Shown piece after piece: positions 1 through 64,000 of a stretch of DNA of 64,000 nt. Position numbers and translations under genes: made by a program. Origin of the DNA: Streptomyces sp. P9-A2. GTDB taxonomy: Bacteria; Actinomycetota; Actinomycetes; Streptomycetales; Streptomycetaceae. The stretch spans positions 6,510,001-6,574,000 of the forward strand of contig NZ_JAZIFX010000001.1 of assembly GCF_036634175.1 (NCBI RefSeq), given 5' to 3'. Positions within the stretch are counted from its first letter, which is position 1; every line of letters begins with the position of its first letter. The notes under the pieces were generated by a model, which worked only from the letters and a program-made list of their open reading frames with translations, made no database searches and was not told the DNA's origin.

Positions 1-574
1 GGGACTGGCCCAGCTCGAGGTCGCGCTCCAGGCGTGACACCGTGGAGGCGAGGACCAGTTCGGCGTCGATGCCGAACTTCTCCCGCAGTTCGCCCTGCCA
101 CTGCTCGGCCAGCGCCGGGGAGCACAGCACCGCCAGCCGGGTCGCCTCGCCCTGCGCGAGCAGCTCCTTGGCGATCAGGCCCGCCTCGATCGTCTTGCCG
201 ATGCCGACGTCGTCCGAGATCAGCAGCCGCACGGTGCGCTGCCGCAGCGCCATCAGCAGCGGCACCAGCTGGTAGGCGCGGGGCTCCACGGCGATCGACG
301 CCAGCGAGCGGAACGGGCCCGCACCCGACCGGAATCCGATGCGCAGCGCCGTGCGCAGCAGACCGGCGGCGCGCTGGTCGCCCAGGTCGGCCGCGCTCGG
401 CAGCGCGAACTCGGCGGAGCGCACGTCCTCGAACGCGGGGAAGACGGCCGCGATGTCGTCCTCGCTCCCGCCCAGCGGGCGCAGCACCAGCATGCCGGCG
501 GCGCTCTCGGGCAGCACCACCCACTCCCGGCCACGGGCGGCGACCAGCGAGCCGGCTGTGTACGTGGGGCTCAT
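1..574 (-). CDS. SNF2-family helicase, N-terminal part, cut by window edge
   Basis: Reading the minus strand from ATG at 574 gives [18 protein letters not shown] and an open frame of about 190 codons to the left edge. Around residues 120-135 is [19 protein letters not shown], the Walker A form typical of SNF2/RapA-like helicases (usually DEVGLGKT), followed by a motif Ia-like stretch. Such proteins are DNA translocases; DISARM DrmD and several defence helicases share this fold. The start lies 49 bp downstream of the stop of the kinase-helicase, on the same strand, so the two are almost certainly co-transcribed. The C-terminal RecA domain is outside the window, so I cannot assign a subfamily. 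Confidence 0.82.
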
Positions 575-623
575 GAGATCTCTCAGTTCCTGAAGGTCGA
601 GAAGTCGGGAAGGGGCGAGGCGG

Positions 624-3600
624 TCAACGGAGATGGAAGTAGGCGGCGTTATGGTCGACGATGGCGTCCCAGTCCGCGTCCGACGGGAAGCGCAGGACGT
701 CCCAGCCGGCCTCCTCCAGGCGGTAGCCGGCCTCGATGCCGCGGGTGGAGTCGGCCGGGTGGCCGGGGACGTCGACGAACACGGCGAGGTCGGCGCCGTC
801 CAGGCGGAAGACCAGGTCGGGACGGGCGTCCGCCCCGCCGACGAAGGCGTCGACCTCGTCCGGCAGCCGGTAGCCCTTCGCCCTGAGCCAGCCGAGCAGG
901 TCCCCCTGCGCGACGAGGGCCGCCAGGTCCGTCTTCACCGGGGTCGGCGACGGCACCGGGACGCTCGCGGACGCGGCCGGCGGCGCGGTGTTCGTGTCGC
1001 CGACCGCCGGGGCGAGCCTGCGGAACCGCTCGCTGCGGGACTCGCCGCGATCCTCCCGCTCGGTGCGGGCGCCGGCCAGCCGCAGCAGCAGCGGGCGGGC
1101 GGCGTGCCGGCTCAACTGGCGGTGGTGCGTCTGGTTGGCATACGTCAGCAGGCAGGCGTAGCAGCCGCGGGCGCACTTCTCGCCGTCCGCCGGACCGCCC
1201 TCGTCCTCGCCGGTGTCCGGGTCGAAGTGGCAGATCTCCAGGGCGGTCCGGGCGGCCCTGGCGAGAGCGTCCCTGTCGTGCTGGATCCGGCGCAGCACAC
1301 CGGCGCCGCCCTCGGCGGCCTCCGTGAACAGCATGCGGCGGCGCGGGCCGTCGTCCGGCGGCAGCAGTTCCGCGGTCAGCTCGGAGTCCTCCAGCTCGAA
1401 CGCCGCCTCGATGCCCCGCTCCAGCGCGTACAGGAACGACCACGCCACCGGCTCGGGCTCCGGCTCGTCGAGGGTGAGCACGAGGATGTTGCGGCGGTCC
1501 TCCACGTACGGCAGGACGCGCTTCTTGCGGCGCTTCTCGTTGCCGTCCTCGTCGACCACCGGCATGCCGGTGCCCTCGATGGCGTCCGCGGCGGCCCGGT
1601 CGTTGAGCCAGCGGCCGTCGCCCAGGTCCAGCCAGTAGCCGTCCGGCTCGCCCTCCTTGTCGCGGACGCGGCCCAGGTTGGTGATGCGGACGGTCGCCGA
1701 GTCGCCGTAGTCCAGGTCGAGGACGGGCCCGCCGCCGGCGTCGGTGACGTGCGAGGTGAGGCGTCCCTTGCGGGCGCCGTGGTCCTGGAACGCGTACGAG
1801 GTCTCCAGGCGGAAACCGGCCCGGCGGCGCTCCTCCTCGTCGGAGGAGATCCGCTCGCGCGGCGTGGTGTACACGGTGTGCAGGTGGAGCAGGCCGGTGC
1901 GCTTGCCCCTCAGCTGCTCGCCGCACATCGCGCAGACGTCGGAGCCGACCTTGACGTCGTAGTGGTAGCCGCAGCCGTCGCAGCGCCTGGCCTCCGCCGT
2001 CGCCAGGTCGCCCGAGGTGTCCGGCGGCAACTGCACCCGGGTGACCTGGTAGCGGGCGCCCTCGTGGTAGATGAGCGCACCGGGCCCGAACTCGCGGATC
2101 GCGAGGAACCGGGGACGCTGCAGGTAGTCCCCGTCGGCGTTGCGGCGGTTGCCGGAGCGCGGGATGTACGCGGCCAGCGGCAGCCGCGGGAAGTTGTAGC
2201 CGGGCAGGAACCCCTCGGACGCCAGATAGCGGTACGGATTGAAGTCGCTCATCACCGACTTGTTTTCGGCGGAGCGGTTCAGCAGCAGGTTCGTCTGCGT
2301 CTCGGCCTCCCGGCGGCGGGTGCGCGCCCGGACCTGCTCACCGGGGGAGAGGGTGTGGTCGACGACCCGCTTGTTCTGCTCGTACTGGTCGATGACGGCG
2401 GCCCGGAACAGCTCGCGCCACCGGTCGAAGGAGGCGTCGAACTCCTTCGGGGCCCGCTCGATCCGGTCCTCGATCCACTCGTCGTACCACCAGGTGGTCG
2501 ACTCGAAGTCCGCGATCAGCGGGGCGAGGACGGTACGGGCGGCGGCGGCCGCGCGCCTGCGGGCGTCCTCGTCCCAGGACCTGTCACTGATGTCGGAGAG
2601 GAGCGGCAGCTCCATCCGCGGATCGGGGCGGTCCTCGCCCTCGGGGTCGTAGGCGACGTCGATGACGTCCGGGATCGCGGTGCCGAGCTTCATCTCGGTC
2701 TCCGCCAGCCAGATGCCCTGCAGGTGGGAGCGGACCAGGTCCTCGTTGGCGAGGTCCAGGCGCGGCGGGGCCACCTGCCCCGACACCATGTCCTGGGAGC
2801 GGCGGAAGTAGTACTGGTCGTGGCTGTTGCCCGTCGCGCAGTACGTGGTCACCAGCGCGGGCTGGCCCGAGCGGCCCGCCCGGCCTGAGCGCTGCGCGTA
2901 GTTCGCCGGGGTCGGCGGCACGTTGCGCATCATCACCGCGTTGAGCGAGGAGATGTCCACGCCCAGCTCCATCGTCGGCGAGCAGTACAGCAGGGGCAGT
3001 TCGGCCTTGCGGAACTGCCTCTCGCGCTCCAGCCGGTCCTCCGGGGTGACCTGCGCGGTGTGCTCCCGCGCGAACAGGCCGGCCAGCTCGGCGGCCGCGG
3101 TGCGGTACAGGTCGCGGAAGAACGGGTTGACGCGCGGGCCCTCGCCGCTGCTGTAGGTGCGCGCCAGCGGATCGACCGCGCCCCGCTCACCGTTGCCGGC
3201 CCGCCAGATCAGGGCGGCGGCCGACACCCGGTAGCCGGTGCGCTTCTGCGCCGCGCGGCGGCGGAAGGCCGGACCGGAGTGCTCGGGGACCGCCTCCACC
3301 TCGCGCACCAGGTCCGCGTCCCGCAGCACCTTCAGCAGGTCCTCGATGACGCCCTGGACGTCGTCCAGGGAAACGGAGGCCTCGCGCAGCTCGGGCATGT
3401 TCCGCCGCAGGTACTTGCCGAACTTGCCGCGCGCCGACAGGAACAGCGCGGAGCGCTCCATACCCGGCCGTGAGCCGTACGGGTAGGCGGTACCGACGTC
3501 CGGCCGGTCGCTGTCACCCAGCACCCACGGCCCGGTGAGGCGCTCCTCGCTCGCCCGCTGCAGGGTGTCGAAGTCGTCGCGGAAGTACTGCACGTCGATG

Positions 3601-6600
3601 GCGAGGGCGCGCCGCATGAAGTCGAGCAGCGTACGGGCGACCTCCTCGCGCAGCGCCGGGTCGGCGTCGCGCAGCACGGCGTGGGCCGACTGCCAGCGCT
3701 CGGGCCGGGCGGCGAGCCAGTCCAGGTCCTCGTAGTCGATCCGCAGCAGCCCCGTCTGCTCCAGGTTCGGCATCGTGATGCGCCAGCCGCGCTCCAGGTC
3801 GCGGTAGAGGCGGTACCCGACGACGTCCCGGAAGACCTTCGTCGCCCGGCGTTCCATGGACGGGGGCAGGTCCGTACCCACCGCGTACTCGCGGGGCGCG
3901 AGGCCCATCACCCCGGTGACGGCCTCGGCGAGGTCGTCGTGGCGCAGCCCCTCCTCGCCCGCCCGCACCGCGGCCTGGTGGAGGGCGCCGCGCAACTGGG
4001 TCACCTGGGCGAAGTCGTTGAAGTGCCCGGCCTGCAGTGAGGCGTCCTGCCGGTTGTCGACGAAGGTGAGGAGCTTGCGCGCCTCCTTGCCCAGGCTCTC
4101 CTCGGGCACCGCCCGCAGGGATTTCATGATCGACGCGGAGATCAGCGAGGTCGCCGAGGAGCGTCCCTCCTGGTCCAGGGTGGCCAGTTTCGCGAAGTCC
4201 CGGCCGCGGGTCTGCTCGTAGGAGACCTGGCAGTGCGTGCAGAACAGGAACGGCGCCGGGACGAACGCCGCCACCAGGCCCTCGCCGGACTCGTCGCCGT
4301 GGGCGTCCACGACGACGCGCTTGGGCACCCGGGGCCGGTAGGACTTCTTGACGACCATCACGCCCTGCGCGTCCGGCTCGAGCCACGACTCCGGCAGCCG
4401 CCGGTCGTCCACGGCCTTCTGCGGATCGGCCGGCCACTCGTAGTCCTGCCCCGGCATGCCCAGGTACAGGTAGCCCTCGCCGTCGCGGCCCCCGGAGGCG
4501 GAGGTGTCCCGGCGAGGCTCGTAACGGAACGCGCCGCCCTCCTCGGTGCGCCAGACGGTCAGGTACTCCTGGCCGCACTCGCGGCAGAACGCCAGCGGGA
4601 ACAGCGGCTTGCCGCCGCTGCCCGGCTGCTCCAGCTGGTAGGTGCGGGTCAGCGGCCGGGTGAGCGGATCCTCCAGCGTCGTGTAGACGGTGTCGCCCTT
4701 GGAGAGGAACTGGTGCAGCCGGAACGCGAACAGCGGCCGTTCCGTCCTCGGGTTCTTGGCCTGCGCACCCGCCTCCAGGGTCGTCCGGATCGCCTCGCGC
4801 ACGCTCTCCTCGGCCACCCCGGACTCGGCGGCCAGCTCGGCCGCCGCCTCCTCGACGGTGCCCGGGGCACAGCGGCGCAGCCGCCCCGTACCCTCCTCGT
4901 GCTCCAGACCGAACCGGGACTCCACCCAGCGGGCCAGCGAGTCCTTCGTCAGCGCCTCGTACGAGCGGGGCGCCGCCGGTACCCGCAGCCGCTCGGCGGG
5001 CACGGTCGCCGGTGCCTCGTCGGTCGCCCGGACCAGGGTCTCGCCGATGACCCGCTTCGGCAGCACCGTCGTACCGAACAGCCGCCCCGCGACCTTGGCC
5101 ACCTCGCGCTGCTGGTCCTCCCAGGAACCTTCGGTGGACATGGTCGCCGAGGTGCCGATGCACTGGAGGGACGCCGAGGCCCGGCAGGCCTCGCGGACCC
5201 GGCGGATCAGGAACGCCACGTCCGCGCCCTGCCGGCCCCGGTAGGTGTGCAGCTCGTCGAAGACGAGGAACCGCAGCCCCTCGGCCATGCGGATCAGGCT
5301 GGACCGGTCGTCCGGCCGGGTCAGCATCAGCTCCAGCATCACGTAGTTGGTCAGCAGGATGTCCGGGGGATTCTTGCGCAGCTCACGGCGCTCCTCGGTG
5401 GACTCCTGGCCGGTGTAGCGGGCGAAGGTGACCGGCTCGCGGCCCTTGCCGAAACCGTGGCGCAGGTACTTCTCCAGCTCCCCGAGCTGCGAGTTGGCCA
5501 GCGCGTTCATCGGGTAGACGACGATCGCGCGCACCCGGCCCCCCGCGTCCGGGCCCGCCGCCTGACGCTTCTTCAGCACCCGGTCCACGATCGGCACGAT
5601 GTACGCCAGCGACTTGCCGGAACCGGTGCCGGTCGTCAGCACGTAGGAGTCGCCCGCCTGCGCGGCCTCGATCGCCTGCCGCTGGTGGAGGTGGAAGGTC
5701 AGCGGCCGGCCGTCCGGGCGCGGCGACGTCTCCTTCTTGTCGGCCTGGAAGATCTCCGCGCACCTGGGGTGCAGCACTCCGTCCCGCACGAGGTCGGTCA
5801 CCTGGCCGCCGTCGGCGAAGAACGGGTTCAGCGACAGCCACGGGTCGGGCCACTGCGACTTCGCCGCCAGGTCGTCCTCGACGAAGCCGGTGATCCGGGC
5901 GTCCCGGATCACCGTCCCGCTCTTGGTGAAGCTCTCGTACTCACCGATCAGGTCGGCGTGGATGCCGAAGACGTCCATCGCGTCGGGCAGGCGCGGCTCC
6001 CTGCGCGGCACGGGTGCCGGCGCGGCCGGGGCACGCTCCGGGAGCAGGGCGCGCAGCCGCGCCACCGGGTCCATCACCCGCCAGTGCGGAGCCAGCAGGG
6101 TGGCCGTGTCGTCCGGCGCGAGCGCGAGCGGGACCAGTACCTCACGGACCACGGCGGCGTTGTCGGGCCGCAGTTCGGCGTCCTTCTCCAGAAGGCGCTC
6201 CACCAGCCGGACCAGCCCGGCGGGCAGGTCCGGGCGCACCAGGGTCAACTGGGGCGGCTGCTCGTGCTGGTGCTGTTCGGAGAGCTCGAAGGGGGTCCGG
6301 GCGGAGAACGGCGGGCGTCCTATCAGCAGCTCGTACAGGATGCAGCCGAGCGCGTAGAGGTCGGCCGGGGCGGAGACCCGTTCGGCGCGGAACTGCTCGG
6401 GTGCCATGTAGCGGGCCGTGCCGAGGCTGGCGCCGGTGCTGGTCAGCCGCGTCTGGTCGGGGTCGTCGACGATCGAGCCCATGCCGAAGTCGAGGATCTT
6501 GACGGTGCCGTCGCCGGTCAGCATCACATTGGCCGGCTTCAGATCGCGGTGGACGACCCCGGCGGTGTGCGCGGCGGTGAGCCCGGCGGCGATCTGCGCC

Positions 6601-6998
6601 CCGATCGCGGCGACCCAGGAGACCGGGAGCTGGGGCTCCTCGTCGATGAGGTCCGCGAGCGGATGGCCGTCCAGCAGCTCCATGGCCAGGTAGGGGAGGC
6701 CGCTGGCGCCTGGGGCATCATCCACACCGCCGTCGATCAGCAGGGTGAGGTTGGGGTGGCCCTGGGAGAGCATGCGCATGATCCGCACTTCGCGGCGGAA
6801 ACGGTCGATCTCCTTGCCGGACCCCGAGGTGTCGACCGCGACCCCGGTCCGGCCGCGCAGCACGGTCTTGACCGCGACCTGGCGGTGCGGGGAGTCCGGG
6901 GCCGCCTGAAGGTCTTCGGCCCGATGCACCTCGCCCATGTTCCCGCGCCCCACGACCCCCGTGATCCGAAACCGTCCGTCGACCGTCTCCAGGCCCAC
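624..6998 (-). CDS. Ser/Thr protein kinase fused to DEAD/DEAH helicase with DUF1998-like C-terminus
   Basis: 2124 residues from GTG 6998 (AGGGGGAGGG just upstream). Residues ~10-270 are a complete Hanks-type kinase: Gly loop [13 protein letters not shown] lysine, [12 protein letters not shown] and MAPEQ. Residues ~440-700 are RecA domain 1, with TGTGSGKS near 457, DELH near 583 and GTSATMS near 619. RecA domain 2 is near 1335-1390 (SGRAGRSGQ). Several Cys pairs (CRECG, CTHC, CDGCG, CAMCG) and CARGCYACL near 1945 mark the zinc-cluster tail of COG1205/DUF1998 helicases. The last ~85 residues resemble a restriction-endonuclease-like fold without its lysine. The family rewinds or translocates nucleic acid, often in phage defence; the kinase fusion suggests signal-gated activity (inference). 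First gene of an operon with the SNF2 helicase. Confidence 0.9.
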
Positions 6999-7025
6999 CG
7001 GCCCTCCCCCTGTTCGCCCGTCGCG

Positions 7026-7047
7026 TGCAAGATGGGTACATCTTGCA
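7026..7047. promoter_or_regulatory. Perfect palindrome upstream of kinase-helicase operon
   Basis: TGCAAGATG-N4-CATCTTGCA is a perfect 9-bp inverted repeat 28 bp upstream of the GTG start at 6998. On the minus strand a TATACG-like -10 lies just before it. The position fits a repressor operator for the defence-like operon. No regulator gene is adjacent. Confidence 0.55.
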
Positions 7048-7845
7048 CGGAGCGTATACCTTCGCCCTCCAAGGAGGGAGGCGTCTTCACGTTTACGTTG
7101 TCAACGGGTTATGGCTTTTGTGAATTCTTGGATGGTCGACGGGGGCGTTCGTGTCCGTGGTGACGAGGATGGTCACCGCTTGGTCACCGCTTGGTCCCGC
7201 ACACCAAACGGCTGACCGGGATGGGGGTTCTGGTCGGCTCGCACGAACCGCACCGACCGAAGCCCGGGGGAGGCACCGGCGACTTCTGCTGGACGGAGGC
7301 GCTGGACCTCCTGGAACCCGGGCTGGCCGCGTAGCGCGCCGCGATCGGACCGGCCTCTTGCCGTCCGTCCAGGCCGAGGCCTGTATCAACGCACGTCGGC
7401 GGGAGAGCCGACGGCCCGTCCCCCAGACGGACCGGAAGAGGACAGTGGAGCCCGGCCGCAGTCTGCGGCCGCTGTCTCGGCTCCGATGACTCCGACGGAT
7501 CTGTCTTCCGGCTGGTCGAGAGCGCATGAGCGATTCGGTGGGAGAGGCACGGAGTGAACCAGGTGCCGGGCGGGACCGAGCAGGAACCCGGGCGGGGCAG
7601 TCCTCTGAAGTCCTGTCGGTAACCGTGCCGGCCGCCGGTGGCTCCGTGCCACGGAGCAGGCAGCGAGGGGACCGGCTCTGAGGGCGACGGTGTGCAGTTC
7701 GGTGGTCCCGAGGGAGGGTGACACGAGGAACGGCAGAGCCGCGAACGCCCACCGGGAGCGAGGGCAGCCGGTCTCGCCTCTTCGGGCAATCATCGTGCCC
7801 CGTAGCTTCCTGACTCGGCGCCATTGCTGCGTTTAACGTCCGGGA
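7048..7845. other. Intergenic stretch without a recognised gene
   Basis: About 800 bp between the divergent kinase-helicase and the ChW protein. Open frames on both strands (for example minus 7093-7824) have compositions rich in Arg, Pro and Ser with no recognisable motif, as expected from frame shadows in GC-rich DNA. I see no gene, RNA or repeat that I can support. Confidence 0.4.
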
Positions 7846-9318
7846 GTGAGCCTATGGACTTCTCTTGAGCCGGCGTCGACGACGGTGGATCCCGGTGGTA
7901 GTGCGACGGTGCGGTTGCGGGTGCGCAACACCGGTGACGTGGTGGACGAGTACCGGTTCGAGCCGGTGGGTGATCTCGCGCCGTGGGCGCGGGTGGAGCC
8001 GCAGTCGTTGCGGTTGTATCCGGGGACGACGGGGACGGTGGAGGTGTCGTTCGCTCCGCCGCGTACGTCGGACGCGGCGGCGGGTCCGCATCCGTATGCG
8101 GTGCGGATCACGCCGACGGAGCATCCGGAGGCGACGACCGTTCCCGAGGGGAATGTGACGGTCACGCCGTTCACGGAGGTGCGAGCGGAGTTGGTTCCGC
8201 CGGTGGTGAAGGGGCGGTTGCGGGGGCGTCCGAAGCTGGCGGTGGACAATCTCGGTAATACGAGGGTGACCGCGTCGCTCAGTGGCAGTGACAACGGTGA
8301 TCAGTTGTCGTTCGATCTGGATCCGGGCAATGTGCAGATCGAGCCGGGGCGGGCGGTGTTCGTCAAGGCGCGGTTGAAGCCGCGGGAGATCATCTGGTTC
8401 GGTTCGAAGCAGGAGCGTCCGTACGCGTTGGCGGTGCAGCGTTCGGGGGTGGATCCGCAGAGCGTGGACGGGACGTTCGTCCAGCGCGGTTTCCTGCCCG
8501 GATGGCTGGCGTCGATGATGGGGCTGTTCCTGGCGCTGGCGATCGCGTTCGTCGTGATCTGGCTGTCCTACAAGCCCGACGTCCGCTCCCTGGCCACCGA
8601 AAGGCTCCAGGAAGCCGGCACCAGCACGCTGCCGCCGCCCGCTCTCTCACCGGCCCCCGAGGCGCCGAAGGCCCCGGCCGCCGGCGTCACGGCACCCCCG
8701 GCCGTGACCGAGACACAGCAGGCCGGCGGAGAAGGAGAAGGAGCCGGAGCCGGAGAAGGAGAAGGAGAAGGAGCCGGGGCGGGGGGTGGTGGTTCCGAGG
8801 AGAAGGAGACCAGCGCACCGGAGAGGACCGCAGCGATCGCCGTCCAGCAACTGGCCGCGGAGGATCCGAGCGGACGGCACATCTGCTACCGGGTCTATGT
8901 GGCGGGCCAGGGCTGGAGCGACGCCGTGTGCGACGGCGAAACAGCCGGCACAGCGGGCTCGGGGAAGCCGATCAAGGCCGTCAACACCGCCGTGTCCGGA
9001 ACCAAGGGCACAGCCGGCGGCGCCTTCGTCCCCGACCCCGCGTCGACCAAGGGCGAGGGGCACTACCCCGATCCGTGGCCGAATGCCGCCGACGGCATCG
9101 ACAACTACGTCGGCAGTACCGAGGAGGGCGCCCCGGACATGATGGGGTTCAGCATCAGCGTCGACAGTGGCGGCGGCACCGTCTGCCAGTCCGTCTACGT
9201 CCACAACGACGCCTGGCTCGGCCTGGAATGCGACGAGCCCGGGGTCGGGTACAAGTTCACCTACGCCGGCACCCGCGACAACGACTTGTGGATCGAAGCG
9301 GTCAAGCTCACGGTGTGA
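7846..9318 (+). CDS. Membrane-anchored protein with extracellular-type beta domains and ChW-like repeats
   Basis: 490 residues from GTG 7846; an in-frame stop at 7834 limits the start, and little leader is available, so the mRNA may be nearly leaderless. Residues 1-215 look like two COG1470/NPCBM-type beta-sandwiches (PGGSATVRLRVRNTG pattern). One transmembrane helix is at about 222-243, followed by a Pro/Ala region and a Gly/Glu-rich low-complexity segment near 290-325. The C-terminal 160 residues contain two units like clostridial hydrophobic-W (ChW) repeats, with GQGWSDAVCDGETAGT and a second copy near NDAWLGLECDEPG, each with a Cys pair. The function is unknown; it is probably a surface protein with a ligand- or cell-wall-binding tail. 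It stands alone between divergently oriented neighbours. Confidence 0.75.
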   Translation: MSLWTSLEPASTTVDPGGSATVRLRVRNTGDVVDEYRFEPVGDLAPWARVEPQSLRLYPGTTGTVEVSFAPPRTSDAAAGPHPYAVRITPTEHPEATTVPEGNVTVTPFTEVRAELVPPVVKGRLRGRPKLAVDNLGNTRVTASLSGSDNGDQLSFDLDPGNVQIEPGRAVFVKARLKPREIIWFGSKQERPYALAVQRSGVDPQSVDGTFVQRGFLPGWLASMMGLFLALAIAFVVIWLSYKPDVRSLATERLQEAGTSTLPPPALSPAPEAPKAPAAGVTAPPAVTETQQAGGEGEGAGAGEGEGEGAGAGGGGSEEKETSAPERTAAIAVQQLAAEDPSGRHICYRVYVAGQGWSDAVCDGETAGTAGSGKPIKAVNTAVSGTKGTAGGAFVPDPASTKGEGHYPDPWPNAADGIDNYVGSTEEGAPDMMGFSISVDSGGGTVCQSVYVHNDAWLGLECDEPGVGYKFTYAGTRDNDLWIEAVKLTV

Positions 9319-9660
9319 TCCGAACGGTCCACCGGCCACTGCCGGACGAAGTGGCTCCAGCAGGTGAAACAGGTCGCACCGGGGCCGGCCCACCATGTGC
9401 CTTCCAAGGTTGAACCGTTCGTCCACTGGGGCCGGTTGCACGCCGACTGCTTCCTTCTCGGGGAGCAGACACCGCCAGGCGGTGTACGCGAGGGGGAAGG
9501 ACCCCGAGCATTCCACCGTGGAGCCCTTCCGCACCACCCGGCGGGACGTCATCCCGTTGGTCGCTTCGTTCACCCCGGGAACGATCCGTGCGGTGGACGG
9601 TGGTGGCGCCCGGAAGGAAAGGGATTGCCTCGGGGCCGGAGCTCACGTTGGCTGGGCGGC
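9319..9660. other. Intergenic, no gene seen
   Basis: About 340 bp. The stretch GTIRAVDGGGA near 9590 weakly resembles the end of a short-chain dehydrogenase, but there is no supporting sequence around it. Confidence 0.3.
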
Positions 9661-10200
9661 ATGGCTGAACTGCGTACCGATCACCTCGTCCTGCGCCGGT
9701 GGCGTGACTCCGACCTCGAACCGTGGGCGGCGATGAACGCCGATCCCGAGGTTCGGGAGCACTTGGGCGACCTGCTCACCCGCGAGCAGAGCGATGCCTC
9801 CGTGACGCGGTTCCGGGCCGAGTTCGACCGGCGAGGCTACGGATGGTGGGCGGTCGAGGTGCAGGCCACGGGCGAGTTCATCGGCTTCGCGGGCTTGGAC
9901 GAAGTGGACGACGACATACCGTTCACGGGAGTGGAGATCGGCTGGCGGCTCGCCCGTTCGGCCTGGGGCCACGGGTACGCCACCGAGGCCGCGCTGACCG
10001 TCCTGGCCCATGGCTTCGACACTCTTGGGCTTCCCGAGATCCTCGCTGTCACCACAGCCGCCAACCTCCGTTCGCAGGCGGTGATGCGCCGGATCGGCAT
10101 GACCCGAAACCCGGCCGACGACTTCGACGACCCCACCGAGCCCGAAGGGCCACTGCGTCCGAACGTGGTGTACCGCATCGCCCGTGGTGCGAGGAGCTGA
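9661..10200 (+). CDS. GNAT-family N-acetyltransferase (RimJ/RimL-like)
   Basis: 179 residues starting at ATG 9661 with MAELRTDHLVLRRWRDSD, the usual opening of RimJ/RimL-type acetyltransferases. The acetyl-CoA-binding segment is IGWRLARSAWGHGYATEAA, the normal form of motif A, followed by AVTTAANLRSQAVMRRIGM. Length matches the family. Such enzymes transfer acetyl from acetyl-CoA to amines or protein N-termini; the substrate cannot be told from sequence. The open frame extends upstream, but that part has no homologous character, so the internal ATG is preferred. Monocistronic, with no obvious functional link to its neighbours. Confidence 0.88.
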   Translation: MAELRTDHLVLRRWRDSDLEPWAAMNADPEVREHLGDLLTREQSDASVTRFRAEFDRRGYGWWAVEVQATGEFIGFAGLDEVDDDIPFTGVEIGWRLARSAWGHGYATEAALTVLAHGFDTLGLPEILAVTTAANLRSQAVMRRIGMTRNPADDFDDPTEPEGPLRPNVVYRIARGARS

Positions 10201-10673
10201 CGTTCTCCCCTGGGGTGGTTCGAGCAGGCTGCGGGTGTGAGAGGGCTCCGCCCGGCGCAGGCAGCGGTGCGGGGCCCGGGTCTGTGCCGGATGGCTGAGA
10301 CGGGGAAGTCGGCCACGGCCGTGCTGCTCTTCGCCGTCCCGTCCCGTTGGTGAGGGCGAGTTCGGCGGTGGTGGGCGTCAAGGTCTCGTTGCGGCCGAAG
10401 ACGTACGGGCGGCCCGGGACGTCCAGTCGGCGCGGCACCTTTTCTCGCACGGCATCACCGGCTCGCGGGATTCCGTGACCCGGCCGTGCCCGGTGCTCTT
10501 CACAGCCTTTGGGGAACGGGTGCCCCGGCTTCGTCCATATCGTGCCAACTGCGCACGGCGCGCTGAAGGTTGAAGGTGCAAGGACCTGCTTAGGGTGAAC
10601 TTCACCCGATGAGGATCATGCCGGTGCGGAGCTGAAGTGCCGCGTCCGGCAGCAACACAGTGTGAAGGACGGC
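10201..10673. other. Intergenic; promoter for the oxidoreductase expected at its right end
   Basis: About 470 bp. Near 10566-10600, TTGAAGGTGCAAGG followed by TTAGGGT looks like promoter sequence with MerR-type repeats (AAGGT repeated), but this is only suggestive. A minus-strand open frame at 10049-10450 overlaps the GNAT gene and is not convincing. Confidence 0.3.
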
Positions 10674-11576
10674 ATGAAGATAGGTTTCGCCCTCCCCCAG
10701 TTCCACCACCAGGCGTACGGCGTCGCCCGGACGGGCACGTTCGCCGCGGCGATCGAGGAGGCCGGGGGTGCCAGCCTGTGGGTGGGGGACCGCAACCTGG
10801 CCGCGGTCCGTCCCGTCGTGGGATACGGAGGGCAGGGTGACACCATCCCGGAGGAACTGAACCCCGCGGCGGACCCGTTCGTCCTCCTCGGCGTCGCCGC
10901 CGCCGCGACCAGCCGGGTGCTGCTGGGCTCCCACGTCCTCGTCGCCCCGCTCTACCCGCCCGTCCAGCTGGCCCGGTCGCTGACGACGATCGACCTGATC
11001 AGCGGCGGACGCCTGCTGCCCGGCTTCGGGGTCGGCTGGTCCCCCGAGGAATACCAGGCGGCCGGCCTGGACTTCACCCGCCGCGGTGCCCGCATGGAGG
11101 AACTGCTCGACGCCCTCGACGCCATCTGGACCACCGACCCGGCACAGTACGAGGGCGCGCAGCTCTCCGTGCCCGAGCACCACTCGCCGCTGAAGCCGGC
11201 GCGTCAGCCGCGTCCGCCCTTCTACCTGGGAGCGATGTCCGAGCGCGCACTGCGCCGTGTCGCCCGACGCGGTGACGGCTGGCTGCCGCTGATCGTCGTC
11301 CCCGGTTACGTCGACATCGACGGGCTCGTCGCGCAGCGCTCGCAGCTGGACGAACTGGCCCGGCAGGCCGGCCGTGATCCCCAGGCGATCGACACCGTGC
11401 TGCGGGTGAACATCGACGCCGGCACGAGCACGGAGCGGGTCGCCGACACGGTCAAGGAGGTCCACGAGCGGACGGGCATCGACCACTTCATGATCGACTC
11501 GATGTACGACGTGGACACCGTCGACGGGTCCATCGAGCACGCCCGGCAGATCCTCCAGCTCGTGGCGAAGGGCTGA
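10674..11576 (+). CDS. LLM-class F420-dependent oxidoreductase
   Basis: 300 residues from ATG 10674, preceded by AAGGAC; a GTG at 10662 is possible but lacks a ribosome site. The N-terminus MKIGFALPQ and the segments LGSHVLVAPLYPPVQLARSL and GGRLLPGFGVGWSPEEY are hallmarks of luciferase-like TIM-barrel oxidoreductases of the F420 branch (TIGR03619-like). These use reduced F420 (some FMN) to reduce or oxidise diverse small molecules in the cytoplasm. The substrate is unknown. Followed by a strong hairpin at 11658-11692. Confidence 0.88.
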   Translation: MKIGFALPQFHHQAYGVARTGTFAAAIEEAGGASLWVGDRNLAAVRPVVGYGGQGDTIPEELNPAADPFVLLGVAAAATSRVLLGSHVLVAPLYPPVQLARSLTTIDLISGGRLLPGFGVGWSPEEYQAAGLDFTRRGARMEELLDALDAIWTTDPAQYEGAQLSVPEHHSPLKPARQPRPPFYLGAMSERALRRVARRGDGWLPLIVVPGYVDIDGLVAQRSQLDELARQAGRDPQAIDTVLRVNIDAGTSTERVADTVKEVHERTGIDHFMIDSMYDVDTVDGSIEHARQILQLVAKG

Positions 11577-11657
11577 GCCCTCGTCGTCCTGGGGCGCTGA
11601 GGGCCGGCGCCGGGAGGCCGGCGTGCGTCGGCCCGGTGGTGCGGCCCAGTGGTGTGG

Positions 11658-11692
11658 CGCGGTCCCGGTGAGGTTCGCTCGCCGGGACCGCG
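11658..11692. terminator. Hairpin between convergent genes
   Basis: CGCGGTCCCGG at 11658-11668 pairs perfectly with CCGGGACCGCG at 11682-11692. It lies between the oxidoreductase (plus) and the small secreted ORF (minus), a good place for a bidirectional terminator. Confidence 0.65.
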
Positions 11693-11772
11693 AGCCCGCG
11701 ACCGCGCCGTGACGAACTCTGCCGTCTCGCCGGGACCCGGCCGACCACACCGCAACGAGACCGCGTGCGTCA

Positions 11773-11907
11773 TCACGACCCGTTGACGACCACCTTCGTG
11801 ATCCTGATGTCGCCCGAGAAGTCATCCGCCTGGGCGGCCGCCGGAATCGTGAGCGCGGACAGGGCGAGGGCCCCGGCGAAGCCTGCCACGGTGGTGCGGT
11901 GATGCAT
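11773..11907 (-). CDS. Very short secreted ORF, probably truncated
   Basis: 44 codons from ATG 11907 (GGGGGAAA upstream): a signal peptide (MHHRTTVAGFAGALALS with an AQA cleavage site) and only about 17 mature residues, DDFSGDIRITKVVVNGS, before TGA. Small secreted Streptomyces proteins of a calcium-binding or DUF5707-like type start their mature part with a similar IxKVVVNGG strand and continue for ~100 residues, so this looks like a C-terminally truncated member. It may be a pseudogene or a genuine micro-protein. No partner gene nearby. Confidence 0.5.
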   Translation of the reverse strand: MHHRTTVAGFAGALALSALTIPAAAQADDFSGDIRITKVVVNGS

Positions 11908-12384
11908 GAAGGCGTTTCCCCCATGCTCCAGCGCCTCAGGAACGTCCCGAGGCGGAGCTGATCATGCCCACCCGGTACGCGGATGGCACGGACATGACCA
12001 TCAGGTCGCGGGAATGGTTGCCCATCGATCACACGGCTGCCAGGACGAGCGCGGGGCTCACGCCATCTTCCGGCCCGGTCTGCATCGACGCCGCCTCCCT
12101 CGCGCCGCAACTCGTCCTCGCCGGGCACGCGCCCGCAGACATCGCCCGCCTGCTCCGCGACCATCCCGCCACCGCCGAAAACCCCGACACCACCACGGCG
12201 TTCCTCGCCGCACTCACCTGCCACTGGCACCGTCATGCCCGCAAGCCCGCGCCCCCGGCGTCCCCGGACCGCGCGCTTACCAGCACCGCGCCGCCGCCGG
12301 TCTCGCTCTCCTCAGTTACCGCGTGGGGAACAGCGAATGGCTCCAAACCGGTTTCCGTAGGCAGCGACCCCTTCGGCCAACAAC
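11908..12384. other. Possible gene remnant, unrecognised
   Basis: On the plus strand, frame 11964 onward, codons for about 55 residues near 12085-12260 (IDAASLAPQLVLAGHAPAD...) have good GC3 bias and a natural composition, but the frame then turns into implausible Ser/Pro-rich sequence. This may be a fragment of a small regulatory or membrane protein. I cannot name it. Confidence 0.25.
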
Positions 12385-12420
12385 GCAGTGGAGCCCGGGC
12401 TTCGGTTCGGGCCCCACTGC
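12385..12420. terminator. Hairpin downstream of VOC gene
   Basis: GCAGTGG-A-GCCCG pairs with CGGGC-C-CCACTGC around a short loop. It lies ~145 bp past the end of the minus-strand VOC gene and is a plausible intrinsic terminator for it. Confidence 0.55.
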
Positions 12421-12565
12421 TTCCGCCGCCTTGTGCCGTCAGGCCTCCGCCACCGAGATGGCCGCGAGGACGGTCCCGGCGATCTGTGCCACAGCGCCCT
12501 GACAGGTCGGGGGCGGTTCTTCGTCCTGGCCCATGGGGGCAGAAAGAGGACACGTTCGCGGTCTC

Positions 12566-13000
12566 TCAGTCGAGACAGAACTCGTTGCCCTCGATGTCCC
12601 GCATCACGAGGCACGACTCGTTGTCGTCGTCGGCGAGCAGCAGCCGTACGCGTACCGCGCCGAGCGCGACCAGTCGTGCGCACTCGGCCTCGAGTGCGGC
12701 GAGGCGCTCCTCACCCACGAGCCCGGTGCCGACCCGCGCGTCAAGGTGGAGCCGATTCTTGACGATCTTGCTTTCGGGCACGCGCTGGAAGAACAGCCGC
12801 GGGCCCGCACCCGAGGGATCAGCGCATGAGGCGAACGCCGGACCCTGCTGCTCAGGGAGCAGTGCGCGATCGAAATCGTCCCAAGTGGCAAACCCCTCCG
12901 GCGGCGGTGCGACGTACCCCAGCACCTCGCACCAGAAACGAGCGACGCGCTCAGGTTCCGCGCAGTCGAAGGTGACCTGGAACTGCTTGATCGATGCCAT
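12566..13000 (-). CDS. VOC-superfamily (glyoxalase-like) protein
   Basis: 144 residues starting at ATG 13000 with MASIKQFQVTFDCAEPERVARFW. The pattern of two beta-alpha-beta-beta-beta units, FWCEVLGYV in the first and a C-terminal VMRDIEGNEFCLD in the second, is that of the glyoxalase/bleomycin-resistance/dioxygenase fold. The final Glu-Phe-Cys strand matches the usual metal- or ligand-binding Glu position. The substrate is unknown; relatives are annotated simply as VOC proteins. Single gene followed by a hairpin. Confidence 0.85.
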   Translation of the reverse strand: MASIKQFQVTFDCAEPERVARFWCEVLGYVAPPPEGFATWDDFDRALLPEQQGPAFASCADPSGAGPRLFFQRVPESKIVKNRLHLDARVGTGLVGEERLAALEAECARLVALGAVRVRLLLADDDNESCLVMRDIEGNEFCLD

Positions 13001-13641
13001 TGGCCCACCGCAGTGGCGCGGGCTGTTCACCGGGACCCCGGATGCCAGCCTCTCGCGGGTCGAGGTCTCGCGTGACATGAGTGGGTGACGCGCTGATCCG
13101 GGTCGCGTCCGGTCGTTGGATCGCGCCAGATCCTGTGAACTGCGCCGCCCTCGGTGAGGCGGAGACACTGGCGCCCGGCCCGGGTGAGGGTCACGGTGCG
13201 CGTGCTCGCGGCGGTTGCGAACCCGGCGGGCCTGGTGCCGGTGACGGACGCCGACCCGGCGAACTTCCCGGCTCCGGTGCGCGCGTACCCGTTCGAAGCC
13301 CACCCGACGGGGGTGTGCACCAGGGGCGGGAAACGCTGCACGAGCGTTTGCGTCGCCCGCCGCTCTCCGCGCCGTACGGCCCTGAGAAGTCTGCGTTCAC
13401 CGTCGTCGTCATCGCTCATCATGCTGCGATCCGGAAATGTCTGCGCGTGTATGAAATGGCCTCGAGCGTACGTGAAAGCATGCCGAATACGCGTGCGTGA
13501 CGTTGGATTCTCGCCACGCACGGGGAAAATGGTGTCGCGCCCCGAGAGCGGGCCGAGTTCCCAGGTGGCCGTCTTTCGGCCATCCCGTATCACTTTTTTG
13601 AAAGGGGTTTTCTCGCTTTCCTCGAGGGCCTGCCCGCTCCG
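13001..13641. other. Intergenic, no gene I can support
   Basis: About 640 bp. A minus-strand frame (13027-13593) contains MSDDDDGERRLLRAVRRGER and a natural-looking stretch, but no family is recognisable and the codon bias is mixed. The right end (13590-13640) is relatively AT-rich, next to the end of the GH43 gene. Confidence 0.3.
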
Positions 13642-15045
13642 TCAGTGACCGACCGAGAAGGTGGCGTCGGCCCGGTCCGTGGCGGTGGTGATCGGGGCGA
13701 TCCGCAGGGCGTAGCCGGAGTGGCGGATGTAGTGGGTGGGCTGGTTGTGGGAGCGGAAGGAGGACCAGGAGGTGTCGGCGAGACCGGCGACGCGGTGGAA
13801 GGTGGCGTCCTGGGCGAATGTGCCGGTGCCGTCGCTCGCGTCGAGGCGGAGTGCGAAGTCGTAGTGGCGCAGGTAGCGGGTGGGGTGGCTGACCGACTGG
13901 AAGGAGACGCCGGAGGCGTCGGCCAGGCCGGGTACGAGCTTCCACTGGGAGTCGGTGTACGGGTCGAAGGGGTAGGTGTCGATCCGGGCCGTGTAGTCGG
14001 CGTGGCGGACGTAGCGAGCCGGGTAGTTGTACGACTTGAGCCGGTTCCAGGCGGGGGCGCCCCACCGGGCCAGGAGATTGGTGTACTCGGTTCCGGTGAT
14101 GGGTGCGATGGTGCAGTGCTTGGCGTTGACCGGGTGGGTGTAGAGCCTCTGGTCGACCGGGGTCCAGGTGCCGGCGGCGAGGTCGCCGGTCTGCCAGGCG
14201 TAGAAGACGCCGTTGGGGGTGTAGGTGTCGCCCCACAGGTACCAGGTGTTCGAGGTCAGGGACTTCACGAGGGTGGGGGCCTCGGTACCGCCGTGGGCGA
14301 CCGACGTGCTGAACGGGGTGAAGCTGCCCGGATCCAGCGAGGTGGAGCGGGCGCCGACCAGGCCGCCGGTCCCGCTGCTCTTGAAGTAGAGGTAGTTGAC
14401 GCCGTTGACGCCGACGGCCATGTCGCCGTCGATGACGTCGTAGCCGGGGTCGAAGAAGACCTGGGGGGCGGAGACGGTCGTGAAGTCGCTGGTGTGGTTG
14501 ACCATGAGGACGTTGTGGCCGGATGAGTTCACCGCCGAGTAGAGGATGGCGTACTGGTTGCGGCTCGCGTCCCAGAAGGCTTCGGGGGCCCAGCTGTGGG
14601 TGACCATGCCGTGCAGGTGGGGGCGCCGGTAGTTGGTGAAGGTGCGCAGGTCGGTGGAGTCCCAGACGTGGATGTACTGGCTGTTGTAGCCCCAGTCGGT
14701 GCCCTTGAGGTCGGTGGCGAGGACTACGAAGGTGCCGTCCCGCTTGCGCATGATGAACGGGTCGCGCAGGCCGCCGGCGCCGGCGGCGGGAGTGACCACG
14801 GGGTTGTTCTGGTTCAGCGGCGTCCAGTTCAGGGAGTCCGTACTGACGGCCAGGTGCAGGCCGTAGTCAGTGCCGATGCCGTTCGGCGACTCGGTGAAGT
14901 ACCCCATCACGTAGGCGGAGTCGGCGGCCTGCGCGGAGCGGGCTCCGAGCGTCAGATCGGTGGCCAGGGCCATCGTCGTGGCCGTGGCGGCGCCGAGGAA
15001 GAGTCTGCGTGACGGCATGGCGGGGGTGCGGGAATGTGCGCTCAT
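13642..15045 (-). CDS. Secreted GH43-type arabinanase/arabinofuranosidase with AbfB (CBM42) domain
   Basis: 467 residues from ATG 15045 (CGGAG upstream). A twin-arginine signal, SRRLFLGAATATT, is at residues ~12-24 with an AQA cleavage site. The catalytic part (~40-325) is a five-blade beta-propeller of GH43/DUF type: GLRDPFIMRKRDGTFVVLATD carries the modulating Asp and GGTEAPTLVK the likely general-acid Glu. Residues ~330-467 form an arabinose-binding AbfB beta-trefoil with three repeats of the type SYNYPARYVRHADY, SHPTRYLRHYDF and NQPTHYIRHSGY. It should cleave alpha-arabinosyl links outside the cell. It is divergent from the AbfB/GH127 pair, with operator-like repeats between them. Confidence 0.88.
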   Translation of the reverse strand: MSAHSRTPAMPSRRLFLGAATATTMALATDLTLGARSAQAADSAYVMGYFTESPNGIGTDYGLHLAVSTDSLNWTPLNQNNPVVTPAAGAGGLRDPFIMRKRDGTFVVLATDLKGTDWGYNSQYIHVWDSTDLRTFTNYRRPHLHGMVTHSWAPEAFWDASRNQYAILYSAVNSSGHNVLMVNHTSDFTTVSAPQVFFDPGYDVIDGDMAVGVNGVNYLYFKSSGTGGLVGARSTSLDPGSFTPFSTSVAHGGTEAPTLVKSLTSNTWYLWGDTYTPNGVFYAWQTGDLAAGTWTPVDQRLYTHPVNAKHCTIAPITGTEYTNLLARWGAPAWNRLKSYNYPARYVRHADYTARIDTYPFDPYTDSQWKLVPGLADASGVSFQSVSHPTRYLRHYDFALRLDASDGTGTFAQDATFHRVAGLADTSWSSFRSHNQPTHYIRHSGYALRIAPITTATDRADATFSVGH

Positions 15046-15136
15046 CGGTTCTCCGGGGGTGGGGGCGGGTCGGGTGAGCGAACAGCGGTGGACACGCCGA
15101 GCGCGGAAGGAGGCCGGCTGGACAGCTTCATCGACG

Positions 15137-15150
15137 TTCGATATGTGGAA
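15137..15150. promoter_or_regulatory. Operator-like site upstream of GH43 gene
   Basis: TTCGATATGTGGAACAC starting here matches 14 of 17 bases of the site at 15334 on the other side of the divergent region. The shared element suggests one regulator controls both transcription units. Confidence 0.4.
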
Positions 15151-15333
15151 CACGGTTCGGCGGGGCAGTCAGGAAAATAAGGCGCTGTTCGTGGTCCGTC
15201 AATATCTTGGGTGCGATTTTCGTCATGGGCTCCTTCGTGGACGCTCCCCGCCGGCCGATCGTCCCTCGAGGTGCCGACAGTATTGACGCCGTATTACGTG
15301 CCCCCTAAAGTTCCGGCGTCGCTGCGAACGGTT

Positions 15334-15347
15334 TTCGAAATATCGAA
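15334..15347. promoter_or_regulatory. Palindromic operator-like site upstream of AbfB/GH127 genes
   Basis: TTCGA-AATA-TCGAA is an inverted repeat inside an AT-richer stretch, ~108 bp before the AbfB start. Its extended form TTCGAAATATCGAACAC recurs at 15137. This is a likely binding site of an arabinose-responsive repressor (inference). Confidence 0.45.
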
Positions 15348-15455
15348 CACGCGGGTGCGGGTCACCGATATGGCGGGCTCACATTTATTCCGGTTTCGCG
15401 AAGTCCCGCGTTTTCGCATCCCGTTTCTGCTCCTTCCGACTGTGAGGAGACGTTC

Positions 15456-15797
15456 ATGCGCGCTCTGATACCGGTCACTCTCCGGACGCACCGCCGCGGG
15501 TCCGGCCCCGCCGACCCGCGCGGATATTTCCTGCGCGTCCCGGACGGCCGCTGCGTGCGGCACTACGCCTACCGCCTGCGACCGGACCCCGGCAACGGCA
15601 CCGCCGTCTTCGCCCGTGACGCCACGTTCACCGCCCGACCCGACCCGACCCAACCCGGCTCGGCTCCCGGAGCCGTGGCCCTGAAGTCCCGCAGCCACCC
15701 GGGTCGATACGTCCGTCACCGCGACTTCGCCCTCCGGCTCGACCCGTGCCGGACCGGCGAGCCGTTCGCCTCCGACCGGTCCTTCCGACTCGCCTGA
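15456..15797 (+). CDS. Solitary AbfB (arabinose-binding, CBM42) domain protein
   Basis: 113 residues from ATG 15456 with GAGGAGA at an ideal distance. It contains two AbfB repeat units: GYFLRVPDGRCVRHYAYRL with a following ATF strand, and SRSHPGRYVRHRDFALRLD with a following RSF strand. This is the same HxxRYVRHxxF(A/R)LRLD signature as the tail of the neighbouring GH43 enzyme. No signal peptide and no catalytic domain are visible. It lies 65 bp before the GH127 gene on the same strand. It could be a free arabinose-binding module, or a remnant of a larger AbfB enzyme; the good start site argues that it is expressed. Confidence 0.75.
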   Translation: MRALIPVTLRTHRRGSGPADPRGYFLRVPDGRCVRHYAYRLRPDPGNGTAVFARDATFTARPDPTQPGSAPGAVALKSRSHPGRYVRHRDFALRLDPCRTGEPFASDRSFRLA

Positions 15798-15862
15798 GCC
15801 TCACCCCCGCCCCTCCACACCCCCACACACCACCGCCTCCCACGCACGGAAGAGAGCGCACG

Positions 15863-18178
15863 ATGACCTCCTCCCTCAACAGACGCCGCCTCCTCCAGAT
15901 CGCCGGAGCCACGGCCGCCGCCTCCGCCACCGGCCCCCTCCTCGGCGCCGTTCCCGCCCACGCTGCGGTGGTCCCGCCCGTCCGGGCGGACATCGGGGCC
16001 CTGGCCCACCCCTTCGCGCTCGGCCAGGTCCGGCTGACCGCGAGCCGCTGGCTCGACAACCAGAACCGCACCGCCGCCTACCTGCGGTTCGTGGACGTCG
16101 ACCGGCTGCTGTACAACTTCCGCGCCAACCACCGCCTCTCCACGGCCGGCGCCGCCGCGACCGGCGGCTGGGAGGCGCCGGACTTCCCCTTCCGCAGCCA
16201 CAGTCAGGGCCACTTCCTCACGGCCTGGGCGCAGTTGTACGCCGCGGCCGGGGACACCGTCTGCCGGGACAAGGCCACGTACATGGTCGCGGAGCTGGCC
16301 AAGTGCCAGGCCAACAACGGCGCCGCCGGATTCACCGCCGGGTACCTGTCCGGCTACCCCGAGGCCGACTTCACCGCCCTCGAAGCCCGCACCCTCAACA
16401 ACGGCAACGTGCCCTACTACACGATCCACAAGACCCTCACCGGTCTGCTCGACGTGTGGCGCCACCTCGGCAGTACCCAGGCCCGCGACGTCCTGCTGGC
16501 GCTGGCCGGATGGGTCGACACCCGCACCGGCCGGCTGACCGCGGCACAGACACAGGCCATGCTGGGCACCGAGTTCGGCGGCATGAACACCGTGCTCACC
16601 GACCTGTACCAGCAGACCGGCGACGCGCGCTGGCTCACCGTCGCCCGCCGCTTCGACCACGCCGCCGTCTTCGACCCCCTGGCCGCCGGCCAGGACCGGC
16701 TCGACGGCCTGCACGCCAACACCCAGGTACCGAAGTGGATCGGCGCGGCGCGGGAGTACAAGGCCACCGGCACCACCCGCTACCGCGACATCGCCACCAA
16801 CGCCTGGAACATCTGCGTGGGCACCCACACCTACGCCATCGGCGGCAACAGCCAGGCCGAGCACTTCCACGCCCCGAACGCCATCGCCGCGTACCTGCGC
16901 CAGGACACCTGCGAGAGCTGCAACACCGTCAACATGCTCACCCTCACCCGCGAACTGTTCGCCCTGGACCCGAACCGGGCCGCGCTCTTCGACTTCTACG
17001 AACAGGCGTGGCTCAACCACATGACCGGCCAGCAGAACCCGGCCGACCCCCACGGCCACGTCACCTACTTCACCCCCCTCAACCCCGGCGGCCGGCGCGG
17101 TGTCGGCCCGGCCTGGGGAGGCGGCACCTGGAGCACCGACTACACCAGCTTCTGGTGCTGCCAGGGCACCGGCCTGGAGATACACACCCGGCTGATGGAC
17201 TCCATCTACTACCACGCCGGCACCACCCTGACGGTGAACCTGTTCGTCCCCTCGGTCCTCACCTGGACCGAACGCGGCATCACCGTCACCCAGACCACCT
17301 CCTACCCGGTGAGCGACACCACGACCCTGCGCGTCACCGGCAGCGCGGCCGGCACCTGGACGATGCGCATCCGCATCCCCGGCTGGACCACCGGCGCCAC
17401 CATCGCCGTCAACGGCGTCACCCAGAACGTCACCACCACACCCGGCGGCTACGCCGCCCTCACCCGCGCCTGGACCCCCGGCGACACGGTCACCGTCCGC
17501 CTGCCCATGCGGGTCGTCATGCGGCCGGCCAACGACAACCCGAACGTCGCCGCGATCACCTACGGCCCGGTCGTCCTGTCCGGCAACTACGGCAACACGA
17601 CGCTCAGCGCCCTGCCCTCCCTGGACACCTCCTCGATCAGGCGGACCGGCACCAGCACACTCGCCTTCACCGCCACCGCGGCCGGCGCCACCGTGAACCT
17701 GGGCCCCTTCCACGACGCCCACGGCCACAACTACACCGTCTACTGGAACACCGGAACCGTCCCCGAGGTCCGCCTCGTCAACGCGGCCGGCGGCCTGGTC
17801 CTCGGCATCCAGGACATGTCCACCGCCGACGGCGGCCGGGCCCTGCAATGGAACGACTCCGGCACCGCCGACCACAACTGGGAGATGCTCACCGACGGCA
17901 GCGCCTTCCGCTTCCGCAACGTCCACAGCGGCAAGGTCCTCGGTGTCCAGGACATGTCCACCGCCGACGGCGCGGCCGTCCTGCAGTGGGCCGACAACGG
18001 CACCGCCGACCACCGCTGGACCCTGCTCGACCAGAACGACGGAACATACAAGATCCGCAACGAACACAGCGGCAAACTCCTCGCCATCGCGGGCAACTCC
18101 ACCGCCGTCGGCGCCTTCGCCGTCCAGGACTCCGACGACGGCACGGCCGACAACCGGTGGCGCGTCGTACGCAACTAG
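15863..18178 (+). CDS. Secreted GH127 beta-L-arabinofuranosidase with C-terminal ricin-type lectin
   Basis: 771 residues from ATG 15863. A Tat-type signal (NRRRLLQIAGATAA, cleavage after AHA) directs export. Residues ~45-620 are the alpha-barrel plus beta domains of GH127 (DUF1680). The zinc/catalytic signature known from HypBA1 is present: Glu and Cys in DTCESCNTVN near 348 and the Cys-Cys pair in SFWCCQGTG near 430. The last ~135 residues are a ricin-B-like beta-trefoil with QDMSTADG and HSGKVLGV repeats. The family removes beta-L-arabinofuranose, for example from hydroxyproline arabinosides of extensin. With GH43 and AbfB next door it points to scavenging plant arabinose glycans. Confidence 0.92.
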   Translation: MTSSLNRRRLLQIAGATAAASATGPLLGAVPAHAAVVPPVRADIGALAHPFALGQVRLTASRWLDNQNRTAAYLRFVDVDRLLYNFRANHRLSTAGAAATGGWEAPDFPFRSHSQGHFLTAWAQLYAAAGDTVCRDKATYMVAELAKCQANNGAAGFTAGYLSGYPEADFTALEARTLNNGNVPYYTIHKTLTGLLDVWRHLGSTQARDVLLALAGWVDTRTGRLTAAQTQAMLGTEFGGMNTVLTDLYQQTGDARWLTVARRFDHAAVFDPLAAGQDRLDGLHANTQVPKWIGAAREYKATGTTRYRDIATNAWNICVGTHTYAIGGNSQAEHFHAPNAIAAYLRQDTCESCNTVNMLTLTRELFALDPNRAALFDFYEQAWLNHMTGQQNPADPHGHVTYFTPLNPGGRRGVGPAWGGGTWSTDYTSFWCCQGTGLEIHTRLMDSIYYHAGTTLTVNLFVPSVLTWTERGITVTQTTSYPVSDTTTLRVTGSAAGTWTMRIRIPGWTTGATIAVNGVTQNVTTTPGGYAALTRAWTPGDTVTVRLPMRVVMRPANDNPNVAAITYGPVVLSGNYGNTTLSALPSLDTSSIRRTGTSTLAFTATAAGATVNLGPFHDAHGHNYTVYWNTGTVPEVRLVNAAGGLVLGIQDMSTADGGRALQWNDSGTADHNWEMLTDGSAFRFRNVHSGKVLGVQDMSTADGAAVLQWADNGTADHRWTLLDQNDGTYKIRNEHSGKLLAIAGNSTAVGAFAVQDSDDGTADNRWRVVRN

Positions 18179-18552
18179 GCCGTGTATCGAAAGTGGATCT
18201 TGAGTTGTGAATGATCACGGTTCATGGCACGGGGAGATCTCACGGACGAGCAGTGGTCGGTGTTGGAGCCGTTGTTGCCGAAGGGGGCGAAGGCGGGGCG
18301 GCCCCCTGTCCGGCCCCGGCGGCAGCTGATCGACGGCATACGGTTCCGGGTTCGGACGGGGGGTTCCGCGGCGGGACGTGCCCGTCGAATACGGGCCGTG
18401 GGGCCGGATCTATGACTTGTTCCGCCGATGGCAGCGGGACGGCACCTGGCACCGGTTCCTCACCCGCCTCCAGTCCCTGGCCGACGCGAAGGGTGAGATC
18501 GTGTGGGACCTGAGCGTCGACTCCACGTCATTCGACGTGGCACACCCGAGCC
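18179..18552 (+). pseudogene. IS5-type transposase remnant with frameshift and truncation
   Basis: From ATG 18224 the frame reads MARGDLTDEQWSVLEPLLPK and GRPPVRPRRQLIDGIRFRVRTG, the usual N-terminus of IS5-group transposases. In a run of six G near 18355-18362 the frame is lost; shifting by one base restores DVPVEYGPWGRIYDLFRRW and WDLSVDST. The protein then stops where the DDE domain should begin. The sequence just after the GH127 stop (GCCGTGTATCGAAAGTGG) may be the left end. The element has lost its right half and is inactive. Confidence 0.8.
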
Positions 18553-18736
18553 GGTGATGTTCAACATCTTCGCGCGCGTCAATACCGGAGGCGAACCCCT
18601 CACTCGGCAGGAGATCCGGCACGCGCTCATCCCGGGACGGGCCCGCACGCTCCTCGCGGAGCTCGCGGAAACCAAGGAGTTCCGGCAGGCCACCGGCTAC
18701 AGCGTCGTCGGCGACCGGATGGCCGACCGGGAAGTG
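18553..18736 (+). pseudogene. DUF262 (GmrSD-type) fragment
   Basis: Reading PEPVMFNIFARVNTGGEPLTRQEIRHAL and then TLLAELAETKEFRQATGY to RMADREV, about 60 codons match the core of DUF262 proteins, whose signature is IFxRINTGGxxLxxQEIRxAL. DUF262 is the N-terminal NTP-dependent part of type IV restriction enzymes such as GmrSD. Both ends are missing: an IS5 fragment abuts on the left and unrelated sequence follows. It is a dead scrap of a defence gene. Confidence 0.75.
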
Positions 18737-18834
18737 ATGAGTCGGTCCGCAGACCTGACTCACCACTGCCCCAGGAAATCGCCCGCCGTGCGGCCGATGA
18801 GCCTTCCCGGGCCCCGGTCGGGCGGGCGGGCGGA

Positions 18835-19668
18835 TCAGCGCAGTCCGGCGAAGAGATCGTTCTCGGGTACGGCCGCGCCGGTGGCGCCCTTGACACGTAC
18901 GAAGGTCTCCGTGCCCATCAACTCGCCGAACCTCTCCTTGCCCATCTTGAGGAAGAAGATGTTCTCGCCCTGACTGGCGTGCGCGGCCAGCGCATCGAAC
19001 TTCTGACCGCTGAACGCGGTGGTGTCCACCCACGTGGTGATCTCATCGTCGGGGAGGCCGATCTCGGCCATCGCGGCGGCCTCGGCAGGATCCGGCTCCG
19101 GCATGTCCTCATGAAACTCGCGCATGATTTCGCCGAACCGCTGCATCCCCGAGCGGGGCATCGTGGTCCAGTACACCTTCGGTGTCAGCGTGGTCATCTC
19201 CAGCGCCGCCATCGTGATGCGGTGGGCCTGGATGTGGTCAGGGTGGCCGTAGAAGCCGTTCTCGTCGTAGGTGACGACCACATCGGGTCGGTAGTGCCGC
19301 ATGAGTTCCGCAAGCCGGGCGGCGCCTTCCTCGACGGGGGTCCGCCAGAAGGATCCGGGGGCGTCGTTGCTCGGCCAGCCCATCATCCCGGAGTCGGCGT
19401 AGTCCAGCATCTCCAGCTCGCTGACCTTCAGGACGTCACAGCTCGCCTCGAGTTCTTGACGGCGCATCAAGGCGACGGCCGCCGGATCGTGCCCGGGATC
19501 GCCCGGCTTGGCGCCTCCCGTTCCGTCACCGCAACCGCCGTCGGTACACGTCACGAGAACCGTACGGATGCCTTCCGCCGCGTACCGCGCGAGGATCCCT
19601 CCGGTTCCGGTGGCCTCGTCGTCGGGGTGGGCGTGTACTGCCATGAGCGTCAAGGGCCGGTCGGTCAT
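18835..19668 (-). CDS. mca: PIG-L family deacetylase / mycothiol S-conjugate amidase-like
   Basis: 277 residues from ATG 19668. The PIG-L zinc motif HAHPDDEATGTGG is at residues 11-23, and the downstream GHPDHIQAHR supplies the third zinc ligand. TYDENGFYGHPDH and the ~280-residue length match Mca and MshB, the actinobacterial enzymes that hydrolyse the GlcNAc-inositol-linked amide of mycothiol conjugates or precursors. Conserved LMRRQELEASCDVL also fits this group. Two such genes are usual in Streptomyces, so exact assignment as Mca rather than MshB or a paralogue is uncertain. The gene stands alone, with a 5' region rich in Arg codons that is probably untranslated. Confidence 0.8.
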   Translation of the reverse strand: MTDRPLTLMAVHAHPDDEATGTGGILARYAAEGIRTVLVTCTDGGCGDGTGGAKPGDPGHDPAAVALMRRQELEASCDVLKVSELEMLDYADSGMMGWPSNDAPGSFWRTPVEEGAARLAELMRHYRPDVVVTYDENGFYGHPDHIQAHRITMAALEMTTLTPKVYWTTMPRSGMQRFGEIMREFHEDMPEPDPAEAAAMAEIGLPDDEITTWVDTTAFSGQKFDALAAHASQGENIFFLKMGKERFGELMGTETFVRVKGATGAAVPENDLFAGLR

Positions 19669-20151
19669 GAAAGAGTCCTCCTGCAGAGATACGTCTTGGT
19701 CCGAGTAGCGCGGCGGGCGTACCGCGATCCTGGGGCCCGGGTCCTGGTGGGGCGGACGACCTTGTGGTCTCCGTGTTCCCCGCCCGTGCGGCGCCGGTCC
19801 CCCGGTCGATGCAACCGTGCCGGCCCGGCCAACTGTTCCCGGCGCGGCTGTCTGGCCTTCCAGGCGGCGGCGTTCACGCGCGAAGGACGTGCAGGCGCGG
19901 CCCGCACGTCTCGGTGCCGTGTCGAATCCGACTTCTGTCCGGCACCAGCCGTGAGGTCCCGGCACGGAACGGGGGATCTTGCAGGATGACGGAATCACAG
20001 TTCGCCGGCGGTTCGTCGCCAACCGGACCGGAAGGTCCCGGTCGGCGTACGTGCCAGTCTGAGGAGAACTCGGAACGGCAGGCCCGGCCGGCGCCGGGAC
20101 GGCGAAGAACCTTGGTGTGCGGGGTCGGCGGAACCGGGTAACGTCTTGGTC

Positions 20152-20181
20152 ATGTTCTTCCAGACGCCGATTTACGAGTGA
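20152..20181 (+). CDS. Possible nine-residue leader ORF (MFFQTPIYE)
   Basis: ATG 20152 to TGA 20181 lies ~97 bp before the DUF6243-like start, just after what looks like a promoter edge (GGGTAACGT). No Shine-Dalgarno sequence is visible, so it would be leaderless. It may be a chance ORF. Confidence 0.2.
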   Translation: MFFQTPIYE

Positions 20182-20277
20182 GAGCGTGACGGGCCCCTGC
20201 TGACGACCTTCGACGTCGCCGCGCCCGTCCCCCGCCGATGAATCCGTAGATCACTTCACATCATTCCGGGAGAACCC

Positions 20278-20508
20278 GTGAGCAAGAACATCAACAACCC
20301 CGTGGGCATGGGCGGGGGCCAGCGCAAGAAGCTGTCCCGCACCGAACGGCAGAACAACGGTCCGCACCGCAACCTCGACCGCCAGGGTGCCGCCGACCAG
20401 AAGGCAGAGCTGGTGCGCAAGATGCGCGAGAAGGCAGGCGCAGCCGAGGGCGCCGGACAGATGGGCGACGACACCGCGCAGACAGGCGATGACACCGCGC
20501 AGAGCTGA
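20278..20508 (+). CDS. DUF6243-like small basic protein
   Basis: 76 residues from GTG 20278, with CGGGAGAA upstream. The sequence begins MSKNINNPVGMGGGQRKKLSR and continues TERQNNGPHRNLDRQGAAD with a Lys/Glu helix and a duplicated GDDTAQ tail. Small Streptomyces proteins named DUF6243 have this GVGGQRKKLSR core. Strongly charged, no membrane segment, probably an intrinsically disordered cytoplasmic protein of unknown role. The repeated TGDDTAQ at the end comes from a short DNA duplication. Confidence 0.7.
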   Translation: MSKNINNPVGMGGGQRKKLSRTERQNNGPHRNLDRQGAADQKAELVRKMREKAGAAEGAGQMGDDTAQTGDDTAQS

Positions 20509-20712
20509 CGCACCGCCGCCGCAGGGCGGCAACCGCACGGAGCAGGGCCCGGACCGCGACGCGCGGTCCAGGCCCTGCTGCCGTACCGGGGCGGCGGGTC
20601 CCGCTCACCGCCCCGGTTCAGCCGCGGGCCGCCCAGCCCGTCGACAGGGTGACGTCTTGTCGATGACTCATCATGTGAAGAGCGCGGTGCTCGGAAGCAG
20701 TCGCTCCCGGTT

Positions 20713-20953
20713 CAAAGTCCCAGAAAAGCCTCAGAGACTCCGTCACACTCCACCTCGCCTCGCATTTATGAAGGTCAGGAGGGGCGTGACAGCGCTTTTT
20801 CCGAGAACCCTCAGATGTCCCGGAAGAGACCAGCGAGCGCGGTGACCTGCCACGATGGACGGTTATGGACTGCTGACCTGCACGAATGACCTTTCGGCTG
20901 TTTCACGCTCGTACCCGTTGATGCAGCTGGAAGTCCCAGAAAAGTCCCAGGGA
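20713..20953 (+). repeat. att-like repeat, copy A (full arm-core-arm form)
   Basis: Left arm AAAGTCCCAGAAAAG at ~20714, core TCAGATGTCCCGGAAGA at 20811-20827, right arm GAAGTCCCAGAAAAGTCCCAG at ~20931. The interval between shares long stretches with copy B, including CCTTTCGGCTGTTTCACGCT. The core equals the last 17 bp of the HTH-murA gene at 50596. Arms on both sides of a core are the layout of a tyrosine-integrase attP. Confidence 0.7.
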
Positions 20954-21253
20954 CCGGCTGCTGCGGCTGAGGCGGTTGCGGACCTGGGCGGCCCGCTCTG
21001 GGATCGTGTGAGCGATGCTCCGTCGGCGGAGCCAGGGGCGTATTCCTTCGAGCTGTGGTCCCGTCAACACGACGACGCGGACGAGCCGGCTCGACGTTCT
21101 TCCTGGCGATGGACCTGGCGCAGGCGGTCGGGACGGCGATGGGGTCGTCGCGACGACGGCGAACACCGGCGCGGTCTTCCTGATGTCGGCGCTGCTCGTG
21201 CGCGCCGCCCTCACCTGGTACTTCACGCTCCGAGCAAGAGGGCGGGCGTAGGG

Positions 21254-21397
21254 CATGGAGCCGACCGGATAGACGCTCATACCGCTGGTGATCCGGTTCT
21301 CCCCGCCCGCCGACGGCGTGGTGATCAGAGGTGTCGTCACTACCGAACCACCACGGTCCAGCAGGGGTACGGACGCGGCCTTGACGATGGTGGTCAT
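21254..21397 (-). pseudogene. Cupin-type protein, N-terminal fragment
   Basis: From ATG 21397, preceded by GAGAGGAA, the frame reads MTTIVKAASVPLLDRGGSVV and a further ~28 residues ending in MSVYPVGS, which is the usual start of small cupins before their metal-binding HxH strand. The His-rich core never appears; the frame runs into unrelated sequence. It is a truncated remnant of about 48 codons. The flanking 20954-21253 holds no recognisable gene. Confidence 0.5.
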
Positions 21398-21600
21398 CCG
21401 GGGTTCCTCTCCACGTTCGGGGGCTGCGCCGACCGACGCTAGGCCGCCTCCCTGTCCTTGGGTGCCCTCCGGCGTGCAGCTTCACGTTGCGCTCCGGGAG
21501 GGGTGAGTTCGCAGAACCCGGCTGTACCGTCGGCCGGCGTCCCACGGCGTATCGACTCGTGCGCGCAACGTGCCGGAAAGGAAAGGCAGGTATCGGCCGG

Positions 21601-22205
21601 ATGAGGCTTCCCGTTCTCAGCGATGAGCAGATGACTCCGCGGCAGCAGGACCTGGCCGCTCGGATCGCCGCCCGGATCGCCGGTCGGCGCGGTGCCGTCC
21701 GCGGTCCGTTCCGCGGCTGGCTGTACAGCCCGGAGATGTGCGAGCGCGCCGAATCCCTCGGCGCCTTCGCCCGTTTCGACTGCAGCCTCCCCAAGCACTT
21801 GCGCGAACTGGCGCTGCTGATGGCGGCCCGGAACTGGGACGCGCAGTACTCCTGGAACGCTCATGTGCACCGGGCGATCGAGGCTGGCGTTCCGGAGGCC
21901 GCCGCCAAGACCATCGCAAAGAAGCGCGAGGCCGTTTTCGACAGCGAGGCGGACCAGGCCTTCTACCAGTTCTGCCGCGGGGTTCTCGAGGAGCACTTCG
22001 TCTTTGACGCCACCTGCGCGCGTGCCCTGGAGCACTTCGGTGCCAAGGGACTCGTCGACACCATCGGCGCACTCGGCAACTTCACCATGCTCGACATGTG
22101 CCTGAACGCCTTCCAGGTGGACCTCCGGGCCGACAAGGAACCCCGTTCCCGGACATCCGCGGCTACGAGCGCGTCACCCCGAGCACGGACGGACAGCGGC
22201 CGTGA
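21601..22205 (+). pseudogene. Carboxymuconolactone decarboxylase-family protein with C-terminal frameshift
   Basis: From ATG 21601, MRLPVLSDEQMTPRQQDLAA and the helical core with RELALLMAARNWDAQYSW match CMD/AhpD-like proteins of ~190 residues. In a run of four C at 22141-22144 the frame breaks: one inserted base would restore PPFPDIRGYERVTPSTDGQRP and a TGA at 22203. Without it the frame reads on into a downstream transporter fragment. The frameshift touches only the last ~20 residues, so some activity might survive. Confidence 0.7.
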
Positions 22206-22243
22206 GCCCGCCCGGGGACGGAAGCACGCGGGGAGGGACCGCC

Positions 22244-22500
22244 ATGACCGAGAGGGCGCCATCGCCACCGACCGATCGCCTTCCACGGCCGTCCTCCGCG
22301 TCAGGGGCGTCACCAAGAGCTTCGGCGGCGCGGCGGCCCTCAAGGGCGTCGACCTCGACCTCCACCCCGGCGAGATCCACGCCCTCATGGGCATGAACGG
22401 CGCCGGCAAGTCGACCCTGGTGCAGATCCTCTCCGGAGCGCACCAGGCCGACGGCGGCACCGTGGAGGTGGGGGGGGTACCCCTGGCCAGGTGGCTCGGC
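22244..22500 (+). pseudogene. Sugar ABC transporter ATPase, N-terminal fragment
   Basis: ATG 22244 (MTERAPSPPTDRL) with a one-base loss near 22290 leads into STAVLRVRGVTKSFGGAAAL and a perfect Walker A, GMNGAGKSTLVQ, then DGGTVEVGGVPL. This is the start of an RbsA/MglA-type ATPase. After about 85 codons the homology stops; Q loop, signature and Walker B are missing. It is a decayed fragment, formerly in an operon with the CMD gene. Confidence 0.75.
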
Positions 22501-22812
22501 CATCGGGGAGTGGGCGAGACCATCATCGAAGGCTCCGGCGATGACATCGACGTCCATGTGGTGATCTACTCCGAAGCCGCGCACGGCCGGTTCCTGTACC
22601 GGCGCACGAGCTCCCGCGGAACCCGCGACGCCACGCGGTGACCCGCACACGGCGCACCGCCATCAGCCGGTTCCCACGCCTTCTCGACGCCGTGGCGCGT
22701 TCCGTACGCCCGCTCCGGGAGGGATGCTGTGGGCAGGTGGCCGCGTTCACCGGCCTCCTTGTGCGACGGGGGCACGACAGGAAATGTGGCGGAGGGACAT
22801 CGGAGGTTGCTG

Positions 22813-24189
22813 GTGGCCGTGGGTACGACTCGGGCCCGGTGGTCCCGGCTGGCCGTCTATCCCGCCCGTGGCGTCGTCCTGGCCTTCGCGTTCGTCGTCG
22901 TGCTGGGTGCGGCCCTGCTGATGCTGCCGGCCGCCACCGAGCCCGGCAGGGACACCAACGTACTGACTGCCCTGTTCACCTCCACGGGGGCGGTCAGCGG
23001 CGGGCTGCCCCTCGTGGGGACCGGCAGCCACTGGAGCGCGTTCGGCGAGGGCGTGGTCCTGGCTCTGATCCAGATCGGCGGGTTCGGCATCATGACGCTC
23101 GCGTCGCTGCTGGCCCTGCTCGTCTCCGGTCGGCTGCGACTGCGGACACAGCTCGCCACGCAGGCGGAGAGGAGCCTCAGCGTCGGTGACATCCGTCGGG
23201 TGGTCCTGGGAGTCGCGGGCATCACGCTGGCCATCGAACTGGCCACGGCCGCCGTGCTCACGGTCCGTTTCCACATCGGCCATGGCCTGACGGCCGGAAA
23301 CGCCGTCTACCACGGGATCTTCTACGGGATCTCCGCCTTCAGCAACGCCGGGTTCGGGCTGCGCGACGACAACCTCGTCGGCTATGCGCACGATCCCTGG
23401 ATCGTCCTGCCGATCGCCGCCGCCTGTGTGCTCGGTGCCCTCGGCTTCCCCGTACTGTTCGAACTGCTGCGCAGCCGCCCGGGCGCCCGCGGCGGCACCC
23501 GGCACCGCTGGTCCCTGCACACCCGGCTCACCCTCCTCACCTCCGCGGTCCTGCTCGCCGTCGGCACCGTCATGACCTGCGCGCTGGAGTGGAGCAACCC
23601 GAGGACTCTCGGATCCCTGGAATGGGGGGACAAGCTGCTGGACGGGTTCTTCACCGCTGCCAGCTCGCGTACCGCCGGCTTCAACACCGTCGACACCGGT
23701 GCCATGGAACCGGCCACCCTCCTGGGCATCTGCGTGCTGATGTTCATCGGCGGCGGCAGCGCGGGTACCGCGGGCGGCATCAAGGTCACCACGTTCGCGG
23801 TTCTGGGAGCGGCGATCCTGGCCGAGATCCGCGGGCGCACCGACGCGGACATCATGGGCCGCCGGCTCTCCACGGCCACGCTGCGTCAGGCCCTCACCGT
23901 GGCGCTGCTGGGTGTGGGTCTCGTCATGGCGGGCACGTTGGTGCTGCTCGCCGTCACCGGGGAAAGAGCCGACGCGGTCCTGGCGGTCCTGTTCGAGGCC
24001 GTCTCTGCTTTCGGCACGGTCGGCCTGAGTACCGGCATCACCGGGAACCTTCCCGCAGCGGGCCAACTCACCGTCATCGTCATGATGTTCGTCGGGCGCG
24101 TCGGCCCGATCACTCTCGCCAGCGCGCTCGCACTGCGTCAGCGCGACCGCCGGTACACCCTGCCCGAGGAGCGACCCGTCATTGGCTGA
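22813..24189 (+). CDS. ktrB: KtrB/TrkH-family potassium uptake channel subunit
   Basis: 458 residues from GTG 22813, six bases after CGGAGG. The protein is highly hydrophobic with four pore repeats, each carrying the selectivity-filter Gly: FTSTGAVSGGLP, ISAFSNAGFGL, SSRTAGFNTVDTG and VSAFGTVGLSTG. This is the Trk/Ktr/HKT fold, about 10 membrane helices, which carries K+ (often Na+-coupled) across the cytoplasmic membrane. The Gly-rich gate segment GGGSAGTAGGIK is present. It overlaps the regulatory subunit gene by 8 bases, so the pair is translationally coupled. A kdpA fragment lies just downstream. Confidence 0.9.
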   Translation: MAVGTTRARWSRLAVYPARGVVLAFAFVVVLGAALLMLPAATEPGRDTNVLTALFTSTGAVSGGLPLVGTGSHWSAFGEGVVLALIQIGGFGIMTLASLLALLVSGRLRLRTQLATQAERSLSVGDIRRVVLGVAGITLAIELATAAVLTVRFHIGHGLTAGNAVYHGIFYGISAFSNAGFGLRDDNLVGYAHDPWIVLPIAAACVLGALGFPVLFELLRSRPGARGGTRHRWSLHTRLTLLTSAVLLAVGTVMTCALEWSNPRTLGSLEWGDKLLDGFFTAASSRTAGFNTVDTGAMEPATLLGICVLMFIGGGSAGTAGGIKVTTFAVLGAAILAEIRGRTDADIMGRRLSTATLRQALTVALLGVGLVMAGTLVLLAVTGERADAVLAVLFEAVSAFGTVGLSTGITGNLPAAGQLTVIVMMFVGRVGPITLASALALRQRDRRYTLPEERPVIG

Positions 24190-24901
24190 CCACTTCAAGT
24201 TACTGCGTCCACACCGACGTCGGCGTTCCGCCGACCGTCGCCCGGCCCGCGATTCCAGAGTGGCGGTGATCGGTCTCGGCCGTTTCGGACAGTCCGTGGC
24301 GGCGGAGCTGATGCGGCGTGGCTGGGACGTGCTCGGCGTCGACGCCGACGTCGGCGTCGTCCAGAAGGTCGGCGAAGAGCTGACCCAGGTTGCCGCCGCG
24401 GACTGCACCGACCCCGCTGTGCTGGCGCAGCTCGGCGTCGGCGAGTTCTCCCGCGTGGTGGTCGGTATCGGCACCGACCTGGAAGCCAGCATCCTGACCA
24501 CCTCCAACCTCGTCGACGCCGGCGTGGCCGCCATCTGGGTTCGGGCCACCACCCGGCAGCACGGACAGATCCTGGAACGCATCGGTGCCCACCACATCGT
24601 CCTGCCCGAGCACGACATGGGCGAGCGCGTGGCCCACCTGGTCACTGGCCGGATGCTGGACTTCATCGCCTTCGACAGCGATTACGCGCTGATCAAGACG
24701 CTCGCCCCGAAGGTCGTCGGCGGGATCCCGCTGGGCGAGAGCCGGGTGCGCAGTACGTACGGCGTCACCGTCGTCGGCATCAAACGCCCCGGCGCCGACT
24801 TCACTCACGCCACCGCCGAGACGGTCGTCCATCCCGGCGACGTCATCATCGTCACAGGCAGGACCCGGGCGGTGGAGATGTTCGCGGAGCTGGACCGGTG
24901 A
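24182..24901 (+). CDS. ktrA: KtrA/TrkA-type RCK regulatory subunit of potassium uptake
   Basis: 239 residues from TTG 24182, inside the end of ktrB. Residues ~25-150 are an RCK_N Rossmann fold with VAVIGLGRFGQSVA and the acidic GVDAD at the end of beta 2; residues ~155-239 are an RCK_C domain (SRVRSTYGVTVVGIKRPG). In the family an octameric ring binds ATP/ADP and opens KtrB. The N-terminal extension of ~22 basic residues is unusual but contains no domain. Operon partner of ktrB. Confidence 0.9.
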   Translation: MADHFKLLRPHRRRRSADRRPARDSRVAVIGLGRFGQSVAAELMRRGWDVLGVDADVGVVQKVGEELTQVAAADCTDPAVLAQLGVGEFSRVVVGIGTDLEASILTTSNLVDAGVAAIWVRATTRQHGQILERIGAHHIVLPEHDMGERVAHLVTGRMLDFIAFDSDYALIKTLAPKVVGGIPLGESRVRSTYGVTVVGIKRPGADFTHATAETVVHPGDVIIVTGRTRAVEMFAELDR

Positions 24902-24937
24902 GACGCACCGTCAACGCAGGCACTACGGCCTCAGACA

Positions 24938-25060
24938 TCAGCGGAATGACAATCCAGCTCGGCCGCGCAGCATCGCGAGCCCGCTCATGGTGTTGAACCA
25001 CTGCGTGTCCGCGTTCGGACCGGCGAAGGCCGAGCCGTTGTTGTCGGCGCTCGAGCTATA
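24938..25060 (-). pseudogene. kdpA C-terminal fragment
   Basis: The minus frame from 25060 to TGA at 24938 reads YSSSADNNGSAFAGPNADTQ and then FNTMSGLAMLRG. This matches the KdpA segment with the NNNGSAFAGL and YNTTLGxAMLxGR motifs that form part of the pore of the KdpFABC K+ pump. Only about 40 codons remain and the reading then ends. The 5' side is cut at about 25060, 18 bp before the MITE. Confidence 0.75.
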
Positions 25061-25078
25061 GGGGGTCTGTCAAACGAG

Positions 25079-25281
25079 CGGCCCTGTCTCACATTCGGTG
25101 GTGACGGTAAGTAGTTTCCGTGACTGGCAGTAACACTCCCAGGCCAGCACGGGTGTAGCGACCGTCGGCACCGTGTCTGTCCCGCTCGATGGCGCGTCTG
25201 CGGCTGCTCTCCTCGGAGCCCGGAGCAGGCACATCACATCGGTGATGACGTTCCGTCACCACCGAATGTGAGACAGGGCCG
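25079..25281. mobile_element. 203-bp MITE with perfect 29-bp terminal inverted repeats
   Basis: CGGCCCTGTCTCACATTCGG... at 25079-25107 is the exact reverse complement of 25253-25281. The 145-bp interior has no ORF with a start and ribosome site. Size, perfect ends and lack of a transposase define a miniature inverted-repeat element; the GGCCCTGTCTCAC tip resembles IS ends. No clear target duplication is visible (flanks AAACGAG and AACGTTT are only partly alike). Confidence 0.8.
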
Positions 25282-25348
25282 AACGTTTTACAGTCCCCGG
25301 CGCGGCGTCCCGGGAGATCCTGGGACGGCGTGCCGAGGCCGGCTGAGG

Positions 25349-25741
25349 TCAGGCAGCCAGCTGCCGCAGCAGGTCGGACGAGTCGTGCAGCGCCGTCATC
25401 TGTACGAAGCGACCATCGCTGACCTTGTAGATGGCGTACTCGGTGATCTCGAAGGAGGTGCCGGAGGGAGGAACGCCGAGCCACTCCTTCACCGGGGTGC
25501 CGGTGTTGATCGCGCGCACGGCGATCCGGTCCCGGTCGAACAGCAGCTCCTTGACCTCCCAGTGGAGGTCCGGAACGGCGTCGAGGTTGTACTTCATGAC
25601 CGCGATGACGTCGTCGCGGGTGCCCGGTTCGCCGTTCAGCACGACGTCGTCGGCGATGAACTCGTCCATGCGGTCGAGCTCGCGGACATCGAGCGCCGCC
25701 ACGTAGCGCAGGTACCAGTCCTTGAGGCCGGAGTCGGTCAT
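25349..25741 (-). CDS. SnoaL-like / NTF2-fold protein
   Basis: 130 residues from ATG 25741. The pattern [58 protein letters not shown] and [18 protein letters not shown] is that of SnoaL-like polyketide-cyclase or ester-cyclase family proteins, a cone-shaped alpha+beta fold. No catalytic residue set can be assigned with certainty, and the substrate is unknown. It sits next to the MITE and 460 bp from a minus-strand SDR. Confidence 0.85.
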
Positions 25742-26203
25742 CGGTTTCTCCTTCTGGGTCGTCGAACCCTGTGCGGGAACCGAGGGAGAGTGGCGAGGAC
25801 CGGTGCCCCGCTCAACTCGCTACCGAGGTTAGGGATGGCGACGGTGGTGGCCAGAGTCCTCCCGAGCCCGGGGACTGGGAGTACCACGTTCGCCGCGCCG
25901 CGTGAACCTGGCCTCGATTCATGAGTGAGGACGAGGAAGGGCGCGCCGCACACGACGTGAGCAGAGGCTAGGTGTATTGACCCGCAGGGTTGTTGACGCC
26001 GTGCGTGCGGTGCTGTCCTGGACAGCACCACCACACCGAAGGTCTTCGCCATGATCAAGCCCGGCCGGCGTCAACAACGCTCATGATCAATGCAGTTAGG
26101 TCCTGCGTGTCCGGTCGCGGTCGCGTACGACGGTCGCAGCCCGCTCCGCATGCGCTGGAAGTGCCGGTGGAATCGGCGAGGAAGGTGTGTCGTCCGTTCA
26201 GCT

Positions 26204-26902
26204 TCACCACGGGAGGGGGCCGTAGCGGTCGATGATCCGACCGGTTCCGGCGCTGGGGTCCTCGGTGGCCAGCGTCACGATGGCGTCGGTTCCCTCGGCC
26301 ACGGTCTGGGTGCCGGTGTGGCCGTTGAGATCGGTTGCGGTGTAGCCGGGATCGACGGCGTTGAACCGGACGTCGCCGAACGCCTTCGCGTACTGAGTGG
26401 TCAGCATCGTGACGGCAGCCTTGGAGGCCGCATAGGCGGGGGCGATCACCTTCGACTCGACCCGTTCGGGGTCGTGGGTCAGTGCGACGGACCCCAGGCC
26501 GCTGCTGACGTTGACGACGGCCGGAGCGCCGGAGGCGCGGAGGAGCGGCAGGAAGGCCGTGGTGACCCGCACGACGCTGACGACGTTGGTGTCGAGCACC
26601 AGTGCGACCTCCGTGCCGGTCAGCTCCTCGACGGACACGATGCTGCCGGTGATACCGGCGTTGTTGATCAGGACATCGATCCGGCCCTCGTTGGCCGCGA
26701 CATCGGCGGCCGCGGCCGCAACCGAGGCATCCTCGGTGACATCGATCTGGACGAAGCGGGCACCGAGCGCTGTCGCCGCACGGCGTCCGCGGTCGACGTC
26801 GTGGGCACCGAGGAGCACAGTGTGGCCGACTTCGGTGAGGCGGCGGGCGGTCTCGAAACCGAGGCCCTTGTTGGCGCCGGTGATGAATGTGGTCTTGGGC
26901 AT
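26204..26902 (-). CDS. Short-chain dehydrogenase/reductase
   Basis: 232 residues from ATG 26902 (MPKTTFITGANKGLGFE). The NAD(P) motif TGANKGLG, the NNAG of beta 4, the catalytic Ser in NVSSGLGS and YAASKAAV (YxxxK) are all present, so the enzyme should be active as a classical SDR. Its KGLG and the acidic ending of beta 2 are typical of NADPH-preferring members. Divergent from the MmyB-like regulator across 113 bp, so it may be that regulator's target. The longer upstream frame lacks homology. Confidence 0.9.
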   Translation of the reverse strand: MPKTTFITGANKGLGFETARRLTEVGHTVLLGAHDVDRGRRAATALGARFVQIDVTEDASVAAAAADVAANEGRIDVLINNAGITGSIVSVEELTGTEVALVLDTNVVSVVRVTTAFLPLLRASGAPAVVNVSSGLGSVALTHDPERVESKVIAPAYAASKAAVTMLTTQYAKAFGDVRFNAVDPGYTATDLNGHTGTQTVAEGTDAIVTLATEDPSAGTGRIIDRYGPLPW

Positions 26903-27015
26903 GCCCCAAACCTTTGCCGAGCCTGCCGGAACCAGCCAGGGAACGGTTCTCGGTAGGACCAGCAGTACCACCGAGCGAGCACGGAGACAGACATGTGGCC
27001 GCTTACGATGCAGGG

Positions 27016-27885
27016 GTGAACAATGGCCATGCCGTCGACAACCAGCTGGGAGCGACGCTTCGAGCCTGGCGGGACCGGCTCTCGCCAGAGGCCGTCGGAC
27101 TGCCGGTGGACAGGGCGCGTCGATCGCCGGGCCTGCGGCGTGAGGAACTAGCCGAGCTGGCCGGTCTCTCCGTCGACTACCTTGTGCGACTCGAGCAGGG
27201 CCGGGCCGTCAACCCCTCCGAGCAGATCGTCGGCTCGTTGGCCCGCGCGCTGCAGCTCTCCCAGGACGAGCGAGACCACCTCCATCGGCTCGCCGGGTTC
27301 CGGCCGCCGCAGGACCGGCGGGTCGTCGACGACATTCCGCCGAGCATGCGGCGGCTGCTGACCCTGCTCGACTCCACTCCGGTCGCGGTCTTCGCCGCAG
27401 ACTGGCAGCTGGTCTGGTGGAACCCCAGGTGGGCAGCGCTGTTCGGCGAACCCACGAGGATCGGGGCCGAGGAGCGCAACCTGGTGCGGCTGCGCTTCCC
27501 GGTCGCCTCGGACCGCGGTCGTTTGACGAGCTGGCCGGTGATCCCGGTCAACGCCGAGGCCGCCGACCGGGCCCTCGTGGCCGACCTGCGCCGAGCCGCG
27601 GCCCGGTTCCCCGACGATCCGCGCGTGTCCGAGCTGGTGGCCGGCAGGGTCGCCGGCAACCCCCGGTTCGCCGCGTTCTGGGCCGACGCCGCCGTGGGGC
27701 GGCACGCTGAGGACCGCAAGACCATCCGGCACCCCGTCATCGGGGAGGTGAGCGTCGACTGCGACGTCCTGACGGACGGGGACACCGATCTCAAGGTCGT
27801 CGCCTACACGGCGGTCCCGGGCAGTGAGGACGAGTCCAAGCTCGAGCTCGCCGGCATCATCTCGCCTCCAAGGAGCGACGCGTGA
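27016..27885 (+). CDS. MmyB-like XRE-family transcription regulator
   Basis: 289 residues from GTG 27016. An N-terminal helix-turn-helix spans residues ~8-75, with RRSPGLRREELAELAGLSVDYLVRLEQG, the typical Streptomyces XRE form. Residues ~95-270 are the MmyB-like ligand-binding domain (PAS-like), including WNPRWAALFGEP and NPRFAAFWADAAVG. The family regulates neighbouring redox enzymes and antibiotic genes and may bind a fatty acid-like ligand. It is divergent from an SDR and overlaps the F420 reductase gene by four bases (GTGA), so both flanking enzymes are likely targets. Confidence 0.92.
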   Translation: MNNGHAVDNQLGATLRAWRDRLSPEAVGLPVDRARRSPGLRREELAELAGLSVDYLVRLEQGRAVNPSEQIVGSLARALQLSQDERDHLHRLAGFRPPQDRRVVDDIPPSMRRLLTLLDSTPVAVFAADWQLVWWNPRWAALFGEPTRIGAEERNLVRLRFPVASDRGRLTSWPVIPVNAEAADRALVADLRRAAARFPDDPRVSELVAGRVAGNPRFAAFWADAAVGRHAEDRKTIRHPVIGEVSVDCDVLTDGDTDLKVVAYTAVPGSEDESKLELAGIISPPRSDA

Positions 27886-28544
27886 CCACGATCGGCATCA
27901 TCGGAGCGGGCGAAGTGGGCAGCCAGCTCGCCCGCGCAGCCGTGGCCCACGGTTACCAGGTGGCCATCGCCAATTCACGAGGACCCGAAACACTGACGCA
28001 CCTCGTCGACGAGCTCGGACCCTCGGCCCGTGCCGCAACGGCGGCCGACGCCGCCGAAGCGGGCGACTTCGTGATCATCGCCGTCCCCCTCAAGCTGGTC
28101 AACGGCATGCCTGTGGAGCAGCTGGCCGGCAAGATCGTGCTCGACACCAACAACTACATGCCCTGGCGCGACGGCCACTTCCAGGCCATCGACTCGGGTG
28201 AGGAGACCGTGCACGAGTTGCGGCAGGAGCAGTTGCCCACTTCAAAGGTCGCCAAGGCGTTCACCCACATCCAGGCTCCGCGCCTCTTCCTCTCCGCCAG
28301 TTCTCCGGGCACTCCCGGCCGGCACGCTCTCTCGGTCTCCAGCAACCACCCCGAGGCGGTGGAGCTCGTCACGCGCCTGTACGACGAGTTCGGATTCGAC
28401 ACCGTCGACAACAGCCCACTCAGCGAGTCCTGGCGAAGCGGCCCGGGTCAGCCCGCCTGGCTGTCGCACGCCCACCAGACGCGCGAGCAACTCGCCGCCA
28501 ACCTGGCCGACGCGCACCGGATCAGGTACCCCGTCCGAGGCTGA
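27882..28544 (+). CDS. NADPH-dependent F420 reductase-like protein (NAD(P)-binding)
   Basis: 220 residues from GTG 27882, overlapping the regulator's stop. MTTIGIIGAGEVGSQLARAA is a Rossmann dinucleotide site; the following IANSRGPETL is the NADP-binding form of Fno/F420H2:NADP reductase relatives. VLDTNNYMPWRDG and FTHIQAPRL are also typical of the COG2085 family. It probably shuttles electrons between NADPH and a deazaflavin or other acceptor. Translationally coupled to the MmyB-like regulator. Confidence 0.88.
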   Translation: MTTIGIIGAGEVGSQLARAAVAHGYQVAIANSRGPETLTHLVDELGPSARAATAADAAEAGDFVIIAVPLKLVNGMPVEQLAGKIVLDTNNYMPWRDGHFQAIDSGEETVHELRQEQLPTSKVAKAFTHIQAPRLFLSASSPGTPGRHALSVSSNHPEAVELVTRLYDEFGFDTVDNSPLSESWRSGPGQPAWLSHAHQTREQLAANLADAHRIRYPVRG

Positions 28545-28787
28545 GCCCGGCGTCCGGCCTCGCCGGTTCACTCGATCCGCTGATCAGCGAGCCGGAGCCG
28601 GTGATGCCCGGCACGACATCCACGCCACCGGGAGCGAGTGCCGCGACGTGGTCCACGCCCGAACCGGACTCAGTCGACCCTGAACTTGTCGGCGAGCTGG
28701 AACTCGAACTCCCAGGCTCACAGGGCTCGCCGCCGGCGGCCCGACTGGACCTTCCCGACACCCAACCGCACGCCCTCGCACTCTTCG
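28545..28787. other. Intergenic, no gene seen
   Basis: About 240 bp before the toxin-antitoxin remnant. Minus-strand reading gives Ser/Glu-rich sequence without a family. Confidence 0.25.
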
Positions 28788-28876
28788 CGCACGGCGTATC
28801 CCCCGGTGAGAACCGGTGGATACGGGGAGCCGAGCGCGATCACATCCGCCAGGAGCCGCGTGTGCAGCTCCGGCAT
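28718..28876 (-). pseudogene. AbiEii-like nucleotidyltransferase toxin, N-terminal fragment
   Basis: From ATG 28876: MPELHTRLLADVIALGSPYP, then PVLTGGYAVRE, the first strand and Gly-Gly turn of the nucleotidyltransferase fold, as in the copy at 49850. Here the Gly-Gly codons are intact, while that copy has TGA. After about 32 codons the sequence becomes unrelated, so the catalytic Asp pair is missing. Confidence 0.75.
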
Positions 28877-29073
28877 GTCCGTCACGCGGCTGCCCGGGTG
28901 CGGGAGGCGAGCTGGGGGAAGGCGTCTTCCCACACGGTGCGCACGGTGCGGCCGACGAGGGTGCGCAGCACCGGCCACAGATGGAGGAGCAGGTCCTGGT
29001 TGAGGTAGCGGGGCAGGTCGTCGTGCAGGCTCTCGTGCAGGACGGTGCGGTACAGGCCCATACGCTGGCGCTC
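28788..29073. repeat. Duplicated toxin-antitoxin segment, copy 1
   Basis: About 285 bp nearly identical (~95 percent by eye) to 49762-50046. It covers the 3' half of the antitoxin gene and the first ~30 codons of the toxin gene. In both places it lies immediately left of an att-like repeat. Confidence 0.85.
28882..29073 (-). pseudogene. Antitoxin-like gene, C-terminal fragment
   Basis: The frame ending at 28882 encodes GLYRTVLHESLHDDLPRYLN, LWPVLRTLVGRTVRTVWEDA and the tail RTRAAA, 60 residues that match the C-terminal half of the intact protein at 49856-50248 with about five changes. The N-terminal half is absent; beyond 29073 lies different sequence leading to repeat copy B. Confidence 0.8.
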
Positions 29074-29160
29074 AGGCCGACGTCCTTCCGGACGCATCAC
29101 GTGGAGTGCCGGGCAATCCGCCCCCAGCCCCTGAGGCCGACACAGTCTCCCGGCCCGGCC

Positions 29161-29402
29161 CAAAAGTCCCTGAGAAGTCCCACAGGCGAAGCCGACCCCC
29201 CCTCCTGGCTCGCATAGACGCAGGTCAGGAGGGGGCGCGGTGTTGTTTCTGAAGCCTCTCAGATGTCCCGGAAGAGACCAGCCTGGTCCGTGATCTGCTG
29301 CACTGAGTAACTTCGGCGGTCTGAACTGCGTCAATGGCCTTTCGGCTGTTTCACGCTCATGCCCGTTGACGCAGCCGGAAGTCTCAGGGCGCTCCCAGAG
29401 GC
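29161..29402 (+). repeat. att-like repeat, copy B (arm-core-arm form)
   Basis: Left arm AAAAGTCCCTGAGAAGTCCCA at 29162, core TCAGATGTCCCGGAAGA at 29259-29275, right arm-like GAAGTCTCAGGGCGCTCCCAG at ~29379. Between core and right arm it shares TGGCCTTTCGGCTGTTTCACGCT (as split blocks) with copy A. The segment 29403-29769 downstream holds no recognisable gene. Confidence 0.7.
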
Positions 29403-29769
29403 GATGGAGACCCTGCGGTGGTTCTTGGGGTCGGCCAGGGGCGTAAGAGATCGTCGGAGTCGGCTGCCAGGGACGCCTCAGCGCGCGGTTTGGCGGGCCG
29501 GGGCCCACTTCCTATGCGCGGTTCGGTGTCAGGTCGCGATGGCGTGTTGGGCTCGCAGTACCAGACTGTTCGACAGGAGGTGAGTATTCGTCGACCACAT
29601 CCGACCGGTTCAGTCGGATTCCTTCACAGTATCCACGGGTATCCCGCGCAGCCCATAAGATGGCGCCCCTGGGACGTCCGATACCCAAGGCGACGTCTGA
29701 GACGAGATGTTGCGGAATCCATCAGGCCGCCTGCCCCTTGGCGTAAGTGGAACGGAGTAGCTGAGAACG

Positions 29770-30533
29770 GTGCACCTGCACAACTTAACGGTGTGCGGAT
29801 TCCGATCCCTTGGAGACGTCCGCGATATCCCGGTCAGCGAGCCGACCATTCTTGCCGGTCAGAACGACGGTGGTAAAAGCGCTGTGCTCGCCGCGCTTGC
29901 GTTCCTCGTAGGTGAAGGTCTGCTGGCCGAGGACGACCGCACATACGATCTACAGCTGGAGTACTAGCAGTAGAAGGGGAAACCGAACAGAAGGTGATCC
30001 CGCTGCTGTTCCGGCTTTCCGAGAGGCAACCCTTGCAGTCCGCCGGCATCGCTCTATGGGCTTGCTTCAACAACGAGGGGGCTCTGCACCTTGCTCGCTA
30101 CTTGGTCGAGCATCAGCGGTCCGTGATGCTCATGGTGGATGCCGACAGCCGCACCTTGCCGAAAGGGCTGTTCAAGGAAGCACGGCTCCAGCAGTTCTTC
30201 GGAGCCGCCTTCGACGACGTGGTCCGATTTGTTGGTGAGCCGGACTCCTTCAACGAACTCGAGGAACTGTTCCCTGACGTCCTCTGGGCCGAGACCGCCA
30301 ACGCGATCTGGCCGAAGGGCGAAGCATGGAACCCGAGCGACTTCGCTGCCAAGCGCCCCGGTAGGAAATTCAGCAAGGAAGTCCTGGCCATGCTTCGGCA
30401 GAGCAGCGCCAGCGGTCCAAGCGGCAAGCCCGACATGATGTTCGGGCTGGTGAGCGGACTCACCAGCCCTGACCAAGTACCGGCCCAGCTGCGAGAGGTC
30501 TTTGGAAAGCTCAAAAAGCTGGCCGCAGCCTAG
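29770..30533 (+). pseudogene. OLD-family ATPase/nuclease with large internal deletion
   Basis: GTG 29770 begins MHLHNLTVCGFRSLGDVRDIP and reaches a Walker A-like GQNDGGKSAVLAALAFL, then stops at TAG 29965. In another frame, from ~29961, VLAVEGETEQKVIPLL opens the Toprim domain (metal-binding Glu), followed by VMLMVDADS with the Toprim Asp pair and a C-terminal tail to 30533. OLD proteins are ~550-650 residues: ATPase plus Toprim nuclease, as in Gabija GajA. Some 300 central residues, including Walker B, are gone, so the gene is dead. It is the main content of block B-C. Confidence 0.82.
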
Positions 30534-30749
30534 GGACGCGCAATACCCGCCCTGCACCACCTGTTCGGCGGCCGTTCCGGCGTCGCGCAAGCATGCGCTC
30601 TTTGCGTTGCTCCAATGTCGGAGGCTCCCACTTGTGCCACCCCACGGGGGCTTCCATCGTTGCGCGTGTTCACGGGCCTCCAGCCCGCACCAGCGGCACC
30701 CACCAGGAGCAGGTATGCGCAGGTCAGAGGTGCCTTGCTCGTCGGTCAT
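30511..30749 (-). pseudogene. Small Cys-motif protein with frameshift
   Basis: From ATG 30749 (MTDEQGTSDLRIPAPGGC) the frame reads CRWCGLEAREHAQRWKPP; a one-base slip in the run of C near 30647 is needed to continue GWHKWEPPTLEQRKERMLAR. Small actinobacterial proteins with CxxCG...HxxRW...GWHxWxxPT are common in integrative elements and phages, and may bind zinc. It overlaps the 3' end of the OLD remnant on the opposite strand. Confidence 0.55.
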
Positions 30750-31033
30750 GAGTTTCCTCCCCACAAGAGATTCTTCCCCAGGGCACTGACATCACCCTTG
30801 TCGCCAGAATGATCATTTCGCCATAAAACGGCAAGCGTGACTGTGCGCGGACTACGCGAATAGTGCTTGTCCGCTGATGAGGGAAGGCTGTCCGGGGCGA
30901 TGCCCAGGCTGAGGGCCCTGGTCGGCGCCGAAGGTGGCGAGGCCGAACGGGGCCACAAGGGGGAGGCTGCCGAGGTGAGCCAGTGTGGTAGCCGGGTGGA
31001 GGGGCGCAAGCTCGCTTCCGGCCCCAACCCCAG

Positions 31034-31150
31034 GAAAGTCCCAGGGGGGCCGTCGGACCCCTCTCGGACTCGCAGCAGTACAGGTCGAAAGGGGTTCGGT
31101 AGCACCCGCCTCTCAGATGTCCGGAAGGGACCGGCGAGCCTGTGACCTGC
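31034..31150 (+). repeat. att-like repeat, copy C (degenerate)
   Basis: Left arm GGAAAGTCCCAGG at 31033, core TCAGATGTCCGGAAGG at 31113-31128 with one base lost and one changed, then GACCGGCGAGCC and TGTGACCTGC as in copy A. No right arm is evident. The stretch 30750-31033 to its left shows no gene. Confidence 0.65.
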
Positions 31151-31202
31151 CTGTCCGTGGGGCCGGGTGCGGTGGGGTGGTGCCCAGGGGCGGCGCGGGG
31201 AG

Positions 31203-31649
31203 TCAGTTCTGGGCCATCGTCGGCATGAGCTGCTTCCAGGTGAGCTCGCCGCCGGCGGCCTCCATCACCAACCAGGGATTCCAGAAGTCACGGAAGAGCG
31301 CGATCCGGCCCTGCTCGTAGCGCACCACCGACAGGTAGGTCTGGTGGTACTGGCCCCCGGTGGCGAGCAGGGTGCACTCGGCGGTGAAGGCCGCGATGAC
31401 CAGGCCGTCCTCGGTGGCGGTGTAGAACTCGGGCTCGGAGAACTCGACCTTCAGCTGCTCACGGAACATCGTCATCTGGGCGAGCAGTGCCTCCCGGCCC
31501 TGCATCCGGGTGGGGAGGCCCCAGGCCGGATACGGGAATTCGAGGACGCCGTCCTCGGTGAAGCCGTCGATCCACTCCTCGATCCTCCCTTCCGCCAGCA
31601 GGTCCAAGCCGTGCGTGAACAGGTCCTTCAGCTCCTGAGGCGTGGTCAT
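31203..31649 (-). CDS. SnoaL-like / ketosteroid isomerase-like protein
   Basis: 148 residues from ATG 31649 (MTTPQELKDLFTHGLDLLAE). The segments IDGFTEDGVLEFPYP, MQGREALLAQM and YHQTYLSVVRYEQGRIALF, plus a C-terminal FWNPWLVMEAAGG, fit the NTF2-like fold of PhzA/SnoaL-related enzymes. Fifty-four bases upstream on the same strand lies an SDR, so they probably form one operon and act on one small substrate. It is the first gene right of repeat C. Confidence 0.87.
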   Translation of the reverse strand: MTTPQELKDLFTHGLDLLAEGRIEEWIDGFTEDGVLEFPYPAWGLPTRMQGREALLAQMTMFREQLKVEFSEPEFYTATEDGLVIAAFTAECTLLATGGQYHQTYLSVVRYEQGRIALFRDFWNPWLVMEAAGGELTWKQLMPTMAQN

Positions 31650-31703
31650 ACCGATCCCTCTCTCACTGTGGTGTGGTGTGGTGCCGGGGCGCGCGGACGG
31701 CGG

Positions 31704-32588
31704 TCAACGGACGGGCGTGACGATGCCGTCGAGGATCCGGTCGATCGCCCGGTCGGGCAGCAGCCTGGCCAGCACGCGGCTGCCGATCGCGTCCCGGCCG
31801 ACGCCGTAGCGGGTCCTCGGCCGCTCGGCCACCAGCGCCCGGAAGACCACTCGGGCGACGTGGTCGGGGGTCGTGCGGCTGCTCCGGGCCCGGCTCCCAT
31901 TGCTCTCCATGAACCGCGGGAACGTGCCGCGGTAGAGCTCCTGGACCGGTTCCGGGACGCTCTCCAGTGCCCGGTTGCCCGTGTCGGACATCTTGTCCCA
32001 GAGCGGCGTCAGGACGGCGCCCGGCTGGACCACCGATACGGGGATCCGCTGCGGGGCGAGCTCGCGGCGCAACGCGTCGCTGAGCGCCTCCTTGGCGAAC
32101 TGGGAGGCGGCGTAGGCGCCGAGATAAGGGATCGCGACGTTCCCGAGGCCCGAACTCACGTTGACGATCCGACCGGCGCCGACCCGCAGCAGTGGCAGGA
32201 AGCCCTGGATCATCAGCAGGTGGCCCGTGACATTGACGTTCAGCTGGTGACGCATGAGTTCGCTCTGCACGCACTCGAGTGGAGCCGTGACGGCGATGCC
32301 CGCGTTGTTGACCAGCCCCCACAGCCCGGCTTCACCGACCAGCCCGGTGACCTCGTACACGGCTGCCTGCACCGACTTCTCGTCCGTCACGTCGATGACC
32401 ACCGGAGTCAGCCGTCCGGTGGCAGCCTTGCGCAGGCGCTCCCCGTCCTCGGGGCGGCGGACCCCGGCGAGTACGTGGAAGCCCACCCGTGACAGGTGGA
32501 GCGCGCAAGCCTCCCCCAGGCCCGTGGAGGTTCCGGTGATGACCACGGCGCGGCCTGCGGGTGGCATCGGACCCGACGATTTCGACAC
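31704..32588 (-). CDS. SDR-family protein with Gln in place of the catalytic Lys
   Basis: 294 residues from ATG 32588. NAD(P) motif TGTSTGLGEAC, NNAG, Ser in NVSSGLGN, and Tyr in GAYAASQFAKEAL. The canonical Tyr-x-x-x-Lys is Tyr-Ala-Ala-Ser-Gln here: the codon is CAG, near residue 158. Everything around it (ALSDALRREL) is typical of retinol-dehydrogenase-like SDRs. Since the Lys lowers the Tyr pKa, the enzyme may be slow, altered or a non-catalytic binder. Same strand as the SnoaL-like gene, likely an operon. Confidence 0.85.
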   Translation of the reverse strand: MSKSSGPMPPAGRAVVITGTSTGLGEACALHLSRVGFHVLAGVRRPEDGERLRKAATGRLTPVVIDVTDEKSVQAAVYEVTGLVGEAGLWGLVNNAGIAVTAPLECVQSELMRHQLNVNVTGHLLMIQGFLPLLRVGAGRIVNVSSGLGNVAIPYLGAYAASQFAKEALSDALRRELAPQRIPVSVVQPGAVLTPLWDKMSDTGNRALESVPEPVQELYRGTFPRFMESNGSRARSSRTTPDHVARVVFRALVAERPRTRYGVGRDAIGSRVLARLLPDRAIDRILDGIVTPVR

Positions 32589-32981
32589 GTGCTTCCTCCG
32601 GGGGCAGGGCTGGAAGGTGGGCGGGAGCGCGCTCCGCGACCCGTCGGCGAGCCGTTTCGCGGTGCTCCCGCTGCAGGGGTGAAGCCTCGGATTTGTCCGC
32701 TGATGGCTGATTCCGGCCGTGCTTCACAGTAGAGGGCGACGGCGGAAAGGTCCGGTACGAACGCGCGTAGGCGTCCTGCCCGGAGGTCGATCGCGGCGGC
32801 CGGTTCACGGCCGGCTGCACTCGGCCCGAGCCGCGGAGTCCCGCCGGACGCACTCGGTGAGTGGGGCGGAGCGGCTGATGAGGTGAACAAGTCGACCGAC
32901 AGCCCCTGTCGGATTGTGATTCTTATTCGCTCTGGTCATGGTTGGTCCTGGCATTCCCCCCTTCGTCACAAAGGAGGAGAG
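32589..32981. other. Divergent promoter region, no gene
   Basis: 390 bp between the minus-strand SDR and the plus-strand EF-hand gene. The part 32885-32940 is AT-richer (GGATTGTGATTCTTATTC), fitting a promoter for the EF-hand gene. No inverted repeat stands out. Confidence 0.35.
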
Positions 32982-33533
32982 ATGGCAACTGTTACGCAGG
33001 ACGTCATCACCACCAAACTCGAGCGAACGTTCGAAACCATGGACGCCAACCATGACGGCTACGTGGACTGGACGGACTACCAGAAGCTCGCCGATCGCTA
33101 CATCCAGGCTTACCGGCTCGACAAGGACGACCGTCGGGCCCGGGCGCTCCACACCTTCTGCCAGATCTACTGGCTGGAGCTGCTGCGGCACGCGGGCGTG
33201 GACGCGGACCGGCTCACGAAGGACGAGTTCGTCACGGCCAACCGCCTCGCGGTCATCGACACCAGCCGGCTCAACGTGACCGAGGGGGGCGGCCACGCGA
33301 TCTTCGACGTCATCGACGTCAACGGTGACAACGAGATCAGCAAGGACGAGTTCGCCCGCTTCCTGAGGGACGTGTGGCGGAGCGACGCGCCCGACGCGAT
33401 GGACATGTTCGCCAAGCTGGACACCGACGGGGACGGCGCGATCTCGCGCCACGAGTTCATCCGCGCGGTGCGCGAGCACTTCCTCTCGAACGACCCCGAC
33501 GCGCCCGGCAGCCTGTTCTTCGGGCACGTCTGA
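32982..33533 (+). CDS. Calerythrin-like EF-hand calcium-binding protein
   Basis: 183 residues from ATG 32982, with AAGGAGGAGAG directly upstream, a near-perfect ribosome site. Canonical EF-hand loops: DANHDGYVDWTDY (~21-33), DVNGDNEISKDEF (~112-124) and DTDGDGAISRHEF (~147-159); a degenerate second loop lies near residue 75 (VDADRLTKDEF). Four-EF-hand cytosolic proteins of this size are calerythrins/calsymins of actinomycetes, thought to buffer or sense Ca2+. Followed by a strong hairpin, then the biosynthetic operon, so it is a separate unit. Confidence 0.9.
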   Translation: MATVTQDVITTKLERTFETMDANHDGYVDWTDYQKLADRYIQAYRLDKDDRRARALHTFCQIYWLELLRHAGVDADRLTKDEFVTANRLAVIDTSRLNVTEGGGHAIFDVIDVNGDNEISKDEFARFLRDVWRSDAPDAMDMFAKLDTDGDGAISRHEFIRAVREHFLSNDPDAPGSLFFGHV

Positions 33534-33569
33534 CCGGACCCGCGCGAGTGGGCACCGCACCCACCCACC

Positions 33570-33613
33570 CACCCACCCGTCGGCTACGGCACGCCCGTTC
33601 CGGCGGGTGGGTG
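33570..33613. terminator. Hairpin after EF-hand gene
   Basis: CACCCACCCGTCGG at 33570-33583 pairs with CCGGCGGGTGGGTG at 33600-33613 (one G-T pair). It separates the EF-hand gene from the biosynthetic operon. Confidence 0.65.
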
Positions 33614-33662
33614 GCTTCGGTGCCCCTGGAGGGGGCGGCACCGGACACCCTGTTTGCGCTGA

Positions 33663-33690
33663 TTGACCAGTGTGCAACTTTTGATACATT
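33663..33690 (+). promoter_or_regulatory. Sigma-70-like promoter for the biosynthetic operon
   Basis: TTGACC, 16-bp spacer, TACATT in a locally AT-rich segment about 95 bp before the methyltransferase start. It is the only obvious promoter ahead of the five-gene plus-strand unit. Confidence 0.5.
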
Positions 33691-33785
33691 TCCGCCCTGC
33701 GTATTCCGCATGATCAATGGGGTGGGCCGCCCGGTTCACCGCGGTTCCCCGTCGAGCGGCTCGACGAAGCGTGAAAGGCCACCTG

Positions 33786-34613
33786 ATGCTGACGCAACAC
33801 CCCCACATGTCCGGCGAAGTGGGGACCTTCTACAACCGCCACACGGATGTGTACGACGCCGCGCTCGGCGGCAACATCCACGTCGGTTACTGGGCTGACG
33901 AAGCAGACGACAGCACCATGCGCGTGGCGACCGACCGGCTGACCGACCTCGTCGCCGAACGCGTCGCCCCCGCTGAGGGGCAGCACCTGATCGACGTCGG
34001 GTGCGGCCACGGGAGTACCGCGGCGCGCATCGTCGCGGACCACGCCGTGCGGATCACCGGCGTCAGTGTCAGCGACTACCAGGTCGAGCTGGCCAACAGC
34101 CGCCGGCAGTCGCCGGACCAGCCCGGACGGGCCACGTTCCGGCTGGCCGACGCCATGGAGCTGCCCTTCCCGGACGAGTCCTTCGACGGTGCGTACGCCA
34201 TCGAGTCCTTGATGCACATGAAGGACAAGGAGGCGGCCCTCGGCCACATCGCACGCGTCCTGCGTCCCGGCGGAAGGCTGGTCATCGCCGAGCATCACCT
34301 CGATGGTGAACTCGACCTCCCGGACGTCGCCCGCATGGCCGACGCCTACGCGTTCTTCAAACTCTCGCTGACCGACGACCTTTACCGGCGGCTGCTGCGG
34401 GAAGCCGGGCTGAAGGTGGTGGATCACACCGACATCACCGAGAACGTGCGGCGCTCCTACGACAGCATGACCCGCGCCTGGCGGGACGCCGCAAGCCGGG
34501 AGGCCGACAGCGAGGCGGCGCGCGAGTGGGAGACGGCAGCCGACCTGGGCGAGTGGTTCTTCGGTGCGGTTCCCCAGCTCCGCTACGGACTCCTGACCGC
34601 CGTTCGCCCCTGA
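33786..34613 (+). CDS. SAM-dependent methyltransferase (type 11, RebM-like)
   Basis: 275 residues from ATG 33786. Motif I is LIDVGCGHGSTAARI, motif II-like RLADAMELPFPDESFDGAY and motif III RVLRPGGRLVIAEHH. N-terminal TFYNRHTDVYDAALGGNIHVGYW is the lid found in natural-product O- or N-methyltransferases such as RebM and glycine-sarcosine types. First gene of the operon with P450, NRPS and FAD fusion. It probably methylates the peptide or a tailoring hydroxyl (inference). Confidence 0.9.
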   Translation: MLTQHPHMSGEVGTFYNRHTDVYDAALGGNIHVGYWADEADDSTMRVATDRLTDLVAERVAPAEGQHLIDVGCGHGSTAARIVADHAVRITGVSVSDYQVELANSRRQSPDQPGRATFRLADAMELPFPDESFDGAYAIESLMHMKDKEAALGHIARVLRPGGRLVIAEHHLDGELDLPDVARMADAYAFFKLSLTDDLYRRLLREAGLKVVDHTDITENVRRSYDSMTRAWRDAASREADSEAAREWETAADLGEWFFGAVPQLRYGLLTAVRP

Positions 34614-34645
34614 GTCCCGACTAGTCGCCGTCGAGGTCGTGAGCC

Positions 34646-35904
34646 GTGTCCTCCCCGCCAGCACAGAGCCGCTGTCCGTACCTCCTGGACGGCAGCGCGG
34701 CCGACGTCCACGGTGAAGCCTTGGCGCTGCGTGCTCTGGGGCCCGCCGCCCGGATCGAGCTGCCCGGTGGTGTGCCGGCGTGGTCGGTGACCGACCCGGG
34801 GCTTGTCCGGCGGCTGCTGGTCCACCCCCGGGTGTCCAAGGACGCGCACCGGCACTGGCCCGCCTTCCTCGACGGTGAGCTGCCCGTTGACTGGCCCCTG
34901 CGGATCTGGGTGGACATCCGTACCGTCCAGACCGCCTACGGGCCCGACCACAGTCGCCTGCGCCACCCCCTGGTTCCCGCGTTCGGCGCTCGCCGCGTAC
35001 GAGCCCTCGCCCCGCGGATCGAGGAGATCACCGCCACGCTGCTGGACGACCTCGCGGGGGCGGCTGCCGCCGCCCCCGACGGAGTCGTGGACCTGCGGGC
35101 CCACCTGGCCTCGCGGCTGCCATGGCTGACGGTCACCGCGCTGGTGGGCGTGCCGGAGGCCATGCGTGACGGCTTCCAGGCCGTCAACGACACCGTCTTC
35201 ACCACCGATCTGACCGCGGAGCAGGCGGCTGCCAACGCGGCCGAGGCCGCGCAACTCCTCGAGGATCTGCTCGCGCTCAAGACCGAGCACCCCGCCGACG
35301 ACGTCGCCACCGCCCTGATCGACGCCCACCACCAAGGCCGGCTCGACGAAAGGGAGTTGGCCGACAGCCTCTGGATGGTGCTCGGCGCCGGTTACGGGAC
35401 CACGGCGAACCTGCTCGACCACGCCGTGGTCAACCTGCTCACACACCCGGCCCAGCTGGAGCTGGCCGTGTCCGGCCGGATCGGCTGGGACCAGGTCGTG
35501 GAGGAGACTCTGCGCCACCAGGCTCCGGTGGCCAACTTCATGATGCGCTTCCCCGTCGAGGACCTGTACGACGAGGCGACCGGACTGACCTTCGCGCAGG
35601 GCGACGCGATCGTCATCAACTACGCCGCGGCCGGCCGTGACCCCGGGGTGCACGGCGAGGACGCCGACCTCTTCGACATCACCCGCGCCACCTCCCGCGA
35701 CCACCTGGCCTTCGGCCACGGACCCAACTACTGCCTGGGCGCCGAACTCGCCCGTCTCGAAGGACGCATCGCACTGCCCGCGCTCTTCTCCCGGTTCCCC
35801 GCCCTCGAACTCGCCGTCGGACCCGACTGTCTGACTCCGCTGCCCTCCCTCATCTTCAACGGGCACCGGGAGATCCCCGTACGGCTCGAAGGACATCCCG
35901 ACAG

Positions 35905-35908
<4 letters not shown>
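34646..35908 (+). CDS. Cytochrome P450
   Basis: 420 residues from GTG 34646 (GAGG nine bases upstream). Heme signature [19 protein letters not shown] with Cys near 361, ExxR as EETLRHQAP near 286. The I-helix reads [11 protein letters not shown] near 247: the usual acid before the conserved Thr is Gly. It is a soluble bacterial class I P450, needing a ferredoxin that is not encoded nearby. Placed directly before the NRPS and overlapping it by four bases (GTGA), it most likely hydroxylates or cross-links an amino acid on a carrier domain or the released peptide. Confidence 0.92.
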
Positions 35909-43104
<7,196 letters not shown>

Positions 43105-43108
43105 CTCG

Positions 43109-45649
43109 ATGTCATCGCCCCGGCGAATCAAAGCCCTTGTCATCGGTGCCGGTATCGGCGGTCTGACGTGCGCCGTCGCACTCAGGCGCGTCGGTATCGA
43201 CGTCGAGGTGTACGAGCGTGCCACCGAACTGCGCGAAGCGGGCTCCGGTCTGTCGGTCATGAGCAACGCCGTCACCGCCCTGGCCGCCTTCGGTATCGAC
43301 CTCGGCCTGGACAAGCGCGGCCAGGCCGTGGAGTCGTTCAGGATCATGGACCGGCGTGGCCGGAGGATCAGAGACCTGCCGTTCGAGGAAGCCTCCCGTC
43401 AGGCGGGCGCGCCCAGCTTCTGCCTGAGCCGCGCGGACCTCCAGGAGGCCCTGCTGACGGAGGCCGCAGACTGCCCGATCCGCCTGGGAGCGACGGCAGT
43501 CGGCTTCGAGGCCGCCGACACGGGCGTCACCGTCCGCTTCGCGGACGGCCGTTCGGCGAGCGGGGACATCCTGATCGGCGCCGACGGCTTCCACTCGGCC
43601 GTACGGCACCACCTCGTCGGCCCCGAGACATCACGGGACAGCGGTTACGGTTTCGGGCTCGGCATCGTCCCCTTCCACCACCCGCGCCTCCCCTCGGGCG
43701 GAGTGCGGCACTACTGGGGCAGCGGACAGCGTTTCGGCCTCATCGACATCGGCCACGGTCGCTGCTACTGGTGGGCGACCACGCCCCTGCCCGCCGACGC
43801 ACCCGCCCGGGACCGTGTCAAGGACACCCTCACGCAGGCGTACGCGGGATGGGCCGAGGAGGTACGGGCGGTGATCGAGGCCACACCGCGGGAGGACATC
43901 CTCACCGTGCCCTCCCGCGACCGCGACTTCCTGGAACGCTGGGGGGACGGTCCCATCACCCTTCTCGGTGATGCCGCCCACCCCATGCTGACCACCCTCG
44001 CCCAGGGGGCGGGCACGGCCATCGAGGACGCCGTCGTCCTGGCCCGCACGCTCGCCGAGCGCGCGAGGGACGACGACCTGACACCGGCCCTGCGCGCCTA
44101 CGAAGAACGACGCCGGGACCGCACCAGGGCCCTGGTGGACGGGTCCCGCGCGATGAGTGACCTGACCCACGGCGCCGGCCCTCGTCGGCGGCTGGTCCGG
44201 GACGCCTACTTCCGGCTGGTGCCACGCTTCCTCCTCCTTCGGCAGACCGCGCAGGCCCTCGCCTTCCCGGACGGTCCGGCCGCCGCACCCCACCTTGTCC
44301 AGCGCGAACTCAGCCCCTTGGAACGCCTGTACTGGATCGCCGACCAGACCTCACCCCTCAACGTCATCGCCCGGGCCCGCGTCCATGGACACCTGCCGAC
44401 GGCGTCGCACCGCCGCGCCCTGGACGCTCTACAGGTCCGGCACCCCTTGCTGCGTGTCGCGATCACCGACGACGGCACGGGAGCGCACCCCGCCTTCACG
44501 CCGCTGGACGGGCGACCGGTCCCGCTCCGCCATGTCACCGTGCCGCCCGACGATCCCGCAGCCGACACCTGGTGGGAGCACGAGGTCAACGACCGTGAAC
44601 TGGCCGAGAGCATCGAATGGTCCGCCGGGCCGCTGCTGCGCACAGTGGTGATCAGCTCGGGAGGATCGGGCGGCGAGGACGAGGGGAACGTCCACGACCT
44701 GCTGTTGACGGCATCGCACGTCATCGCCGACGGCAAGACGTGCCTGTCCCTGCTTCGGGAATGGATCGAACTCGTTTCGGAATCGGCCTCCGGTACGCCG
44801 CTTCGCGTCACGTCGCTGCGAGCACGGCCGGCGACGGAGGACCTGCTCCCGCCTCGCCACCGGGGCGCGGCAGGTGTCGCCGGACTCAGGGCCATGATGC
44901 TGCGCGACCAGCAGGCGGCGCGGCGGCGCCCCACACAGCGGGTCGTCCCCAGCCGGCAGGTCCCGTTCGGGCAGCGGCGTACCCGGATGGAGCACCGGCT
45001 CCTCACCGCCGACCAGCTGGATCTGCTGGTGCGGGCTGCCAAGCGCCACGGCACCACGGTCCATGGCGCCCTGGCCGCCGCGATGGTGACGGCTGTCGCC
45101 CATGACGCGGGAACCACCACGACCACGCGTTTCTCGATCGGCTCGCCGGTCGACTTCCGTGGTGATCTCGAACCGCCCGTCGCCCACGACGAGGTCGGCA
45201 CCTATGTGGCCACGGTTCCCTCCCTCGTCTGCCACGAGCACGACCGGCCGTTGTGGCCCATGGCCCGGGAGATCAGCCAGGACCTGGTGCGACGCCGGAG
45301 ACGCCAGGACCACCTGGCCATGCTCAGCCTGCCGCGCCGGGCAGGGCCGAAGTCGCCTGCGGACAGCGAGTCGTTCATGCGGTTCATGGACGAGAAGGGG
45401 CCGATCAACCTGTGCCTCTCCAACGTCGGCCGTTACGAGTTCCCCGGCCGGGTGGGCCCGTGGCATGTCAGCGACGCCCAGTTCATCACGGGCGTCTCGG
45501 TCATGGGCGCCATCGTGGCGACAGCCACCACCAGCCATGACCAACTCGCCTGGAACTTCAGCTACGTCGAGGGCGTCGTCCCGACACCGCGTGCACGGCG
45601 CATCGCCGACGACTCCGTACACACCCTGCTGTCCGCGCTCTCCGAGTGA
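43109..45649 (+). CDS. FAD-dependent monooxygenase fused to PapA/condensation-like acyltransferase
   Basis: 846 residues from ATG 43109, four bases after the NRPS stop. Residues ~8-375 are a group A flavoprotein monooxygenase: GAGIGGLTCAVALRR (FAD), GADG near 165, and GDAAHPMLTTLAQGAG near 287. Residues ~395-840 are a chloramphenicol-acetyltransferase-like fold: LSPLERLYWI opening, HPLLRVAI, the catalytic HVIADG near 537 (second His, Asp and Gly kept) and NVGRYEFPG, as in phthiocerol dimycocerosyl transferases and alcohol acetyltransferases. One protein may thus hydroxylate a scaffold and then acylate it. The fusion is unusual. Confidence 0.9.
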   Translation: MSSPRRIKALVIGAGIGGLTCAVALRRVGIDVEVYERATELREAGSGLSVMSNAVTALAAFGIDLGLDKRGQAVESFRIMDRRGRRIRDLPFEEASRQAGAPSFCLSRADLQEALLTEAADCPIRLGATAVGFEAADTGVTVRFADGRSASGDILIGADGFHSAVRHHLVGPETSRDSGYGFGLGIVPFHHPRLPSGGVRHYWGSGQRFGLIDIGHGRCYWWATTPLPADAPARDRVKDTLTQAYAGWAEEVRAVIEATPREDILTVPSRDRDFLERWGDGPITLLGDAAHPMLTTLAQGAGTAIEDAVVLARTLAERARDDDLTPALRAYEERRRDRTRALVDGSRAMSDLTHGAGPRRRLVRDAYFRLVPRFLLLRQTAQALAFPDGPAAAPHLVQRELSPLERLYWIADQTSPLNVIARARVHGHLPTASHRRALDALQVRHPLLRVAITDDGTGAHPAFTPLDGRPVPLRHVTVPPDDPAADTWWEHEVNDRELAESIEWSAGPLLRTVVISSGGSGGEDEGNVHDLLLTASHVIADGKTCLSLLREWIELVSESASGTPLRVTSLRARPATEDLLPPRHRGAAGVAGLRAMMLRDQQAARRRPTQRVVPSRQVPFGQRRTRMEHRLLTADQLDLLVRAAKRHGTTVHGALAAAMVTAVAHDAGTTTTTRFSIGSPVDFRGDLEPPVAHDEVGTYVATVPSLVCHEHDRPLWPMAREISQDLVRRRRRQDHLAMLSLPRRAGPKSPADSESFMRFMDEKGPINLCLSNVGRYEFPGRVGPWHVSDAQFITGVSVMGAIVATATTSHDQLAWNFSYVEGVVPTPRARRIADDSVHTLLSALSE

Positions 45650-45715
45650 CCGGTCGAGCTCGTTGCGCACCCCCCTTTTCCTGACCGCCCCTCCTATCGA
45701 AAGGCCCACGCTGCG

Positions 45716-46549
45716 ATGACCGCTGCACCGATCCGGACGCTGACCCGGCGCCGTACCCTCACCGCCGGTGAGAGCGGCTCTCTGTGGGCAGCCAGCCCCT
45801 CGTGCGGCATCCTCGAATTCCGCGGCACACGTCTGCGGCTCACGGTGGACGACCCCGCCGAGGTTCTGTTCCCGACCGACTGCGGGCTGAGCCTGATCGC
45901 CGCTCTCGACGGCGGCGAAGGTCCCGACCTGAAGGGCGTCAACGCCCTGGACATCGGTTCCGGTTCCGGTCTCTACAGCGTCGCCCTGCTCGCGGCCGGT
46001 GCCGAGCGGGTCACCGCTCTGGACATCAATCCCGCCTCCGCCGCCCAGACCGCGGCGAACGTGGTGGCCAACGGTCTCGACACCACGCGTCTGACCTGTG
46101 TCACCTCACCGCTGGCGGAGTACACACCCGACGAACGCTTCGACCTGGTGATCACCAATCCGCCGCACCTTCCCCATGACCCGAGTTATGCGAGGGCTGA
46201 CGGGCTGGAAACCGCTCTCGTCGCCCGGAGGGGCGGCCGAGCGGTGTACGACGACGTCGTCGAGCGTATGGACGCGCTCCTTGCGCCGGGTGGCACCCTG
46301 CTCATGGCGCATTCCTCGCTCTCCGACATCCCGAGGACCGTCGCGGAACTCACCGCGCGCGGTTACGAGAGCGACACGCTCGAAATCTTCGAGATGGACA
46401 TTCCGCTCCTGGCGTATGCCGAGCACATGGACACCATGCTGAGCCTGCTGAAGGAGCGGCGAGCAGCGGGCCGCGCTGAATTCGACGGCACGCGCTTCAC
46501 GGTGCACGCCCTGATGTTCCGACGCCCCTGGGACGCCCCTCACCGCTGA
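45716..46549 (+). CDS. SAM-dependent methyltransferase with NPPH motif
   Basis: 277 residues from ATG 45716. Motif I is ALDIGSGSGLYSVALLAAGA, followed by ALDINPASAAQTAANV and the catalytic VITNPPHLPHDP. The N-P-P-H/Y motif is typical of PrmC/RsmC-like enzymes that methylate planar nitrogens, such as amide or aromatic amine N. The N-terminal ~60 residues are extra. It is the last gene of the plus-strand biosynthetic unit, 66 bp after the FAD fusion, so N-methylation of the product is likely (inference). Confidence 0.85.
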   Translation: MTAAPIRTLTRRRTLTAGESGSLWAASPSCGILEFRGTRLRLTVDDPAEVLFPTDCGLSLIAALDGGEGPDLKGVNALDIGSGSGLYSVALLAAGAERVTALDINPASAAQTAANVVANGLDTTRLTCVTSPLAEYTPDERFDLVITNPPHLPHDPSYARADGLETALVARRGGRAVYDDVVERMDALLAPGGTLLMAHSSLSDIPRTVAELTARGYESDTLEIFEMDIPLLAYAEHMDTMLSLLKERRAAGRAEFDGTRFTVHALMFRRPWDAPHR

Positions 46550-46578
46550 CGCCTTCTCGGCACCGTCCGACGAGCCGT

Positions 46579-46609
46579 ACGGACCCGCCGTGTTCCCCGG
46601 CGGGTCCGT
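46579..46609. terminator. Bidirectional hairpin between convergent units
   Basis: ACGGACCCGCCG pairs perfectly with CGGCGGGTCCGT around a 7-base loop. It lies between the plus-strand NRPS operon and the minus-strand KAS III/ACP pair. Confidence 0.75.
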
Positions 46610-46742
46610 GTGACCAGGTCAGGCTGCCGGATTCCGCGGCGCATGCCCGCACCGCCGCGGGCCGCTGTCCCGGCCTGCGGGACGCCGTGCAACTCGGCAC
46701 CGCGGCGGGCGCGGTCCGTCCTCGCCCGCGAGTCGCGGAGTC

Positions 46743-46976
46743 TCAGACCGACGCGCCGGCCTTGTCCTGCATCAACCGCGCGATGTCGGCCAGAGTGGCT
46801 GCGTCCGCCAATTCGTCGTGGTCGATCACGAGCCCGGGGTCCTTTTCCAGCACGAGGGACAGCTCCACCACGAACAGCGAGTCCAGGCCGAGCGCTGCCG
46901 GTGTGGCTTCGGGGGAGACCAGCTCGGGCCGCACCTGGAATGTGTCGGTCAGGACGTTGACCAGAATGTCGTACAC
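46743..46976 (-). CDS. Acyl carrier protein
   Basis: 77 residues from GTG 46976 with CCGGAGAAA upstream. Helix 2 carries the phosphopantetheine Ser in LGLDSLFVVELSLVLEKD; the rest (ILVNVLTDTFQVRPELV and TLADIARLMQDKAG) follows the four-helix ACP pattern. The start lies inside the end of the KAS III gene (28-bp overlap), so they are translationally coupled. Discrete ACP plus KAS III pairs load or make unusual acyl starters. Confidence 0.9.
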   Translation of the reverse strand: MYDILVNVLTDTFQVRPELVSPEATPAALGLDSLFVVELSLVLEKDPGLVIDHDELADAATLADIARLMQDKAGASV

Positions 46977-48007
46977 GTTGTTTCTCCGGAGTGGGTCAGT
47001 GCTGAAGGGGTGAGGTGCGGCCACACGAGAGTGGTGGCGCCCCAGGTCAGGCCGCCGCCGAAAGCTGTCAGCAGGACGCGATGTCCGGGCTGGAGGTCTC
47101 CTGCGCGGCGGGCGTGGTCGAGCAGGATCGGAATGGACGCGGCCGAGGTGTTGCCGACATGCTCGATATTGGCCAGCGCACGGTCCGCCGCCATACTCAA
47201 CCGTTCGGCGAGTATGGCGGTGATCCGTGCGTTCGCCTGGTGGGGGACGATCCGGTCCACGTCCTGCGGCTTCCACCCGGCGGCGTCCAGAGCCACGCGG
47301 GAGGCGGAAGCCATGTGCTCCACGGCCCGCCGGAACACCTCCCGCCCCTGCAGACGTAGATACGGATCCGCCGGGACGGCGCGTGCCGCCGAGCGTTCCT
47401 CGGTCCCGCCGCCGCGTAGGGTGATCAGGTCCCTGCCACCGCCATCGCTGTCCAGCACGCAGCGTCCCAGGGCGCCGGGTTCCTCGCGGTGACCCGAACG
47501 CAGGACGACAGCGCCGGCGCCGTCGCCGAAGAGCATGCTCGTGGGGTCGTCCGGCGCGACGCTCAGCGACAGCGCATCAGTACCGATCACCAGAGCGGAG
47601 TCGGCGGTGCCAGCGGCGATCAGGCCCTGCGCGACACCCAGGGCATAGACGAAGCCTGCGCACACGGCCTGGACGTCCAGCGCGGCCGCACCGGCCAGTC
47701 CCAGCCGTGAGGCGACGCGCGGAGCGGTGCCGGGGCACGGCCTGTCCGGCGACGTGGTCGCGACGACCACGGCTGCGACATCGCCGGCCGCGGCCTCGGC
47801 CAGCGCCTCGCGACCGGCCGCGACCGCTAGATCCCCGCTGGTGGTACCCGGCTCGACGACGTGCCGGAACCGGATGCCGGAACGCTGGAACATCCATTCG
47901 GGTGACCTGCCCAGACGCTCGGCCAGCTCCTCATTGGCGACCCGACGGGACGGCAGACACGATCCGACGCCCACCAAGACGGACGCCGGGACTCCTTGAT
48001 CCCTCAC
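46949..48007 (-). CDS. KAS III (FabH-like) ketosynthase/acyltransferase
   Basis: 352 residues if started at GTG 48007 (GGAGAA close by); a TTG or GTG about 12 codons later is also possible. The full catalytic triad is present: Cys in DVQAVCAGFVYAL (~113), His in VPHQANARI (~254) and Asn in HVGNTSAAS (~287). The DAGxGA region FGDGAGAVVL is also typical. Such enzymes condense acyl-CoA with malonyl-ACP or transfer acyl groups. Paired with its own ACP and facing the NRPS cluster, it may make the acyl group used by the starter C domain or by the acyltransferase half of the FAD fusion (inference). Confidence 0.92.
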   Translation of the reverse strand: MRDQGVPASVLVGVGSCLPSRRVANEELAERLGRSPEWMFQRSGIRFRHVVEPGTTSGDLAVAAGREALAEAAAGDVAAVVVATTSPDRPCPGTAPRVASRLGLAGAAALDVQAVCAGFVYALGVAQGLIAAGTADSALVIGTDALSLSVAPDDPTSMLFGDGAGAVVLRSGHREEPGALGRCVLDSDGGGRDLITLRGGGTEERSAARAVPADPYLRLQGREVFRRAVEHMASASRVALDAAGWKPQDVDRIVPHQANARITAILAERLSMAADRALANIEHVGNTSAASIPILLDHARRAGDLQPGHRVLLTAFGGGLTWGATTLVWPHLTPSALTHSGETTCTTFWSTS

Positions 48008-48427
48008 TTCTCCACCCTCGACGTCACGGCTCGCCCTCACGTCATCCCGCCCGACTGCCGACGCAGACACAGCGGAACGCTGCGCCGACACTGGACTGGC
48101 AGCATTCTGTGCGACTACACGCACACGCGGGGTCTCATGTGGCTCAGTCGTACCACGCCGACCATCCCGGCGGACCGAGCGACCCGCTGCCTCGACCGGC
48201 AGGTTCACCGAGCCGCGCGGCGAGTTGGAGGCGATGGACAGGGCGTTTTTCGTGAGTGGCCGGCGGATGCTCGGCGTGCCCCTCCCTGGCGAGCCATGCA
48301 TGACGACCGCAGGCATCATCGGCCGGACTGCCTTTCTGCCCTGCTCGTCGCCGACGATCGGCTGCGACGACGCTTCACGCCACGGATCCGTGCTGCGCAC
48401 GTGTACGCCGTGCATGTCCCCTCAGCG
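48008..48427. other. Upstream region of KAS III, no gene
   Basis: 420 bp; neither strand gives a recognisable protein. It probably contains the promoter of the KAS III/ACP unit. Confidence 0.3.
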
Positions 48428-48429
48428 AT

Positions 48430-49004
48430 GAGCCGTTACAACTGTCGATCTTGACGCTCCGGCGACCACGAGCCATGCCTCCGACGCAGGAGAACGGCTC
48501 CCGATCGAGATGCCGTGGAGCCCCAGGTTCGACCTGATCTTCGACGACGATGCCCCAGGTTCCTTCCCGCACCGCGCGCTGCGTCGCGACTGGCAGGCCG
48601 ACGGCATCGGGCTCGACCAGGTCGCCGTGGAGCACGCCCCCAACAGCACATCGGAGATCGGGCTCGGCGGGAGCTACGACGTGCCGTCGTTCGAGTTCGC
48701 TGCCAGGTTCGGCCTACGCCAACTTCCGGGCACCACGAACCTCGTGGGCCTGGACGGTCGGCGCGCCTCCGCAGTCTTCCGCGCGGACAGACCCTGGCGC
48801 GGCCACCTACTCTTCCTGCGCCGTGATCTCGTCGAGGGTTTCGCCGGTGATCGTCGGATCATGCAAGTGGCCTGGGGCGAGCGAGAGGTGGCCGTCGACT
48901 GGCACTCTGTTCCTTCCCGGGTACGCGCGGCGCAGCGCAGCCACGCGAACGTGTGGTGTCACATCCGGCTGCTCGGGGCGGATCAGAGCAGCGCAGAGAA
49001 CTAA
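48430..49004 (+). pseudogene. Unrecognised protein, apparently lacking its N-terminus
   Basis: After a TGA at ~48428 the frame stays open and looks coding before any ATG; the first ATG is 48510 (MPWSPRFDLIFDDDAPGSF). Downstream strands such as HAPNSTSEIGLGGSYDVPSF, LLFLRRDLVEGFAG and WGEREVAVDWHSVP have the composition of a folded C-terminal domain. I do not know the family. The absence of a start with a ribosome site suggests a 5'-truncated gene; 164 residues would be made from ATG 48510. Confidence 0.45.
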
Positions 49005-49080
49005 CGGGCCGTACGCCGCCAGAGCGCGAGTCCTGGCCGGGCGGCGGCTCCGGCAGATGCACACCGAGGTCTGCCCGGCG

Positions 49081-49100
49081 GGCTTGTCGGCGGACAAGCC
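49081..49100. terminator. Small hairpin between convergent ORFs
   Basis: GGCTTGTC-GGCG-GACAAGCC, a perfect 8-bp stem followed by TGTTTTCCC on the plus strand. Fits a terminator for the truncated ORF (plus) and the toxin gene (minus). Confidence 0.5.
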
Positions 49101-49181
49101 GGCGATCGACTGTTTTCCCGCGTACTCATTCCTTGCGCTCTTGCTCCGATAACTGGCAGATGCGGTCTCACCTGGATGCGA

Positions 49182-49850
49182 TCAGTCGATGTCCGGATCA
49201 TCGGCCTCTTCGAGGAGACGGGCCGCGAGGTCGTCGGCCCACTCCAAGGCCCAGGCGCGGAGTGCGGTGATGGTGGCGTCATTGAGCCCATAGGCGGCGA
49301 AGGCTTCGTCGTCGGTCCACTCGGCGCCCGTGAGGTTCGACTGCAGATCCTCGCGTTCGAAGCGGCCACGAGCGTGCCGACGGCCGAACTCCTCGAGCTC
49401 GGCATTGGTCCAACGGCGGGAGGCCGCGAACACGTCGATCAGATCACGGGGCGCTCCGCGGTCGGCGAGGGCGCGGACCTTGGTCCCGATCACGTCCTCC
49501 TCCGCGAGGACGGGCCCGTACGGGGTCTGGGCGACCGGCCGCCAGAAGATCTCCTTGAGGATGTCGACTTCGCAGTCCTGCCCGGTGGCCGGGTCGGTCA
49601 CGGTGAAGCGGGCGGACAGCGGGGCGGTCTCCAGCGCGTGCACCTTCCAGCCACGGGCTTCCAGGCCGGCGCGGAGCGTGGCGGCGATGTCGACCATGGG
49701 CGCCGGGTTCTCGGTGGCGACATCGGGGTCCTGGCTGGGGCGGTTCACGAGGCGGTGCGCCCGTACGGCATACCCTCAAGTGAGGACCAGGGGATACGGG
49801 GAGCCGAGCGCGATCACATCCGCCAGGAGCCGCGTGTGCAGCTCCGGCAT
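49182..49850 (-). pseudogene. AbiEii/MenT-like nucleotidyltransferase toxin with in-frame stop at codon 25
   Basis: From ATG 49850 the frame reads MPELHTRLLADVIALGSPYP, LVLT, TGA (49778-49776), GYAVRAHRLVNRPSQDPDVAT and on to 49182. In the copy at 28876 the same position is GGG, so the stop replaces the first Gly of the Gly-Gly turn. The rest is complete: NRPSQDPDV with the Asp pair, ATLRAGLEARGW and the VDILKEIFWRP strand. Translation could restart at GTG 49748, giving 188 residues without the first strand. AbiEii/MenT toxins transfer nucleotides to tRNA or other targets. Preceded by its likely antitoxin. Confidence 0.75.
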
Positions 49851-50046
49851 GTCCGTCACGCGGCTGCCCGGGTGCGGGAGGCGAGCTGGGGGAAGGCGTC
49901 TTCCCACACGGTGCGCACGGTGCGGCCGATGAGCGTGCGCAGCACCGGCCACAGCTGGAGGAGCAGGTCCTGGTTGAGGTAGCGGGGCAGGTCGTCGTGC
50001 AGGCCCTCGTGCAGGACGGCGCGATACAGGCCCATGCGCTGGCGCG
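49762..50046. repeat. Duplicated toxin-antitoxin segment, copy 2
   Basis: Nearly identical to 28788-29073 (see there). Here the antitoxin is complete and the toxin is full length apart from one nonsense codon. Confidence 0.85.
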
Positions 50047-50248
50047 GCTTGCCCAGGTCGTACGACGTCATCCCGGACCAGGCCATGTGCAGCGGCAGCT
50101 CCACGACCCCCTGGGTCGGGCCGCGCAACTCGTCCAGTGACTCCGGCAGACGCCGCCGAAATTTCTCGCGGTACAGCGCGAGGTCCTCGACGTCCGCGCC
50201 AGAGAGGCCCGTCGGCGCGGGGGCGGGGTGCTGTGGGCTGGAGGACAT
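49856..50248 (-). CDS. Putative antitoxin partner of the nucleotidyltransferase
   Basis: 130 residues from ATG 50248 (MSSSPQHPAPAPTGLSGADV). It is mostly helical and acidic-basic mixed, with LALYREKFRRRLPESLDELR and GLYRAVLHEGLHDDLPRYLN segments and a basic C-terminus. I recognise no DNA-binding motif with certainty. Its stop is 5 bp before the toxin ATG, the usual antitoxin-first order, and a truncated copy accompanies the truncated toxin at 28.9 kb. The antitoxin role is inferred from position. Confidence 0.6.
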   Translation of the reverse strand: MSSSPQHPAPAPTGLSGADVEDLALYREKFRRRLPESLDELRGPTQGVVELPLHMAWSGMTSYDLGKPRQRMGLYRAVLHEGLHDDLPRYLNQDLLLQLWPVLRTLIGRTVRTVWEDAFPQLASRTRAAA

Positions 50249-50495
50249 GACTTCATTATGACGGCCGGGATGTGGTGCGGGCCATGATGTGCGAGCCGGT
50301 GTCTGGAGTGAGCAGCGCGGACCAGTGCCGGGTGAGCATGGTTGTGGCAGCGTGTTCTGCCCCGAGCAAGAAGCATGGGCTGTCGGTCATGACGCTCTGG
50401 GCGCCCGCACGCGGGGCAGCGAGCCAAGAAAAGGTCCTGACCTGGCCCTTTTCCCGGACTTGCTCCGGCCCACAAGATGACACCTTCGGTCCCGG

Positions 50496-50612
50496 CCAAA
50501 AGTCCCAGAAAAGTCCCAGAGGCGCCGCCACGCCCCCTCCTGCCTCGCGTTCACGTAGGTCAGAAGGTGTGTGACGGCGCCTTTTCTGAGGAACTTCAGA
50601 TGTCCCGGAAGA
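50496..50612 (+). repeat. att-like repeat, copy D (junction with HTH-murA)
   Basis: Left arm CAAAAGTCCCAGAAAAGTCC at 50497, GTCAGAAGGTGTGTGACGGCG, then core TCAGATGTCCCGGAAGA at 50596-50612, which is the stop and last codons (IFRDI) of HTH-murA on the minus strand. To the right is murA coding sequence, unlike copies A-C. This is the expected form of a hybrid site between an element end and a chromosomal attB. Confidence 0.75.
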
Positions 50613-52125
50613 TCTCGATCTGCGCTCCGACCGAGTTGAGGCGTTCGGCCAGATCCTCGTAGCCGCGGTTGATGACGTAGACGTTGCGGAGCACCGACGT
50701 GCCCTCCGCCGCCATCATCGCCAGCAGGACGACCACGGCCGGGCGCAGGGCCGGCGGGCACATCATTTCGGCGGCGCGCCAGCGGGTGGGGCCCTCCACC
50801 AGGACGCGGTGGGGGTCCAGGAGTTGGAGGCGTCCGCCGAGGCGGTTGAGGTCGGTCAGATAGATGGCGCGGTTGTCGTAGACCCAGTCGTGGATCAGGG
50901 TCTGGCCCTGCGCCACCGCCGCGATCGCCGCGAAGAACGGGACGTTGTCGATGTTCAGGCCGGGGAACGGCATCGGGTGGATCTTGTCGATCGGCGCCTC
51001 CAGCTTGGAGGGCCGGACGGTGAGGTCGACCAGCCGGGTGCGGCCGTTGTCCGCGACGTACTCGGGGGTGCGGTCGTGGTCGAGGCCCATCTCCTCCAGG
51101 ACCGCGAGCTCGATCTCCAGGAACTCGATCGGTACCCGGCGCACCGTCAGTTCGGACTCCGTGACGACGGCCGCGGCGAGCAGGCTCATCGCCTCGACCG
51201 GGTCCTCGGAGGGGAAGTAGTCCACATCGACGTCGATGGTGTGCATGCCGTGCACGGTGAGCGTGGTGGTGCCGATGCCCTCGACCTTGACGCCCAGGGC
51301 CTCCAGGAAGAAGCACAGGTCCTGGACCATGTAGTTGGACGAGGCGTTGCGGATGACGGTGACGCCGTCGTGCCGGGCCGCGGCCAGCAGCGCGTTCTCG
51401 GTGACCGTGTCCCCGCGTTCGGTCAGCACGATCGGGCGGTCGGGGCTGACGGAGCGGTCCACCACCGCGTGGTACTGGCCCTCCGTCGCGGCGATCTCCA
51501 GGCCGAACCGGCGCAGCGCGATCATGTGCGGCTCGACGGTGCGCGTACCGAGGTCGCAGCCGCCGGCGTACGGCAGCATGAAGCGGTCCGTGCGGTGCAG
51601 CAGCGGCCCGAGGAACATGATGATGGAGCGGGTGCGGCGGGCCGCGTCCGCGTCGATGGACTCGAGGTCCAGCGTGGCGGGCGGCACGATCTCCAGGTCG
51701 ACGCCCTCGTTGATCCACCGGGTGCGGACGCCGATCGAGCCCAGCACCTCCAGGAGGCGGTACACCTCCTCGATGCGGGCGACGCGGCGCAGCACTGTGC
51801 GGCCCTTGTTGAGCAGCGAGGCGCACAGCAGTGCCACGCACGCGTTCTTGCTCGTCTTCACGTCGATGGCGCCCGAGAGGCGGCGGCCGCCGACGACCCG
51901 CAGGTGCATGGGGCCGGCGTAGCCGAGAGAGACAATCTCGCTGTCGAGCGCCTCACCGATGCGAGCGATCATCTCAAGGCTGATGTTCTGGTTGCCGCGT
52001 TCGATGCGGTTGACGGCACTCTGGCTGGTGGCGAGTGCCTCCGCCAGCTGCGCCTGTGTCCAGCCGCGGTGTTGCCGGGCGTCACGGATGAGCTTACCGA
52101 TGCGTACGAGGTAGTCGTCTGACAT
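50596..52125 (-). CDS. murA: UDP-GlcNAc 1-carboxyvinyltransferase (MurA-type) with N-terminal XRE HTH domain
   Basis: 509 residues from ATG 52125. Residues ~5-62 form an XRE helix-turn-helix (GWTQAQLAEALATSQSAVNRI). Residues ~75-509 are an EPSP-synthase/MurA fold: GGRRLSGAIDVKTSKNAC, AGGCDLGTRTVEPH with the PEP-binding Cys near 190, and PGLNIDNVPFF. MurA adds enolpyruvate to UDP-GlcNAc in peptidoglycan synthesis. This is the second MurA of Streptomyces, which lies beside aconitase in S. coelicolor as here (SCO5998/SCO5999, from memory). The HTH and the palindrome at its start suggest autoregulation. Its last 17 bp serve as the att core. Confidence 0.92.
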   Translation of the reverse strand: MSDDYLVRIGKLIRDARQHRGWTQAQLAEALATSQSAVNRIERGNQNISLEMIARIGEALDSEIVSLGYAGPMHLRVVGGRRLSGAIDVKTSKNACVALLCASLLNKGRTVLRRVARIEEVYRLLEVLGSIGVRTRWINEGVDLEIVPPATLDLESIDADAARRTRSIIMFLGPLLHRTDRFMLPYAGGCDLGTRTVEPHMIALRRFGLEIAATEGQYHAVVDRSVSPDRPIVLTERGDTVTENALLAAARHDGVTVIRNASSNYMVQDLCFFLEALGVKVEGIGTTTLTVHGMHTIDVDVDYFPSEDPVEAMSLLAAAVVTESELTVRRVPIEFLEIELAVLEEMGLDHDRTPEYVADNGRTRLVDLTVRPSKLEAPIDKIHPMPFPGLNIDNVPFFAAIAAVAQGQTLIHDWVYDNRAIYLTDLNRLGGRLQLLDPHRVLVEGPTRWRAAEMMCPPALRPAVVVLLAMMAAEGTSVLRNVYVINRGYEDLAERLNSVGAQIEIFRDI

Positions 52126-52137
52126 GAGACTGAGGCT

Positions 52138-52153
52138 ATCTCAGATATGAGAT
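52138..52153. promoter_or_regulatory. Palindrome at the start of HTH-murA
   Basis: ATCTCA-GATA-TGAGAT, a perfect inverted repeat centred ~20 bp upstream of the ATG at 52125. A good candidate for the binding site of the protein's own XRE domain. Confidence 0.5.
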
Positions 52154-52689
52154 GGCGCCTCTCGGGGGTCTCTTGCAGTGGGCCGTTCGGGTGATGTGGG
52201 GTCAGCATTACCTGCTCCGCCGGGTGCTGCGCGTGCTCCGCCACCCGAAAGGTCCGGGCAAATCCATCGATGTCGTGCGACGTCCCGTGCTGCTCATGGT
52301 GTGCCGCGGGCTGCGCCCGCCGCCGGTGGTGATGGACCAGGAGCGCTTGTTGATGTTCAGTCGCACCCCCGGGAAGATCCTGAAGCTCTTGCGGAACGTG
52401 AGCGGCATCCCTGCCTCCCTCTCCGGGTTCATGACGTCGGGTCCGTGACGTCGAGTTCGTGGTGTCGGGTTCACGGCGCCGGTTCGCGACGCCGTCCCGG
52501 TGCGCATACCCCGTCCGGGCCCGGTGATGACGGGCAGGGGGCGGGAGGGTGGAAGTCGGGGCGGGGTCGTTCGGGGTGGCGTGTCCGGGGCGGGCGGGGT
52601 ACCCGGAAGGGGCATGGGCCCGGAATCCGGGCATGCGGGTGTCCTCGGGCGGGCCCGCGCATGACCAATCGACCGCCGTGTATTAGAGT
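52154..52689. other. Intergenic, no gene I can support
   Basis: About 530 bp between divergent HTH-murA and aconitase. Frames such as plus 52152-52448 have odd composition without a ribosome site. The right end carries the operators listed separately. Confidence 0.35.
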
Positions 52690-52707
52690 TATCTCGACAT
52701 CGAGATA
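52690..52707. promoter_or_regulatory. Palindromic operator upstream of aconitase
   Basis: TATCTCGA-CA-TCGAGATA, perfect 8-bp arms, 159 bp before the aconitase start in an AT-rich stretch. Probably bound by a dimeric regulator; identity unknown. Confidence 0.5.
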
Positions 52708-52751
52708 CCTGCCGAGGTGCACCGCAGTCGCCACGAACCGGTAAGGGATGC

Positions 52752-55589
<2,838 letters not shown>

Positions 55590-55638
55590 CCTGATCAGTA
55601 AGTAAGCGGTACCGCAGGGCGGTTACCGCAGGGCAGTT

Positions 55639-55673
55639 GAGGGCCGCACCCCGTCCGCCGGGGTGCGGCCCTC
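55639..55673. terminator. Terminator after aconitase
   Basis: GAGGGCCGCACCCCG, 5-base loop, CGGGGTGCGGCCCTC: a perfect 15-bp stem 50 bp past the stop codon. Confidence 0.85.
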
Positions 55674-55790
55674 GCCGTTGCCACACTCCTGTCCCGCTCC
55701 TGTCCCGATCCCGTCCACGTCCCTTCCTCACCCCGGCCGCCTCCCGGCCCCCGTTGTACGCTGGAGCATCACCAGGTGACGGGGGTGGCG

Positions 55791-56237
55791 GTGAGCCGCG
55801 GCAGTGAGCGCATGCAACTCGTACTGACCGGAGGACCGGACAGTGACCAGGAAGAGCTCGACGAGCTGACCCGGCACCTGCGCGAGCGCCTGCTCGAACT
55901 GGACGTCGACCGGGTCGAACCGGTCCGCTCCGGCCATGTTCCCCCCGGTGCCAAACCGGTGGACGCGATCGCCGTCGGCGCACTCGCGGTGACCCTGGCG
56001 CCCATCGCGCTCCGCTCGGTGCTGGGCCTCGTACAGACCTGGATCGAGAACCGGCCGGTGCGCACCGTCAGCATCGCGCTGGGCGACGACAGTCTGGAGC
56101 TGGAGGCCGTCTCCGCCGCCGACCAGCAGCGCCTCATCGAGGCCTTCCTGGCCGCCCGAGCGGCGACGACGCGGGAGGACGACGGCCGGGACGCGGACGA
56201 CGGCTCCGCCGTCCTTGACACCGGGCCGGAGGGCTGA
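55791..56237 (+). CDS. EACC1 (effector-associated constant component 1) protein
   Basis: 148 residues from GTG 55791 (an ATG at 55812 is the alternative). After a beta-alpha start (MQLVLTGGPDSDQEELDELT) comes VDRVEPVRSGHVPPGAKPVD, a hydrophobic helix AIAVGALAVTLAPIALRSVL and a C-terminal strand-helix with SIALGDDSLELEAVSA. This matches EACC1, a small partner always found beside effectors with effector-associated domains in actinobacterial conflict systems. Thirteen bases separate it from the caspase gene on the same strand. Its biochemical role is not known; it may bridge effector and sensor. Confidence 0.82.
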   Translation: MSRGSERMQLVLTGGPDSDQEELDELTRHLRERLLELDVDRVEPVRSGHVPPGAKPVDAIAVGALAVTLAPIALRSVLGLVQTWIENRPVRTVSIALGDDSLELEAVSAADQQRLIEAFLAARAATTREDDGRDADDGSAVLDTGPEG

Positions 56238-56250
56238 GGGAGGGGCGACC

Positions 56251-57840
56251 ATGTTCACAAGCCGCCGCTTCGCCCTGCTCATCGCCACCGGCCGCTACGA
56301 CAACCAGGCGCTGCGACAGCTCCGTTCGCCCGTGCGCGACGCGCACGGCCTGGCCGAGGTGCTCGAGGACCCGCGGATCGGCGACTTCGAGGTCGGCAGG
56401 GTCGTCGACGGCCGGCACCACGAGGTGACCCGGGCCGTCGAACGCTTCTTCCTCGACCGTCGCCGCGACGACGTCCTCCTGCTCCATCTCTCCTGCCACG
56501 GTGTCAAGAACGACAACGGCGAACTGCACTTCGCCACCACGGACACCGACCACAGACTGCTCGCCTCCACCTCCGTCCCCGCCGCGTTCCTGCACACCCA
56601 GATGCGCCGGTGCCGGGCGCGGTCCATCGTCCTGCTCCTGGACTGCTGCTACAGCGGCGCCTTCCTGCCGGGCAGCAAGGGCGACACCGTGGTGCACCTC
56701 AGGGACGAACTCGCCGGACACGGCCGGGCGGTGCTCACCGCGACCAACCGCACCGAGTACGCCTGGGAGGGCGATCGGCTCGACGAACTGGAGCCGCAGC
56801 CCTCCCGGTTCACCGGTGCCGTCATCAAGGGCCTGCGTTCGGGCGAGGCGGACCGCGACGGGGACGGGGTGATCGGCGTCCACGAGCTCTACGACTACGT
56901 GTACGACGAACTGCAGGCGGCCCAGGTCGTCCAACGCCCTCAGATGTGGGCCGAGCTGGAGCACCGGGTCGTGATCGCGCGCTCGGTGCGCGGACAGCGG
57001 CAGGAGCAGGAGCCCGGGCAGGAGCAGGAGCAGGGGCGGAAGCAGGAGCAGGGGCAGGGACACGAGTCGGCGACCCCGGCGACCCCGGCGATCTCGGAGA
57101 TCCCGGTGCCCCCGTCACCCCCGGTGCCTTCGCCGGGCGACGGTCTCTCCGAACTGGTGCTGATCGCCGAGTTGCTGAGCGGACTGGCGTGCATGGAGGA
57201 CGTCCGGAGCCGGTCGGAGTTCGCGATGGTGCTGGGGGAGGAACTGAGCCGCCGTGTCGACCTGCGGGGTGTCCGGCTGCGGGAGGACGTGGCGACGATG
57301 GCGCGGGCCGCGGTGCGGCAGAAGGGCGGTGTGCGCGCGCTGGTGTGGACGGTGGAGTTCTTCGAAGGAGGTGGTGTGGCCGCCGGGTTGGAGCGGCAAC
57401 TGGGCCGGGGCGGCAGTGCCGCCTCCGCTCCCGCGGCCCCCGAGGCCCTCACCGCCCCCGCGGCCCCCACCACCGAGGCCCCTACCGCACCCGCCGCACC
57501 CGCTCCGGCCGAAGAGGCGGACTCCGGTCCCGCCCTCCGTCCCGGCTCCCCGCGCCGTTCTCGGAGGGTGGCCCTGTTCCTGCGCCTCACCGGAGAGTTG
57601 AGCACGCTGTCGTGCATGGCGGACGCACAGGGCCGGGCGCAGTTCGCGTCGGTCCTGGGGGAGCAGTTGCACCACCCGGTCGACCTGCGCGGGACGCGGC
57701 TCCGTGACGACGTGGTGGTGATCGTCCGGGCGGCGCTGAACGCCCCGTACGGAGACCGCGTGCTGGCGATCCTGGTCAGGCTCTTCGAAGGAGCGCAAGC
57801 GGCAGCCGCCGTCGAACGGCTCCTCGACGAGCCGCCCTGA
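56251..57840 (+). CDS. Caspase-like (C14) peptidase with two tandem effector-associated domains
   Basis: 529 residues from ATG 56251 (GGGAGGGG upstream). Residues ~5-235 are a caspase fold: His83 in LHLSCHGVKND and the nucleophile in LLLDCCYSGAF (Cys132/133), with the acidic pocket around DGDGVIGVHELYDYV. A Gln/Glu-rich repeat (QEQ units) and Pro-rich linker follow, ~245-297. Then come two homologous ~87-residue helical domains (~298-385 and ~438-529), both with CM-D, VLGE-L, VDLRG-RLR-DV and a final FEG, most like EAD2. In known systems, EADs recruit effectors to NTPase sensors that carry the same EAD. No sensor is in the window. Confidence 0.88.
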   Translation: MFTSRRFALLIATGRYDNQALRQLRSPVRDAHGLAEVLEDPRIGDFEVGRVVDGRHHEVTRAVERFFLDRRRDDVLLLHLSCHGVKNDNGELHFATTDTDHRLLASTSVPAAFLHTQMRRCRARSIVLLLDCCYSGAFLPGSKGDTVVHLRDELAGHGRAVLTATNRTEYAWEGDRLDELEPQPSRFTGAVIKGLRSGEADRDGDGVIGVHELYDYVYDELQAAQVVQRPQMWAELEHRVVIARSVRGQRQEQEPGQEQEQGRKQEQGQGHESATPATPAISEIPVPPSPPVPSPGDGLSELVLIAELLSGLACMEDVRSRSEFAMVLGEELSRRVDLRGVRLREDVATMARAAVRQKGGVRALVWTVEFFEGGGVAAGLERQLGRGGSAASAPAAPEALTAPAAPTTEAPTAPAAPAPAEEADSGPALRPGSPRRSRRVALFLRLTGELSTLSCMADAQGRAQFASVLGEQLHHPVDLRGTRLRDDVVVIVRAALNAPYGDRVLAILVRLFEGAQAAAAVERLLDEPP

Positions 57841-57929
57841 ACGGCTCGTGACCGCCCCCGGTGCCGCCCCTGTTGCGTCACCCGTTTACAAGCGGAGCCT
57901 CCGGCGCTACCTTCCCCGTACGAGTGAGA

Positions 57930-57943
57930 TGGGAGCGCTCCCA
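57930..57943. promoter_or_regulatory. CebR-type operator
   Basis: TGGGAGCGCTCCCA is a perfect palindrome and the consensus site of CebR, the cello-oligosaccharide-responsive LacI-family repressor of Streptomyces. It lies 142 bp before the LPMO start. Confidence 0.8.
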
Positions 57944-57995
57944 TTCTTCGTCGGACCGGAACCCGCCGCAAGGATGCTCCCGTCTCACTCGGCCC

Positions 57996-58039
57996 CACAC
58001 GTGCATGCGTGCACGCATGTGCACGCATGCACGCGCACG
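57996..58039. promoter_or_regulatory. 44-bp alternating purine-pyrimidine tract with 12-bp hairpin
   Basis: Every base alternates purine and pyrimidine across 57996-58039. Inside it GTGCATGCGTGC (58001-58012) and GCACGCATGCAC (58021-58032) are perfect inverted repeats around an 8-base loop. It lies between the CebR site and the start codon, probably in the untranslated leader. Confidence 0.65.
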
Positions 58040-58085
58040 ACCCGTGACCCGCAGCGCCCCACCCGCAGCGACGGACAGGCATGTC

Positions 58086-59189
58086 ATGATCCTGACAAAA
58101 ACGAGAACAAGGGCGAGGGGCGGCACCGCTCCCCGGCCCACACTCCCCACCCGCACCCGGGCCGTCTTCCTGGTCCTCGTCTCCCTGCTCGCCACCCTCC
58201 CGGCCGTCGGCCTGGTCATGAGCGCGGGCGGCGAGGCGGAGGCGCACGGGACGCCGATGAAGCCCGCCAGCCGGACCTTCCTGTGCTGGCAGGACGGGCT
58301 CACCAGCACCGGTGAGATCAAGCCGGTCAACCCGGCGTGCAAGGCCGCCGCACAGGTCAGCGGCACCACACCGTTCTACAACTGGTTCTCCGTACTGCGC
58401 TCCGACGGCGCCGGCCGTACCGAAGGCTTCGTGCCGGACGGGCAGCTGTGCAGCGGCGGCAACACCAGCTTCACCGGCTTCAACCAGCCGCGCGACGACT
58501 GGCCGCTCACCCACCTCACCTCGGGTGCGACCGTCGACTTCTCCTACAACGCCTGGGCCGCTCACCCGGGCTGGTTCTACGTGTACATCACCAAGGACGG
58601 CTTCGACCCGACCCGGACCCTCACCTGGGCCGACATGGAGAAGCAGCCCTTCCTCTCCGTCGACCACCCGCCGCTCAACGGATCCCCGGGCACCGTCGAC
58701 GCCAACTACTCCTGGACCGGGCAGCTTCCGGAGGGCAAGTCGGGCCGTCACATCGTCTACATGGTCTGGCAGCGTTCGGACAGTGCGGAGACCTTCTACT
58801 CCTGCTCCGACGTCGTCTTCGACGGCGGCAACGGCGAGGTGACCGGCATCAAGGAGCCCGGCAACCCCCCGACCGAGCCCGTTCCCGGCCAGTGCACCGC
58901 CACCCGCTCCACGACGGGCAGCTGGAACGGCGGCTACCAGTCCCAGGTGACCGTCACCAACAGCGGTAACGTCCCCATGCTCGGCTGGATGGTCGACTGG
59001 GCCCTCCCGGCCGGCCAGCGGGTCGACAGTCTGTGGAGCGGCAACGCCACCTACCAGGGACAGAACGTCATGGTCCACAACGCCGACTACAACGGCGCGC
59101 TGAATCCGGGACAGAGCACCACCTTCGGCTATGTCGTCTCCGGCTCCGGCGGTGACAGTACGACGAGCCTGCCCTGCCGGGTGGGCTGA
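58086..59189 (+). CDS. Secreted AA10 lytic polysaccharide monooxygenase with CBM2
   Basis: 367 residues from ATG 58086. A long signal peptide ends at AEA, placing His54 (HGTPMKPASRTFLC) at the mature N-terminus, the first arm of the copper histidine brace. The second His is in AWAAHPGWFYVYITK, and the axial Phe region is ETFYSCSDVVF. Residues ~265-367 are a CBM2 with Cys near each end (CTATRSTTGSW ... SLPCRVG). AA10 enzymes cut cellulose or chitin oxidatively; HPGWF-type members with CBM2 and a CebR site suggest cellulose. Single gene with its own operator and terminator. Confidence 0.93.
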   Translation: MILTKTRTRARGGTAPRPTLPTRTRAVFLVLVSLLATLPAVGLVMSAGGEAEAHGTPMKPASRTFLCWQDGLTSTGEIKPVNPACKAAAQVSGTTPFYNWFSVLRSDGAGRTEGFVPDGQLCSGGNTSFTGFNQPRDDWPLTHLTSGATVDFSYNAWAAHPGWFYVYITKDGFDPTRTLTWADMEKQPFLSVDHPPLNGSPGTVDANYSWTGQLPEGKSGRHIVYMVWQRSDSAETFYSCSDVVFDGGNGEVTGIKEPGNPPTEPVPGQCTATRSTTGSWNGGYQSQVTVTNSGNVPMLGWMVDWALPAGQRVDSLWSGNATYQGQNVMVHNADYNGALNPGQSTTFGYVVSGSGGDSTTSLPCRVG

Positions 59190-59234
59190 ACCCGCCCCGT
59201 GCACGGCGCTGACACGACGTGCCGCCGGCACGAC

Positions 59235-59271
59235 GAGGCGGGTCCGGGCCACCAAGGCCCGGACCCGCCTC
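59235..59271. terminator. Bidirectional terminator between LPMO and GH92
   Basis: GAGGCGGGTCCGGGCC, loop ACCAA, GGCCCGGACCCGCCTC: a perfect 16-bp stem between convergent genes. Confidence 0.9.
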
Positions 59272-59287
59272 CCGACGCGCGGCCGGC

Positions 59288-62200
59288 TCAGCTCAGCAGT
59301 TCCACCTCCGTCAGCGTCGCCTCACCGCTGAGGACCAGCCGGTAGTGGCCGTACTTCCCCGGCTTGTCCACCGAGAAGGCCCGGGTCTGCCGGTCCCAGC
59401 GGAAGGCGTCGGCGTCGTCCGCCCGCTTGTCGAGGGTCTTCCAGCTCGTGCCGTCGGCCGATCCCTGGAGGGTCCAGCCCTTGGGCGCCTCGGCGTGGTC
59501 CGAGGACGTCAGCGTGTACTGGACCGCCTTCACGTCCCCCTCCACGGGCAGGTCGACCGTGGTCACCGTGGCGCCGGTCGCCGAGGAGTTGTCGAACAGG
59601 GCGCCCGCGCCCTTCAGCACGTCCTCGCGGGGCGTGGGCACCTCGTCGTCCTGGGTGATCGACACGGGGGCCGCCTTCTCGCCGGTGCCCCACGACGACG
59701 GCCGCGGGCCCATGTCGAACTCCAGGACCCCGCCCTTCGCGACCACCGAGTGGGGGAGCGAAGTGGAGTTCCAGCGCTTGCCGTTGACCTTCAGCCCTTG
59801 TACGTACACGTTCTTCGCGCTGTTCTTCGGCGCCTTGACGACCAGTTCGCGGCCGTTCTCCAGGTGCACGGTCACCTTCTTGAACAGCGGGGAGCCGATG
59901 GCGTACTCGCCGCTTCCCATCACCAGCGGATAGAAGCCGAGGGAGGAGAACAGGTACCAGGCCGACTGCTCGCCGTTGTCCTCGTCCCCGTGGTAGCCCT
60001 GCCCGATCTCGCTGCCGGTGTAGAGCCGCGACAGCACCTCACGGACGTTCTTCTGGGTCTTCCAGGGCTGCCCGGCCGCGTCGTACATGTACAGGGCGTG
60101 GTGGGCCACCTGGTTGGAGTGCCCGTACATGCCCATCCGGACGTCCCGCGCCTCGGTCATCTCGTGGATGACACCGCCGTAGGAGCCCTTGAACTCCGGG
60201 GAGGCCGTCTCGGGGGTGGACAGGTACTCGTCGAGCTTGTCCGCGAGACCGCCCCGGCCGCCGTACAGATTGGCCAGGCCCCGGCTGTCCTGCGGGGCGG
60301 TGAAGGCGTAGCCCCAGCCGTTCGTCTCGGTGTAGTCGTGGCCCCATATTCGCGGGTCGTACTTCGAGGACTCGACGCGCCAGTCGCCCTTCGTGCTCCT
60401 CCCCTGGAAGAACCCGGCCTCGGAGTCGAACAGGTTGACGTACTCCTGGGCCCGGTCGAGGAAGTAGGCGGACTCCTCCTTGTAGCGCTTGTCGCCGGTC
60501 TTCTTGTGGAGGGCCTCGCCCATCCGGGCGATGCCGTAGTCGTTGAGGTAACCCTCCAGGGCCCAGGACAGGCCCTCGTGCGTCTCGGTGCCGGTGTAGC
60601 CGAGGAAGGGCGAGGTCGCCATGCCCTTGCGGCCGACGCCCGACGACGGGGGCACGACGGTGGCGTTCTTGACGGCCGCGTCGTACGCCGTCTCCGCGTC
60701 GAAGTCCACGCCCTTGACGTACGCGTCGGCGAACGCGACGTCCGAGGAGGTGCCGGTCATCAGGTCGGCGTAGCCGGGGGAGGACCAGCGGGAGGTCCAG
60801 CCGCCGTCCTTGTAGTGCTGCACGAACCCGTCGACCAGCTCACCCGCCTTGGAGGGGGTCAGGAAGGAGTACGCCGGCCAGGTGGTCCGGTAGGTGTCCC
60901 AGAAACCGTTGTTGACGTACACCTTGCCGTCGACGATCTTCGCGCCGGTGTGCGTCGGGGTGTCCGGACCCGGCATCTTCGAGAAGGGGGAGGCGTACTT
61001 GTGCTTCCCGTCGACCTTCTCGAAGCCCGAGTTCGGGTACAGGTACAGCCGGTAGAGGCTCGAGTAGAGCGTGGTCAGCTGGTCCGGCGTGGCGCCCTCG
61101 ACCTCGACCTTGCCGAGGAGTTCGTCCCACTGCCGCTGGGCACTCCGCTTGACCGAGTCGAAGGACCGGCCCGCGGGGATCTCCTGGCGCAGGTTGTCCT
61201 TCGCCTGGTCGACGCTGATCAGCGAGGTGGCCAGGCGCAGGGTGACCGTCCGGTCCTTGCCCGCGTCGAACCGCAGATGGCCCTTGACGCCCGCGGTGGA
61301 ACCGTCCGTCACCGGCTTGTCGAACTCGCCGTGCACGAACAGCCGGGTGGCGCCCGTGGACAGCCCGGACTTCACGTCCGAGTAGCCGTTGAAGGTGCCG
61401 TTCTCCTCGTCGAGGGTCAGGCCGGCCTGGTCGGTGACGTTGTCGAACAGGACACTCGCGTCGTCACCCGGGTAGGTGAAGCGCATGACCGCCGCGTGGT
61501 CCGTCGGCGCGATCTCCGCCTTCTGGCCGTTCTCGAACCGTACCCCGTAGTAGTACGGCCGCGCGGTCTCGTTCTCGTGCCGGAAGGCCAGTTCCCTTTC
61601 CTCACGGCCCAGTTCCGGGGTGCCGGAGGCGGCGGACGGCAGCACTTGGAAGGTCTGCCGGTCGCCCATCCAGGGGCTCGGCTCGTGGCTCGCGCTGAAC
61701 GCCTGGATCGTCGGCAGGTTGTCCGCGTTGTTGCCGCGCGCGTAGTCGTACAGCCAGCTCAGGGAACCGGCGTTGGTCACCGGCGTCCAGAAGTTGAAGC
61801 CGTGCGGTACAGCGGTCGCCGGGAAGTTGTTGCCGCGCGAGAAACCGCCGCTGGAGTTGGTGCCCCGGGTCGTCACCGCGTGGTCGGACAGATGGGCCTT
61901 CGGCCGCTCGGGCTTCACCTGCTTCAGCGACACGTCGTCCAGCCAGCCCCGGAACTTCGCCGGGCCCTTGGCGGAGTCGTACGCGACCAGGATCCGGTCG
62001 ACGGTCTTGCCGGCCGCGACCGAGCCGATCCCCGACGCGACGCTGTTCCACTGGTTGACGTACAGCACCTTGGCGTCGCCCTGTCCCCGCGGGGTCAGCG
62101 GGAAGCCGTGCCGGTCGGTGGCGCGCAGCTCGCTCAGGTGGGTGCCGTCGGTGAAGGCCAGGTCGACGGAGACGTTCGTGGCGTCGTAGTCGAGGTCGCC

Positions 62201-63109
62201 GTCCGCCATCGACGGGAAGATCTTGTACGACAGCTCGGTACGGCGGTCGACCTTCACATTGACGTCGAAGACCTTGTTGTACGAGTAGGCGTGCCCGTCG
62301 GCCGTGTGCCGTCCGGCGTAGCGCAGCGCACGCTTTCCGGTGAATCCGGCACCCGACTTCGCCGTCGGGGAACCGCTCGGCCCGCGGTCGACCAGCGAGA
62401 GCATGTCCTGCGGGGTGGGCTCCTCGGTGTCGCCGGTGGAGAACTGGACGTCGGCGAGCTGGAGTGCGTCCGCTCCGCCGTTCTTGGTGATCTCCAGCCG
62501 GAAGTGCTTGTACCCGGCGACGGCCGATGCGTCCAGGTCGTAGACCTTGGTCTGGAACCGCTCCGCGAACGTCTCGCCCGAACGGGTGTCGAGGGTCGTC
62601 CATTTCTCGCCGTCGGCCGAACCCTTCAGGGTCCAGTCCCGCGGGTCGCGCGGGGCGAAGTCGTTGGCCGAGGTGAGCGCGTACCTGACCACCTCGACCG
62701 GTGCGTCCAGGTCGAACTCGGCCCAGCCGGTGGACGTGAAGGCCAGCCACTTGCTGCCGGGCTCGCCGTCGACGAGGTTCTCCTTCACCTCCCCGGCGCC
62801 CGCGTTCTCCGAACTGGCGCGCACGTCCGTGACATGGTCGGTGACGTTGCCCGGTATGCCGCTGCTGTAGCCGCCGTCGACGCCCGAGGCGCGCTTCTTG
62901 CCGCCCCGCGTGGTGTCGACGGTGTTCAGCCAGTCGGGGGCGGGTTCCCCGGCCTCGAACGACGAAGTGAACTCCCGGTCCGCCTTTGCGGGTGCCCCGG
63001 GCAGCGCGACCGCGACCCCCGGGGAGGCCGCCGCCACGGCGAAGGCGGTCGTCGCGACGACCGCCGGGCCCCATCTGTAACGGCTTCTGTGCCGAACTCC
63101 GTGCTGCAT
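59288..63109 (-). CDS. Secreted GH92 alpha-mannosidase with discoidin (F5/8C) domains
   Basis: 1273 residues from ATG 63109 (GGGAGGG upstream). A signal peptide ends near residue 36. Residues ~90-225 are an F5/8C module (DVRASSENAGAGEVKENLVDG), then a beta-sandwich linker, then the GH92 catalytic region ~430-1100. The latter has GHDYTETNGWGYAF and GQGYHGDEDNGEQSAWYLFSSLGFYP, with the Ca2+ and catalytic acids of the family. A second discoidin module, ~1130-1273, closes the protein. GH92 enzymes are exo-alpha-mannosidases acting on N-glycans or yeast mannan. Preceded by a LacI-type operator and divergent from the NgcE-like gene. Confidence 0.94.
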   Translation of the reverse strand: MQHGVRHRSRYRWGPAVVATTAFAVAAASPGVAVALPGAPAKADREFTSSFEAGEPAPDWLNTVDTTRGGKKRASGVDGGYSSGIPGNVTDHVTDVRASSENAGAGEVKENLVDGEPGSKWLAFTSTGWAEFDLDAPVEVVRYALTSANDFAPRDPRDWTLKGSADGEKWTTLDTRSGETFAERFQTKVYDLDASAVAGYKHFRLEITKNGGADALQLADVQFSTGDTEEPTPQDMLSLVDRGPSGSPTAKSGAGFTGKRALRYAGRHTADGHAYSYNKVFDVNVKVDRRTELSYKIFPSMADGDLDYDATNVSVDLAFTDGTHLSELRATDRHGFPLTPRGQGDAKVLYVNQWNSVASGIGSVAAGKTVDRILVAYDSAKGPAKFRGWLDDVSLKQVKPERPKAHLSDHAVTTRGTNSSGGFSRGNNFPATAVPHGFNFWTPVTNAGSLSWLYDYARGNNADNLPTIQAFSASHEPSPWMGDRQTFQVLPSAASGTPELGREERELAFRHENETARPYYYGVRFENGQKAEIAPTDHAAVMRFTYPGDDASVLFDNVTDQAGLTLDEENGTFNGYSDVKSGLSTGATRLFVHGEFDKPVTDGSTAGVKGHLRFDAGKDRTVTLRLATSLISVDQAKDNLRQEIPAGRSFDSVKRSAQRQWDELLGKVEVEGATPDQLTTLYSSLYRLYLYPNSGFEKVDGKHKYASPFSKMPGPDTPTHTGAKIVDGKVYVNNGFWDTYRTTWPAYSFLTPSKAGELVDGFVQHYKDGGWTSRWSSPGYADLMTGTSSDVAFADAYVKGVDFDAETAYDAAVKNATVVPPSSGVGRKGMATSPFLGYTGTETHEGLSWALEGYLNDYGIARMGEALHKKTGDKRYKEESAYFLDRAQEYVNLFDSEAGFFQGRSTKGDWRVESSKYDPRIWGHDYTETNGWGYAFTAPQDSRGLANLYGGRGGLADKLDEYLSTPETASPEFKGSYGGVIHEMTEARDVRMGMYGHSNQVAHHALYMYDAAGQPWKTQKNVREVLSRLYTGSEIGQGYHGDEDNGEQSAWYLFSSLGFYPLVMGSGEYAIGSPLFKKVTVHLENGRELVVKAPKNSAKNVYVQGLKVNGKRWNSTSLPHSVVAKGGVLEFDMGPRPSSWGTGEKAAPVSITQDDEVPTPREDVLKGAGALFDNSSATGATVTTVDLPVEGDVKAVQYTLTSSDHAEAPKGWTLQGSADGTSWKTLDKRADDADAFRWDRQTRAFSVDKPGKYGHYRLVLSGEATLTEVELLS

Positions 63110-63132
63110 GCGCGAGCACCCTCCCTGCGCTG

Positions 63133-63144
63133 GACAACGTTGTC
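63133..63144. promoter_or_regulatory. LacI-family-type operator upstream of GH92
   Basis: GACAACGTTGTC is a perfect 12-bp palindrome 24 bp before the GH92 start. This CG-centred form is typical of LacI-family sugar repressors in Streptomyces. Confidence 0.65.
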
Positions 63145-63564
63145 AGAATTGCTGCGCAAGCACCAGTAGTGGGTCAAGCGGCGTGTGGTGTCAAGGGTGT
63201 TGAATGCGGCCTTCAGGTTCGGAGGCAGGGATTCTTCCGTTTCGAAACGCGACGACCGCTCATATTCGCGCCAGGTCTCAACTCGGAAAAGACCCATGGT
63301 GAACCTTGTGTTCGATCTTGCTCCGGCGGCGGAAAGTGGACTATACCTGTCGGCACTCCGGGCATCTTCACAGCTCCCGGACAGCGAACGCCACCACGTC
63401 CCGTACCACTGGTGCCGCCGGCACCGGCCACACTTCCTGCACGCCCGGCATGTCCAGCACTTCCTGCACTCCTGCACTTCCTGCACAACCCAGCGCGACC
63501 CGAACGCGGTGCCGGGAAGGATCCGGTTCACCGCCTGAGTCCTGGAGAAGGCGAGGACTTGAGC
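63145..63564. other. Divergent control region with short direct repeats
   Basis: 420 bp between GH92 and the binding-protein gene. Besides the DasR-like site it contains three near copies of CACTTCCTGCAC at 63430-63487. The repeats make a Cys-rich reading on the minus strand that I do not regard as a gene. Confidence 0.5.
63335..63350. promoter_or_regulatory. DasR-responsive element (dre)-like site
   Basis: AGTGGACTATACCTGT agrees at 12 of 16 positions with the DasR consensus AGTGGTCTAGACCACT. DasR is the GlcNAc-responsive GntR regulator, which fits the NgcE-like gene 215 bp downstream. Confidence 0.55.
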
Positions 63565-64000
63565 ATGGGATCCAACTCCGCCGAGTACGACGGCACCCGC
63601 GAGCACGGCACCCGTGACCGAACCGGCCACGGCACCACCGGAGTGGGCCGCCGTGACCTGATCAAGCGGTCCGCGGCGCTCGGCCTGATCTCCGTCCCCA
63701 CGATGAGCTTTCTGTCGGCGTGTGCCAGTGGCGGCGGGGACGACCAGGAGAAGGCCGAGGCGGGCAAGAAGACCGCGAAGAACCCGCTCGGCGTCAATGA
63801 CACCGCGCAGATGGAATTCGTCCTGTTCGACGGCGGTTTCGGCAAGGAGTACGCCGAGGACGCCGTCAAGGTGTACGAAAAGGCCTTCCCCGGGGCGAAG
63901 GTGAAATTCTCCGCCACCCAGAAGATCCAGTCCACCCTGCAGCCGCGCTTCAACCAGGGCACCCCGCCCGACCTCATCGACAACTCCGGCGCCGAGCAGA
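63565..64000 (+). CDS. ngcE: GlcNAc/chitobiose ABC transporter substrate-binding lipoprotein, N-terminal part
   Basis: Starts at ATG 63565 (GCGAGG nine bases upstream) and runs off the right edge after 145 codons. GRRDLIKRSAALGLISVPTM is a Tat-type signal joined to a lipobox FLSAC, so the protein is a membrane-anchored lipoprotein. The mature part begins with NPLGVNDTAQMEFVLFDGGF and GKEYAEDAVKVYEKAFPGA, the start of a family 1 sugar-binding protein and very like NgcE of the N-acetylglucosamine/diacetylchitobiose importer. The dre-like site upstream supports this. Permease genes are expected to the right. Confidence 0.8.
   Translation, partial: MGSNSAEYDGTREHGTRDRTGHGTTGVGRRDLIKRSAALGLISVPTMSFLSACASGGGDDQEKAEAGKKTAKNPLGVNDTAQMEFVLFDGGFGKEYAEDAVKVYEKAFPGAKVKFSATQKIQSTLQPRFNQGTPPDLIDNSGAEQ

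What the first reader, a model, noticed from the sequence alone, without database searches (positions are those of the whole stretch)
20713..50612. Four direct att-like repeats define a murA-anchored accretion island
Copies A-D share ~100 bp of left arm and the 17-bp core TCAGATGTCCCGGAAGA. In copy D the core is exactly the 3' end of HTH-murA, which stays intact. Copies A-C continue with a common right flank (GACC-GC...GTGA-CTGC) that D lacks. This is the expected pattern for serial site-specific insertion at attB, leaving element-element junctions in the middle and an element-chromosome junction at murA. The blocks are 8.4, 1.9 and 19.5 kb, and the NRPS cluster is the murA-proximal block. An integration site at a murA 3' end would be unusual; most known actinomycete elements use tRNA genes.
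Basis: partly seen in the sequence, partly recalled or inferred. Interest (0 to 1): 0.78.

Follow-up and report, generated by a model that had tools for sequence, protein, structure and literature searches.

The report
Mobile-island docking site beside murA gene
A set of repeated sequences next to a cell-wall gene in a Streptomyces marks where mobile DNA islands, one here carrying a peptide-synthesis gene cluster, appear to dock by site-specific recombination; related species use the same place, and I found no earlier description of it.

Summary
The repeats are real and are best read as attachment sites. Core TCAGATGTCCCGGAAGA is exact at 20811, 29259 and 50596, nowhere else in the genome; copy C (31113) has one base deleted and one changed. 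The core is the last 17 bp of HTH-murA. In relatives, alignments break at the core edges: left arm+core+murA, core+right arm, or both arms. Arms carry AGTCCCAG repeats. A tyrosine integrase family lies about 150 bp from murA, pointing at it (38 of 51 loci within 400 bp; 0 of 25 more distant relatives). Between S. acidiscabies and S. scabiei the island end is identical for 2,936 bp up to the core, while murA differs at 201 of 1,530 positions. Plasmid pSCL3 carries a P-core-P' site. So the murA 3' end is an integration hotspot. The window holds the right part of a roughly 100-120 kb variable region without integrase or FtsK-type genes; A is an internal junction, not the left border. Serial accretion is likely but unproven: relative G130 has the cargo reordered with no core at the junction. 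It works like PAISt (bacA): a new member of a known kind.

The parts
20701..20810 (+). Site A left (P) arm: one exact and one degenerate AGTCCCAG, inverted repeat
20811..20827 (+). Site A core (internal P-core-P' junction, attP-like)
20828..20952 (+). Site A right (P') arm, AGTCCCAG pair at 20932-20950
20828..29258 (.). Block A-B (8.4 kb): ABC fragment, TrkH/TrkA potassium uptake, MmyB-type regulator, F420 oxidoreductase
28788..29071 (-). Truncated copy of an AbiEii-type pair next to site B (94% identical to 49762-50045)
   Evidence: Pfam match is on the G057 relative
29150..29258 (+). Site B left (P) arm
29259..29275 (+). Site B core
29276..29400 (+). Site B right (P') arm
29276..31112 (.). 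Block B-C (1.85 kb); the two ORFs scanned have no Pfam match
31010..31155 (+). Site C, degenerate P-core-P' site (core-like 31113-31128)
31129..50595 (.). Block C-D (19.5 kb): P450, NRPS (two A, two C, two PCP, TE), FAD monooxygenase/PapA-like, methyltransferases, short-chain dehydrogenase, KAS III
49182..50248 (-). AbiEii-type nucleotidyltransferase (interrupted by a stop) with small partner gene, beside the P arm
   Evidence: Pfam match is on the G057 relative
50486..50595 (+). Site D left (P) arm with exact AGTCCCAG pair and strong hairpin downstream of murA
50596..50612 (+). Site D core = last 17 bp of HTH-murA (attR)
50596..52125 (-). HTH-murA, target gene, intact ORF

Best explanation
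A-D are attachment sites of a family of integrative elements whose tyrosine integrase recombines a P-core-P' attP with an attB made of the last 17 bp of HTH-murA. Shown from sequence: core position, arm structure, empty versus occupied site, integrase family beside murA, identity break at the core, and an attP-type site on a plasmid. Inferred: the integrase binds AGTCCCAG arm sites and exchanges strands in the core; murA keeps its reading frame because the core replaces its last codons; a hairpin in the P arm ends murA transcription. In the window, D is the murA-side attR and A, B, C are element-element junctions (P arm of one element, P' arm of the next) left by successive insertions. The blocks, including the NRPS block, are now without integrase and FtsK-type transfer genes, i.e. 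decayed or cis-mobilizable modules inside a roughly 100-120 kb variable region downstream of murA.
For: Genus search with site A: 53 of 150 genomes hit (own genome included); rows break at the core. The 20 rows ending at query 126-128 (one is the window's own D) all abut murA's 3' end (searches compared by eye). Of 44 same-contig right-arm rows (two are the window's A and B), 36 lie 3' of murA in the expected orientation within 250 kb; 20 further right-arm rows lie on contigs without murA and were not placed, and G019's row 74-134 was left out. Of 22 full-length members, K, H, R, H, Y in 22 and the first R in 21, one gap; Pfam Phage_integrase. Arm repeats: >=2 AGTCCCAG in 67 of 84 P and 32 of 40 P' arms versus 1 of 61 and 0 of 94 in control flanks (arms were picked by similarity to arms that hold the repeat, so part of this is built in). 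Empty site G107 versus G097: same native gene on the left (75% over 571 bp), 3.8 kb between two cores in G097. S. acidiscabies/S. scabiei: 2,936 identical bp up to the core, then 201 of 1,530 differ. pSCL3 carries P-core-P' (core with 2 mismatches) beside an integrase C-terminus.
Against: No attL with native left flank found in this genome. No close integrase in the genome (best 52% over 170 aa with a stop). In G130 the NRPS and Trk blocks are in a different order with no core found between (draft assembly). 8 of 44 right-arm sites lie elsewhere, and sites with a rumA-like left flank occur in several genomes. Integrases of G066 and G124 (95%) are not next to murA. Of the 51 loci, L218, L245, L247, L250, L260, L261, L263 have no murA in the locus, L220 ends at a contig end, L266 (34-aa match) has murA on the other strand, and L219, L221, L230, L248 (partial) have murA at 421-593 bp. 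L256 and L265, counted below 60%, hold shorter segments at 91-94% and 84% and have no murA. The roughly 130-170 bp between the native gene and the core do not align between G107 and G097. No activity was measured.
Confidence: 0.9

Rival explanations
1. The repeats are a dispersed intergenic repeat family (regulatory or terminator repeats) and the island is coincidental.
For: Some arm-bearing sites lie at unrelated loci (8 of 44); the P arm folds as a hairpin (z -5.2 at D, -2.2 at A, -2.5 at B).
Against: In this genome only A, B and D score above noise and C is visible beside them; left-arm rows ending at the core abut murA (20 of 20); an integrase family sits beside them; flanks swap at the core.
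Confidence: 0.03
2. The four copies arose by homologous or illegitimate duplication of the murA downstream region, not by site-specific recombination.
For: The 284-bp AbiEii segment beside B and D is 94% identical while A and D arms are only about 78% identical; G130 shows block reshuffling without a core.
Against: A-C carry a right arm that D lacks; the same arms and core bound different DNA in other species; plasmid pSCL3 carries both arms with the core and has the right arm, not murA, after it.
Confidence: 0.07
3. The stretch from A to murA was captured already as a composite and transferred whole, so the internal sites are inherited rather than products of serial insertion at this locus.
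For: Composite transfer of accreted islands is known (PMC5704250 passages); G130, a close relative, holds part of the same cargo at 98% identity.
Against: Block order differs between G000 and G130; arms A, B and D are only about 72-78% identical, so they differ in origin or age.
Confidence: 0.3

Closest known systems
PAISt of Streptomyces turgidiscabies (bacA 3' end, tyrosine recombinase intSt)
   Same: Site at the 3' end of a protein-coding gene; tyrosine integrase at one end of the island; internal att site; short C-terminal integrase remnants at internal or old ends; modular cargo including biosynthetic genes (PMC4057263: passages and section 17 seen).
   Different: Target is HTH-murA, core 17 bp instead of the palindrome TTCATGAA; integrase-bearing ends are found beside murA in many species; modular excision was shown experimentally for PAISt, not here.
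Accretion of AICEs/DAICEs in Streptomyces (tRNA-Arg and other sites)
   Same: Several elements in tandem between direct repeats at one site; decayed members with cargo (PMC9513070 passages).
   Different: AICEs carry traB, rep and int and mostly use tRNA genes (36 of 51 sites in that paper; 14 in protein-coding genes); no FtsK-type gene or integrase lies in this island.
CIMEs (cis-mobilizable elements)
   Same: Blocks bounded by att sites that have lost integration and transfer genes (definition seen in PMC5704250 passages).
   Different: Mobilization not shown; one att site (C) is degenerate; no close match to the integrase in the genome.

Membership tests
Tyrosine-integrase integrative element (the murA family in relatives) | Direct core repeats shared by target gene and element ends | tested here: met
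Tyrosine-integrase integrative element (the murA family in relatives) | Empty attB in a relative, occupied in another at the same place | tested here: met
   G107 versus G097
Tyrosine-integrase integrative element (the murA family in relatives) | Cognate tyrosine integrase encoded at the element end | tested here: met
Tyrosine-integrase integrative element (the window's own blocks, as autonomous elements) | Cognate tyrosine integrase encoded in the block | tested here: not met
   so the blocks are not filed as autonomous elements
Tyrosine-integrase integrative element (the murA family in relatives) | Arm-type repeats flanking the core in attP | tested here: met
   Sequence repeats only, binding untested (partly built in by selection); full site on pSCL3
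Tyrosine-integrase integrative element (the murA family in relatives) | Integrase-dependent excision or integration | not testable with these tools
   needs bench work
AICE | FtsK/TraB-type transfer gene | tested here: not met
   None of the 12 PF01580 matches of the genome lies between 6.43 and 6.57 Mb
AICE | Replication initiator gene | not tested
   -
CIME | Flanked by att sites of one integrase specificity | tested here: met
   A-B, B-C and C-D blocks lie between core copies; C is degenerate
CIME | Lacks integration and transfer genes | tested here: met
   (integrase and FtsK-type only)
CIME | Mobilized in cis by an element that integrates beside it | not testable with these tools
   -

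The most novel reading that the evidence does not exclude
The HTH-murA 3' end is a general docking port of Streptomycetaceae, served by its own integrase family that linear plasmids can carry, through which biosynthetic clusters and other cargo are gained and stacked; and some elements bear compound ends (rumA-type end plus murA-type core and P' arm at a near-constant spacing, 236-266 bp in four copies) that give them two alternative docking sites.
Probability: 0.3. Interest if true: 0.68.

Novelty: new member of a known kind. Interest (0 to 1): 0.52.

Why it matters
It gives a concrete mechanism and a marker (core plus AGTCCCAG arms) for how a variable region of Streptomyces chromosomes collects cargo, here an NRPS cluster, and adds HTH-murA to the few protein-coding docking genes known in the genus. 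HTH-murA was found in 149 of 150 genus genomes, although its last 17 bp vary by one to a few bases in many; a murA-adjacent integrase could be tested directly as an integration tool.

Tried and rejected
Searched for a native attL at the island's left end: none found, so the left border is only bracketed by synteny. Searched for an integrase or remnant in the window with two relatives' integrases (best E 0.58) and in the whole genome: none close. Asked how common the C-D cargo is: the FAD monooxygenase/PapA-like gene matches in 18 of 246 genomes at E <= 1e-120, own genome included, full-length in one piece in four; its place relative to murA was not checked except that in G036 it lies 1.9 Mb from murA and in G130 and G119 on other contigs. 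A U-tract terminator in the P arm was not found (0, shuffles 0.6) although the arm folds strongly. The integrase gave no match among phages at E <= 1e-20. Literature: of seven searches, four sought murA or carboxyvinyltransferase. None of the listed titles reports a murA integration site; one search listed 20 of 175 papers, of which I opened two; (7; 11) I opened none. A report in an unopened, supplementary or subscription text is possible.
Full report
OBSERVATION. The 17-bp core is exact at 20811, 29259 and 50596 of the window and at no other place in the 8.39 Mb genome. A fourth, degenerate copy lies at 31113-31128. All four have a similar left arm; A and B share about 115-125 bp of right arm, C only about the first two dozen bases, and D has the coding end of HTH-murA there. 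D's core encodes the last residues and stop of an intact 509-aa protein. The spacing is 8.4, 1.9 and 19.5 kb as stated.

RELATIVES. A search of 150 genus genomes with site A (20700-20960) hit 53, own genome included. The rows are modular: many cover only query 112-253 (core+right arm), many only 1-128 (left arm+core), some all of it. HTH-murA was located in 149 of the 150. Comparing coordinates by eye, all 20 rows that end at query 126-128 (one is the window's D) abut murA's 3' end. Of 44 right-arm rows on the same contig as murA (two are the window's A and B), 36 lie on its 3' side, in the expected orientation, within 250 kb; 8 do not: G094 four times and G007, G105, G109 and G110 once each. 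Left out of this count: 20 right-arm rows on contigs without murA, and G019's row 74-134. Some of the 36 at about 150 kb have a rumA-like left flank (G109, G127), so they are not necessarily part of a murA island.

SITE CLASSES AND ARMS. In the loci I had fetched (a sample biased towards murA, arms and integrase) there were 145 distinct core-like sites: 65 left arm+murA, 29 murA without the arm, 25 right arm only, 15 both arms, 4 left arm only, 7 neither. AGTCCCAG (up to one mismatch) occurs at least twice in 67 of 84 left arms and 32 of 40 right arms, against 1 of 61 and 0 of 94 in the control flanks. Because arms were recognized by similarity to arms that hold the repeat, part of this is built in; the point is that two arms of otherwise different sequence carry the same repeat. 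This is the layout of a lambda-type attP (general knowledge).

INTEGRASE. Tyrosine integrases were found next to the murA-side site in G024 and G125; the G125 one matches Pfam Phage_integrase and, by sequence, Tn1549-type Int chains of the PDB (the chains are labelled Int protein, the Tn1549 name is recalled). In the 150 genomes, 10 of the 12 listed matches at 74% identity or more lie 134-156 bp from murA's 3' end; the G066 and G124 copies do not. In a scan of named genomes 76 loci were found: sorted by highest-scoring segment, of 51 at 60% identity or more 38 have murA within 400 bp and four partial ones at 421-593 bp; of 25 below 60%, none. The rest of the 51: seven without murA in the locus, one cut by a contig end, one short match with murA on the other strand. 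L256 and L265, sorted below 60%, hold shorter segments at 91-94% and 84% and have no murA. The family extends to Actinacidiphila (L208, L214). Catalytic residues are conserved in 22 full-length members (one gap at the first arginine). C-terminal integrase remnants of about 17-105 aa lie beside other sites (the shortest at weak E-values), as reported for PAISt. One 51%-identical integrase (G071) also lies 79 bp from murA, with a different short arm, hinting that a second lineage uses the same gene.

TRANSFER. Between S. acidiscabies and S. scabiei the 2,936 bp left of the core are identical, whereas the 1,530 bp from the core on differ at 201 positions, the first at +33. Integrase and murA distances correlate only moderately (r 0.48 over 231 pairs of 22 loci); the integrase is the more similar in 106 of 231, and some pairs are strongly discordant in each direction. 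pSCL3, a 455-kb linear plasmid of S. clavuligerus, has an integrase C-terminus (93% over 43% of the query) followed by left arm, core (two mismatches) and right arm. G107 has an empty site and G097 a 3.8 kb insert between two cores with the same native gene to the left; the last 130-170 bp before the core do not align.

THE ISLAND IN THE WINDOW. Genes collinear with the murA-downstream genes of seven relatives lie at 6,428,543-6,437,995 in this genome, murA at 6,560,596. A pair of genes shared with G027 lies at 6,455,889-6,457,494, so the variable region is about 103-123 kb. The window holds only its right part and A is an internal junction. None of the 18 Phage_integrase (PF00589) or 12 FtsK-type (PF01580) matches of the genome lies in it. 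The C-D block carries an NRPS with P450, FAD monooxygenase/PapA-like protein, methyltransferases and a KAS III gene. Beside D, B and a G057 junction lies an AbiEii-type nucleotidyltransferase with a small partner, interrupted in D and truncated in B, on the side where integrase-bearing elements have int.

AGAINST A SIMPLE STACK. In G130, whose murA is 99% identical, the NRPS block (98.1% over 14.7 kb) is followed by part of the Trk block (98.6% over 1.9 kb) through 2.6 kb in which I found no core. The assembly is a draft, but taken at face value the cargo was also rearranged by other means, and I do not claim an order of insertions. No native attL was found.

KNOWN WORK. PAISt (PMC4057263; abstract passages and section 17 read) is the closest system. 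AICE accretion (PMC9513070), the AICE survey (PMC3218068), scab mobile elements (PMC10711302), CIMEs (PMC5704250), Synteruptor (PMC11195616) and Integrase-On-Demand (PMC12884075) were seen as passages; the word murA does not occur in the held main text of any of these seven. Zhang and Loria 2017 and Bellanger 2011 were seen only as reference titles. The searches that sought murA or carboxyvinyltransferase showed no title reporting a murA site, but most listed papers were not opened. Verdict: a real integration site and integrase family, apparently undescribed as far as these searches reach, of a known kind.

Noticed in passing
L089:311-573 and 10610-10862; L082, L083, L084 (rumA ends); window genome 6,176,580-6,176,700: A second apparent docking site at the 3' end of a rumA-like gene, with TGACGCTC repeats; the murA-type core and right arm follow 236-266 bp after a rumA 3'-end motif in four copies (L082, L083, L089 twice) and 234 bp after the rumA ORF in L084: a compound end. 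A Phage_integrase protein lies in L083.
   Followed up: partly
window 28788-29071 and 49762-50045: 94% identical segment of an AbiEii-type pair beside sites B and D; a G057 relative has the pair beside its junction. Possibly a stabilizing module at the element end.
   Followed up: partly
L142:16543-18044 (G071): A divergent integrase (51% identity) 79 bp from murA with a different short arm, suggesting a second lineage using the same target.
   Followed up: partly
left-arm+murA sites; loci: At least 18 of the 65 left-arm+murA sites read TCAAATG instead of TCAGATG (listed variants only), versus few in the other classes; the element may supply murA's last wobble base, which would place strand exchange right of core position 4.
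   Followed up: no
G094 (L087 and rows): Four right-arm sites 0.9-5.9 Mb from murA: three at 7.6-7.75 Mb and one at 0.78 Mb of an 8.8 Mb contig.
   Followed up: no
L123-L140: In 18 genomes without hits the genes downstream of murA also differ; only 7 share a collinear set, and three (G009, G044, G005) show a weak left arm at murA. The region is variable beyond this element family.
   Followed up: partly
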